From NCBI GenBank assembly GCA_034231615.1, contig CM067307.1:2700647-2764646 (forward strand): 64,000 nucleotides of DNA, written 5' to 3'. This DNA comes from Meghimatium bilineatum. Lineage: Eukaryota > Mollusca > Gastropoda > Stylommatophora > Philomycidae. A model generated the notes under the pieces. It saw only the letters and a program-made list of their open reading frames with translations. It did not search any database and was not told where the DNA came from. Both the position numbers and the translations under genes were made by a program. This document shows, piece after piece, positions 1 through 64,000 of the stretch (position 1 is the stretch's first letter; each line of letters opens with the position of its first letter).

Positions 1-478
1 TCATAAAGTGACAAAAAAAGGTCTTATTCTTATATTATTGATTTGAGTCAGTTTCTCTTTTTCTTCTTTAAACACCTCTAACCACTTCTCTATTGCTTCT
101 AAGTTTCCCACTTTCCAATTTGTTTATAATGAATGCACGCATTTTCTCTTTTACTAGTTGCGTTTCCATTTCTGCGTCATAGAAACATGGCGTGATAAAA
201 TTCACTCATCTATTTTGTGTATTATTGTTGAGTTTATTATTTGTCTCTTGAAAAAGGTCCCATTTGGACCGACATGTTGAGATTTGTCCTGTGTAGTTTT
301 ATTGTATGTTTTTTATATACTTTTTATATATTTTATTCATAGGCAAGGTAAATGTTTTTAGTAACCAGTTTAATTAATTTTGCTTTACCATTTGTTCGTT
401 CGCTTACTGCGGCACCCTCTACTTTGTCGGACACCCTTCGAGCATTTGGTTATTTACACTTTGCCTAACAGTCAATGA
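1..478 (+). repeat. Penelope-associated 3' repeat, copy 1
   Basis: This stretch matches 6553-6995 along its length, with homology ending near 'ATTTGGTTATTTA'. The second copy lies downstream of a Penelope GIY-YIG endonuclease fragment, so this is probably the 3' flank of another Penelope-like element whose body lies left of the window. A short hairpin (256-260 pairing with 266-270) sits after 'TCTTGAAAAA'. No coding sequence is visible. Confidence 0.6.
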
Positions 479-959
479 ATAGCAGGAGAGAAAAATACAA
501 CAATAAACAAATAATACGCAATTCTCTTCACTGAAAATATATATGATAATTTTAATATAAACCCATCTACTATTACGACTATCAAAAGAAAAGTATTGCT
601 ACCTTAAAAACCGCATTCGTATCGACTGCTGCGATAAATCAGTTTAATGTAGATAATAATTAATCATAATTCTGTAACGTGGTTAAGAAATAATGTACTC
701 ATGCAAAATATGAAGCATATACGTTAAGTAAGCATGGAGAAAATAGACAATATCGGTGGACATTTATGAAAGCACTATAGAAAATATAATTGATGTCTTT
801 GATATGCATACAAAAAAATATGGTGAACATCGTGGAAACAGAACAAAACACAATGGTTCTGACAACACGTGATTTGAAAAAAAGAGATTATACAGGAAAT
901 AAACATCAACGAAATTGAATACATTTAAAAATTAAAAGAAATGTCTCCTTGTTACATAT
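479..959. other. Non-coding AT-rich stretch
   Basis: No open frame with recognisable protein similarity and no tandem repeat is visible here. It separates the Penelope-type repeat from LINE fragments. Confidence 0.5.
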
Positions 960-1600
960 CTTGGAGGTATAGTCAAGGGATGGAGAAGAAGAGGTAGACA
1001 AAGATGCAGGTGGGAGAGAATCATCATGCGATAGACAGGAACCAGTCTAGCAGAGTGTACCACCAAGAAAGAGTATGTTGGATATCACTTCAATCCTACG
1101 TCCATTCATCAGGATATTAAATAATAAATAACAGGCTTGATGAAGTGAATACCTTCAAATACCTCGGATCCAGTATATACAGTGATGGCAAATGCAAAGC
1201 AGAACTAAAGGTAAGGCTGGAGATGGCTTTAGCACCCTCGTCAAGACTAACGGTGATTTGGAAAAGCAACATCAGTATTGGAGTGAAAATCAAACTGTAT
1301 AAGTCGCTTGTGAAATAAAGTAGAGATGTGTGCAGATGTCCATGAACCATTGCTTTCAATAGTGAAACAGCGAAAACTAGCATGGTTTGGACATGTATGC
1401 AGGTACGATTCCTTGTCCAAAACAATACTGCAGGGAACTGTTGAAGGGGAAGAATCAGAGGAGGGAAAATAAAGGCATGGACAGACAACATCAAGGTATG
1501 GACAGGACACGATATTTCAACACTCATCCGCAACGCTGAGTGTAGAATTCGCTAAAGGACTCTGTGTGCTGAAGCATCCAATGTGGTACCCCTACGACCC
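960..1600 (+). pseudogene. LINE reverse-transcriptase C-terminal fragments
   Basis: Plus-strand translation in more than one frame gives residues typical of the RT thumb and C-terminal region of non-LTR elements. 'VNTFKYLGSSIYSDGK' lies around 1140-1190, 'KLAWFGHV' around 1370-1395, and an Arg/Gly-rich 'RRRGRQRCRW' stretch around 985-1015. 'FKYLGS' and 'WFGH' are standard RTE/CR1-type landmarks. Stops and frame changes separate the pieces, so this is a decayed 3' end. The order of the pieces suggests more than one insertion or local rearrangement. The clade cannot be fixed by eye. Confidence 0.65.
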
Positions 1601-1691
1601 TGAATGGTTAGGAGTTTATTGATTGATTTTTTGATTGAATGATGTTGGATATCACATCCTGCCAGTCATCGATGAGGACAAATTTACTTAC

Positions 1692-1779
1692 TTGCGCGTC
1701 TTGCCAAGTAAGTCGATTGCTATTGAAACTATAACAACTGCCACGGTATTCCTTCCATCCAGACTCACAGTTTCCGGCA
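1692..1779 (-). CDS. C-type lectin domain exon (partial gene)
   Basis: An 88-nt exon encodes 29 complete codons opening a C-type lectin-like domain: two cysteines followed by GW, then SCY, then the hallmark 'TWQDAQ'. On the minus strand it is preceded by a pyrimidine-rich acceptor ending TTTTCAG (AG at 1781-1780) and followed by the donor CAA|GTAAGT (intron from 1691). The phase, one base completing the preceding codon, is consistent with an internal exon. C-type lectin domains bind carbohydrate or protein ligands, usually outside the cell, in immunity and adhesion. I could not find the signal-peptide exon upstream or the exon with the WND/EPN calcium-site residues downstream. The gene may therefore extend across repeats or beyond the window, or this may be an orphan exon. 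It is the only feature here that looks like a host gene. Confidence 0.6.
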
Positions 1780-1817
1780 CTGAAAACTGAAACATAATCA
1801 AACATCAATACCGGCAT

Positions 1818-1870
1818 CATCATTTAACTAGTTGGAACATTACTATATCATTTAACCAGTTGGAACATTA
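1818..1870. repeat. Short direct duplication
   Basis: 'CAGTTGGAACATTACT', preceded by ATCATTTAAC, occurs twice in tandem with minor differences, about 28 bp apart. It is a local duplication of unknown origin. Confidence 0.6.
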
Positions 1871-1875
1871 CTCTA

Positions 1876-2015
1876 CAGACACGATGGATAAAAACAACCA
1901 GGGGCAGACCTTGCAAACGATGGGTACAAAGTCAGGGAAAGACCCAGTGTCCTAGCTAAGGACATGAACTTGGACAAAGACATCAATAGAGCCGTGAGTT
2001 AATTTTATAGATGTA
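1876..2015 (+). pseudogene. RTE-like LINE C-terminal remnant
   Basis: The plus strand encodes 'GRPCKRWV', the basic motif near the C-terminus of RTE-like LINE proteins, followed in another frame by 'SVLAKDMNLDKDINRAVS'. The same GRPCKRW motif occurs in the nearby minus-strand LINE at 8939-11090 and in the minisatellite at 4877-5104. Confidence 0.5.
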
Positions 2016-2492
2016 TACTACATGCTGCTAGTAAAACCATACCCAGGGGGGGGTGACACGCAAAAACTACAAACCATACATGAATGATGACCTGAAAAAG
2101 CTGCAAAATGAGATGGAAACATCTAGAAAGGAGGCTGAGAACAGACCTAGCCAAGAACATCACAACAAAAATCAGCCAACAAAGGCTAAATTTCAATGAG
2201 CCAAGTTACAAGCCAGACGAAGCAGCTGGAAAGAAAAAACAGAGTCGCTGAACCTAGAAAGAGATACTAGGAAATTATGGAAACTTGTGAAATAACTAAA
2301 TGATGAAGGTACACACTTTATACCAGAATCACACTTTATAAAGATAGAAACATTTTAACAGGTAAACATGCAGCTGATTACTTTTCAGATTCCTTTGCAG
2401 AAGACAATAACGTCAAAGTTAGCCCAGACAAACAACAGGAAGTTCGAGAGAACCAGCAAAACATTGGACAAGGCGAACCTATACCTGAATTC

Positions 2493-3575
2493 TTGGAAGC
2501 ACCAATCACAATGAAAGAACTTGAGCATGCAATATCCAAATTGAAAGTGAAAAAGTCCCCTGGAGCTGATGGAGTGTCCAATGAAACGATTAAAAACATG
2601 GGAATTGCAGCAAGAGCAAAGCTACTGCAGATCTTTAACACCAGCTGGTCCACAGGTAATGTACCACAGGCATGGAGAGAAGCAATAATGATACCTCTCC
2701 TCAAATCAGGAAAAGATGACAACACGGTCTCCAATTACAGGCCCATCAGTCTCACAAGCTGTCTATGCAAAACAGTGGAACGCATTATCAACCTTAGGAT
2801 GCAGTGGTACCTTGAAAATGAAAACCTTCTGGTATCACAGCAAGCAGGTTTCAGACAGTGCTACTCTACTGAAGATCAGGCAACCTACCTCTCCCAAGAG
2901 ATTGAGGATGCCTTCCAAGATAAGAAACTGGTACTAGCAGCATGGATAGACCTCAGGAAAGCATTTGATAAGGTCTGGATAGAAGGGCTCTTAAAGAAAT
3001 TGCGAAATTGCAGGGTTAGCTCAAGAATGTACAAATGGGTAAAAGCATACGTGCATAATAGAAGAGCCAGGGTACAACTAGATGGTCGCAAGAGCAAGAA
3101 AGTTTTACTGCGTCATGGAGTCCCCCAGGGAGGAGTCCTGTCACCCACACTTTTCTTGGTTTACATCAATGTCCTAGTTGGTGAACTACCACACGGAATC
3201 AAAGTGGCAATGTATGCTGACGACCTGGTGATCTGGTGTACGGAAGAACATGCGACAGTGGCCACTAAACAAATACAAAGAGCTATCGATGCCCTACCCT
3301 TATGGGCAAATAGATGCTGCGTCAGCATTAACACAGATAAGTGCAGCACTACACTCTTTACTCTCTCACCAAAACAAAAAGCTAGTCATATCAAGATAGA
3401 TGCAGAACTCTTGAAAGAAGACAAACAACCCACATACCTCGGAGTTACTTTTGATGATAAGCTGACATGGAAGCAGAACATAAACAATGCAACAATAAAA
3501 GCCAGGAGGAAGTTAGCTATCCTGAGAAAATTAAGTGGAATCACATTTGGGAGACAAAGGGAATATACTCAGTAA
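2493..3575 (+). pseudogene. Reverse transcriptase domain of the I-clade LINE
   Basis: An open frame of 360 codons (readable in frame from about 2360) carries the RT motifs in order. These are NYRPISL (residues 81-87), the first catalytic aspartate in AAWIDLRKAFDKVW (Asp153), GVPQGGVLSP (209-218) and the catalytic YADD (241-244), then the TYLGV thumb signature. All three catalytic aspartates are present, so the domain itself looks well preserved. Family enzymes copy their own RNA onto nicked chromosomal DNA (target-primed reverse transcription). The frame stops at 3573. Sequence with the same similarity continues (HLEYGSAAWCP near 3600-3640), showing that the protein is cut short by decay rather than complete. 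Confidence 0.85.
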
Positions 3576-4377
3576 AGTTTACCAGCAAGGCATAAGACCA
3601 CACCTGGAATATGGTTCAGCTGCGTGGTGTCCAGCACAAAACACCACATTACAAGATCTAGATAAAGTTCAAATCCAGCCACTTTGAATAATGTTAGGAG
3701 CAATGAAATCAACACCCATAGCAGAGATGCAGAAAATGGGAAGAATGCAAACACTTGGCGAACGCAGAGACACAAAAGTACTAATTTAAGCAGAAAAGTT
3801 TCAGTGTATGCAAAGTCATCCAATGAAGGAAAGATTCCAAAATCTAGCAATGGGGTGGACTGAAAAGAAGCAGCTTTATCCATCAAACTAAACGACTCCG
3901 TAGACAACTTACAGACCTACCTGAAGTTGACAGCCCCTTAAGGTCTGTACTAGAACAAACCCTGTGGAGTGAAAGGCATGAAATGCCAATATAAATTCAG
4001 ATCCATGTGAAAGGAATACTAAGCGAGGACGAACAGAACAGTGTGCAGCGAAGGACAGTCACCCTCAGTTCCTGGATGAGGCATATCCACAAGATATATG
4101 GGTCAGAGTATACACAGATGGCTCAGCAAAGAATGATGTGAGGAATGGAGGTACAGGTGTATATATAGAATATCCACACACGCCTAGAGATACAATCAGA
4201 ACACCGACAGGGAAATTCTGCAATAATTATGATGCAGAAATCCAGGCAAATTAGTGTGGCAGATAAAAAACTATTGACCTCAAACTCTGACCTACAGCCT
4301 GACAGATGCAAGGTCTGTGCTTCAAGCTTTCCATTCTGGAAAACTAACAGATTTGAAAAAAAAAAATACTTAGTGAA

Positions 4378-4788
4378 TTGACTTTCCAGTATAGGGTAAC
4401 CATGCAGTGGATACCCTCTCACCGTGGAATACCAGGAAATGAAAAGGCAGACCAACTGGCTAAGGAAGGTGCTGCCGAAGACCAACCAGATATACCAATC
4501 ACCTACCATCAGAAAAAACAGATGATCAAGTCAATAAGAAAGCCACAAACACCAACACAAGATGACTATCATATTATGAACAGATCAGAACAAGTTATAA
4601 TTCTACGTCTCAGAACAGGACACAACCGACTCCGCAGTCACATGTATACAAAGTTCAAGATTGGCAACACGGCCATGTGTACATGTGGGCAGGCAGCACA
4701 GAGTGCCAAACATATACTTCAAGAGTGTTCTGACATTTTGGCTAGAGGAAACAACACTGGAATCAAAGCTCTATGGGACACTATATGA
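4378..4788 (+). pseudogene. RNase H C-terminal part and terminal segment of the LINE
   Basis: This 136-codon frame begins inside the RNase H domain (MQWIPSHRGIPGNEKADQLA, with the conserved His and Asp) and ends with the Cys/His segment typical of I-clade ORF2 C-termini. The N-terminal half of the RNase H lies at about 4090-4250 in a frame broken by a stop after 'EIQAN'. A decayed gap with an A-run near 4355-4370 separates the halves. Confidence 0.75.
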
Positions 4789-4876
4789 ACTACAAATGAA
4801 AGTGAGTTTTATTCAGGAGACAGAATTATAGATATAGACATGTTTCAAGTGAACGAAAGAAGAAGAAGAAGAAGGG

Positions 4877-5104
4877 AAAGAACTTGCAAACGATGGATAC
4901 AAAGTCAGGGGCAGACCTAGCAAACGATGGATACAATGCCAGGGGTATACCTTACACACGATGGATATAAAACCAGAGGGCAGACCTTGCAAACGATGGA
5001 TACAAAACCAGGAGTCAGACTTTGCAAACGGTGGATATAAAACCAGAGGGCAGACCTTGCCAACGATGAATACAAAACCAGGGGTCAGAGCTTGCAAACT
5101 TTGA
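4877..5104 (+). repeat. 33-34 bp minisatellite derived from LINE coding sequence
   Basis: About seven imperfect copies of a unit containing 'GCAGACCTTGCAAACGATGG' follow directly after the (AAG)n tail. In one frame the unit reads G-R-P-C-K-R-W-I-Q, the C-terminal motif of RTE-like LINEs, so a codon-level fragment of a LINE appears to have been amplified. Confidence 0.75.
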
Positions 5105-5126
5105 TATTTAGGATTCTTTTTCATGT

Positions 5127-5432
5127 GTGTCCCGTAATTTAATATACTCTATCATATGTAAGCGTTGTGATATGAAGTATATTGGTGAGACTGGTAGACG
5201 TTTAGCAGATAGATTCGCCGAACATTTGAGAGATATCACGAATCATCGTGACTCCCCAGTGGCTAATCATTTTAACAGCCCGTCATATCATGGTAGCTCT
5301 GATGTCTCTGTAACCGGTTTGTTACGTTGTTATACCGGTGACCGGCAACGTCAGTCCTTGGAATATCGTCTCATTTGTCATATGGGAGTCTTGCAACCAC
5401 ACGGAATGAACATTAATCACCGTTTTGTTTGA
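5127..5432 (+). pseudogene. GIY-YIG endonuclease of a Penelope-like element
   Basis: A frame of about 100 codons reads NLIYSIICKRCDMKYIGETG followed by RRLADRFAEHLRDI, then PVANHFN and a Leu/Glu-rich C-terminus (LEYRLICHMGVLQPHGMN). CxxC followed by YIGETGRRL..RF..H is the diagnostic GIY-YIG domain that nicks target DNA for Penelope-like retroelements. The first codon given is GTG. It is probably an internal residue, because the RT that should precede it is not found upstream: the minisatellite at 4877-5104 lies there instead. This is therefore a 3' remnant and not a gene. Confidence 0.85.
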
Positions 5433-6552
<1,120 letters not shown>

Positions 6553-6995
6553 TGTCTGATAAAGTGACAAATGGGGTATTTTTCTTATCTTTTTCTTTTA
6601 TTATTCTTGCACTCATCTACAGTGCCTCTAATTTCCCACTTTCGGTTTGTTTATAATGAATGCATGCATTTTCTCTTTTACTAGATGCGTTGCCATCCCT
6701 GCGCTATGGAGACGGGGCTTGATGAAATATAGTCATTTATTTTGTTTTTTATTTTGTCGTTTTCTGTTGTTTGTCTCTTGAAAAAGGTTCAATTTGAGCC
6801 GATACGTGGAGAATTGTCCTGTTTAGTTTTATTGTATGTTTTTTTATATATAATTTTTTTTTAAATAAATTTTTATTAATAGGCAAGGTAAGTGTTTTAG
6901 TAACCTGTTTAACTCATTTTGCTTTACTATTTGTTCATTAGGTTACTGCGGCACCATCCACTTTGTCGGAGACCCTCTGACCATTTGGTTATTTA
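6553..6995 (+). repeat. Penelope-associated 3' repeat, copy 2
   Basis: Second copy of the repeat at 1-478, downstream of the GIY-YIG fragment and in the same orientation. The hairpin after 'TCTTGAAAAA' is kept (6786-6790 with 6796-6800) despite base changes on both arms. Homology to copy 1 ends near 'TTTGGTTATTTA', immediately before an opposed Penelope RT fragment. Confidence 0.65.
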
Positions 6996-6998
6996 TAT

Positions 6999-7690
6999 TT
7001 ATTCTAGATGTTCAAGATGTCCCATGAACAGACACGCATAGCTATGTCCCATTTTGGTGCCCATGGCAACACCACCTATCTGATCGAAAAAGTGCCCATC
7101 AAATTCAAAAGAGTTGAGTATAATCACTAGTTCAGTAAGGCGGATAAGAATAGAAGTGGATACAGAGGGATGGGGACTCTTGTTCAGAAAGAACTGCAAA
7201 GCCCTTAGACCATCTGCATGTGGTATAGAAGTGTACAAAGAACAAACATCAAGTAAGAACAGGCGATAGGTATGGTCAGAAGACAACTGGACAGAAGAAC
7301 AAATGGTCAGAGCATGTTTGGTGTCTTTCAAGAATGAAGGCAGTTGTACGGCTAAAAGGGCTGGAAAATGTTTTTAAGGAAGTCGGAGATGCGCTCAGTG
7401 GGACAAGAACAAACAAAGACAATAGATCTACCCGGATTCCATGTCTTATGGATCTTAGGTATCTTATAGAAAAAATACCTGCATAAACAGCTTTGATCGA
7501 CGCAAAGAGCCTTGACAGTGGTAGGAAGGTGGTTGTTACGGATAAGGGTTTTCACAGTGCTTTTAACCACCTTCTAGTAAGGTACAGTTTGAGTCAGATG
7601 TGCGTGCAGTGTAGACAGTGGGGTTGGAGAGTTGCTGTGGCCCTCCTGGAGATAAAGGTCCTTACGCCACACCACAACGGCCCCAACCCC
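6999..7690 (-). pseudogene. Penelope-like reverse transcriptase fragment
   Basis: On the minus strand the frame gives an N-terminal GAVVVWRKDLYLQEG segment (about 7690-7640). It continues with FFYKIPKIHKTWNPGRSIV, the RT motif LLDVCSLYTSIPHADGL with its catalytic Asp, and GGVAMGTKMGHSYACLFMGH. These are the specific signatures of Penelope-like element RTs. The fragment stops at the boundary with the 3' repeat, before the YxDD motif, and is broken in a few places. It opposes the plus-strand endonuclease remnant, so the two are either parts of different copies or an inverted arrangement. Confidence 0.8.
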
Positions 7691-7692
7691 AC

Positions 7693-8310
7693 TTATTGTG
7701 CCATCCATATGTGAATGCCTTGGGTGAAAGGATAGTTTCTTGTGTTGGTTGATACGTTGTACAACTCTTTAATATACTCTACCCACCTTGTTTTCCTGTC
7801 TTCTCCGTGGAATATGGGGGTACCGTTTCTTCTGTTTATTATTGCCGTGGGGTAACTCTCATTTCTTACTTTCATTGCTTTTATGCTTCAGAAGAAGTCT
7901 CTTGGTCTGTTGGTGTGTATGTCAGACGAGTATTCGCCATATTCTTTCCACCGTTTTACTTTTGCTTGTTTGATTGCTCGTTTGATATTCTTCCCTCTTA
8001 AAAAGATGCTGAACATATTCCGTTTGATTATCTGTCATTATCCATATTTTGGATATTTGCTTCTTTTTCCATATTGCTTGATTTCCACATTCCAACAAAT
8101 AGTTCGTTTACACCCATTTGTTTTATGATTGGTGCCACATAACGTTTTTATGTTATTTTTCATTGATGTTTTGAAAATTGCCCATTCGTTATTATGTTGT
8201 CAATCACGGTTGATAGTTTTTCATAAACTTTACTCATTGCTTGGTGTAGTTTGTCTCTTATTGTTTGGTGTTTTAGTTTACGACAGTTCACAATTAGATC
8301 TTGCGTTTGT
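7693..8310 (-). pseudogene. LINE linker-region fragment (endonuclease-RT junction)
   Basis: The minus strand encodes RKLKHQTIRDKLHQAMSKVY near 8290-8220 and, about 400 bp on, RRNGTPIFHGEDRKTRW followed by VEYIKELYN near 7840-7760. This linker precedes the RT in RTE/CR1-type LINEs. Frame changes between the segments show decay. The RT itself is absent because the Penelope fragment abuts at 7690. Confidence 0.65.
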
Positions 8311-8339
8311 CTAGTTTCTTTCTTCATTTACTGTGCCTG

Positions 8340-8600
8340 TCTTGTTGATTTTAATAGTGTTAGTGATCGTGGAATATTATGTGATTCAGTCGATAGTGAT
8401 TGTGAAGTGTGAAGTGAATCAGTCGATAAATGTAATAGTATTAGTGATTGTGAAGTGAGAAGTGAATAAGTCGATATATGTAATAGTGTTAGTGATTGTG
8501 AAGTGGGAAGTGAATCGATATATGTAATAATGTTAGTGATCGTTGTATGGGAAGTGAATCAGTCGATATGTGTAATAGTATTAGTGATCGTGACATTATG
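8340..8600. repeat. 48-bp minisatellite
   Basis: About five imperfect copies of a unit with 'TAATAGTATTAGTGATTGTG' followed by AAGTGAGAAGTGAAT.AGTCGATAT. It lies between two copies of the same LINE linker segment (8160-8310 and 8600-8720). Confidence 0.8.
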
Positions 8601-8831
8601 TATACTGCCAATCGTGGCTAGTAGTTTTTCATAAACTTTACTCATTGCTTGGTTTAGTTTGTCTCTTATTGTTTCGTCCTTTAGTTTACGAAAGTTCACA
8701 GTAAGAACTATATATATATATTCCGTGAATATGTGTAATAATATTAATGATCGTTGTATGGGAAATGTAGGTAAAATAGATGTATACTTTAATAAGTTGC
8801 AACGGTAAATAGACAATAATAGTTCGTTCAC
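8600..8831 (-). pseudogene. Second copy of the LINE linker segment
   Basis: The minus strand reads VNFRKLKDETIRDKLNQAMS followed by KVYEKLLAT, nearly the same as the segment at 8160-8310. It is either a duplication around the 48-bp minisatellite or a second insertion. No RT motif follows. Confidence 0.6.
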
Positions 8832-8888
8832 TAAAGAACGTTACAGTGAGAGTTGGTACTTAGTTTTCTCAAGCAGAGTATATCCATC

Positions 8889-8913
8889 AGTCTATCTCTA
8901 TCTATCTATACGC
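8889..8913. repeat. Short (TCTA)n microsatellite at a LINE 3' end
   Basis: TCTATCTCTATCTATCTATA lies just 3' (on the minus strand) of the RTE-like LINE at 8939-11090. RTE-type LINEs usually end in short tandem repeats rather than poly(A), so this may mark the element's 3' terminus. Confidence 0.55.
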
Positions 8914-8938
8914 TGTGTCCCTTGTTTGCCTTGCAGCG

Positions 8939-9823
8939 TCAGGGGTGGAAGAGTTCTCTGGAGATGGCCTTCGTGTGCGCTGTTTGTAAGCTTGTTCCTG
9001 TGGCTTCTTTGATTTCCGTGATCCATCTTTTACATGGTCTGCCTCTGGCTTTATAACCGTTATGTCTATGTGTCATGGCCATCTGTGGCATGCTATATGT
9101 CGGTAGTCTGGAAGCGTGTGAAAACCACTTGATCTGCTGTCTTTTGATGTGTTCCAATACTGGTATTGTTTTGGTTATCTGTCTGATGTTATCGTTTCTA
9201 ATTCTATCTCTTAATGACACTCCGAGTATTCTTCGTAGACATGTCATTTCTGTTGTCACTATTTTTCTTTTGTCTTGTGCTGTCATTGTCCAGGTTTGGC
9301 ACTGGTAGCATAGTGATGGAATAATAATAGTCTTGTATAATGCAACTTTAGTGTCTATGTTTACATTTTTGTTCTTGAAAATGCGTGTCATCTGTCCTAG
9401 AATCTGGTATGTTTTGTTGCATCTATTTTGTATCTCTTTACTGGTTTTCCCTTCAGTCGATATAATGCTTCCTAAGTAAGTGAACTCATTTACTTGTTTA
9501 AGGTGTTTATCATCGATGGAGATAGTGATATTTCTTTCTTTCTTTGCTATTGCCATTATTTCAGTCTTTTCAATATTAATCTTCATGTTGAATTTTTGAC
9601 ATGTTATGTGGAGTTTGTTCATATGGTCTTGCAATTGTTCTTCTGATGTCGCTATTAGTACTTGGTCGTCTGCAAAGAGTAGTTCGCTCAATTTGTCTTT
9701 TATGTTACCTTCTTCGTTGGTACTTGTTAGTTTACAGATGTGGTCGATATATGTTATAAAAAGTATAGGGGATAGGACACACCCCTGTCGAACTCCTGAT
9801 TGAATTTGGAACTTATTGGACAC
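8939..9823 (-). pseudogene. RTE-like LINE ORF2, RT palm/thumb and C-terminus
   Basis: This frame of 294 codons begins just after the TGA. It contains SGVRQGCVLSPILF (residues 9-22), the catalytic FADD (50-53, followed by Gln), KFNMKINIEKTEIM, FTYLGSIISTEGKT, CYQCQTWTMT, RRILGVSLRDRIRN, HIKRQQIKWFSH, and the terminal ARGRPCKRWI motif. The stop at 8939 appears to be the natural end. An FADDQ active site replaces the commoner F/YADDL/I, and the unit LINE (RT at 13489-14376) shows the same residue. Confidence 0.8.
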
Positions 9824-9844
9824 ACCTGCATTTGTTCTTACTGA

Positions 9845-10942
9845 TCATTGGCTATTTGCATAAATGCCCTTGCATATGTTGATTAAATGTTCTGGTACTA
9901 CGTATATTGATAGTGTTTTCCATAGTTGTTGTCTGTCTACTCTGTCGAATGCCTTTTCTTGGTCTACGAATGCGATATATAATTCTTTGTTGTTTTCTGT
10001 GGCTCTTTCTGTTAGTTGTCTAAGTGTAAAGATAGCATCCGTACAGCTTTTGTTCTTACGGAAGCCCATTTGGGTGTTTTGAAGTTGTGGTTCAATATAT
10101 GTTCGTAGTCGTTGCTCTAATATTTTGTTAAAAATTTTTCCTGTGTGGCTTAGTAAAGATATCCCTCTGTATTTTGTGCAGTTTCTCTTACTGCCTTTTT
10201 TCTTCCATATGGGAATGATTATCGCGTTCCTCCAGTCTTCTGGTGTCTCTTGTTTTTTCCACATTACATTAAAAAGTCTGTGTAACCATTTTTTCCCGCT
10301 CTCTGCTGCTGCTTTGATAAGTTCTGTTTGTATGTTATCAGAGCCTGCTGCCTTGTTCATTGGTGCTTTGTTTATTGCATTTTCTATTTCCGATAGTAGT
10401 ATATATGGTTCTAGGTTCGCTGCTGTAGTGTTTATTGTTGTGTCTTCCTCTCCTTCTTTTAGATTTAGTAGTTCCTTGAAATATTGTTGCCATCTTTCCA
10501 TTATTTGCTTCGGTTCTTTTAGTGCATTACCGTTTTCATCATTTATTATTTCTGTCGGTTCATATATATCTTCTTTGTTTCTCATGTTCTTGATTTTCTT
10601 GTAGAACCTCTTTTGTGCTTTTTTATATTCTGCGTTGAGCATGTCTCCATATTCTTTCCATGAGTTGATTTTGGCAGTTTTAATGACTTTCTTGGCATTT
10701 GTTTTTGCTGTCTTGTATTCTATGTAATCTACTTGGTTTTTGCTTTTGACCCATTTCTTATATTGTTGTTTCTTTTCTTTAGTGGCTTTTTTGACTACTT
10801 CATTCCACCATGCTGTTATTTTTGGTTTCTTTACACTATTGTTCTTGTATCCGCATGCTTCCCCTGCTGCTTGTGTTATAGCTTCTTTGAATAGTTTCCA
10901 TTCTTCTTCTGCTGTTGTAGTATCTACTGGTATTTTTTCCAA
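9845..10942 (-). pseudogene. RTE-like LINE ORF2, linker and RT fingers/palm part
   Basis: This 365-codon frame holds a basic linker, the DNIQTELIKAA and YRGISLLSHTGKIFNKILEQ motifs, GFRKNKSCTDAIFTLRQL, and the palm motif FVDQEKAFDRVD with the first catalytic aspartate near residue 325. It ends at TGA, but the same frame continues into the downstream frame without a shift. That single stop is the only interruption seen in the RT. Lysine-rich codon use matches other RTE-like proteins in the window. Confidence 0.8.
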
Positions 10943-11095
10943 TTTTTCTGTGATTTTTTGTGCGTATTGCTCACGTACCGTGTCGTCCTTTAGCTTGTGG
11001 ATTTTAATTTTTGTTGGTTTGTTATCTTTGTTGTTATCTTTCTTCTTTCTCTTTCTGTTTGCTTTGTAGAGTGCATCGGAATTGATATAGGAAAA

Positions 11096-11261
11096 GTAAA
11101 ATATGATTATAGACTGATCTCACACTGAGAATTCTGTGTAACACGATCGTCACTAACAACCAGTTCTTGTATGTTACGAAGTCGCAAGAGACATTATCTA
11201 CCAGATCCAGATAATTTATTATATTTATCTAAATCTGAAGTTATATATGAACTCAAACTAT
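11096..11261. other. Unassigned spacer before the satellite
   Basis: No coding potential or repeat recognised. Confidence 0.4.
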
Positions 11262-13432
11262 TCACATTTGTGTGAGAATATATCAACTACAATGTTCCAC
11301 ATTACCCTTACATTTGTGAGAGAATATCTCAACTACAATGTTCCACATTACCCTTACATTTGTGAGAGAATATCTCAACTACAATGTTCCACATTACCCT
11401 TACATTTGTGAGAGAATATCTCAACTACAATGTTCCACATTACCCTTACATTTGAGTGAGAATATCTGAACTACAATGTTCCACATTACCCTTACATTTG
11501 TGAGAGAATATCTCAACTACAATGTTCCACATTACCCTTACATTTGTGAGAGAATATCTCAACTACAATGTTCCACATTACCCTTACATTTGTGAGAGAA
11601 TATCTCAACTACAATGTTCCACATTACCCTTACATTTGTGAGAGAATATCTCAACTACAATGTTCCACATTACCCTTACATTTGAGAGAGAATATATCAA
11701 CTACAATGTTCCACATTACCCTTACATTTGAGTGAGAATATCTGAACTACAATGTTCCACATTACCCTTACATTTGTGAGAGAATATCTGAACTACAATG
11801 TTCCACATTACCCTTACATTTGAGAGAGAATATCTGAACTACAATGTTCCACATTACCCTTACATTTGAGTGAGAATATCTGAACTACAATGTTCCACAT
11901 TACCCTTACATTTGAGTGAGAATATCTGAACTACAATGTTCCACATTACCCTTACATTTGAGTGAGAATATCTGAACTACAATGTTCCACATTACCCTTA
12001 CATTTGAGAGAGAATATCTGAACTACAATGTTCCACATTACCCTTACATTTGAGAGAGAATATCTGAACTACAATGTTCCACATTACCCTTACATTTGAG
12101 AGAGAATATCTGAACTACAATGTTCCACATTACCCTTACATTTGAGAGAGAATATCTGAACTACAATGTTCCACATTACCCTTACATTTGAGAGAGAATA
12201 TCTGAACTACAATGTTCCACATTACCCTTACATTTGAGAGAGAATATCTGAACTACAATGTTCCACATTACCCTTACATTTGAGAGAGAATATCTGAACT
12301 ACAATGTTCCACATTACCCTTACATTTGAGTGAGAATATCTGAACTACAATGTTCCACATTACCCTTACATTTGAGTGAGAATATCTGAACTACAATGTT
12401 CCACATTACCCTTACATTTGAGTGAGAATATCTGAACTACAATGTTCCACATTACCCTTACATTTGAGAGAGAATATCTGAACAACAATGTTCCACATTA
12501 CCCTTACATTTGAGAGAGAATATCTGAACTACAATGTTCCACATTACCCTTACATTTGAGTGAGAATATCTGAACTACAATGTTCCACATTACCCTTACA
12601 TTTGAGTGAGAATATCTGAACTACAATGTTCCACATTACCCTTACATTTGAGTGAGAATATCTGAACTACAATGTTCCACATTACCCTTACATTTGAGTG
12701 AGAATATCTGAACTACAATGTTCCACATTACCCTTACATTTGAGAGAGAATATCTGAACAACAATGTTCTACATTATCCTTACATTTGAGTGAGAATATC
12801 TGAACTACAATGTTCCACATTACCCTTACATTTGAGTGAGAATATCTGAACTACAATGTTCCACATTACCCTTACATTTGAGAGAGAATATCTGAACTAC
12901 AATGTTCCACATTACCCTTACATTTGAGAGAGAATATCTGAACTACAATGTTCTACATTACCCTTACATTTGAGAGAGAATATCTGAACAACAATGTTCT
13001 ACATTATCCTTACATTTGAGTGAGAATATCTGAACTACAATGTTCCACATTACCCTTACATTTGAGAGAGAATATCTGAACTACAATGTTCCACATTACC
13101 CTTACATTTGAGAGAGAATATCTGAACTACAATGTTCCACATTACCCTTACATTTGAGAGAGAATATCTGAACTACAATGTTCCACATTACCCTTACATT
13201 TGAGAGAGAATATCTGAACTACAATGTTCCACATTACCCTTACATTTGAGTGAGAATATCTGAACTACAATGTTCCACATTACCCTTAAATTTGAGTGAG
13301 AATATCTGAACTACAATGTTCTACATTACCCTTACATTTGAGTGAGAATATCTGAACTACAATGTTCTACATTACCCTTACACTTGAGAGAGAATATATC
13401 AACTACAATGTTCCACATTACCCTTACATTTG
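11262..13432. repeat. 46-bp satellite array, about 47 copies
   Basis: Head-to-tail 46-bp units share 'ACAATGTTCCACATTACCC' and TTACATTTGAG.GAGAATATCTGAACT. The first nine or so copies are mainly a TGTGAGAG/ATCTCAACT subtype. Later copies are GAGAGAG or GAGTGAG with ATCTGAACT, so subtypes are spatially sorted, as expected from local unequal exchange. The last 12 or so copies (from about 12891) are also present at the start of each later composite unit. Confidence 0.95.
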
Positions 13433-13488
13433 CTGACATCTGAATAGTTACCTGAACCAATATATGTTCCATACTGAATAAAGCGTGT

Positions 13489-14376
13489 AGAAATACAGGA
13501 GTCCAATGGTTAGCCAGACTATTCACAATAGCTTGGTCAGAAAGAAAATTACCAGATGAATGGCAAAAATCTGTAATTGTACCACTATTGAAAAACAAAG
13601 GTAATAAGAGAGAGTGTGAATCATATAGAGGCATCTCCTTGTTAAGCCGCACAGGTAAAATCTACGCAAAAATAATAGAACAAAGAATGCGATACATTGC
13701 AGAACTACAGTTGAGCCCCTCTCAGTTTGGCTTCAGTAGGGGAGCAAGCTGTACAGACGCACTTTTCACACTGAGACAACTGAGTGAAAAAGCAATCGAA
13801 TACAATAAAGATTTTAACACAGTATTTGTAGACAAGGAAAAGGCATTCGACAGAGTAGATAGAAACATTCTATGGGAAACCTTAGAAATGTATAACATCA
13901 GAGGACAACTGTTAGATAACATAAAATTGATACATCAAAAATGCCAAAGCTCAGTAAGAACAACAGATGGAATGACTGAACCTTTTGAAACAAGATCTGG
14001 AGTAAGACAAGGATGCCTACTTTCACCCCTACTTTTCAACATATACATGGTCAGAATAATAAAAGAAGCTCATATTAACAAAGAGGAAAACATTGCAAAT
14101 AAACCTGATGAAGAACTTAATAATGAAATCAATGAACTATTATTTGCTGATGATCAAAGTTTAATATACAAAGATGAGGAAACTTTACAAAAGCACATCA
14201 ATGCATTGTTGTTAGCATGTCAGAAGTACAACATGAAAATTAATGTACAAAAAACAGAAGTTATGAAAATTAGCAAGTCTTCAACACCAATGAATATAAC
14301 AATAGATAACACCAAAGTGAAACAAGCCAAAGAATTTAAATATCTAGGCAGCATTTTTCCGAAGATGGAAGACTAG
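13489..14376 (+). pseudogene. LINE RT domain, unit copy 1
   Basis: The first catalytic motif FVDKEKAFDRVD, SGVRQGCLLSPLLFNIYM and the active site FADDQ are present (residues 80-91, 137-155 and 186-190 counted from 13588). The frame ends at 'YLGSIFPKMED' because a T run at 14354-14358 is one base short. With one more T it reads on as SEDGRLDREIETTYQ into the next frame. All four unit copies share the frameshift, so it predates the amplification. No N-terminal endonuclease is present. Confidence 0.85.
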
Positions 14377-14414
14377 ACAGAGAAATAGAAACAACGTACC
14401 AGAAAGAAAACACA

Positions 14415-14939
14415 GTGACTTACCAACTTTCACCATTACTTCTTCATCCAAAGATCAAGATGGAAATTAAAAAACAAATAATATCTACAATTTTTATACC
14501 AACACTGTGCTACCAATGTCAAACATGGTCTTTAACAGCTTCACAGCAAATAAAAATTGTCACATGTGAAATGAATTGTCTGAGGAAAGCTGCAATGGTT
14601 ACAAAACTAGATCAAATAAGAAATGAAGAAATTAGGAAAAGAGTTGGTATCGAACATATTGAGAGACAGCAAGTAAAATGGTTCAGTCACCTTATGAGAA
14701 TGAAGCCAAACCAAATACCAATAAGAGCATATAATACAAGAATATCAGGGCGTGAGACCAAAGGTAGACCAAGAAAACGGTGGATAGAAAACATTAAGTT
14801 AACCTTGAACAAACATGGACTAAATGCAACCTCGGCGACACATCTGGCCATGAAACGACAGCTTAAGATACTACCCCTACTACGCTTAACGACAAGTGTG
14901 AATGCGATCAACAATCATTCACCTGGGGATAGACAATAG
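14415..14939 (+). pseudogene. LINE RT thumb and C-terminus, unit copy 1
   Basis: This frame gives IFIPTLCYQCQTWSLTASQQ, CLRKAAMVTKLDQIRNEEIRKR, EHIERQQVKWFSHLMRM and GRPRKRWIENIKLTLNKHGL. Four residues (IISC) expected before EHIERQQ are missing: a 12-bp deletion relative to copy 2 and to the paralogue at 52809-53240. It is shared with copies 3 and 4. Confidence 0.85.
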
Positions 14940-14965
14940 ACTGAATGAACCTGTATTTGCCTGTA

Positions 14966-15000
14966 TCTGAGAGAATATCTGAACTACAATATATATTCCA
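14966..15000. repeat. 46-bp satellite remnant after the LINE
   Basis: 'GAGAGAATATCTGAACTACA' followed by ATATATATTCCACATT is one decayed satellite unit on the far side of the LINE, evidence that the LINE landed inside the array. The equivalents lie near 24003, 32860 and 41597. Confidence 0.7.
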
Positions 15001-15239
15001 CATTGATGTTACAACCATTCATAATTGAAAGCATGCTTGAACTGAAGCTTGTCCATACCAAGTAACAATTTATTGTATCAATTGAGATCGAGTTTTGAAC
15101 ATTAACTGTTCCATATATCTGAGAGACATTCTCGTGACAAAACAATATGCTTTCACAAGGAGCACAGCCATAAACTGAGTGTCAATAATACTACGATAAA
15201 GAAATGTGTATACTCAGATCCTGCCCTATAAGGAACCTG

Positions 15240-15480
15240 AACATACAGTATCCCACTGAGTCATGGAAGACTCCCATAGAGCTTTCATTATAGTGTTGTT
15301 TCCTCTGGCCAAAATGTCTGCCTCAACGTTTCATGCACACTTTTGAAGTATATGTTTGGCACTCTGTGCTGCCTGTCCACATGTACACATGGCAGTGTTG
15401 CCAATCTTGAACTTTGTATACATGTGACTGCGTATCAACAATGTTAGAACCAGTTTGTATCATCGTTTGTATCTGAGATA
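15240..15480 (-). pseudogene. Inverted I-clade LINE 3' end, unit copy 1
   Basis: The minus strand is closely similar to 4630-4790 of the I-clade LINE ('CAGTCACATGTATACAAAGT' and the Cys-rich segment through GCCAGAGGAAACAACACT). Only the C-terminal Cys/His part and the 3' end are present. The 66-codon minus-strand open frame here is in a different frame from the LINE protein. Confidence 0.8.
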
Positions 15481-16128
15481 GTGACGATCCCTGATCCCTC
15501 ACACCAACCCTCGTGTATGTCAATACCAGTGTTGTGTGAATTATTGTGATTTCGGGAATAATTTGTAAGAACGATCATAGAAATGGCTGAATTCCTGAAA
15601 CTGAGATGTATAATAAGAACATAACAATAGAAGAGAGAGAAATTAAAGTTTTATTTTTGAATAAAAATTAATAAATTCGCATTCATCGAGGAAGTGAATA
15701 TTGTAAACACATCGGAGAGCAGTTACCCAACATCTAGTTAGCTTAATAAATGTTTCTGTGTGCATGTCTTTTTTCTTATGACAGAATCGAAGAAAGAATA
15801 GAGAACCCAGGGAGGTTCCTGACGATTAAACAGATAAAAGGGTTTTTCCTTTTCATTGAATTAAAGTAATCATTTGGTAAGAACAAATGAATTGTATTTT
15901 TGTTATTGTTGATATGATAGAACATCATTTTTTAAAATTGAAAATTTTTTATTGTTTTTTTGTTTCAATAAACAGAACTTATCTGTGAATACAGGAAATT
16001 GTTTTCACATTATTTCAGTTTTATATTAACAAATTAGCTTGTATTGGGTTCTAAGTTCGGATTGATATCACCAGCCACAACCGAAGAGACAATAATCCTA
16101 TTGGAGGAACCTTAAGAGATACAAGAAC
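15481..16128. other. AT-rich non-coding stretch, unit copy 1
   Basis: No coding similarity is seen. It contains A/T runs near 15930-15965. Confidence 0.5.
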
Positions 16129-16374
16129 CACTATACTATACTATTATACTATACCACTATACTATACCACTATACTATACCACTATACTATACCACTATA
16201 CTATACCACTATACTATACCACTATACTATACCACTATACTATACCACTATACTATACCACTATACTATACCACTATACTATACCATTATACTATACCAC
16301 TATACTATACCACTATACTATACCATTATACTATACCACTATACTATACCCACTATACTATACCCACTATACGA
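16129..16374. repeat. 13-bp minisatellite, unit copy 1
   Basis: About 19 copies of ACCACTATACTAT with a few T-for-C variants and two 14-bp units at the right end. Confidence 0.95.
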
Positions 16375-16730
16375 TCAAAACGCATATTGCTGGAAAAGGT
16401 TCATACATGCCATACACAGGATCGAGAATACAGGATAGAAAGAAATATAAATATCTCATTAATCTATTTTACATCTATGCTTATTGTTACCTAGGTTACT
16501 GTGTAAACACATACGTCATTTCATTGTATGTATTATTTCTCCAATTATTATCTTCATTTATTATATATCTCCATCTGAATTCATCTATCTCTCCTATCAC
16601 TCGCTCTCTATCTGTCTGACTTTCTCTATCTCATTCATGTGATGTTTGTTGTTTCTATTACACAAGAGAAAATATGATAGTTGTATATGGGTGTTATTAC
16701 AGTAAAAATGTGTGCATGACATTATGATAC
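16375..16730. other. Spacer between 13-bp and 58-bp arrays, unit copy 1
   Basis: A 70-codon open frame (16407-16619) exists, but it is hydrophobic, low in complexity and unrecognised. I do not call it a gene. Short CTCTATCT-like runs lie near 16585-16630. Confidence 0.45.
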
Positions 16731-17890
16731 ATGTCTTACCGTACAGACATGACAGACCATGAGTAACATAACTAAAACATGAGAGAAATGTCTTACCGTA
16801 CTGACATGACAGAGCCATGAGTAACATAACTAAAACCTGAGAGAAATGTCTTACCGTACTGACATGACAGAGCCATGAGTAACATAACTAAAACATGAGA
16901 GAAATGTCTTACCGTACTGACATGACAGAGCCATGAGTAACATAAAATGAATCTGAGAGAAATGTCTTACCGTACTGACATGACAGAGCCATGAGTAACA
17001 TAACTAAAACATGAGAGAAATGTCTTACCGTACTGACATGACAGAGCCATGAGTAACATAACTAAAACATGAGAGAAATGTCTTACCGTACTGACATGAC
17101 AGAGCCATGAGTAACATAACTAAAACATGAGAGAAATGTCTTACCGTACTGACATGACAGAGCCATGAGTAACATAACTAAAACCTGAGAGAAATGTCTT
17201 ACCGTACTGACATGACAGAGCCATGAGTAACATAACTAAAACATGAGAGAAATGTCTTACCGTACTGACATGACAGAGCCATGAGTAACATAGATTGAGC
17301 CTGAGAGAAATGTCTTACCGTACTGACATGACAGAGCCATGAGTAACATAACTAAAACATGAGAGAAATGTCTTACCGTACTGACATGACAGAGCCATGA
17401 GTAACATAACTAAAACATGAGAGAAATGTCTTACCGTACTGACATGACAGAGCCATGAGTAACATAACTAAAACATGAGAGAAATGTCTTACCGTACTGA
17501 CATGACAGAGCCATGAGTAACATAACTAAAACCTGAGAGAAATGTCTTACCGTACTGACATGACAGAGCCATGAGTAACATAACTAAAACATGAGAGAAA
17601 TGTCTTACCGTACTGACATGACAGAGCCATGAGTAACATAGATTGAGCCTGAGAGAAATGTCTTACCGTACTGACATGACAGAGCCATGAGTAACATAAC
17701 TAAAACATGAGAGAAATGTCTTACCGTACTGACATGACAGAGCCATGAGTAACATAACTAAAACATGAGAGAAATGTCTTACCGTACTGACATGACAGAG
17801 TCATGAGTAACATAAGTAAAACCTGAGAGAAATGTCTTACCGTACTGACATGACAGAGCCATGAGTAACATAACTAAAACCTGAGAAATG
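16731..17890. repeat. 58-bp minisatellite, 20 copies, unit copy 1
   Basis: The unit contains 'ATGTCTTACCGTACTGACAT' followed by GACAGAGCCATGAGTAACATAACTAAAACATGAGAGAA. Variants with GATTGAGCC or AATGAATC at the unit end are placed irregularly. Five units fewer are present in the other three composite copies. Confidence 0.95.
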
Positions 17891-17980
17891 AAATAGAAAT
17901 ATAAACATTTCGTAGTTTATCTATGCTGTAAGTGATTGTTAGAAAAAAACATTAAATTTAAATTATAATTTGTGTTTATA

Positions 17981-18425
17981 GATATTGGTAACACGTGGAT
18001 ATTGGTAACACATGGATATTGGTAACACATGGATATTGGTAACATACAGATATTGCTAACACATGGATATTGGTAACACATGGATATTGGTAACACGTGG
18101 ATATTGGTAACACATAGATATTGGTAACACGTGGATATTAGTACCACTTGGATATTGGTAACACATAGATATTGGTAACACATAGATATTGGTAACACAT
18201 AGATATTGGTAACACATAGATATTGGTAACACGTGGATATTAGTACCACTTGGATATTGGTAACACATAGATATTGGTAACACGTGGATATTAGTACCAC
18301 ATGGATATTGGTAACACATAGATATTGGTAACACATAGATATTGGTAACACATAGATATTGGTAACACATAGATATTGGTAACACGTGGATATTAGTACC
18401 ACTTGGATATTGGTAACACATAGAT
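17981..18425. repeat. 17-bp minisatellite, about 26 copies, unit copy 1
   Basis: The unit is GATATTGGTAACACATA, with ACACGTG and TAGTACCACTTG variants arranged in a recurring order, suggesting a higher-order pattern of several units. The long open frames across it (Tyr/Cys/Asn-rich) are by-products of the repeat. Confidence 0.95.
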
Positions 18426-18513
18426 GTCTGACACAACCTACAACTTACTAGGACAGTGACTGCGACACCAAATTTATATACTTTTATATGTCTGATACAA
18501 TCAGCAACTGACT

Positions 18514-19060
18514 GAAGTGCTTTATATTGAAGTGTTTTATACTGACCTGTTTTCTAGTGAAGTGTTTTATATTGAATAGTTTTATACTGCGCTGTTTTCT
18601 AGTGAAGTGTTTTATATTGAATAGTTTTATACTGAAGTGTTTTATATTGAATAGTTTTATACTGAAGTGTTTTATATTGAATTGTTTTATACTGAAGTGT
18701 TTTATATTGAATTGTTTTATACTGAAGTGTTTTATATTGAAGTGTTTTATTCTGAAGTGTTTTATATTGAATTGTTTTATACTGAAGTGTTTTATATTGA
18801 ATAGTTTTATACTGAAGTGTTTTATATTGAATTGTTTTATACTGAAGTGTTTTATATTGAATTGTTTTATACTGAAGTGTTTTATATTGAATAGTTTTAT
18901 ACTGAAGTGTTTCATATTGAATTGTTTTATACTGAGCTGTTTCATACTGAAGAGTTTTATATTGAAGTGTTTTATTCTGAAGTGTTTTATATTGAATAGT
19001 TTCATACTGAAGAGTTTTATATTGAAGTGTTTTATTCTGAAGTGTTTTATATTGAAGTGT
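18514..19060. repeat. 30-bp (2 x 15 bp) minisatellite, unit copy 1
   Basis: Alternating 15-bp half-units GAAGTGTTTTATATT and GAATTGTTTTATACT, about 36 in all. Because 15 is a multiple of three and stops are absent in several frames, long frames are open on both strands. They are not genes. Confidence 0.95.
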
Positions 19061-20764
19061 AACAGTAACCATTCTTTATCAGCCTTTAGAAATGACGAAT
19101 ATTTTTATTTGTTGACAAAATATTGGACAGTTTAAGATATTTGACGAGACCAGTGGTCCACGTAATAATTATTTGAGTGGAGCTCAGTGAGGAAGACAAG
19201 TAGAGTAATCGGCCGTTTTTTGTGTTTGTTGTTAGTAAGCCTGAACGGTCATGGTTTTTGCCAGGACAAGTAGACACCAAAAAGTTAAGTTAAGGAGTTT
19301 TCTAATGTGATTGAAAAATAAAATGAACACTAGATAATATTGTAGAAAGATAGGAGAAAGTAGATGAATATAACTCAGGAAAAAAACGTGAAAGAAAAGA
19401 TACCCGTGAATTGTGAGAAAAGGGAAGAAAGAACTGATACATTGATTTGAATTCAGTTGGTAGTTGAAGCTGACTAGCGTAAACATCTAACCTAGTAAAG
19501 TAAAATATTTATGCTACATGGCACGTCAGATCAGAATTTCTAGATCCAAGAGTCGGAGCAGACACAGGTTTACAAGTAATTTCAGAAGTTAATTTTCCAC
19601 AAGTCAAGTAAATGGAATCATCGAAGAAAACCTCCAACAACATTCTACTGTATAACAACCATCAGTAGGGAATCTGAGATAAGCAACGTATAGGAAGACA
19701 GTGTTGAATTTGTGGGATAAAAGTAGTTATATATTTTGTACTGTAGTAAGAAGTTGTAATTCTGTCAAAGTTAAGTGGAAACATTTGTAGAGTAGTTAAA
19801 AGTCTTAAGCAAGGATCAGATAGTCACGGATGAGTGAATCAATGTACGAAATAATTAACCAACATGTGTTAACAGACTTGGGTCAAATTCCGGTGAAGCA
19901 ATTTTGAAGATGTGTCAAATTGAGTTAGGCAGTTTGATTGTAAACACTAGAGGCGAGATGTGTACTAATTGAAGTGATATTAGAATTGTAGTTAGTAGGC
20001 TACAAACATAGGAAGAAACGTGAACTAGTAAATGATATATATTAATAAGTTTCATTGAAAAGTTGATGAAGTAAGTGGAGTTTTTCAATTGTCAATTGTA
20101 TTTTGATTACAATGTACCCACTTATTTATGAAGTCAACTACAGCGAGTTAAAGTGAAAGATAGACATTTATCACTTTTTGAGAATATAGAGGACTGACTA
20201 TTTAGTTTGCAACCAATGTGATCAGTATTGTAGAACTAGGACAATGAGTGTTTATAAGTGAACTTGAAAGTACTAATGTCTTTACAAAGAAGAATCTTAA
20301 CATTGAATGTCAAGAACGAATAGAATTTTAGGAAATATAAATTATAGGTCTACAAATAGACATTTTTATATAAAAAGGTAACCTAATTGTATTGTGATCT
20401 ATCAAATAGAACTAGAGAAAGTGTGTTTAACTTAAGGATGTGTAGCTGTCTGAAAAATTACCAAATATTAATCTGATAAAGTTGTGATATAATTTAAAAG
20501 CGAAAAGGTTTGTAATCTACGTTTTCATGCAGTTGCATTGACGTCCTTAATGTACTCACAACTAGGTTATCATCTAGGTCTAAAAATAGACATTTTTGTA
20601 AAACAAAGTAACCTGATTGTATTGTGTGTAGATTTCCAAGACGGAGAGCGTATAGTTTCTTTAGAACGGTGATCACAGTCTTTGCACTTTTACGAAAAAA
20701 GACACGATATATTTTGCAAACCACTTGCACAGGATGTCTTTGACATAACTCTTGCATGAAACAT
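19061..20764. other. Non-coding spacer, unit copy 1
   Basis: About 1.7 kb with no recognised protein. It holds an imperfect direct repeat of about 50 bp (20347-20396 and 20577-20627, sharing ATAGACATTTTT.TA.AA and TAACCT.ATTGTATTGTG). A minus-strand frame of 87 codons at 20494-20757 has no recognisable family. Confidence 0.5.
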
Positions 20765-20852
20765 TTTATTCTGTAAAACCTGACATAACATCCACATGCA
20801 ACATTCTATTAGAAGATGTGTATGACACAACTATCAAAACTTTGTATTAGAC
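20765..20852. repeat. Degenerate 40-bp repeat flanking the hAT, unit copy 1
   Basis: About two decayed copies of the repeat seen at 50146-50275 (GTGTATGACACAACTATCA). The last one ends in TATTAGAC, directly abutting the hAT end. Confidence 0.65.
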
Positions 20853-21909
20853 CAAGGGTGGGGAAACTACGGCCCCCGGGCCACATGCGACCGCCATTGG
20901 ATATTATGCAGCCCTCAAACACAATTTTAAATAAACGAAAAATCGTCACAATTGATTTTTTCCCCATTAATATTATGCAGAAATCCATTAGAATTTTAAT
21001 TTGACTTTCTTTTATATTAAATATACAATATTTGTTTTCCAATTTTACATTATTTAAATATTGATATATATATATATATATATCGTCAATGAAATTTGAC
21101 TACGTTTAATATGAGTGTTTAGCATTGAGTAATTTATTATACTAGAATTTACGTAATTTTAGTGGCTGAATGTTTCTCAATGACTATAAGTACCCGAACG
21201 ATATAAATTTATAAAGGTTGAAAATTGCCTTTCAAATTATAATTAGTTATTTTTAACTTTTAAGCATTATGTTGGGATGTATGTTTAGTTTATATTAAAA
21301 AGATGTTTCATACAAAATAGAATATCGCTAAAAGCTGTTATAATTAATAATACATCGTTACAACAATAATGTATCGTTAGACATGACCCCCCAACCTTAT
21401 ATCCTACGAATGGAATGCGCAAAAACTCGATTTGCAATCATTTAAGATACGTTGTTCCTGGGGAATTCCTGGTGTGTTTTAATAACTATCACGTTTGTAG
21501 TTTCCATTCATGAATTTCCGTATTTATATTGCAACCGAGTTTTCTAAATCTAAATAATTATATTCGCGCTGCCGGAAGCGCATTTGTTTTTTAATTAATT
21601 TTGCAACATTTTAAGATATTTTTATTATAATGAGTGCATCCAAAAAACGTAAGATTGAAGAAGAGTGTCGAGTTTCCAAAGACAAATGGAGTACCAAATA
21701 TTGTTTTATGCAAGTTGGCAACAAATCTGTTTGCTTGCTGTGTCACGCATCAGTGGCTGTTTTTAAAGAAAATAACTTAAAAAGAAATTACCAGACAAAA
21801 CATCCCATTTTCGGACACAATCTAACATCTGAAGAAAGGAAATGAAAATGAATGAAATTGGTAAAAAGTTTAGAGAAACAACAAACTGTGTTTATAAAAC
21901 AGTCTTCAA
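20853..21909 (+). mobile_element. hAT transposon 5' part, truncated, unit copy 1
   Basis: It begins with the terminal repeat CAAGGGTGGGGAAACTACGG and runs through the 5' untranslated region to the first 90 or so transposase codons. It is cut at 'CAGTCTTCAA', where satellite of the next unit begins. It contains a TA run near 21062. Confidence 0.85.
21630..21845 (+). pseudogene. hAT transposase N-terminus (GTF2IRD2/Charlie8-like), copy 1
   Basis: 71 codons open with MSASKKRKIEEECRVSKDKW and a zinc-finger-like CLLCHASVAVFKENN..RNYQTKH (Cys-x2-Cys...His-x4-His type). This resembles the N-terminus of Charlie8-type hAT transposases, domesticated in vertebrates as GTF2IRD2. The frame ends at TGA after EERK. 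Related coding sequence (KSLEKQQTVFIKQS) continues in another frame until the unit junction. Confidence 0.8.
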
Positions 21910-21915
21910 CTACAA
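21910..21915. other. Unit junction 1-2, 6-bp filler
   Basis: CTACAA lies between the hAT breakpoint (TCTTCAA) and the satellite (TCTGAACTACAATG). It equals a piece of the satellite, so it may be satellite-derived. The same bases occur at 30779-30784 and 39516-39521. Confidence 0.85.
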
Positions 21916-22457
21916 TCTGAACTACAATGTTCCACATTACCCTTACATTTGAGAGAGAATATCTGAACTACAATGTTCTACATTACCCTTACATTTGAGA
22001 GAGAATATCTGAACAACAATGTTCTACATTATCCTTACATTTGAGTGAGAATATCTGAACTACAATGTTCCACATTACCCTTACATTTGAGAGAGAATAT
22101 CTGAACTACAATGTTCCACATTACCCTTACATTTGAGAGAGAATATCTGAACTACAATGTTCCACATTACCCTTACATTTGAGAGAGAATATCTGAACTA
22201 CAATGTTCCACATTACCCTTACATTTGAGAGAGAATATCTGAACTACAATGTTCCACATTACCCTTACATTTGAGTGAGAATATCTGAACTACAATGTTC
22301 CACATTACCCTTAAATTTGAGTGAGAATATCTGAACTACAATGTTCTACATTACCCTTACATTTGAGTGAGAATATCTGAACTACAATGTTCTACATTAC
22401 CCTTACACTTGAGAGAGAATATATCAACTACAATGTTCCACATTACCCTTACATTTG
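21916..22457. repeat. 46-bp satellite, about 12 copies, unit copy 2
   Basis: Equivalent to the last 12 copies of the long array (12891-13432), with the same order of variants, including the AACAACAATGTTCTACATTATCC unit. Confidence 0.95.
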
Positions 22458-23997
22458 CTGACATCTGAATAGTTACCTGAACCAATATATGTTCCATACT
22501 GAATAAAGCGTGTAGAAATACAGGAGTCCAATGGTTAGCCAGACTATTCACAATAGCTTGGTCAGAAAGAAAATTACCAGATGAATGGCAAAAATCTGTA
22601 ATTGTACCACTATTGAAAAACAAAGGTAATAAGAGAGAGTGTGAATCATATAGAGGCATCTCCTTGTTAAGCCGCACAGGTAAAATCTACGCAAAAATAA
22701 TAGAACAAAGAATGCGATACATTGCAGAACTACAGTTGAGCCCCTCTCAGTTTGGCTTCAGTAGGGGAGCAAGCTGTACAGACGCACTTTTCACACTGAG
22801 ACAACTGAGTGAAAAAGCAATCGAATACAATAAAGATTTTAACACAGTATTTGTAGACAAGGAAAAGGCATTCGACAGAGTAGATAGAAACATTCTATGG
22901 GAAACCTTAGAAATGTATAACATCAGAGGACAACTGTTAGATAACATAAAATTGATACATCAAAAATGCCAAAGCTCAGTAAGAACAACAGATGGAATGA
23001 CTGAACCTTTTGAAACAAGATCTGGAGTAAGACAAGGATGCCTACTTTCACCCCTACTTTTCAACATATACATGGTCAGAATAATAAAAGAAGCTCATAT
23101 TAACAAAGAGGAAAACATTGCAAATAAACCTGATGAAGAACTTAATAATGAAATCAATGAACTATTATTTGCTGATGATCAAAGTTTAATATACAAAGAT
23201 GAGGAAACTTTACAAAAGCACATCAATGCATTGTTGTTAGCATGTCAGAAGTACAACATGAAAATTAATGTACAAAAAACAGAAGTTATGAAAATTAGCA
23301 AGTCTTCAACACCAATGAATATAACAATAGATAACACCAAAGTGAAACAAGCCAAAGAATTTAAATATCTAGGCAGCATTTTTCCGAAGATGGAAGACTA
23401 GACAGAGAAATAGAAACAACGTACCAGAAAGAAAACACAGTGACTTACCAACTTTCACCATTACTTCTTCATCCAAAGATCAAGATGGAAATTAAAAAAC
23501 AAATAATATCTACAATTTTTATACCAACACTGTGCTACCAATGTCAAACATGGTCTTTAACAGCTTCACAGCAAATAAAAATTGTCACATGTGAAATGAA
23601 TTGTCTGAGGAAAGCTGCAATGGTTACAAAACTAGATCAAATAAGAAATGAAGAAATTAGGAAAAGAGTTGGTATAATATCATGTATCGAACATATTGAG
23701 AGACAGCAAGTAAAATGGTTCAGTCACCTTATGAGAATGAAGCCAAACCAAATACCAATAAGAGCATATAATACAAGAATATCAGGGCGTGAGACCAAAG
23801 GTAGACCAAGAAAACGGTGGATAGAAAACATTAAGTTAACCTTGAACAAACATGGACTAAATGCAACCTCGGCGACACATCTGGCCATGAAACGACAGCT
23901 TAAGATACTACCCCTACTACGCTTAACGACAAGTGTGAATGCGATCAACAATCATTCACCTGGGGATAGACAATAGACTGAATGAACCTGTATTTGC
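22458..23997 (+). mobile_element. RTE-like LINE 3' fragment, unit copy 2
   Basis: Same insertion as in copy 1. The RT frame is 22613-23401 (readable from about 22514), then a frameshift, then 23440-23976. Here the C-terminal frame keeps GIISC before IEHIERQQ, encoded by 12 bp near 23675-23686. Alignment with paralogues in the window shows this is the ancestral state. Confidence 0.85.
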
Positions 23998-24276
23998 CTG
24001 TATCTGAGAGAATATCTGAACTACAATATATATTCCACATTGATGTTACAACCATTCATAATTGAAAGCATGCTTGAACTGAAGCTTGTCCATACCAAGT
24101 AACAATTTATTGTATCAATTGAGATCGAGTTTTGAACATTAACTGTTCCATATATCTGAGAGACATTCTCGTGACAAAACAATATGCTTTCACAAGGAGC
24201 ACAGCCATAAACTGAGTGTCAATAATACTACGATAAAGAAATGTGTATACTCAGATCCTGCCCTATAAGGAACCTG

Positions 24277-24517
24277 AACATACAGTATCCCACTGAGTCA
24301 TGGAAGACTCCCATAGAGCTTTCATTATAGTGTTGTTTCCTCTGGCCAAAATGTCTGCCTCAACGTTTCATGCACACTTTTGAAGTATATGTTTGGCACT
24401 CTGTGCTGCCTGTCCACATGTACACATGGCAGTGTTGCCAATCTTGAACTTTGTATACATGTGACTGCGTATCAACAATGTTAGAACCAGTTTGTATCAT
24501 CGTTTGTATCTGAGATA
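24277..24517 (-). pseudogene. Inverted I-clade LINE 3' end, unit copy 2
   Basis: Same fragment as 15240-15480. Confidence 0.8.
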
Positions 24518-25165
24518 GTGACGATCCCTGATCCCTCACACCAACCCTCGTGTATGTCAATACCAGTGTTGTGTGAATTATTGTGATTTCGGGAATAATT
24601 TGTAAGAACGATCATAGAAATGGCTGAATTCCTGAAACTGAGATGTATAATAAGAACATAACAATAGAAGAGAGAGAAATTAAAGTTTTATTTTTGAATA
24701 AAAATTAATAAATTCGCATTCATCGAGGAAGTGAATATTGTAAACACATCGGAGAGCAGTTACCCAACATCTAGTTAGCTTAATAAATGTTTCTGTGTGC
24801 ATGTCTTTTTTCTTATGACAGAATCGAAGAAAGAATAGAGAACCCAGGGAGGTTCCTGACGATTAAACAGATAAAAGGGTTTTTCCTTTTCATTGAATTA
24901 AAGTAATCATTTGGTAAGAACAAATGAATTGTATTTTTGTTATTGTTGATATGATAGAACATCATTTTTTAAAATTGAAAATTTTTTATTGTTTTTTTGT
25001 TTCAATAAACAGAACTTATCTGTGAATACAGGAAATTGTTTTCACATTATTTCAGTTTTATATTAACAAATTAGCTTGTATTGGGTTCTAAGTTCGGATT
25101 GATATCACCAGCCACAACCGAAGAGACAATAATCCTATTGGAGGAACCTTAAGAGATACAAGAAC
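24518..25165. other. AT-rich non-coding stretch, unit copy 2
   Basis: Equivalent of 15481-16128. Nothing recognised. Confidence 0.5.
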
Positions 25166-25411
25166 CACTATACTATACTATTATACTATACCACTATACT
25201 ATACCACTATACTATACCACTATACTATACCACTATACTATACCACTATACTATACCACTATACTATACCACTATACTATACCACTATACTATACCACTA
25301 TACTATACCACTATACTATACCATTATACTATACCACTATACTATACCACTATACTATACCATTATACTATACCACTATACTATACCCACTATACTATAC
25401 CCACTATACGA
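25166..25411. repeat. 13-bp minisatellite, unit copy 2
   Basis: Same array and length as in copy 1. Confidence 0.95.
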
Positions 25412-25767
25412 TCAAAACGCATATTGCTGGAAAAGGTTCATACATGCCATACACAGGATCGAGAATACAGGATAGAAAGAAATATAAATATCTCATTAAT
25501 CTATTTTACATCTATGCTTATTGTTACCTAGGTTACTGTGTAAACACATACGTCATTTCATTGTATGTATTATTTCTCCAATTATTATCTTCATTTATTA
25601 TATATCTCCATCTGAATTCATCTATCTCTCCTATCACTCGCTCTCTATCTGTCTGACTTTCTCTATCTCATTCATGTGATGTTTGTTGTTTCTATTACAC
25701 AAGAGAAAATATGATAGTTGTATATGGGTGTTATTACAGTAAAAATGTGTGCATGACATTATGATAC
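25412..25767. other. Spacer, unit copy 2
   Basis: Equivalent of 16375-16730. No supportable gene. Confidence 0.45.
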
Positions 25768-26637
25768 ATGTCTTACCGTACAGACATGACAGACCATGAG
25801 TAACATAACTAAAACATGAGAGAAATGTCTTACCGTACTGACATGACAGAGCCATGAGTAACATAACTAAAACCTGAGAGAAATGTCTTACCGTACTGAC
25901 ATGACAGAGCCATGAGTAACATAACTAAAACATGAGAGAAATGTCTTACCGTACTGACATGACAGAGCCATGAGTAACATAAAATGAATCTGAGAGAAAT
26001 GTCTTACCGTACTGACATGACAGAGCCATGAGTAACATAACTAAAACATGAGAGAAATGTCTTACCGTACTGACATGACAGAGCCATGAGTAACATAACT
26101 AAAACATGAGAGAAATGTCTTACCGTACTGACATGACAGAGCCATGAGTAACATAACTAAAACATGAGAGAAATGTCTTACCGTACTGACATGACAGAGC
26201 CATGAGTAACATAGATTGAGCCTGAGAGAAATGTCTTACCGTACTGACATGACAGAGCCATGAGTAACATAACTAAAACCTGAGAGAAATGTCTTACCGT
26301 ACTGACATGACAGAGCCATGAGTAACATAACTAAAACATGAGAGAAATGTCTTACCGTACTGACATGACAGAGCCATGAGTAACATAGATTGAGCCTGAG
26401 AGAAATGTCTTACCGTACTGACATGACAGAGCCATGAGTAACATAACTAAAACATGAGAGAAATGTCTTACCGTACTGACATGACAGAGCCATGAGTAAC
26501 ATAACTAAAACATGAGAGAAATGTCTTACCGTACTGACATGACAGAGTCATGAGTAACATAAGTAAAACCTGAGAGAAATGTCTTACCGTACTGACATGA
26601 CAGAGCCATGAGTAACATAACTAAAACCTGAGAAATG
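25768..26637. repeat. 58-bp minisatellite, 15 copies, unit copy 2
   Basis: Exactly five units (290 bp) shorter than in copy 1, and the same length as in copies 3 and 4. Confidence 0.95.
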
Positions 26638-26727
26638 AAATAGAAATATAAACATTTCGTAGTTTATCTATGCTGTAAGTGATTGTTAGAAAAAAACATT
26701 AAATTTAAATTATAATTTGTGTTTATA

Positions 26728-27172
26728 GATATTGGTAACACGTGGATATTGGTAACACATGGATATTGGTAACACATGGATATTGGTAACATACAGATAT
26801 TGCTAACACATGGATATTGGTAACACATGGATATTGGTAACACGTGGATATTGGTAACACATAGATATTGGTAACACGTGGATATTAGTACCACTTGGAT
26901 ATTGGTAACACATAGATATTGGTAACACATAGATATTGGTAACACATAGATATTGGTAACACATAGATATTGGTAACACGTGGATATTAGTACCACTTGG
27001 ATATTGGTAACACATAGATATTGGTAACACGTGGATATTAGTACCACATGGATATTGGTAACACATAGATATTGGTAACACATAGATATTGGTAACACAT
27101 AGATATTGGTAACACATAGATATTGGTAACACGTGGATATTAGTACCACTTGGATATTGGTAACACATAGAT
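26728..27172. repeat. 17-bp minisatellite, unit copy 2
   Basis: Same length as in copy 1. Confidence 0.95.
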
Positions 27173-27260
27173 GTCTGACACAACCTACAACTTACTAGGA
27201 CAGTGACTGCGACACCAAATTTATATACTTTTATATGTCTGATACAATCAGCAACTGACT

Positions 27261-27927
27261 GAAGTGCTTTATATTGAAGTGTTTTATACTGACCTGTTTT
27301 CTAGTGAAGTGTTTTATATTGAATAGTTTTATACTGCGCTGTTTTCTAGTGAAGTGTTTTATATTGAATAGTTTTATACTGAAGTGTTTTATATTGAATA
27401 GTTTTATACTGAAGTGTTTTATATTGAATTGTTTTATACTGAAGTGTTTTATATTGAATTGTTTTATACTGAAGTGTTTTATATTGAAGTGTTTTATTCT
27501 GAAGTGTTTTATATTGAATTGTTTTATACTGAAGTGTTTTATATTGAATAGTTTTATACTGAAGTGTTTTATATTGAATTGTTTTATACTGAAGTGTTTT
27601 ATATTGAATTGTTTTATACTGAAGTGTTTTATATTGAATTGTTTTATACTGAAGTGTTTTATATTGAAGTGTTTTATTCTGAAGTGTTTTATATTGAATT
27701 GTTTTATACTGAAGTGTTTTATATTGAATTGTTTTATACTGAAGTGTTTTATATTGAATAGTTTTATACTGAAGTGTTTCATATTGAATTGTTTTATACT
27801 GAGCTGTTTCATACTGAAGAGTTTTATATTGAAGTGTTTTATTCTGAAGTGTTTTATATTGAATAGTTTCATACTGAAGAGTTTTATATTGAAGTGTTTT
27901 ATTCTGAAGTGTTTTATATTGAAGTGT
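27261..27927. repeat. 30-bp minisatellite, expanded, unit copy 2
   Basis: Four 30-bp units (120 bp) longer than in the other three copies. The added block repeats the section with GAAGTGTTTTATTCT near 27661-27690. Confidence 0.95.
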
Positions 27928-29631
27928 AACAGTAACCATTCTTTATCAGCCTTTAGAAATGACGAATATTTTTATTTGTTGACAAAACATTGGACAGTTT
28001 AAGATATTTGACGAGACCAGTGGTCCACGTAATAATTTGTTGAGGGGAGCTCAGTGAGGAAGACAAGTAGAGTAATCGGCCGTTTTTTGTGTTTGTTGTT
28101 AGTAAGCCTGAACGGTCATGGTTTTTGCCAGGACAAGTAGACACCAAAAAGTTAAGTTAAGGAGTTTTCTAATGTGATTGAAAAATAAAATGAACACTAG
28201 ATAATATTGTAGAAAGATAGGAGAAAGTAGATGAATATAACTCAGGATAAAAACGTGAAAGAAAAGATACCCGTGGATTGTGAAGAAAGGGAACAAAGAA
28301 CTGATACATTGATTTGAATTCAGTTGGTAGTTGAAGCTGACTAGCGTAAACATCTAACCTAGTAGAGTAAAATATTTATGCTACATGACACGTCAGATTA
28401 GAATTTCTAGATCCAAGAGTCGGAGCAGACACAGGTTTACAAGTAATTTCAGAAGTTAATTTTCCACAAGTCAAGTAAATGGAATCATCGAAGAAAACCT
28501 CCAACAACATTCTACTGTATAACAACCATCAGTAGGGAATCTGAGATAAGCAACGTATAGGAAGACAGTGTTGAATTTGTGGGATAAAAGTAGTTATATA
28601 TTTTGTACTGTAGTAAGAAGTTGTAATTCTGTCAAAGTTAAGTGGAAACATTTGTAGAGTAGTTAAAAGTCTTAAGCAAGGATCAGATAGTCACGGATGA
28701 GTGAATCAATGTACGAAATAATTAACCAACATGTGTTAACAGACTTGGGTCAAATTCCGGTGAAGCAATTTTGAAGATGTGTCAAATTGAGTTAGGCAGT
28801 TTGATTGTAAACACTAGAGGCGAGATGTGTACTAATTGAAGTGATATTAGAATTGTAGTTAGTAGGCTACAAACATAGGAAGAAACGTGAACTAGTAAAT
28901 GATATATATTAATAAGTTTCATTGAAAAGTTGATGAAGTAAGTGGAGTTTTTCAATTGTCAATTGTATTTTGATTACAATGTACCCACTTATTTATGAAG
29001 TCAACTACAGCGAGTTAAAGTGAAAGATAGACATTTATCACTTTTTGAGAATATAGAGGACTGACTATTTAGTTTGCAACCAATGTGATCAGTATTGTAG
29101 AACTAGGACAATGAGTGTTTATAAGTGAACTTGAAAGTACTAATGTCTTTACAAAGAAGAATCTTAACATTGAATGTCAAGAACGAATAGAATTTTAGGA
29201 AATATAAATTATAGGTCTACAAATAGACATTTTTATATAAAAAGGTAACCTAATTGTATTGTGATCTATCAAATAGAACTAGAGAAAGTGTGTTTAACTT
29301 AAGGATGTGTAGCTGTCTGAAAAATTACCAAATATTAATCTGATAAAGTTGTGATATAATTTAAAAGCGAAAAGGTTTGTAATCTACGTTTTCATGCAGT
29401 TGCATTGACGTCCTTAATGTACTCACAACTAGGTTATCATCTAGGTCTAAAAATAGACATTTTTGTAAAACAAAGTAACCTGATTGTATTGTGTGTAGAT
29501 TTCCAAGACGGAGAGCGTATAGTTTCTTTAGAACGGTGATCACAGTCTTTGCACTTTTACGAAAAAAGACACGATATATTTTGCAAACCACTTGCACAGG
29601 ATGTCTTTGACATAACTCTTGCATGAAACAT
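27928..29631. other. Non-coding spacer, unit copy 2
   Basis: Equivalent of 19061-20764, with private differences near 28037-28050 (TTTGTTGAGGGGAG against ATTATTTGAGTGGAG). Confidence 0.5.
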
Positions 29632-29719
29632 TTTATTCTGTAAAACCTGACATAACATCCACATGCAACATTCTATTAGAAGATGTGTATGACACAACTA
29701 TCAAAACTTTGTATTAGAC
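29632..29719. repeat. Degenerate 40-bp repeat, unit copy 2
   Basis: Same as 20765-20852. Confidence 0.6.
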
Positions 29720-30778
29720 CAAGGGTGGGGAAACTACGGCCCCCGGGCCACATGCGACCGCCATTGGATATTATGCAGCCCTCAAACACAATTTTAAATA
29801 AACGAAAAATCGTCACAATTGATTTTTTCCCCATTAATATTATGCAGAAATCCATTAGAATTTTAATTTGACTTTCTTTTATATTAAATATACAATATTT
29901 GTTTTCCAATTTTACATTATTTAAATATTGATATATATATATATATATATATCGTCAATGAAATTTGACTACGTTTAATATGAGTGTTTAGCATTGAGTA
30001 ATTTATTATACTAGAATTTACGTAATTTTAGTGGCTGAATGTTTCTCAATGACTATAAGTACCCGAACGATATAAATTTATAAAGGTTGAAAATTGCCTT
30101 TCAAATTATAATTAGTTATTTTTAACTTTTAAGCATTATGTTGGGATGTATGTTTAGTTTATATTAAAAAGATGTTTCATACAAAATAGAATATCGCTAA
30201 AAGCTGTTATAATTAATAATACATCGTTACAACAATAATGTATCGTTAGACATGACCCCCCAACCTTATATCCTACGAATGGAATGCGCAAAAACTCGAT
30301 TTGCAATCATTTAAGATACGTTGTTCCTGGGGAATTCCTGGTGTGTTTTAATAACTATCACGTTTGTAGTTTCCATTCATGAATTTCCGTATTTATATTG
30401 CAACCGAGTTTTCTAAATCTAAATAATTATATTCGCGCTGCCGGAAGCGCATTTGTTTTTTAATTAATTTTGCAACATTTTAAGATATTTTTATTATAAT
30501 GAGTGCATCCAAAAAACGTAAGATTGAAGAAGAGTGTCGAGTTTCCAAAGACAAATGGAGTACCAAATATTGTTTTATGCAAGTTGGCAACAAATCTGTT
30601 TGCTTGCTGTGTCACGCATCAGTGGCTGTTTTTAAAGAAAATAACTTAAAAAGAAATTACCAGACAAAACATCCCATTTTCGGACACAATCTAACATCTG
30701 AAGAAAGGAAATGAAAATGAATGAAATTGGTAAAATGTTTAGAGAAACAACAAACTGTGTTTATAAAACAGTCTTCAA
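29720..30778 (+). mobile_element. hAT 5' part, truncated, unit copy 2
   Basis: Same fragment as 20853-21909. The transposase N-terminal frame is 30499-30714. The TA run is two bases longer. Confidence 0.85.
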
Positions 30779-30784
30779 CTACAA

Positions 30785-31326
30785 TCTGAACTACAATGTT
30801 CCACATTACCCTTACATTTGAGAGAGAATATCTGAACTACAATGTTCTACATTACCCTTACATTTGAGAGAGAATATCTGAACAACAATGTTCTACATTA
30901 TCCTTACATTTGAGTGAGAATATCTGAACTACAATGTTCCACATTACCCTTACATTTGAGAGAGAATATCTGAACTACAATGTTCCACATTACCCTTACA
31001 TTTGAGAGAGAATATCTGAACTACAATGTTCCACATTACCCTTACATTTGAGAGAGAATATCTGAACTACAATGTTCCACATTACCCTTACATTTGAGAG
31101 AGAATATCTGAACTACAATGTTCCACATTACCCTTACATTTGAGTGAGAATATCTGAACTACAATGTTCCACATTACCCTTAAATTTGAGTGAGAATATC
31201 TGAACTACAATGTTCTACATTACCCTTACATTTGAGTGAGAATATCTGAACTACAATGTTCTACATTACCCTTACACTTGAGAGAGAATATATCAACTAC
31301 AATGTTCCACATTACCCTTACATTTG
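30785..31326. repeat. 46-bp satellite, about 12 copies, unit copy 3
   Basis: Same order of variants as at 21916-22457. Confidence 0.95.
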
Positions 31327-32854
31327 CTGACATCTGAATAGTTACCTGAACCAATATATGTTCCATACTGAATAAAGCGTGTAGAAATACAGGAGTCCAA
31401 TGGTTAGCCAGACTATTCACAATAGCTTGGTCAGAAAGAAAATTACCAGATGAATGGCAAAAATCTGTAATTGTACCACTATTGAAAAACAAAGGTAATA
31501 AGAGAGAGTGTGAATCATATAGAGGCATCTCCTTGTTAAGCCGCACAGGTAAAATCTACGCAAAAATAATAGAACAAAGAATGCGATACATTGCAGAACT
31601 ACAGTTGAGCCCCTCTCAGTTTGGCTTCAGTAGGGGAGCAAGCTGTACAGACGCACTTTTCACACTGAGACAACTGAGTGAAAAAGCAATCGAATACAAT
31701 AAAGATTTTAACACAGTATTTGTAGACAAGGAAAAGGCATTCGACAGAGTAGATAGAAACATTCTATGGGAAACCTTAGAAATGTATAACATCAGAGGAC
31801 AACTGTTAGATAACATAAAATTGATACATCAAAAATGCCAAAGCTCAGTAAGAACAACAGATGGAATGACTGAACCTTTTGAAACAAGATCTGGAGTAAG
31901 ACAAGGATGCCTACTTTCACCCCTACTTTTCAACATATACATGGTCAGAATAATAAAAGAAGCTCATATTAACAAAGAGGAAAACATTGCAAATAAACCT
32001 GATGAAGAACTTAATAATGAAATCAATGAACTATTATTTGCTGATGATCAAAGTTTAATATACAAAGATGAGGAAACTTTACAAAAGCACATCAATGCAT
32101 TGTTGTTAGCATGTCAGAAGTACAACATGAAAATTAATGTACAAAAAACAGAAGTTATGAAAATTAGCAAGTCTTCAACACCAATGAATATAACAATAGA
32201 TAACACCAAAGTGAAACAAGCCAAAGAATTTAAATATCTAGGCAGCATTTTTCCGAAGATGGAAGACTAGACAGAGAAATAGAAACAACGTACCAGAAAG
32301 AAAACACAGTGACTTACCAACTTTCACCATTACTTCTTCATCCAAAGATCAAGATGGAAATTAAAAAACAAATAATATCTACAATTTTTATACCAACACT
32401 GTGCTACCAATGTCAAACATGGTCTTTAACAGCTTCACAGCAAATAAAAATTGTCACATGTGAAATGAATTGTCTGAGGAAAGCTGCAATGGTTACAAAA
32501 CTAGATCAAATAAGAAATGAAGAAATTAGGAAAAGAGTTGGTATCGAACATATTGAGAGACAGCAAGTAAAATGGTTCAGTCACCTTATGAGAATGAAGC
32601 CAAACCAAATACCAATAAGAGCATATAATACAAGAATATCAGGGCGTGAGACCAAAGGTAGACCAAGAAAACGGTGGATAGAAAACATTAAGTTAACCTT
32701 GAACAAACATGGACTAAATGCAACCTCGGCGACACATCTGGCCATGAAACGACAGCTTAAGATACTACCCCTACTACGCTTAACGACAAGTGTGAATGCG
32801 ATCAACAATCATTCACCTGGGGATAGACAATAGACTGAATGAACCTGTATTTGC
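31327..32854 (+). mobile_element. RTE-like LINE 3' fragment, unit copy 3
   Basis: RT frame 31482-32270 and C-terminal frame 32309-32833, with the shared frameshift and the 12-bp deletion. Confidence 0.85.
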
Positions 32855-33133
32855 CTGTATCTGAGAGAATGTCTGAACTACAATATATATTCCACATTGA
32901 TGTTACAACCATTCATAATTGAAAGCATGCTTGAACTGAAGCTTGTCCATACCAAGTAACAATTTATTGTATCAATTGAGATCGAGTTTTGAACATTAAC
33001 TGTTCCATATATCTGAGAGACATTCTCGTGACAAAACAATATGCTTTCACAAGGAGCACAGCCATAAACTGAGTGTCAATAATACTACGATAAAGAAATG
33101 TGTATACTCAGATCCTGCCCTATAAGGAACCTG

Positions 33134-33374
33134 AACATACAGTATCCCACTGAGTCATGGAAGACTCCCATAGAGCTTTCATTATAGTGTTGTTTCCTCT
33201 GGCCAAAATGTCTGCCTCAACGTTTCATGCACACTTTTGAAGTATATGTTTGGCACTCTGTGCTGCCTGTCCACATGTACACATGGCAGTGTTGCCAATC
33301 TTGAACTTTGTATACATGTGACTGCGTATCAACAATGTTAGAACCAGTTTGTATCATCGTTTGTATCTGAGATA
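33134..33374 (-). pseudogene. Inverted I-clade LINE 3' end, unit copy 3
   Basis: Same fragment as 15240-15480. Confidence 0.8.
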
Positions 33375-34022
33375 GTGACGATCCCTGATCCCTCACACCA
33401 ACCCTCGTGTATGTCAATACCAGTGTTGTGTGAATTATTGTGATTTCGGGAATAATTTGTAAGAACGATCATAGAAATGGCTGAATTCCTGAAACTGAGA
33501 TGTATAATAAGAACATAACAATAGAAGAGAGAGAAATTAAAGTTTTATTTTTGAATAAAAATTAATAAATTCGCATTCATCGAGGAAGTGAATATTGTAA
33601 ACACATCGGAGAGCAGTTACCCAACATCTAGTTAGCTTAATAAATGTTTCTGTGTGCATGTCTTTTTTCTTATGACAGAATCGAAGAAAGAATAGAGAAC
33701 CCAGGGAGGTTCCTGACGATTAAACAGATAAAAGGGTTTTTCCTTTTCATTGAATTAAAGTAATCATTTGGTAAGAACAAATGAATTGTATTTTTGTTAT
33801 TGTTGATATGATAGAACATCATTTTTTAAAATTGAAAATTTTTTATTGTTTTTTTGTTTCAATAAACAGAACTTATCTGTGAATACAGGAAATTGTTTTC
33901 ACATTATTTCAGTTTTATATTAACAAATTAGCTTGTATTGGGTTCTAAGTTCGGATTGATATCACCAGCCACAACCGAAGAGACAATAATCCTATTGGAG
34001 GAACCTTAAGAGATACAAGAAC
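33375..34022. other. AT-rich non-coding stretch, unit copy 3
   Basis: Equivalent of 15481-16128. Nothing recognised. Confidence 0.5.
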
Positions 34023-34268
34023 CACTATACTATACTATTATACTATACCACTATACTATACCACTATACTATACCACTATACTATACCACTATACTATAC
34101 CACTATACTATACCACTATACTATACCACTATACTATACCACTATACTATACCACTATACTATACCACTATACTATACCATTATACTATACCACTATACT
34201 ATACCACTATACTATACCATTATACTATACCACTATACTATACCCACTATACTATACCCACTATACGA
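34023..34268. repeat. 13-bp minisatellite, unit copy 3
   Basis: Same array and length as in copy 1. Confidence 0.95.
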
Positions 34269-34624
34269 TCAAAACGCATATTGCTGGAAAAGGTTCATAC
34301 ATGCCATACACAGGATCGAGAATACAGGATAGAAAGAAATATAAATATCTCATTAATCTATTTTACATCTATGCTTATTGTTACCTAGGTTACTGTGTAA
34401 ACACATACGTCATTTCATTGTATGTATTATTTCTCCAATTATTATCTTCATTTATTATATATCTCCATCTGAATTCATCTATCTCTCCTATCACTCGCTC
34501 TCTATCTGTCTGACTTTCTCTATCTCATTCATGTGATGTTTGTTGTTTCTATTACACAAGAGAAAATATGATAGTTGTATATGGGTGTTATTACAGTAAA
34601 AATGTGTGCATGACATTATGATAC
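34269..34624. other. Spacer, unit copy 3
   Basis: Equivalent of 16375-16730. No supportable gene. Confidence 0.45.
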
Positions 34625-35494
34625 ATGTCTTACCGTACAGACATGACAGACCATGAGTAACATAACTAAAACATGAGAGAAATGTCTTACCGTACTGACA
34701 TGACAGAGCCATGAGTAACATAACTAAAACCTGAGAGAAATGTCTTACCGTACTGACATGACAGAGCCATGAGTAACATAACTAAAACATGAGAGAAATG
34801 TCTTACCGTACTGACATGACAGAGCCATGAGTAACATAAAATGAATCTGAGAGAAATGTCTTACCGTACTGACATGACAGAGCCATGAGTAACATAACTA
34901 AAACATGAGAGAAATGTCTTACCGTACTGACATGACAGAGCCATGAGTAACATAACTAAAACATGAGAGAAATGTCTTACCGTACTGACATGACAGAGCC
35001 ATGAGTAACATAACTAAAACATGAGAGAAATGTCTTACCGTACTGACATGACAGAGCCATGAGTAACATAGATTGAGCCTGAGAGAAATGTCTTACCGTA
35101 CTGACATGACAGAGCCATGAGTAACATAACTAAAACCTGAGAGAAATGTCTTACCGTACTGACATGACAGAGCCATGAGTAACATAACTAAAACATGAGA
35201 GAAATGTCTTACCGTACTGACATGACAGAGCCATGAGTAACATAGATTGAGCCTGAGAGAAATGTCTTACCGTACTGACATGACAGAGCCATGAGTAACA
35301 TAACTAAAACATGAGAGAAATGTCTTACCGTACTGACATGACAGAGCCATGAGTAACATAACTAAAACATGAGAGAAATGTCTTACCGTACTGACATGAC
35401 AGAGTCATGAGTAACATAAGTAAAACCTGAGAGAAATGTCTTACCGTACTGACATGACAGAGCCATGAGTAACATAACTAAAACCTGAGAAATG
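34625..35494. repeat. 58-bp minisatellite, 15 copies, unit copy 3
   Basis: Same length and variant order as in copy 2. Confidence 0.95.
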
Positions 35495-35584
35495 AAATAG
35501 AAATATAAACATTTCGTAGTTTATCTATGCTGTAAGTGATTGTTAGAAAAAAACATTAAATTTAAATTATAATTTGTGTTTATA

Positions 35585-36029
35585 GATATTGGTAACACGT
35601 GGATATTGGTAACACATGGATATTGGTAACACATGGATATTGGTAACATACAGATATTGCTAACACATGGATATTGGTAACACATGGATATTGGTAACAC
35701 GTGGATATTGGTAACACATAGATATTGGTAACACGTTGATATTAGTACCACTTGGATATTGGTAACACATAGATATTGGTAACACATAGATATTGGTAAC
35801 ACATAGATATTGGTAACACATAGATATTGGTAACACGTGGATATTAGTACCACTTGGATATTGGTAACACATAGATATTGGTAACACGTGGATATTAGTA
35901 CCACATGGATATTGGTAACACATAGATATTGGTAACACATAGATATTGGTAACACATAGATATTGGTAACACATAGATATTGGTAACACGTGGATATTAG
36001 TACCACTTGGATATTGGTAACACATAGAT
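35585..36029. repeat. 17-bp minisatellite, unit copy 3
   Basis: Carries the CACGTTGATATTAG variant shared only with copy 4. Confidence 0.95.
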
Positions 36030-36117
36030 GTCTGACACAACCTACAACTTACTAGGACAGTGACTGCGACACCAAATTTATATACTTTTATATGTCTGAT
36101 ACAATCAGCAACTGACT

Positions 36118-36664
36118 GAAGTGCTTTATATTGAAGTGTTTTATACTGACCTGTTTTCTAGTGAAGTGTTTTATATTGAATAGTTTTATACTGCGCTGTT
36201 TTCTAGTGAAGTGTTTTATATTGAATAGTTTTATACTGAAGTGTTTTATATTGAATAGTTTTATACTGAAGTGTTTTATATTGAATTGTTTTATACTGAA
36301 GTGTTTTATATTGAATTGTTTTATACTGAAGTGTTTTATATTGAAGTGTTTTATTCTGAAGTGTTTTATATTGAATTGTTTTATACTGAAGTGTTTTATA
36401 TTGAATAGTTTTATACTGAAGTGTTTTATATTGAATTGTTTTATACTGAAGTGTTTTATATTGAATTGTTTTATACTGAAGTGTTTTATATTGAATAGTT
36501 TTATACTGAAGTGTTTCATATTGAATTGTTTTATACTGAGCTGTTTCATACTGAAGAGTTTTATATTGAAGTGTTTTATTCTGAAGTGTTTTATATTGAA
36601 TAGTTTCATACTGAAGAGTTTTATATTGAAGTGTTTTATTCTGAAGTGTTTTATATTGAAGTGT
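36118..36664. repeat. 30-bp minisatellite, unit copy 3
   Basis: Same length as in copies 1 and 4. Confidence 0.95.
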
Positions 36665-38368
36665 AACAGTAACCATTCTTTATCAGCCTTTAGAAATGAC
36701 GAATATTTTTATTTGTTGACAAAATATTGGACAGTTTAAGATATTTGACGAGACCAGTGGTCCACGTAATAATTATTTGAGTGGAGCTCAGTGAGGAAGA
36801 CAAGTAGAGTAATCGGCCGTTTTTTGTGTTTGTTGTTAGTAAGCCTGAACGGTCATGGTTTTTGCCAGGACAAGTAGACACCAAAAAGTTAAGTTAAGGA
36901 GTTTTCTAATGTGATTGAAAAATAAAATGAACACTAGATAATATTGTAGAAAGATAGGAGAAAGTAGATGAATATAACTCAGGAAAAAAACGTGAAAGAA
37001 AAGATACCCGTGGATTGTGAAGAAAGGGAACAAAGAACTGATACATTGATTTGAATTCAGTTGGTAGTTGAAGCTGACTAGCGTAAACATCTAACCTAGT
37101 AGAGTAAAATATTTATGCTACATGGCACGTCAGATTAGAATTTCTAGATCCAAGAGTCGGAGCAGACACAGGTTTACAAGTAATTTCAGAAGTTAATTTT
37201 CCACAAGTCAAGTAAATGGAATCATCGAAGAAAACCTCCAACAACATTCTACTGTATAACAACCATCAGTAGGGAATCTGAGATAAGCAACGTATAGGAA
37301 GACAGTGTTGAATTTGTGGGATAAAAGTAGTTATATATTTTGTACTGTAGTAAGAAGTTGTAATTCTGTCAAAGTTAAGTGGAAACATTTGTAGAGTAGT
37401 TAAAAGTCTTAAGCAAGGATCAGATAGTCACGGATGAGTGAATCAATGTACGAAATAATTAACCAACATGTGTTAACAGACTTGGGTCAAATTCCGGTGA
37501 AGCAATTTTGAAGATGTGTCAAATTGAGTTAGGCAGTTTGATTGTAAACACTAGAGGCGAGATGTGTACTAATTGAAGTGATATTAGAATTGTAGTTAGT
37601 AGGCTACAAACATAGGAAGAAACGTGAACTAGTAAATGATATATATTAATAAGTTTCATTGAAAAGTTGATGAAGTAAGTGGAGTTTTTCAATTGTCAAT
37701 TGTATTTTGATTACAATGTACCCACTTATTTATGAAGTCAACTACAGCGAGTTAAAGTGAAAGATAGACATTTATCACTTTTTGAGAATATAGAGGACTG
37801 ACTATTTAGTTTGCAACCAATGTGATCAGTATTGTAGAACTAGGACAATGAGTGTTTATAAGTGAACTTGAAAGTACTAATGTCTTTACAAAGAAGAATC
37901 TTAACATTGAATGTCAAGAACGAATAGAATTTTAGGAAATATAAATTATAGGTCTACAAATAGACATTTTTATATAAAAAGGTAACCTAATTGTATTGTG
38001 ATCTATCAAATAGAACTAGAGAAAGTGTGTTTAACTTAAGGATGTGTAGCTGTCTGAAAAATTACCAAATATTAATCTGATAAAGTTGTGATATAATTTA
38101 AAAGCGAAAAGGTTTGTAATCTACGTTTTCATGCAGTTGCATTGACGTCCTTAATGTACTCACAACTAGGTTATCATCTAGGTCTAAAAATAGACATTTT
38201 TGTAAAACAAAGTAACCTGATTGTATTGTGTGTAGATTTCCAAGACGGAGAGCGTATAGTTTCTTTAGAACGGTGATCACAGTCTTTGCACTTTTACGAA
38301 AAAAGACACGATATATTTTGCAAACCACTTGCACAGGATGTCTTTGACATAACTCTTGCATGAAACAT
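36665..38368. other. Non-coding spacer, unit copy 3
   Basis: Equivalent of 19061-20764. It shares ATTATTTGAGTGGAG with copies 1 and 4, but CCCGTGGATTGTGAAG with copies 2 and 4. Confidence 0.5.
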
Positions 38369-38456
38369 TTTATTCTGTAAAACCTGACATAACATCCACA
38401 TGCAACATTCTATTAGAAGATGTGTATGACACAACTATCAAAACTTTGTATTAGAC
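38369..38456. repeat. Degenerate 40-bp repeat, unit copy 3
   Basis: Same as 20765-20852. Confidence 0.6.
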
Positions 38457-39515
38457 CAAGGGTGGGGAAACTACGGCCCCCGGGCCACATGCGACCGCCA
38501 TTGGATATTATGCAGCCCTCAAACACAATTTTAAATAAACGAAAAATCGTCACAATTGATTTTTTCCCCATTAATATTATGCAGAAATCCATTAGAATTT
38601 TAATTTGACTTTCTTTTATATTAAATATACAATATTTGTTTTCCAATTTTACATTATTTAAATATTGATATATATATATATATATATATCGTCAATGAAA
38701 TTTGACTACGTTTAATATGAGTGTTTAGCATTGAGTAATTTATTATACTAGAATTTACGTAATTTTAGTGGCTGAATGTTTCTCAATGACTATAAGTACC
38801 CGAACGATATAAATTTATAAAGGTTGAAAATTGCCTTTCAAATTATAATTAGTTATTTTTAACTTTTAAGCATTATGTTGGGATGTATGTTTAGTTTATA
38901 TTAAAAAGATGTTTCATACAAAATAGAATATCGCTAAAAGCTGTTATAATTAATAATACATCGTTACAACAATAATGTATCGTTAGACATGACCCCCCAA
39001 CCTTATATCCTACGAATGGAATGCGCAAAAACTCGATTTGCAATCATTTAAGATACGTTGTTCCTGGGGAATTCCTGGTGTGTTTTAATAACTATCACGT
39101 TTGTAGTTTCCATTCATGAATTTCCGTATTTATATTGCAACCGAGTTTTCTAAATCTAAATAATTATATTCGCGCTGCCGGAAGCGCATTTGTTTTTTAA
39201 TTAATTTTGCAACATTTTAAGATATTTTTATTATAATGAGTGCATCCAAAAAACGTAAGATTGAAGAAGAGTGTCGAGTTTCCAAAGACAAATGGAGTAC
39301 CAAATATTGTTTTATGCAAGTTGGCAACAAATCTGTTTGCTTGCTGTGTCACGCATCAGTGGCTGTTTTTAAAGAAAATAACTTAAAAAGAAATTACCAG
39401 ACAAAACATCCCATTTTCGGACACAATCTAACATCTGAAGAAAGGAAATGAAAATGAATGAAATTGGTAAAATGTTTAGAGAAACAACAAACTGTGTTTA
39501 TAAAACAGTCTTCAA
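38457..39515 (+). mobile_element. hAT 5' part, truncated, unit copy 3
   Basis: Same fragment as 20853-21909. The transposase N-terminal frame is 39236-39451. Confidence 0.85.
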
Positions 39516-39521
39516 CTACAA

Positions 39522-40063
39522 TCTGAACTACAATGTTCCACATTACCCTTACATTTGAGAGAGAATATCTGAACTACAATGTTCTACATTACCCTTACAT
39601 TTGAGAGAGAATATCTGAACAACAATGTTCTACATTATCCTTACATTTGAGTGAGAATATCTGAACTACAATGTTCCACATTACCCTTACATTTGAGAGA
39701 GAATATCTGAACTACAATGTTCCACATTACCCTTACATTTGAGAGAGAATATCTGAACTACAATGTTCCACATTACCCTTACATTTGAGAGAGAATATCT
39801 GAACTACAATGTTCCACATTACCCTTACATTTGAGAGAGAATATCTGAACTACAATGTTCCACATTACCCTTACATTTGAGTGAGAATATCTGAACTACA
39901 ATGTTCCACATTACCCTTAAATTTGAGTGAGAATATCTGAACTACAATGTTCTACATTACCCTTACATTTGAGTGAGAATATCTGAACTACAATGTTCTA
40001 CATTACCCTTACACTTGAGAGAGAATATATCAACTACAATGTTCCACATTACCCTTACATTTG
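39522..40063. repeat. 46-bp satellite, about 12 copies, unit copy 4
   Basis: Same order of variants as at 21916-22457. Confidence 0.95.
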
Positions 40064-41591
40064 CTGACATCTGAATAGTTACCTGAACCAATATATGTTC
40101 CATACTGAATAAAGCGTGTAGAAATACAGGAGTCCAATGGTTAGCCAGACTATTCACAATAGCTTGGTCAGAAAGAAAATTACCAGATGAATGGCAAAAA
40201 TCTGTAATTGTACCACTATTGAAAAACAAAGGTAATAAGAGAGAGTGTGAATCATATAGAGGCATCTCCTTGTTAAGCCGCACAGGTAAAATCTACGCAA
40301 AAATAATAGAACAAAGAATGCGATACATTGCAGAACTACAGTTGAGCCCCTCTCAGTTTGGCTTCAGTAGGGGAGCAAGCTGTACAGACGCACTTTTCAC
40401 ACTGAGACAACTGAGTGAAAAAGCAATCGAATACAATAAAGATTTTAACACAGTATTTGTAGACAAGGAAAAGGCATTCGACAGAGTAGATAGAAACATT
40501 CTATGGGAAACCTTAGAAATGTATAACATCAGAGGACAACTGTTAGATAACATAAAATTGATACATCAAAAATGCCAAAGCTCAGTAAGAACAACAGATG
40601 GAATGACTGAACCTTTTGAAACAAGATCTGGAGTAAGACAAGGATGCCTACTTTCACCCCTACTTTTCAACATATACATGGTCAGAATAATAAAAGAAGC
40701 TCATATTAACAAAGAGGAAAACATTGCAAATAAACCTGATGAAGAACTTAATAATGAAATCAATGAACTATTATTTGCTGATGATCAAAGTTTAATATAC
40801 AAAGATGAGGAAACTTTACAAAAGCACATCAATGCATTGTTGTTAGCATGTCAGAAGTACAACATGAAAATTAATGTACAAAAAACAGAAGTTATGAAAA
40901 TTAGCAAGTCTTCAACACCAATGAATATAACAATAGATAACACCAAAGTGAAACAAGCCAAAGAATTTAAATATCTAGGCAGCATTTTTCCGAAGATGGA
41001 AGACTAGACAGAGAAATAGAAACAACGTACCAGAAAGAAAACACAGTGACTTACCAACTTTCACCATTACTTCTTCATCCAAAGATCAAGATGGAAATTA
41101 AAAAACAAATAATATCTACAATTTTTATACCAACACTGTGCTACCAATGTCAAACATGGTCTTTAACAGCTTCACAGCAAATAAAAATTGTCACATGTGA
41201 AATGAATTGTCTGAGGAAAGCTGCAATGGTTACAAAACTAGATCAAATAAGAAATGAAGAAATTAGGAAAAGAGTTGGTATCGAACATATTGAGAGACAG
41301 CAAGTAAAATGGTTCAGTCACCTTATGAGAATGAAGCCAAACCAAATACCAATAAGAGCATATAATACAAGAATATCAGGGCGTGAGACCAAAGGTAGAC
41401 CAAGAAAACGGTGGATAGAAAACATTAAGTTAACCTTGAACAAACATGGACTAAATGCAACCTCGGCGACACATCTGGCCATGAAACGACAGCTTAAGAT
41501 ACTACCCCTACTACGCTTAACGACAAGTGTGAATGCGATCAACAATCATTCACCTGGGGATAGACAATAGACTGAATGAACCTGTATTTGC
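40064..41591 (+). mobile_element. RTE-like LINE 3' fragment, unit copy 4
   Basis: RT frame 40219-41007 and C-terminal frame 41046-41570, with the shared frameshift and the 12-bp deletion. Confidence 0.85.
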
Positions 41592-41870
41592 CTGTATCTG
41601 AGAGAATGTCTGAACTACAATATATATTCCACATTGATGTTACAACCATTCATAATTGAAAGCATGCTTGAACTGAAGCTTGTCCATACCAAGTAACAAT
41701 TTATTGTATCAATTGAGATCGAGTTTTGAACATTAACTGTTCCATATATCTGAGAGACATTCTCGTGACAAAACAATATGCTTTCACAAGGAGCACAGCC
41801 ATAAACTGAGTGTCAATAATACTACGATAAAGAAATGTGTATACTCAGATCCTGCCCTATAAGGAACCTG

Positions 41871-42111
41871 AACATACAGTATCCCACTGAGTCATGGAAG
41901 ACTCCCATAGAGCTTTCATTATAGTGTTGTTTCCTCTGGCCAAAATGTCTGCCTCAACGTTTCATGCACACTTTTGAAGTATATGTTTGGCACTCTGTGC
42001 TGCCTGTCCACATGTACACATGGCAGTGTTGCCAATCTTGAACTTTGTATACATGTGACTGCGTATCAACAATGTTAGAACCAGTTTGTATCATCGTTTG
42101 TATCTGAGATA
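41871..42111 (-). pseudogene. Inverted I-clade LINE 3' end, unit copy 4
   Basis: Same fragment as 15240-15480. Confidence 0.8.
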
Positions 42112-42759
42112 GTGACGATCCCTGATCCCTCACACCAACCCTCGTGTATGTCAATACCAGTGTTGTGTGAATTATTGTGATTTCGGGAATAATTTGTAAG
42201 AACGATCATAGAAATGGCTGAATTCCTGAAACTGAGATGTATAATAAGAACATAACAATAGAAGAGAGAGAAATTAAAGTTTTATTTTTGAATAAAAATT
42301 AATAAATTCGCATTCATCGAGGAAGTGAATATTGTAAACACATCGGAGAGCAGTTACCCAACATCTAGTTAGCTTAATAAATGTTTCTGTGTGCATGTCT
42401 TTTTTCTTATGACAGAATCGAAGAAAGAATAGAGAACCCAGGGAGGTTCCTGACGATTAAACAGATAAAAGGGTTTTTCCTTTTCATTGAATTAAAGTAA
42501 TCATTTGGTAAGAACAAATGAATTGTATTTTTGTTATTGTTGATATGATAGAACATCATTTTTTAAAATTGAAAATTTTTTATTGTTTTTTTGTTTCAAT
42601 AAACAGAACTTATCTGTGAATACAGGAAATTGTTTTCACATTATTTCAGTTTTATATTAACAAATTAGCTTGTATTGGGTTCTAAGTTCGGATTGATATC
42701 ACCAGCCACAACCGAAGAGACAATAATCCTATTGGAGGAACCTTAAGAGATACAAGAAC
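42112..42759. other. AT-rich non-coding stretch, unit copy 4
   Basis: Equivalent of 15481-16128. Nothing recognised. Confidence 0.5.
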
Positions 42760-43005
42760 CACTATACTATACTATTATACTATACCACTATACTATACCA
42801 CTATACTATACCACTATACTATACCACTATACTATACCACTATACTATACCACTATACTATACCACTATACTATACCACTATACTATACCACTATACTAT
42901 ACCACTATACTATACCATTATACTATACCACTATACTATACCACTATACTATACCATTATACTATACCACTATACTATACCCACTATACTATACCCACTA
43001 TACGA
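42760..43005. repeat. 13-bp minisatellite, unit copy 4
   Basis: Same array and length as in copy 1. Confidence 0.95.
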
Positions 43006-43361
43006 TCAAAACGCATATTGCTGGAAAAGGTTCATACATGCCATACACAGGATCGAGAATACAGGATAGAAAGAAATATAAATATCTCATTAATCTATTT
43101 TACATCTATGCTTATTGTTACCTAGGTTACTGTGTAAACACATACGTCATTTCATTGTATGTATTATTTCTCCAATTATTATCTTCATTTATTATATATC
43201 TCCATCTGAATTCATCTATCTCTCCTATCACTCGCTCTCTATCTGTCTGACTTTCTCTATCTCATTCATGTGATGTTTGTTGTTTCTATTACACAAGAGA
43301 AAATATGATAGTTGTATATGGGTGTTATTACAGTAAAAATGTGTGCATGACATTATGATAC
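43006..43361. other. Spacer, unit copy 4
   Basis: Equivalent of 16375-16730. No supportable gene. Confidence 0.45.
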
Positions 43362-44231
43362 ATGTCTTACCGTACAGACATGACAGACCATGAGTAACAT
43401 AACTAAAACATGAGAGAAATGTCTTACCGTACTGACATGACAGAGCCATGAGTAACATAACTAAAACCTGAGAGAAATGTCTTACCGTACTGACATGACA
43501 GAGCCATGAGTAACATAACTAAAACATGAGAGAAATGTCTTACCGTACTGACATGACAGAGCCATGAGTAACATAAAATGAATCTGAGAGAAATGTCTTA
43601 CCGTACTGACATGACAGAGCCATGAGTAACATAACTAAAACATGAGAGAAATGTCTTACCGTACTGACATGACAGAGCCATGAGTAACATAACTAAAACA
43701 TGAGAGAAATGTCTTACCGTACTGACATGACAGAGCCATGAGTAACATAACTAAAACATGAGAGAAATGTCTTACCGTACTGACATGACAGAGCCATGAG
43801 TAACATAGATTGAGCCTGAGAGAAATGTCTTACCGTACTGACATGACAGAGCCATGAGTAACATAACTAAAACCTGAGAGAAATGTCTTACCGTACTGAC
43901 ATGACAGAGCCATGAGTAACATAACTAAAACATGAGAGAAATGTCTTACCGTACTGACATGACAGAGCCATGAGTAACATAGATTGAGCCTGAGAGAAAT
44001 GTCTTACCGTACTGACATGACAGAGCCATGAGTAACATAACTAAAACATGAGAGAAATGTCTTACCGTACTGACATGACAGAGCCATGAGTAACATAACT
44101 AAAACATGAGAGAAATGTCTTACCGTACTGACATGACAGAGTCATGAGTAACATAAGTAAAACCTGAGAGAAATGTCTTACCGTACTGACATGACAGAGC
44201 CATGAGTAACATAACTAAAACCTGAGAAATG
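43362..44231. repeat. 58-bp minisatellite, 15 copies, unit copy 4
   Basis: Same length and variant order as in copies 2 and 3. Confidence 0.95.
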
Positions 44232-44321
44232 AAATAGAAATATAAACATTTCGTAGTTTATCTATGCTGTAAGTGATTGTTAGAAAAAAACATTAAATTT
44301 AAATTATAATTTGTGTTTATA

Positions 44322-44766
44322 GATATTGGTAACACGTGGATATTGGTAACACATGGATATTGGTAACACATGGATATTGGTAACATACAGATATTGCTAA
44401 CACATGGATATTGGTAACACATGGATATTGGTAACACGTGGATATTGGTAACACATAGATATTGGTAACACGTTGATATTAGTACCACTTGGATATTGGT
44501 AACACATAGATATTGGTAACACATAGATATTGGTAACACATAGATATTGGTAACACATAGATATTGGTAACACGTGGATATTAGTACCACTTGGATATTG
44601 GTAACACATAGATATTGGTAACACGTGGATATTAGTACCACATGGATATTGGTAACACATAGATATTGGTAACACATAGATATTGGTAACACATAGATAT
44701 TGGTAACACATAGATATTGGTAACACGTGGATATTAGTACCACTTGGATATTGGTAACACATAGAT
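44322..44766. repeat. 17-bp minisatellite, unit copy 4
   Basis: Carries the CACGTTGATATTAG variant shared only with copy 3. Confidence 0.95.
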
Positions 44767-44854
44767 GTCTGACACAACCTACAACTTACTAGGACAGTGA
44801 CTGCGACACCAAATTTATATACTTTTATATGTCTGATACAATCAGCAACTGACT

Positions 44855-45401
44855 GAAGTGCTTTATATTGAAGTGTTTTATACTGACCTGTTTTCTAGTG
44901 AAGTGTTTTATATTGAATAGTTTTATACTGCGCTGTTTTCTAGTGAAGTGTTTTATATTGAATAGTTTTATACTGAAGTGTTTTATATTGAATAGTTTTA
45001 TACTGAAGTGTTTTATATTTAATTGTTTTATACTGAAGTGTTTTATATTGAATTGTTTTATACTGAAGTGTTTTATATTGAAGTGTTTTATTCTGAAGTG
45101 TTTTATATTGAATTGTTTTATACTGAAGTGTTTTATATTGAATAGTTTTATACTGAAGTGTTTTATATTGAATTGTTTTATACTGAAGTGTTTTATATTG
45201 AATTGTTTTATACTGAAGTGTTTTATATTGAATAGTTTTATACTGAAGTGTTTCATATTGAATTGTTTTATACTGAGCTGTTTCATACTGAAGAGTTTTA
45301 TATTGAAGTGTTTTATTCTGAAGTGTTTTATATTGAATAGTTTCATACTGAAGAGTTTTATATTGAAGTGTTTTATTCTGAAGTGTTTTATATTGAAGTG
45401 T
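44855..45401. repeat. 30-bp minisatellite, unit copy 4
   Basis: Same length as in copies 1 and 3. One private change (TATATTTAATTG) near 45020. Confidence 0.95.
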
Positions 45402-47105
45402 AACAGTAACCATTCTTTATCAGCCTTTAGAAATGACGAATATTTTTATTTGTTGACAAAATATTGGACAGTTTAAGATATTTGACGAGACCAGTGGTCC
45501 ACGTAATAATTATTTGAGTGGAGCTCAGTGAGGAAGACAAGTAGAGTAATCGGCCGTTTTTTGTGTTTGTTGTTAGTAAGCCTGAACGGTCATGGTTTTT
45601 GCCAGGACAAGTAGACACCAAAAAGTTAAGTTAAGGAGTTTTCTAATGTGATTGAAAAATAAAATGAACACTAGATAATATTGTAGAAAGATAGGAGAAA
45701 GTAGATGAATATAACTCAGGAAAAAAACGTGAAAGAAAAGATACCCGTGGATTGTGAAGAAAGGGAACAAAGAACTGATACATTGATTTGAATTCAGTTG
45801 GTAGTTGAAGCTGACTAGCGTAAACATCTAACCTAGTAGAGTAAAATATTTATGCTACATGGCACGTCAGATTAGAATTTCTAGATCCAAGAGTCGGAGC
45901 AGACACAGGTTTACAAGTAATTTCAGAAGTTAATTTTCCACAAGTCAAGTAAATGGAATCATCGAAGAAAACCTCCAACAACATTCTACTGTATAACAAC
46001 CATCAGTAGGGAATCTGAGATAAGCAACGTATAGGAAGACAGTGTTGAATTTGTGGGATAAAAGTAGTTATATATTTTGTACTGTAGTAAGAAGTTGTAA
46101 TTCTGTCAAAGTTAAGTGGAAACATTTGTAGAGTAGTTAAAAGTCTTAAGCAAGGATCAGATAGTCACGGATGAGTGAATCAATGTACGAAATAATTAAC
46201 CAACATGTGTTAACAGACTTGGGTCAAATTCCGGTGAAGCAATTTTGAAGATGTGTCAAATTGAGTTAGGCAGTTTGATTGTAAACACTAGAGGCGAGAT
46301 GTGTACTAATTGAAGTGATATTAGAATTGTAGTTAGTAGGCTACAAACATAGGAAGAAACGTGAACTAGTAAATGATATATATTAATAAGTTTCATTGAA
46401 AAGTTGATGAAGTAAGTGGAGTTTTTCAATTGTCAATTGTATTTTGATTACAATGTACCCACTTATTTATGAAGTCAACTACAGCGAGTTAAAGTGAAAG
46501 ATAGACATTTATCACTTTTTGAGAATATAGAGGACTGACTATTTAGTTTGCAACCAATGTGATCAGTATTGTAGAACTAGGACAATGAGTGTTTATAAGT
46601 GAACTTGAAAGTACTAATGTCTTTACAAAGAAGAATCTTAACATTGAATGTCAAGAACGAATAGAATTTTAGGAAATATAAATTATAGGTCTACAAATAG
46701 ACATTTTTATATAAAAAGGTAACCTAATTGTATTGTGATCTATCAAATAGAACTAGAGAAAGTGTGTTTAACTTAAGGATGTGTAGCTGTCTGAAAAATT
46801 ACCAAATATTAATCTGATAAAGTTGTGATATAATTTAAAAGCGAAAAGGTTTGTAATCTACGTTTTCATGCAGTTGCATTGACGTCCTTAATGTACTCAC
46901 AACTAGGTTATCATCTAGGTCTAAAAATAGACATTTTTGTAAAACAAAGTAACCTGATTGTATTGTGTGTAGATTTCCAAGACGGAGAGCGTATAGTTTC
47001 TTTAGAACGGTGATCACAGTCTTTGCACTTTTACGAAAAAAGACACGATATATTTTGCAAACCACTTGCACAGGATGTCTTTGACATAACTCTTGCATGA
47101 AACAT
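45402..47105. other. Non-coding spacer, unit copy 4
   Basis: Equivalent of 19061-20764, nearly identical to copy 3. Confidence 0.5.
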
Positions 47106-47193
47106 TTTATTCTGTAAAACCTGACATAACATCCACATGCAACATTCTATTAGAAGATGTGTATGACACAACTATCAAAACTTTGTATTAGAC
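47106..47193. repeat. Degenerate 40-bp repeat left of the complete hAT
   Basis: The last eight bases, TATTAGAC (47186-47193), are the left target-site copy of the hAT. Confidence 0.65.
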
Positions 47194-47970
47194 CAAGGGT
47201 GGGGAAACTACGGCCCCCGGGCCACATGCGACCGCCATTGGATATTATGCAGCCCTCAAACACAATTTTAAATAAACGAAAAATCGTCACAATTGATTTT
47301 TTCCCCATTAATATTATGCAGAAATCCATTAGAATTTTAATTTGACTTTCTTTTATATTAAATATACAATATTTGTTTTCCAATTTTACATTATTTAAAT
47401 ATTGATATATATATATATATATATCGTCAATGAAATTTGACTACGTTTAATATGAGTGTTTAGCATTGAGTAATTTATTATACTAGAATTTACGTAATTT
47501 TAGTGGCTGAATGTTTCTCAATGACTATAAGTACCCGAACGATATAAATTTATAAAGGTTGAAAATTGCCTTTCAAATTATAATTAGTTATTTTTAACTT
47601 TTAAGCATTATGTTGGGATGTATGTTTAGTTTATATTAAAAAGATGTTTCATACAAAATAGAATATCGCTAAAAGCTGTTATAATTAATAATACATCGTT
47701 ACAACAATAATGTATCGTTAGACATGACCCCCCAACCTTATATCCTACGAATGGAATGCGCAAAAACTCGATTTGCAATCATTTAAGATACGTTGTTCCT
47801 GGGGAATTCCTGGTGTGTTTTAATAACTATCACGTTTGTAGTTTCCATTCATGAATTTCCGTATTTATATTGCAACCGAGTTTTCTAAATCTAAATAATT
47901 ATATTCGCGCTGCCGGAAGCGCATTTGTTTTTTAATTAATTTTGCAACATTTTAAGATATTTTTATTATA

Positions 47971-49740
47971 ATGAGTGCATCCAAAAAACGTAAGATTGAA
48001 GAAGAGTGTCGAGTTTCCAAAGACAAATGGAGTACCAAATATTGTTTTATGCAAGTTGGCAACAAATCTGTTTGCTTGCTGTGTCACGCATCAGTGGCTG
48101 TTTTTAAAGAAAATAACTTAAAAAGAAATTACCAGACAAAACATCCCATTTTCGGACACAATCTAACATCTGAAGAAAGGAAATGAAAATGAATGAAATT
48201 GGTAAAAAGTTTAGAGAAACAACAAACTGTGTTTATAAAACAGTCTTCAATTCAAGATGCCGTAATAGAGGCCAGTTTGGTGTTGTCACACAAAAAAGTG
48301 AAATACAACAAACCATATTCTGATGGTGAATTTATTAAGGAATGTTTACTACATGCAACAAACATTCTGTGTCCATTACAAAACAACAAAATTGATAGTA
48401 TTACATTATCCAGAAGAACTGTGGTCAGACGTGTTGAAAAGATAAGTGAGATTTGACCTTTCAACTTCAAGATGCAAGTAATCATGTTTTTGTGGTACTC
48501 TCTTGCATTCGACGAGAGTACTGATGTACAGGATACTGCTCAATTATTAGTTTTTATACGTGGAATAAACAATTCTTTTAAACTCTTTGAAGAGTTACTG
48601 AGTGTTGATTCGATCAAACTGGCCTCGATATATTAAATACTGTTAGTAGCTGTATTGAAAGAGCTGGGTTAATGTTGAACAAGATGGCCAGTATTACAAC
48701 TGATGGTGCTCGTGCTTTAACTTTTTTTAAATATAGGACTGATAAAGTTGATCAATTATAGGATTAAGTCAGAATATCCTGACAAAGTTATATTACCACT
48801 TCACTGTGTGATTCATCAGGAAAGTTTGTGTAAATCTGTTTTAAAAATTAAGCATGTTATTGACGGACTTGTCAGTGTCATAAACCTCATCAGATCAAGA
48901 GGACTCAATCACAGGCAGTTCAGAGCATTACTAGACGATCTAGAAACTGAACATTCTGATGTCCTGTACCACACTACAGTTAGATGGGTTGAGTCTCGGA
49001 AAGGTTTTAAGGAGAGTATGGGATCTTAAAAAAATAATAATGTTTCTAGAGATGAATGGCATAGAATGTGACTTCAATGCTAACATTTTTGATGTAGAAT
49101 GGAAGCGTAACTTTATATTTGCAACTCAAATAATGGAAACGTTAAATGAACTGAATGTTAACCTTCAGGGCAATGGTTTGTTCGCACATAAAATGTATGT
49201 TTATGTAAAATCATTTCAAGCCAAACTCTCACTGTTTTCCAGACAAGCAAGTGAAAACATGTTTTGTCACTTCCCTTTGCTGAAACAAGAAACTATTTAT
49301 GATGAAATTTTAAAAAATCAAGCTCAGTTAGATGTATTGGTTGAAGAATTTGGAAGAAGATTCCAATATTTCAAGAACTTGGAGCAGCACTTCAATGTTA
49401 TCAGTTCTCTTCTCAGTGCAGAAGCTCATAAAGCCCCAGAGCATATACAGTTGGAGTTGCTTGAATTACAAGCCAATAATTACTTGAAGGAAAAATTTAT
49501 GTCTGAATATTTGTTGGATTTTTATGATTCTTTGCCTGAACAAGTTTTCCCAAACTTAAACAAAATTTGCAACTAAATTTATGTCTATATTTGGATCTAC
49601 ATATATTTGTTAACGGGCATTTTCTTGCTTAAAAATCAACAAATCTAAGAATATGTCTTTATTATCTGATTTAAACTTAAATGCAGTCATGCAAATTTCT
49701 ACAAGTAAACATGTTCCAGATTTCAAAGGAAATATAAAAT
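47971..49740 (+). pseudogene. hAT transposase pseudogene
   Basis: Pieces in order: the N-terminal zinc-finger segment (47971-48186); KSLEKQQTVFIKQSSIQDAV with CLLHATNILCP (48193-48456); SLAFDESTDVQDTAQLLVFI with the first catalytic Asp (about 48500-48560); MASITTDGARALT, second catalytic region (about 48684-48720); LPLHCVIHQESLC, SRGLNHRQFRALLDD and HTTVRWVE (48748-49000); and a helical region with NVNLQGNGLFAHKMYVYVKS (48959-49576). It ends with the C-terminal dimerisation-type segment (NMSLLSDLNLNAVMQIS, about 49650-49710). The match to GTF2IRD2-like/Charlie8 transposases is clear throughout. At least four frame changes or stops prevent activity. Confidence 0.85.
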
Positions 49741-50145
49741 CTTACAAGCAATTACATACATCTCATTAGAAATTAATAATATCAATAAAGTTGTAACTGG
49801 TGTGACTGTATGTGTATGGTTTTTTTTTAAATCTTCATTAAAACTATTGATATGAACCCATTTTGTAACTGTATGCAACATAATAATTTTCAAATATTGT
49901 TAAAATATCTGCAAAACCTTTTATCCATATTAGAAAATATACTGTTATAGTTAAGTCTGTTAGAAATGTAATTTGTTTCAAAAGTTATCTACATTATGTA
50001 AAACAACCTTTATTTGCAATACAAATATTTAATTGATTACTTACCGAGAATTTTAAACAAAAATATACATAATATTATATGTGGCCTTCCAATAGCTTTA
50101 AAATTTTCAATGTGGCCCTCTGCACAAAATGTTTGCCCACCCCTG
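49741..50145. other. hAT 3' untranslated region and right terminal repeat
   Basis: AT-rich, no coding sequence. It ends with GGCCCTCTGCACAAAATG and the terminal TTTGCCCACCCCTG. Confidence 0.7.
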
Positions 50146-50275
50146 TATTATACCATATATGTGTAACACACCTATCACAACATTGTATTAGACCATATGT
50201 GTGTAACACAACTATCATAACATTGTATTAGACCATATGTGTGTAACACAACCATCACAACATTATTTGAACGAT
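50146..50275. repeat. 40-bp minisatellite right of the hAT
   Basis: Three copies of a 40-bp unit: TATTAGACCATATGTGTGTA followed by ACACAACTATCATAACATTG. The same unit, degraded, lies left of the hAT, so the transposon split this array. Confidence 0.85.
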
Positions 50276-50310
50276 GTGTGAAGTAGTTGATTTAATATGG
50301 AACTGTTATC

Positions 50311-50467
50311 TTCTTCTTCTTCTTTAGCGTTCATTCTCACACTCCCGCTGGATCTAGCAGGACCATGGTCCTACTAGATTTCCAGCAGGATGTAATCCAG
50401 AGAATGGAAATGAGTTGTGTCGCCATTTTATTTGCTCCAATGGCACGACACATCCGTCTTCGGCGGA
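50311..50467 (-). mobile_element. SINE-like element, copy 1, with target duplication
   Basis: A 157-bp element on the minus strand, from CTCCGCCGAAGACGGATG to a (GAA)n tail after GAATGAACGC. It is flanked by an exact 11-bp direct repeat GAACTGTTATC (50300-50310 and 50468-50478), the target duplication of a retrotransposed copy. A second copy at 51692-51854 starts at the same 5' point, which favours a SINE over a randomly truncated LINE. I see no convincing tRNA A and B boxes. Confidence 0.75.
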
Positions 50468-50577
50468 GAACTGTTATCAATAAATAAACAAAGAACAACT
50501 GGACACTCTAATCAGATGACAAAGAAAAAATGAAAATGCTGATGTCAATAAAAAGGACTAAACAATAAATATACTGC

Positions 50578-50797
50578 CTACTGTCATACTATCATACTGC
50601 TAACTATCATAGTATCATATTGTCTAATGTCATACAATCTACTATCACACTGCCTACTATCATACTATCATACTGCCTACTATCATACTATCATACTGCC
50701 TACTATCATACTATCACACTGCCTACTATCATACTATCACACTGCCTACTATCATACTATCATACCGACTACTATCATACTATCATACTGCCTACCA
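50578..50797. repeat. 23-bp minisatellite
   Basis: About nine copies of ACTGCCTACTATCATACTATCAT with small variants. The Leu/Ser/Tyr-rich open frames across it are repeat artefacts. Confidence 0.9.
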
Positions 50798-51232
50798 TTT
50801 CTGTGGAGTCGGGAGCGGTTGCTTGTCACGTAGAGAAATTGTTCAATCAAATGAGATCGTCTCAATGTTTGATCAACTTATGTCATGTGTTTATACATTT
50901 TATTTTGGCTAGATTTATTGACACAGTAAATGAACATATGTTATAGTCGTTTTATTTTAAAATTCGTAAATCCCACATTCAAGCGAATATTTCAGAAACT
51001 GTCTGTTTGACCGCAGAGATTATTGGAATCCAACTTTTTAATTCGAATCAAATCTTAAAAAAATGTTTGTTCTTCTACAAATGTTAGTAATTTAGCATGA
51101 TTCCTCTATAACGTATATACATATGCACTGAGTAGGATATATGTTTTATTGTATTCATTCGAGTCATATAAATGTGATAAAATCATTCTATACAAAGTAA
51201 AAATGCTATGTTAGAACAGAAAACAGCATTTC
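50798..51232. other. Unassigned stretch
   Basis: No supportable coding sequence or repeat. Confidence 0.4.
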
Positions 51233-52250
51233 AGAATGGTTGCTGTGATTACTGGTGTTAAACAAGGCTGCACTAAGTGAACATTACTATTCAATATCGC
51301 AATTGAACAGGCCATGAGAAAAAGCTCATCCAACGCACATTTAGGAATTAAATGGATAAATAAAACAAAATTAAAAGACCTTGATGTTGCTGATGATCTT
51401 GCACTATTGAGTGAAAACCATCAAGATGAACAATAAAAACTGATAGATTAAAACCATAGATTAAAACCATAGTTTAAATGGACAACAACTTGAACTATTA
51501 CACAAATGTCCATATCTAGGAAGCAAATTAACACTCGACGGCGATGTCATGTCGGAAATTACAACTCGCATTGCATTAGCTTCAAATGCGTTTAACAGAC
51601 TGTCTAATATCTGGAGGTCAAAGTCAATCAGCACAAGCACGAAAATACGTTTATTTAACTCCTGCGTTATTCTGGTGCTATAATATGGATATCCTGCCGA
51701 AGGCGGATGTTTTGGGCCTTTGGAGCAAATAAAACGGCAACACAACGCATTTCCATTCTCTGGACTACATCCTGCTGGAAATCTAATAGAACCATTGTCC
51801 TGCTACAAAAGAGATCCAACGGGATTTGAAAATGAACGAAGAAGAAGAAAAAAAGTTGTGAGAGCTGGAAAAGTTCATCTTCAGAAAAGAAACTACTGAG
51901 TTTCGAGAAGAAATGTCTTCGTAGGATAACTAACACACATTAGAATGATTTCAAATCGAATGAAAAATCAGAGAAGAGACGAATCTAAACTTCATCACAG
52001 ATGTTATCAAAAAACGTCGTTAGTCCTACATCGGGCATGTCTTACGCGCAGACATCAACAGAATACACCACCAATCTCTTGAATGGATACCTACAGGTAA
52101 AAGAGCCAGGGGTAGACCAAAAGAAACACTCAGAAGAACAATCAATATACATACTATTCAAGAACTGCAAAGAATAGCTTTGAACAGACAGAATTGGAGA
52201 GATCTGACATCCGCCCTATGCGCTAACTTCAGCGTTAGAGGAAAATGAAT
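51233..52250 (+). mobile_element. LINE 3' fragment interrupted by a SINE-like element
   Basis: Decayed RT reads GVKQGC, then LLFNIAIEQAMRKS, LKDLDVADDLALLS (active site ADD near 51390), CPYLGSKLTLDGDV and NRLSNIWRSKS. The SINE-like element at 51692-51854 interrupts it at the 'YGAETW' region. After the gap come KKLLSFEKKCLRRITNTH, WIPTGKRARGRPKETLRRTI and RQNWRDLTSALCANFS, ending at a TGAATGA tail. Frames change repeatedly. It is a third LINE family, distinct from the unit LINE. Clade uncertain (RTE/CR1-like). Confidence 0.75.
51692..51854 (+). mobile_element. SINE-like element, copy 2, inside a LINE
   Basis: It matches 50311-50467 in the opposite orientation: CTGCCGAAGGCGGATG, then GGAGCAAATAAAACGG, CATTTCCATTCTCTGGA and TACATCCTGCTGGAAATCTA, ending GAACGAAGAAGAAGAAAAAAAG. 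It splits the RT of the surrounding LINE and so is younger than it. I could not identify a clear target duplication. Confidence 0.7.
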
Positions 52251-52808
52251 GAATGGTTGTTTGTGTATACGGCTGTTCTTGTTTTACTCCCTTCTTTGCT
52301 AGTATGTCTGCCTTATCACTGTCAGGTGTGTTTGGGTAGCCATGAATCAACTTCATAACAATGTTGACTTCATAAGATCTAAGTAGGTGGTTGTCATGGT
52401 GATATATTTCAACTAGCTCATGTTTACAATGTCCATCACATTCTAGTGCTTGAAGAGCAGCCATAGAATCTGTAAAAATCATAATGTTTTGAACTTTTGA
52501 TGGAAAGGCATCAAATTTGGTCTTCAATTGATTGTGATTGGTACAAGGAAACTTCTAGTAATGATATTTCAGCTTCATAGTTAGAACATATCTCCCCACA
52601 GGCATCACACAACTCATCAGATGTTTTGTCAGGATTTTCTATATAGACACCATGACCTGCTTTGATGGTGGCTTTGAAAACAGACACATCAGTATAGACA
52701 TGAATCCACTGTTCTGGGTAGGTGGATATTGTTTTCTGTGTTGCTTTCATAAAACTTACTGGGTCGGAACTTTTCGTTGCATTATCTCTTAATTGTGTCT
52801 TGATTTCT
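52251..52808 (-). pseudogene. I-clade LINE, RNase H segment
   Basis: The minus strand gives WIHVYTDVSVFKATIKAGHG (RNase H, with Val in place of the usual Gly of TDGS), CSNYEAEI with the conserved Glu, and NIMIFTDSMAALQALE with the conserved Asp, then a weakened GYPNTPDSDKADILAK. It is close to the plus-strand copy at 54718-56090. Its 3' end is cut at 52250 by the plus-strand LINE. Confidence 0.8.
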
Positions 52809-53240
52809 ATTTTGTCTGTTGTCTTTCCCCAGGTGGTTTGTGATCCACTCTTGCCGGTAAGCGTAGTGGTGATTGGAGCTCGAGCTTGCGTTATATTGCC
52901 AGATGTGTGGCCTCGGCTGTGCTATGACCGTGTCTGTACAGGATGTCCCTGACGTTTTCTATCCATCTTTTCCGTGGTTTTCCTCTCGCTTTGTACCCTG
53001 ATCTCATTTGGTTATATGCTTGTACGGGCAACTTTTCGTGATGCATTCTCACAATGTGGCTAAACCACTTGATCTGTTCTCTCTCTATGTAATTTTTACA
53101 AGATATTATACCTATTCCTTCCCTGATATATTCATTTCACAATCTATCAAGCCTGGTGACCCCGGCAGCTTTACTCAAACATTTCATCTCGCATGTCACT
53201 ATTTTTCTGTAATGTGAAGATGAGAAAGACCAGGTTTAAT
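52809..53240 (-). mobile_element. RTE-like LINE 3' end inserted into the I-clade LINE
   Basis: The minus strand reads YRKIVTCEMKCLSKAAGVTR, GIGIISCKNYIEREQIKWFS, then ARGKPRKRWIENVRDILYRH, ending CCTGGGGAAAGACAACAGAC. It belongs to the same family as the unit LINE. Both borders carry TTGATTTCT (52800-52808 and 53241-53249), a 9-bp target duplication in the host LINE. The RT core is missing (5' truncation) and there are a few stops. Confidence 0.8.
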
Positions 53241-53690
53241 TTGATTTCTGGCAACTTAAAATATGCGTGTGTTGATAAATATTTTTCTATTCTTTGCAGT
53301 TCTTGACTCTTATCTGGGAGGTGATAGCTGTCTTTTATTTAATTGACATGACCGAGGACTGACTTTTGTTTTATTCTGTGGTATAGTTGCCAGTTTTCTA
53401 CAAGTTATTTATTTTGGTGATCTGTGTTCATTCTTTTGTTTCTCTCATAAGCCTACATTGCAGCCATATCTCTCCGCATCTCAAGGGGTTTCACATTTGT
53501 ATGTATTTCTCATGCAGCCGCTGGTGTAGATCTCATTTCTTCACTAATAAGGTGTATGACATTGTTCTGTACTCTGTCTAGAGATTCTACATTTGTTGTG
53601 GAACATGTTGTGAGGAGTACACTGTTGTATTCTAAAGCAGAACGTATGTAACCAAGATATGCAATATGTATATTGAATTTCATTTGTATT
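53241..53690 (-). pseudogene. I-clade LINE, RT C-terminal segment
   Basis: The minus strand gives YIRSALEYNSVLLTTCSTTN, ESLDRVQNNVIHLISEEMRS and PLEMRRDMAAM, then a segment leading into the RNase H on the far side of the RTE insertion. Plus-strand 54780-55020 is the matching region of the other copy. Confidence 0.75.
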
Positions 53691-54140
53691 TTTGTTTTTG
53701 CAAAAACAACAAAATCTCTGTCTTACATTGCAAGTGTCGTTGAAAGTCGTATTCGACGTGTGGTTATTGTGTTATCGTTTTAGTTTCTTGGAATTTGCAT
53801 TAATAAATAAGTAGAAACGAATTTTAAGTACACATTTATTACAATGTAGGAAGTTACCATCTTACGTTACAAACATTTATGTAAAGAATCTAAGATGGTA
53901 CATTTATATTATAATTTTAATAATCTTTAAAAAGCGAACTCTCTTTGCTCAATCTTTCTTGGATAAATAATCTTTTTTTCACGTTGGATGAAACAGGACT
54001 TAAAAAGCACTCATGTCAATCAAGGAAGAAAAATGAAAGTTCATTTTGACATAGAAGGACAGAGGGGAATATTGAAAATATTTGATAAAATGAACTTGTT
54101 CCACTTCGGAAATCAAAAGTAAAATTACAGATCTATTGAG
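53691..54140. other. Unassigned stretch
   Basis: No recognisable coding sequence. It may include more decayed LINE or transposon flank. Confidence 0.4.
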
Positions 54141-54717
54141 ATATTGAAAATTTGTCTGTGGAAAATTGTAAGAACTGTCGGCGTCTCTTTCAGAAAAACC
54201 TTAGGCGGCAGAAATATTATTTGTGAAAAGTCACACTTGACTGCTGCCCGAAGTAAATACCGAGACAGATCCGGAAGCTGAGAAGCCAAGTTTATCATAT
54301 TGTATATTTGGACGAAACTTGGCTCAATGTTCACCACACAAATACTAAAGAATGACAATCAGTGGACGGTGAACATAATATAAACATTCCAAGCAGCAAA
54401 CGCAGACTGGAAGTAATAACAGAGGTCTAGTCTATGGAGGTGGACTTTTTTGCGATCAAAATGTACATTTGGTAAGGACTATCATACTGAAATGGATGGA
54501 TATAATTTCAGGCATTGGATGGAGAACACTCTTCTTCCGATTATGGAAGGACCACTATGTTTAGTAACGAATACTGCTTCCTATCACAACGAAGTATCAT
54601 CCGAAGACCAATGCATAAAATACAAAATAAAAACAAAAACAAATGAAGACATGTCTTACCGATAAAATTGTCAATTTCGATGATACTTTTTTGATTCTCG
54701 AAGTGTTACAACTTGTA
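54141..54717 (+). pseudogene. DDE transposase remnant 1 (Tc1/mariner-superfamily type)
   Basis: The plus strand reads VYLDETWLNVHHTNTKE (around 54300-54350), a first-Asp DDE motif, then in another frame GKDYHTEMDGYNFRHWMENT, LLPIMEGPLCL and NTASYHNE (54470-54600). In related transposases the latter motif is typically VMDNASYHS. Here the catalytic Asp is replaced. The remnant is cut at about 54717 by the I-clade LINE. No terminal inverted repeats were found. Confidence 0.65.
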
Positions 54718-56090
54718 AATCTCAATTTGAGTGCAGAACAATGCCTACATCTTATTAGTGGAGCAATGGGATCTACACTAGCGGCTGCTTGTGAAATACA
54801 TACAAATGTAGAACCCCTTGAGATGCGGAGAGATATGGATGCGATGGAGGCTTATGAAAAAAACAAAAGAAGGAACAAAGACCACCCAAATAAAAAAGTT
54901 ATGGAAAACTGGCAACCAAACTACAAAATAAAACAAAAGTAATTCCTGAGCCATGTCAATGAAATAAAAGACAGCTATCACTTCCCAGACAAGAGATAAG
55001 AACTGCAAGGAGTAGAAAATGGTTACCACTACATGCAGGTTTTAAATTGCCGGAAATCAAGACACAATTAAGAGATAATGCAACGAAAAGTTTCGACCCA
55101 ATAAATCTTATGAAAGCAACAGAAAATAATAGACACCTACCCAGAACAATTATTCATTTCTATACTGATGGGTCTTTCTTTCAAAGCCACCATCAAAGCA
55201 GGTCATGGTGTCTATATAGAATATCCAGACAAAACATCTGATGAGTTGTGTGATGCGTGTAGAAAGATATGTTCTAACTATAACGCTGAAATAACAGCAA
55301 TAGAAGTTGCCTTGTACCACCTGAAAACCATATTTGATTTCTTTCCATCAAATGTCCAAAACATAGTGATTTGTACAGACTCTATGTCGGCATTTCAAGC
55401 ACTAGAATGTGTTTGTCATTGTAAGCCTAAGCTGGTTGAAATATATCACCATGCCAACCAGCTGCTTACATCGTACGAAGGCAACATGGTTATGCAGTGG
55501 ATTCCGGGCCACTCAAAAACACCTGGCAATGGCAAGGAGGAGAGACTAGAAAAGATTAAAGCTCAACAAGAACAGCCATATATACAAACAACCACGCACA
55601 CAGTTAAAATGATATTGAAATCTGTGAACAGAGAAAATTAGATGCACAGATGTGCCATGGGAAAAACTGAGAGGGAAATCTATAAATATATGACCAACTC
55701 AAATCCTAAAGACAACATCATCCTCCTGGGAAGAAACGACCAGAGTATTATTTTCCGACATCGCACACACCATGTACAGCGTAACAACCACCCACTGAAC
55801 AGAATACAACCACAACACACTCCAGAGTTCCAGCTGTGCACTCATCCTTATGAAACTGTTGACCACCATCTTTTTTAATACACAGCGCTGGATGACATCA
55901 TAAAAATGCTTTTCCCTCCAGGGCCAGATAAATGGAATAAATTTAATGGAAAAAACAACAGCTTACAAACGCATGTATATATCACACAATGGCATATTGT
56001 CAAAGGGCATCATCCCATGGACCACTGGATCAGCAACACAGCAACCAAACAACCGACTTTTTTTTCAATAAAAATATATAGCTGGTAAGG
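54718..56090 (+). mobile_element. I-clade LINE 3' fragment, plus copy
   Basis: It holds part of the RT C-terminus (54718-55020), RNase H with FKATIKAGHGVYIEYPDKTS, CSNYNAEITAIEV, NIVICTDSMSAFQALE and MQWIPGHSKTPGN (55168-55560), and a terminal Cys/His segment with RHRTHHVQRN and CTHPYETVDHHLF (55642-55878). It ends near the AATAAA-containing tail at about 56075. It interrupts the DDE transposase sequence and is the partner of the minus copy at 52251-53690. Several frame breaks; the residues of the RNase H TDG motif fall across a frameshift near 55170. Confidence 0.8.
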
Positions 56091-56190
56091 ACTTTTTCAA
56101 TAAAAATATATAGCTGGTAAGGACTTTTTCAATAAAAATATATAGCTGGTAAGAACTGTTTCAATAAATATAAATAGCTGGTAAGGACTA
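56058..56190. repeat. 32-bp tandem repeat at the LINE/transposase border
   Basis: Four copies of TTTTTCAATAAAAATATATA followed by GCTGGTAAGGAC. The first part looks like the LINE 3' tail. TGGTAAGGAC is the transposase sequence that follows (compare 54467-54480). Confidence 0.85.
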
Positions 56191-56735
56191 TCATAGAGAA
56201 ATGGATGGGCATATTTTAAGGAATTGTATGGAGAACACTCTTCTTCCAGTTCTGGAAGGACCACTATGTTTAGCAATGAATACTGCTTCCTATCAAAACG
56301 CAGTATTACCGGAAGACAAAATACCAAATGCATCAAATACAAAAAACAAATTAAGACATGACTTACTAAAGAAAATGTCCACTTGGATGACACTTTATTG
56401 AAGCCCGAAGTGTTACAGCTTGTGAAAGAAGACAAAAAAAAACAAAGTTGTATTATATTAAGAAAATCATTCAAAAATATAGCCACACTTCTCCGCGACT
56501 ACCGGCATATCATGCTCACATTAACCGAATAGAGTTAGTTCTGGTTAAGGTCAAAGGGCAAGTTGTGGAACAGAATACAACGTTTAGAATGTTTGATGTT
56601 GAAGCTCTGACACGCGAGTGCCTCACAATAAATAGACGTTGAGTTTTGGAAAAATGTTTTGGATCATGTAATCCGAGAGGAAGATGACAACTGGCACCGA
56701 GATGGATGACAATTTCTGCAACCATTAACAATAAT
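56165..56735 (+). pseudogene. DDE transposase remnant 2
   Basis: It overlaps in content with remnant 1 (YHREMDGHILRNCMENTLLP, LEGPLCLAMNTASYQN) and continues to the third catalytic region LPAYHAHINRIELVLVKVKG (56490-56560), FRMFDVEALTREC and FWKNVLDHVIREEDD. The usual motif LPPYHxxxNPIELxWxxxK is changed at several positions. Multiple stops and frame changes. Confidence 0.7.
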
Positions 56736-57899
56736 CAACCTCTTGAAATAATCAGATTCGAAATTGTGGAGAAATTATTTCGTGGTCAGACCACATAATG
56801 ACCCTACATAAATAAGTGTATGTTGAGCAGACCATTAGGTACATATACAGTGGCAACAGAATGCCATCTTAAATCGGCTAAAATAATATACAGTATTTAA
56901 GCGTAGTTATGAAACCCGTGTGTCTAATGGTGACCAAAATGCATACCAACTACATATAGCAGTGAGATTCAGTATTGCACATACGAGTAAAGAACATATA
57001 CAATTGACAACATATACAGAAATTTGACCTAACAAGTATTTTTAGACATGAGCCTTTGAATGCAAAGTTACTTGACAGTAACATGTTTACTGTAATATCT
57101 AAAAGTTAACCCCCGCTTATTTGCAATGGACTACAAACGTCAAAGAATTTCGAGGACATGCACAATCTAGAGCAGGTATGGACTAAATAATAAAATTATT
57201 TTTGCGTCGGATAAAGTCTAATATCGAATGACAAAGATCTCTGCAATGAAATAGACCGTTTCTGAGATATTCGAATGAATTTGTAATTATGAATGTATAA
57301 ACGGATAAAGAATATTTCTCTAAACCTTCCCTTCGTATGGTCCACACGGTGCGTCTATATATTATTTATAACTGTCTGCGACAGCATTCTTTATTACAAT
57401 CGTTATCAATAAAGTGAGTTTAGAAATAAATTAATGTCCAACATTGGAGGTCTATCAAATGACAGGAGGTTCTATGATTGTATTGAAATATTTTATTTGT
57501 ACTATTAATCTTCATTACCTTTATAAATCATTGATTACCATACAGAACTGATCTCATGAAGATGGACGTTTCTTGATGAGATTCTCAAGTGGTTGATGTT
57601 GTCAGAACAGACATTTACAATATTTCTAGTCATAAAATGCCACCTGTTGTAGACAATTGTTTATAATAGTTGAGATTGAGTTGACTGTGAGAATTACGAT
57701 TTCTGTCACGTTAAGTGTTAACTAGGATGTTTTCATGTGTGTACATGACACTTGTGGATATTTACGGCGTAGTGTTTGATCTATTCGTCTTTTGTTCATG
57801 TCCTTGATGGTTGACACCGGACCGCTATGTTTTGTTGACAATTACAATGTTTTGGAGATTCTGAAGATATTTGCTTTAAGTTATTTAGTCTTAAGTACG
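56736..57899. other. Unassigned stretch
   Basis: About 1.2 kb with no recognisable protein, tandem repeat or RNA. Confidence 0.4.
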
Positions 57900-58643
57900 A
57901 AACATCTTCTTGATTTTTGATTAGAAACTGGCTTCTCAGCACATGGGGCATTCCTATAAGTGATTCACCCTCCGTTCCAGCATTCACCCCAGTGTATGTA
58001 GACTATGAGTCCCTGTCAGATGTTGATTATGTGATCTTCGGAACTTCGGGATATGTCTGTTTTATCTCTTATCAGCAATTTGCCGTCTATCGCAGCATTG
58101 CCTGCTATTAAGTTGGCTCTCTTGTTTCCTCTGACCCCAGCGTAACCAGTGCAGTATATCTATATAATTCTATGTACATTTGAGTTGTTTAATAAGGCCA
58201 GCTAGTCATTCCTAAGCATACACTTTTCTATCTTGAGTAACATGCTTTGAGAGCCTGTGAGTATTACAGAGTGTGTTCATGTATCAGTTATCAACCAATT
58301 AAGTGCTGCTGTAACTCCCTCTATCTCCATCCTCATGATCGATGTGATAGTGGAATATGCTGAAGATTTCTCAACCAATATCACGCAGTTTCTGTAGGCA
58401 ACAAAACCCCCAAACGCTTTTATTTGTGTTTCTGTTAACTGAGCAATCTGTGTAAATAATTATGTCGTGTGGTTTCGAGTGTAGCTGGACGAGTGCATTC
58501 ATTGTAACCTGGGCCCAAGCATGCGTCCATTTTTGACTGGCTGTATCTAGCTGTATTATTACTTTACTCGGTGATTTTTTTTTCTCTCCATTTCTTCAAA
58601 TAATAATCAATAGAAGGTGGTACTGCTAGTAGAACATAATTGA

Positions 58644-59045
58644 AAATAATACTCACGTGGAAGACAGGTAATGGAGTCCTACTGGATGACGACTAACACA
58701 CTATCACTGACGGATGTTAACATGAATAAATATGGTACATACAACAAAACACATAACACAGAATATAATCATATAAATGACAATGCACAGAACAAAGTCG
58801 ACGTTTCGGGCCAATATGTCTTTTTCAAGATACGCACATAACATACAAATGTATAAAGTATCTTGAAAAAGGCCTATTTTTCCGAAACGTCGACTTTGTC
58901 CTGGGTATTGTCATTTGTATGATTATATTCTGTGTTTTTTTTTGTTGTAAGCACCATTTTTATTCATTTTAACATCCGCTAGTGATAGTGTGTTAGTCGT
59001 CATCAAGTAGGACTTCATTACCTGTCTTCCACGTGAGTATTATTT
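58644..59045. repeat. Foldback (palindromic) element inside the LINE
   Basis: The left arm (58644-58833) and right arm (58858-59045) are inverted copies of each other with few differences, around a 24-bp loop. The outer ends are AAATAATACTCACGTGG. Each arm carries, near the loop, TCTTGAAAAA...CGAAACGTCGACTTTGTCC, resembling the conserved segment in the Penelope-associated repeats. It has no coding capacity. Confidence 0.85.
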
Positions 59046-59460
59046 CATCAAAAACACATACTCTTTGCAGTTTGTCTTCAGCCTCTGCTTTTCCTTTGAC
59101 TCATCTAGACGTTGGTATAATGGATGGTGGTTGTATTCTGTCACTTCAAGTTACGACCTAGCTTGTGTTACCTGATGTCGCACTCTAATGCTGGGGAGAT
59201 CAAGCAGAAATCCCATAGAAGAGATGGGTGTATCTCTAGTACACCCCAGTACCGCACTAATTGTCTCATATTGAACATTTTCCAATCTATTGACTTGTAT
59301 CTGTGGCAATGTTAGTAGGCCGAGACCATAATCTATGACAGAAATCACCATCAATTGCAGAAGTAGAAAAAGTACCCAATTGCTGTATGTCGAAGCTCGC
59401 CATAACCTTATTAACACTGAGCCCCCTTTTAGCCATCTGAATCATATTTGTGAAGTGCTT

Positions 59461-59710
59461 GTTGAATGAGAGACTTCTATCAAAGATTATCCCAAGATAT
59501 TTAAGGTCCTGTTCTATTTCATTGAATGAGAGACTTCTATCAAAGATTATCCCCAGCTATTTAATTTCTTGTTCTATTTCATTGAATGAGAGACTTCTAT
59601 CAAAGATTATCCCAAGATAGTTAAGTTCTTGTTCTATTTCATTGAATGAGAGACTTCTATCAAAGATTATCCCAAGATTTTTAAGTTCCTGTTCTATTTC
59701 ATTGAATGAG
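59461..59710. repeat. 60-bp tandem repeat within LINE coding sequence
   Basis: Four copies of exactly 60 bp plus a 10-bp remainder. On the minus strand it is a 20-residue in-frame repeat: FNEIEQELKNLGIIFDRSLS. One copy has a stop (EIK followed by TAG). Confidence 0.95.
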
Positions 59711-59806
59711 CCCATGCAAGTGACAGCTGACAGTGTGTCAATGACCAGATTATTATTTAAGGAGTACCAGACGACATTTGTTTTCGAAGGATTTATCACA
59801 GCAGTG

Positions 59807-59990
59807 TGATGGAGCGCATGGCCGTGTGGTTTGAATACCGTTCTCAGAACCTTGAGTTCCCGGGTTCAATCCACGGTTGGGACAGGATTTTTTTCTTTAG
59901 GAGGTGCAATCAAAATCCTTCCTGTACATGTCGCGGCGTCTGCTATGGCAAAGTGGCCATTATTTCCACAGCCTATAGGAAAACATGCAG
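59807..59990 (+). mobile_element. tRNA-derived SINE
   Basis: The head resembles a tRNA gene: an A-box-like TGGCCGTGTGG (59819-59829) and a B-box GGTTCAATCC (59863-59872), spaced as in RNA polymerase III promoters. A non-tRNA body and a short AT-rich tail follow. GCAGTG at both borders (59801-59806 and 59987-59992) may be a short target duplication. It sits inside the minus-strand LINE. It is not a functional tRNA: the acceptor arms do not pair. Confidence 0.7.
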
Positions 59991-60585
59991 TGATGAAAGT
60001 TTTTAAAGTTTTTTATTTTGCACCATATTGTATAGTAGAATATCATCAGAGTATGTTAGAACTCTACAATTGCTTGAGGTTTGCAATTGAGCAATTCTCA
60101 ACGTATATACACACACATTAAACAGCAATGGGTATATTGGAGATCCTTGTGGCAGACCAGGTACTATTGTTCTGCTCACAGACGTCCAAATCCGAACCTC
60201 AGAACAACTTTTCTACAAATTAGCACATTTGCTATCCAGCGTTTGATCCAGGAATGGATATTGTGTTCCATTAGCATGTCGACAAGATGGATGTAACTAA
60301 ATCTATTGTACGCATCTTCTAGGTCTATCGCAGCAACTGCAGATTCTTCTTTATTCTGAAGAGCTTCATAAACTTCATTGCAATAACTGTTGTGTTTATG
60401 ACTGTGTCTCTTCTGTGTCTGTATGCTCCTAGATGTTTTGGCAGAACACCTTTGATCTCTAGTTCCCTGTATATGCGTCTAGCAACAATTCTTTCCAGAA
60501 TCTTACCGTAAACACTCTGCAGTGTGATGATGCGATAAACGTTTATATCCGTAGATCTTTGCATGGTTATGGCATTGGTATAATA

Positions 60586-60794
60586 TTGCTATATAGCCAC
60601 CTTATCATTAACTTGATCCGAGAGCGAATGAAAGAGGTCCAGGTTAAAACAACATTTTTGGCAATAATTCGTGACATGTTCATAAGAATTCCATGAAAAA
60701 CAATAAAAGGTAATGAACAAAATACTATCTGACTCTATTATTCCATTCGTATAACAGATCCGCGGTCATTGAATAAATACAGTTGAAAATTCAC
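60586..60794. other. Unassigned spacer
   Basis: Nothing recognised. Confidence 0.4.
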
Positions 60795-61025
60795 TGGGCA
60801 AGTATTACTCCTCTCAAAGCGCAAGTATTACTCCTCTCACTGAACAAGTATAACTCCTCTCAAAGCGCAAGTATTACTCCTCTCACTGGGCACGTATGAT
60901 TCCTCTCACTGCGCAAGTATGACTCCTCTCACTGAGCAAGTATGACTCCTCTCTCTGCGCACGTATGATTCCTCTCACTGCGCAAGTATGACTACTCTCA
61001 CTGCGCAAGTATGACTCCTCTCACT
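60795..61025. repeat. 23-bp minisatellite
   Basis: About ten copies of AGTATGACTCCTCTCACTGCGCA with variants (TATTACTCC, GAACA, AAAGCGC). Confidence 0.9.
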
Positions 61026-61500
61026 AGAGAACAACGATACATCATCATTGGAGTCTTACATCATTGGACATTCACAACGTGTAGTGGTCGGACAATGACA
61101 TTGTCTGACGATGCCAGAGAATGGAATGTAGTTAAAAGTACCATTGGTTGTCAATGGAAGCAATTTAAACAAAGTGGCTCAGTGGCAGACGGCCAAGCAG
61201 CAGAAGTTATAGTCACAAATCCTGTCGAAAACGGGTTCCTCACCCCAGGAATCAATGTCCACCTGCGTCCTCCATAGTCCTGTTAATGCAGCAGCTCGTC
61301 GAATTTCACATCAAACGGTCAGGAAACGGCTGGACGACGCTGGTCTTTCGTCTAGTAGATTGTAAAGAGGTCCTGTTATTACGAGTCAGCATCGCTAGAA
61401 CCGACTGCAGTGGGCGAACCAGCATCGTCAATGGACCGTTGGGAATGACAGGAGATGGGTTTTGTTTAGCATAAGTCTGATCGTTTCTTCATGCCAAGAA
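61026..61500 (+). pseudogene. Tc1-like transposase remnant
   Basis: The plus strand reads an N-terminal helix-turn-helix stretch (VKSTIGCQWKQFKQSGSVAD). Then come AARRISHQTVRKRLDDAGLS and RGPVITSQHR, then NRLQWANQHRQWTVGNDRRW leading to VLFS, where Tc1 transposases have the catalytic DESRF. Here that motif is lost. The DDE domain beyond it is missing. Stops lie between the segments. No terminal inverted repeats were seen. Confidence 0.75.
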
Positions 61501-61604
61501 TGAAACATTAATTTCGTACAATAAAATGTTGGTACTATTTGAAATTATGTTGCGTTTCTGTCTTTCTGTTTTATGTGTTTGAAAAGTATATGTGTACAAT
61601 CTAT

Positions 61605-63003
61605 GATCAATGTCTTCAGTATGTTTGAATTGTGTATTGTGTATTGAATTATGCAGTATGTTTGAATTGTGTATTGAATTATTCAGTATGTTTGAATTGT
61701 GTATTGTGTATTGAATTATTCAGTATGTTTGAATTGTTTATTGTGTATTGAATTATTCAGTATGTTTGAATTGTGTATTGTGTATTGAATTATTCAGTAT
61801 GTTTGAATTGTTTATTGTGTATTGAATTATTCAGTATGTTTGAATTGTGTATTGCGTATTGAATTATTCAGTATGTTTGAATTGTGTATTGTGTATTGAA
61901 TTATTCAGTATGTTTGAATTGTGTATTGTGTATTGAATTATTCAGTATGTTTGAATTGTGTATTGTGTATTGAATTATTCAGTATGTTTGAATTGTGTAT
62001 TGTGTATTGAATTATTCAGTATGTTTGAATTGTGTATTGTGTATTGAATTATTCAGTATGTTTGAATTGTGTATTGTGTATAGAATTATTCAGTATGTTT
62101 AAATTGTGTATTGTGTATTGAATTATTCAGTATGTTTGAATTGTGTTTTGAATTATTCAGTATGTTTGAATTGTGTATTGTGTATTGAATTATTCAGTAT
62201 TTTTGAATTGTGTATTGTGTATTGAATTATTCAGTATGTTTGAATTGTGTATTGTGTATTGAATTATTCAGTATGTTTGAATTGTGTATTGTGTATTGAA
62301 TTATTCAGTATGTTTGAATTGTGTATTGTGTATTGAATTATTCATTATGTTTGAATTATGTATTGAATTATTCAGTATGTTTGAATTGTGTATTGAATTA
62401 TTCAGTAAGTTTGAATTGTGCATTGTGTATTGAATTATTCAGTGTGTTTGAATTGTGTATTGTGTATTGATTTATTCAGTATGTTTGAATTGTGTATTGT
62501 GTATTGAATTATTCAGTATGTTTGAATTGTGTAATTTCTGTTGAATTATTCAGTATGTTTCAATTGTGTATTGTGTATTGAATTATTCATTAAGTTTCAA
62601 TTGTGTATTGCGTATTGAACTATTCAGTATGTTTGAATTGTGTATTTTGTATTGAATTATTCAGTATGTTTCAATTGTGTATTGTGTATTGAATTATTCA
62701 GTATGTTTCAATTGTGTATTTTGAATTGAATTATTCAGTATGTTTCAATAGTGTATTGTGTATTGAATTATTCAATATGTTAGAACTGTATATTCTGTAT
62801 TGAATTATTCAGTATGTTTGAATTGTGTATTGTGTATTGAATTATTAAGTATGTTTGAATTGTGTATTGTGTATTGAATTATTAAGTATGTTTGAATTGT
62901 GTATTGTGTATTGAATTATTAAGTATGTTTGAATTGTGTATTGTGTATTGAATTATTCAGTATGTTTGAATTGTGTATTGTGTATTGAATTATTCAGTAT
63001 TGT
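61605..63003. repeat. 37-bp minisatellite, about 37 copies
   Basis: The unit is TTGAATTGTGTATTGTGTAT followed by TGAATTATTCAGTATGT. Some units lack the second GTGTATT (length variants), and the right third has more substitutions (CAATTG, TTAAGT). Confidence 0.95.
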
Positions 63004-63130
63004 GTTTGTGTTATGTACATACTTGACTTGACTTTGTCTTGATGTATTTCTTATACTTTACTAAGTCTCGATAACATGGCAACAGTCAATGATGGTGAAC
63101 TTTATTCGGAGGCGTCACTTGATCAGTGCT

Positions 63131-63157
63131 GGGGTGGGGGGGGGGGGTGGGGTGCGG
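63131..63157 (+). repeat. G-rich tract
   Basis: GGGG-T-(G)12-T-GGGG-T-GCGG. Enough G runs to fold as a quadruplex in principle. No gene lies next to it, so no regulatory role can be assigned. Confidence 0.8.
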
Positions 63158-63299
63158 ACTGCACCAAATGACAACATCACATTGCGGTGACTCCAAAGTG
63201 AAATAAATATTACTATCTATGATTCTATGTCAATCTATGACATTATCCCTATGCAATGTTACTTCCCGAACTCAAGATCCACAAATAGACGCATCATCA

Positions 63300-64000
63300 C
63301 TTTTAAAAAAACCCAGACATACAACAAAAATACCTTGTAGATGTAAGCAGTAGATATGAACATCTAATGATAGAATGCATGGAACAATACAGAAGGGAAA
63401 ATCCAGAAGTGAAAATAAACAAGAAATGGGGCAGCTTAAGGAAAAGTATTCAAACATCAAATGAAAATTTACCAATAAGACAAACAAAGAACAAACACAC
63501 ATGGATGACAGATGATATATTAGAGAAAATGTAACAAAGAAAGAAAGCTAAAAATACCCCAAAATATTCAATTAAATGCAAAGAAATGCGTAACATGTGC
63601 AGACCAGCGAAAAAAATTGGCTAGAAACAAAATGCAGTGAAATGGAGATTTCAATACAACAGAAAAAAGTAATGCATAAGGAGATAAGATCACAAATTTA
63701 AAAAAATCATATAAATTGGATGGGTGCATTAAGGATAAAAACGGAAAAATAATATTTAATAAAACATAAATACGTACACGATGGGCAGATTATGTGACAG
63801 AACTGTTTAACGACCAACGAAACAAAAAACCTACAATACACAACAATGATGGACCAGCAATACTAAAAGTAGAATTAGAAAATGCAATAAAATCAATAAA
63901 AGTTGGAAAGGAATCCGACAACATAACTGCAGACATAATAACAACTCTAAATGAATTTGGTGTGGATATTATCACATAACTTTGCAATGACATATATGAA
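63300..64000 (+). mobile_element. LINE linker and RT N-terminus, runs off the window
   Basis: The plus strand gives LVDVSSRYEHLMIECMEQYR, KINKKWGSLRKSIQTS and TKNKHTWMTDDILEKM (linker). After decayed sequence come RWADYVTELFNDQRNKK and ELENAIKSIKVGKESDNITA, DIITTLNEFG (start of RT). Compare 'RWVEYIKELYN' in the linker at 7693-8310. The palm and active site would lie beyond 64000. Stops are present near 63530 and 63979. Confidence 0.7.

Follow-up and report, generated by a model that had tools for sequence, protein, structure and literature searches.

A young low-copy tandem segmental duplication of repeat-rich DNA and its probable growth by unequal crossover

Introduction

Composite repeats of human telomere-to-telomere assemblies are tandem units made up of satellites, transposons and simple repeats. 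Macrosatellites are many-copy arrays whose copy number is variable between individuals. Human examples are D4Z4 (unit of 3.3 kb) and DXZ4 (3 kb, 12-100 copies), as given in an excerpt of PMC8122249. Tandem repeats can also be born from transposable elements, including tandem dimers and rolling-circle clusters, according to an excerpt of PMC9659126.

The founding step of long tandem arrays is usually lost to homogenisation. Here we describe a locus that retains, within 36 kb, the founding junction, the non-duplicated flanking sequence on either side and what is probably a product of array growth. A literature search of partial coverage returned nothing recognisable as this locus.

Array structure

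The window (the whole stretch of DNA analysed, 64 kb in length) contains no N and is abundant in LINEs and minisatellites; because of this richness, its origin was taken as eukaryotic. Self-BLAST and Tandem Repeats Finder showed that 12890-48250 are occupied by four head-to-tail units (u1 to u4, Table 1), in agreement with the original prediction of four composite copies in direct orientation. In all four copies, the repeated block of ~9 kb consists of old repeats and decayed transposons. The units, 8.7-9.0 kb each, are adjacent direct copies longer than 1 kb with at least 90 percent identity, as required of a tandem segmental duplication, and sharing ~8.7 kb at such identity is far beyond chance. 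The left outer border of the array lies inside a 46-bp satellite that extends back to 11264, and the right outer border lies inside a hAT element that reaches 50145 only after u4.

Table 1. Coordinates of the repeat units and associated features in the window
Feature	Position	Strand	Remarks
Unit 1 (u1)	12890..21914	+	9025 bp; 58-bp minisatellite with 5 additional copies
Unit 2 (u2)	21915..30783	+	8869 bp; 30-bp minisatellite 120 bp longer; sole keeper of 12 bp of LINE
Unit 3 (u3)	30784..39520	+	8737 bp; mosaic, u4-like left and u2-like right
Unit 4 (u4)	39521..48250	+	8730 bp; sole unit continuing into the remaining hAT
46-bp satellite	11264..13432	+	47.2 copies; 35 full monomers left of u1
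LINE fragment, u1	13456..14939	+	two overlapping open frames; RVT_1 E 1e-35 in the first frame
Degenerate satellite monomer after LINE, u1	14967..15012	+	profile search, E 2.6e-5
13-bp minisatellite, u1	16127..16372	+	Tandem Repeats Finder
58-bp minisatellite, u1	16731..17886	+	
17-bp minisatellite, u1	17981..18425	+	
30-bp minisatellite, u1	18511..19060	+	
SNP cluster, u1	19121..19532		412 bp near the 30-bp minisatellite; 12 of 16 SNP sites
Five extra bases between hAT and satellite, u1/u2 junction	21910..21914	+	
Five extra bases, u2/u3 junction	30779..30783	+	same bases
Five extra bases, u3/u4 junction	39516..39520	+	same bases
hAT left target duplication	47186..47193	+	8 bp; one mismatch vs right copy
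hAT element	47194..50145	+	2952 bp; terminal inverted repeats; Spin-doc zinc finger PF18658 E 2.2e-7
hAT right target duplication	50146..50153	+	8 bp; inside the 40-bp minisatellite 50144-50264

Junctions between units

All three internal junctions have the same structure: the hAT sequence is interrupted at an identical position, there are five extra bases, and then the satellite resumes in the same phase. A 23-base junction string was found only at 21900, 30769 and 39506, and a string spanning the same point in undivided hAT only at 48241; that is, the joint of copy end and copy start is present three times and absent from the outer flanks, and the undivided hAT is present once. It had been claimed that the borders lie inside the hAT element and inside the 46-bp satellite, and that the array was born by segmental tandem duplication. 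Unit alignment and the junction string search bore out the former, and the shared junction and border positions support the latter.

Our best reading, to which we assign a probability of about 0.72, is a single non-homologous tandem duplication followed by growth through unequal crossover. One non-homologous event would have joined a break in the old hAT to a break in the satellite ~8.7 kb upstream, at the junction described above, with a direct tandem duplication as the outcome. Read together, the extra bases and those following them recur in the satellite a few bases further along, a look that is usual for microhomology-based joining or template switching; the founding joint may thus have been made by end joining or by template switching with microhomology. 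The element ends, the target duplication and the outer flanks all fit one ancestral single copy.

As every unit holds LINE and hAT parts, the unit itself might be a mobile element or a composite transposon. However, neither edge coincides with an element end (the right one lies 1057 bp within hAT and the left one within satellite), and a BLAST search of the window flanks found no other copy, its matches being limited to diverged LINE and minisatellite sequences and a single stretch of 161 bp. Since the edges do not coincide with element ends, this barely credible candidate was rejected.

Unit contents and order of events

In each unit, 11.8 copies of the 46-bp satellite are followed by a LINE fragment, a degenerate satellite monomer and a spacer, then by 13-, 58-, 17- and 30-bp minisatellites, another spacer, part of a 40-bp minisatellite and, as the right end, the first 1057 or 1059 bp of hAT. 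LINE fragment copies in the other units start at 22481, 31350 and 40087; the range in Table 1 is that of the open frames of the u1 copy, which was the copy scanned and which contains a reverse-transcriptase domain (RVT_1). Counterparts of the degenerate monomer occur at 24004, 32861 and 41598, and profile search gave E 2.6e-5 in u1 and u2 and 1e-4 in u3 and u4. With the array to its left and the degenerate monomer to its right, the LINE sits in satellite DNA. Its flanks have in common a diverged stretch of ~50 bp that could be variant satellite or an old duplication, and an exact target duplication was not found in these flanks. No LINE relatives were detected in a viral-contig scan. In addition, a second LINE is present on the minus strand at 8939-11264, with ~145 bp between the end of its open frame and the left edge of the 46-bp satellite, so that LINE fragments flank this satellite on both sides.

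The hAT element inserted in a 40-bp minisatellite, the remaining copies of which are at 50144-50264. Its short inverted ends are CAAGGGTGGG and CCCACCCCTG, and the two copies of its target duplication match at 7/8 bases. The first coding piece matches the Spin-doc zinc finger PF18658 (30.9 bits, cut-off 27.3); Pfam scans of four further pieces detected no transposase core domain, and the longest open piece had no sequence match in PDB. The open pieces are spread over several frames, implying that the element is decayed. Assignment to hAT rests on the element ends, the target duplication and a presumed resemblance of the element at 47194-50145 to hAT.

We found no gene or RNA gene as amplified cargo in the Rfam, ARAGORN and Pfam scans. 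Across the window, 0 Rfam matches reached gathering score and ARAGORN (bacterial setting) gave 0 tRNAs. Among 15 protein entries (the longer frames; 14 distinct, one region being entered twice), Pfam cut-offs were passed only by RVT_1, the Spin-doc zinc finger and DUF6451, the last of which we take to be associated with LINEs. No gene function is evident for the array.

Several other features were observed in the window. A 161-bp stretch of unit sequence at 41903-42063 matches the left flank at 4633-4778 on the opposite strand (85.7 percent match) and is perhaps a short dispersed element. An imperfect palindrome of ~400 bp at 58644-59045, with arm pairs 86-88 percent complementary and 24-158 bases apart, is perhaps a fold-back or miniature transposon. 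Nested inverted arms (79-92 percent complementary) extend over ~3.4 kb at 52243-55605 and enclose LINE-like sequence; they could be one element present twice in opposite directions. Finally, a 37-bp minisatellite of 38.2 copies at 61615-63000 has a strong strand bias (281 G vs 48 C).

The order of events had been thought to be directly readable, and much of it is. From the layout and the hAT target duplication, the satellite preceded the LINE, the 40-bp minisatellite preceded hAT, and both insertions preceded the duplication; the relative order of LINE and hAT escapes such a reading, since each lies in a different repeat. The hAT remainder is present only after u4 and the LINE is present in every unit, hence the duplication is younger than either insertion. 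In addition, hAT is decayed but the units differ by ~0.1 percent, suggesting that amplification was much younger than the hAT insertion. Probable exchange between units and some minisatellite length change came after the duplication.

Differences between units and array growth

Pairwise global alignment revealed 2 SNPs and a single 2-bp indel between u3 and u4, 8 SNPs and 2 indels between u2 and u3, 9 and 2 between u1 and u4, 9 and 3 between u1 and u3, 10 and 3 between u2 and u4, and 13 and 5 between u1 and u2. Multiple alignment gave 2 to 25 mismatches per pair, owing to different gap placement in the minisatellites. The 16 SNP sites comprise six private to u1, six private to u2, one private to u4 and three two-and-two splits, and the first 1761 bases show no difference between any of the units. 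Minisatellite lengths also vary, with five more copies of the 58-bp repeat in u1 and four more of the 30-bp repeat in u2. Minisatellites therefore also changed after the duplication; they would have gained or lost copies independently in the units, in directions that these length differences leave unpolarised.

Given how little separates u3 and u4, the unit number might be an assembly artefact, with fewer copies, allelic or collapsed reads laid out as four. However, the junction is novel sequence that no assembler would invent, which makes at least one tandem duplication likely real, and u1 and u2 have private length differences. We regard such an artefact as highly unlikely. An unlikely origin, too, is a segment that was circularised and reinserted at its original site in one step as a rolling-circle multimer, with a later gene conversion patchwork. 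It likewise predicts identical junctions, has been cited for other repeat clusters (in an excerpt of PMC9659126) and is not separated from stepwise growth by the final layout itself, but the private differences of u1 and u2 (SNPs and minisatellite lengths), set against the near identity of u3 and u4, favour stepwise growth.

The two-and-two splits divide the units in different ways. SNPs 14977 and 18133 group u1 with u2 and u3 with u4, whereas SNP 21867 and the length of an (AT)n tract at 21064 group u2 with u3 and u1 with u4. At 14977, u1 and u2 carry the base of the satellite consensus, which makes the u3/u4 base probably derived. In a four-combination test, 4/4 left-right site pairs showed all four combinations, the right side consisting of one SNP and the slippage-prone (AT)n; either exchange between units or repeated mutation is needed to account for this pattern.

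Growth of the tandem duplication by homology between units could have produced the observed mosaic. In a misaligned pairing of u4, the last unit, with u2 of the other chromatid, the left part of the former would have been joined to the right part of the latter; a crossover between 18133 and 21064 would yield u2, a mosaic and u4, which is the observed order. A single unequal crossover of this kind would create u3 and also lengthen the array, and the position of u3 between both supposed parents matches its prediction. Alternatively, repeated mutation or gene conversion may have generated the mosaic, as its right side comprises one SNP and a tract prone to slippage.

One difference does not fit simple stepwise growth. 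A 12-bp LINE segment at 23672 is present in u2 alone. A LINE at 52809-53237, related at 66.9 percent identity, aligns gap-free across it, and at this site a more distant LINE (8939-11119) is equal in protein length. As judged from these two LINEs, the segment is most likely ancestral, with a deletion shared by u1, u3 and u4. Stepwise growth in its simple form would then be insufficient, and a second exchange, a differing haplotype or repeated deletion would be needed; in the last case, two deletions would have occurred between 4-bp direct repeats.

The SNP sites are also unevenly distributed, most of them falling in a 412-bp cluster. None of 20000 random placements was equally clustered, and the same (0/20000) was observed after merging sites within 10 bp (7/11 sites in the cluster), for a cluster width that was picked after the data were seen. 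No donor for the cluster was found within the window, and conversion from unseen copies is possible. A bolder and rather doubtful idea is that the locus is a newborn macrosatellite, in which the founding scar, one unit added by crossover and a further haplotype exchange can be read, and in which turnover is driven by the 412-bp stretch, acting as a hot spot for exchange or conversion.

Comparison with known systems

The original prediction described the locus as a macrosatellite. The kilobase-scale tandem unit agrees with this label, which is nevertheless too broad for four copies at one place in one assembly. D4Z4 and DXZ4 likewise have kilobase units in head-to-tail arrays, with the present array having four copies of an 8.7-9.0 kb unit, and macrosatellite remains an analogy for this locus. 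In the case of tandem repeats born from transposable elements, transposon sequence enters a tandem repeat as it does here. However, the transposons in this array are passengers: hAT was cut mid-element, and its own ends are absent from the junction. The composite repeats known from human telomere-to-telomere assemblies are alike in the make-up of the tandem unit.

Signs of exchange between units, which were lacking in the original prediction, and a plausible crossover product are what the present analysis adds. Should the number of units differ among individuals, the locus would offer a natural test of the way in which arrays of kilobase units arise and expand.

With described low-copy tandem segmental duplications, the array has in common the direct orientation, a non-homologous founding junction, high identity and, probably, exchange between copies. 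Its cargo differs, being repeats and dead transposons in which no gene was found; this is no difference in kind. The repeat-rich DNA of this locus forms a tandem segmental duplication that is young, low in copy number and probably recombining: the process is ordinary and known, and the example is clear.
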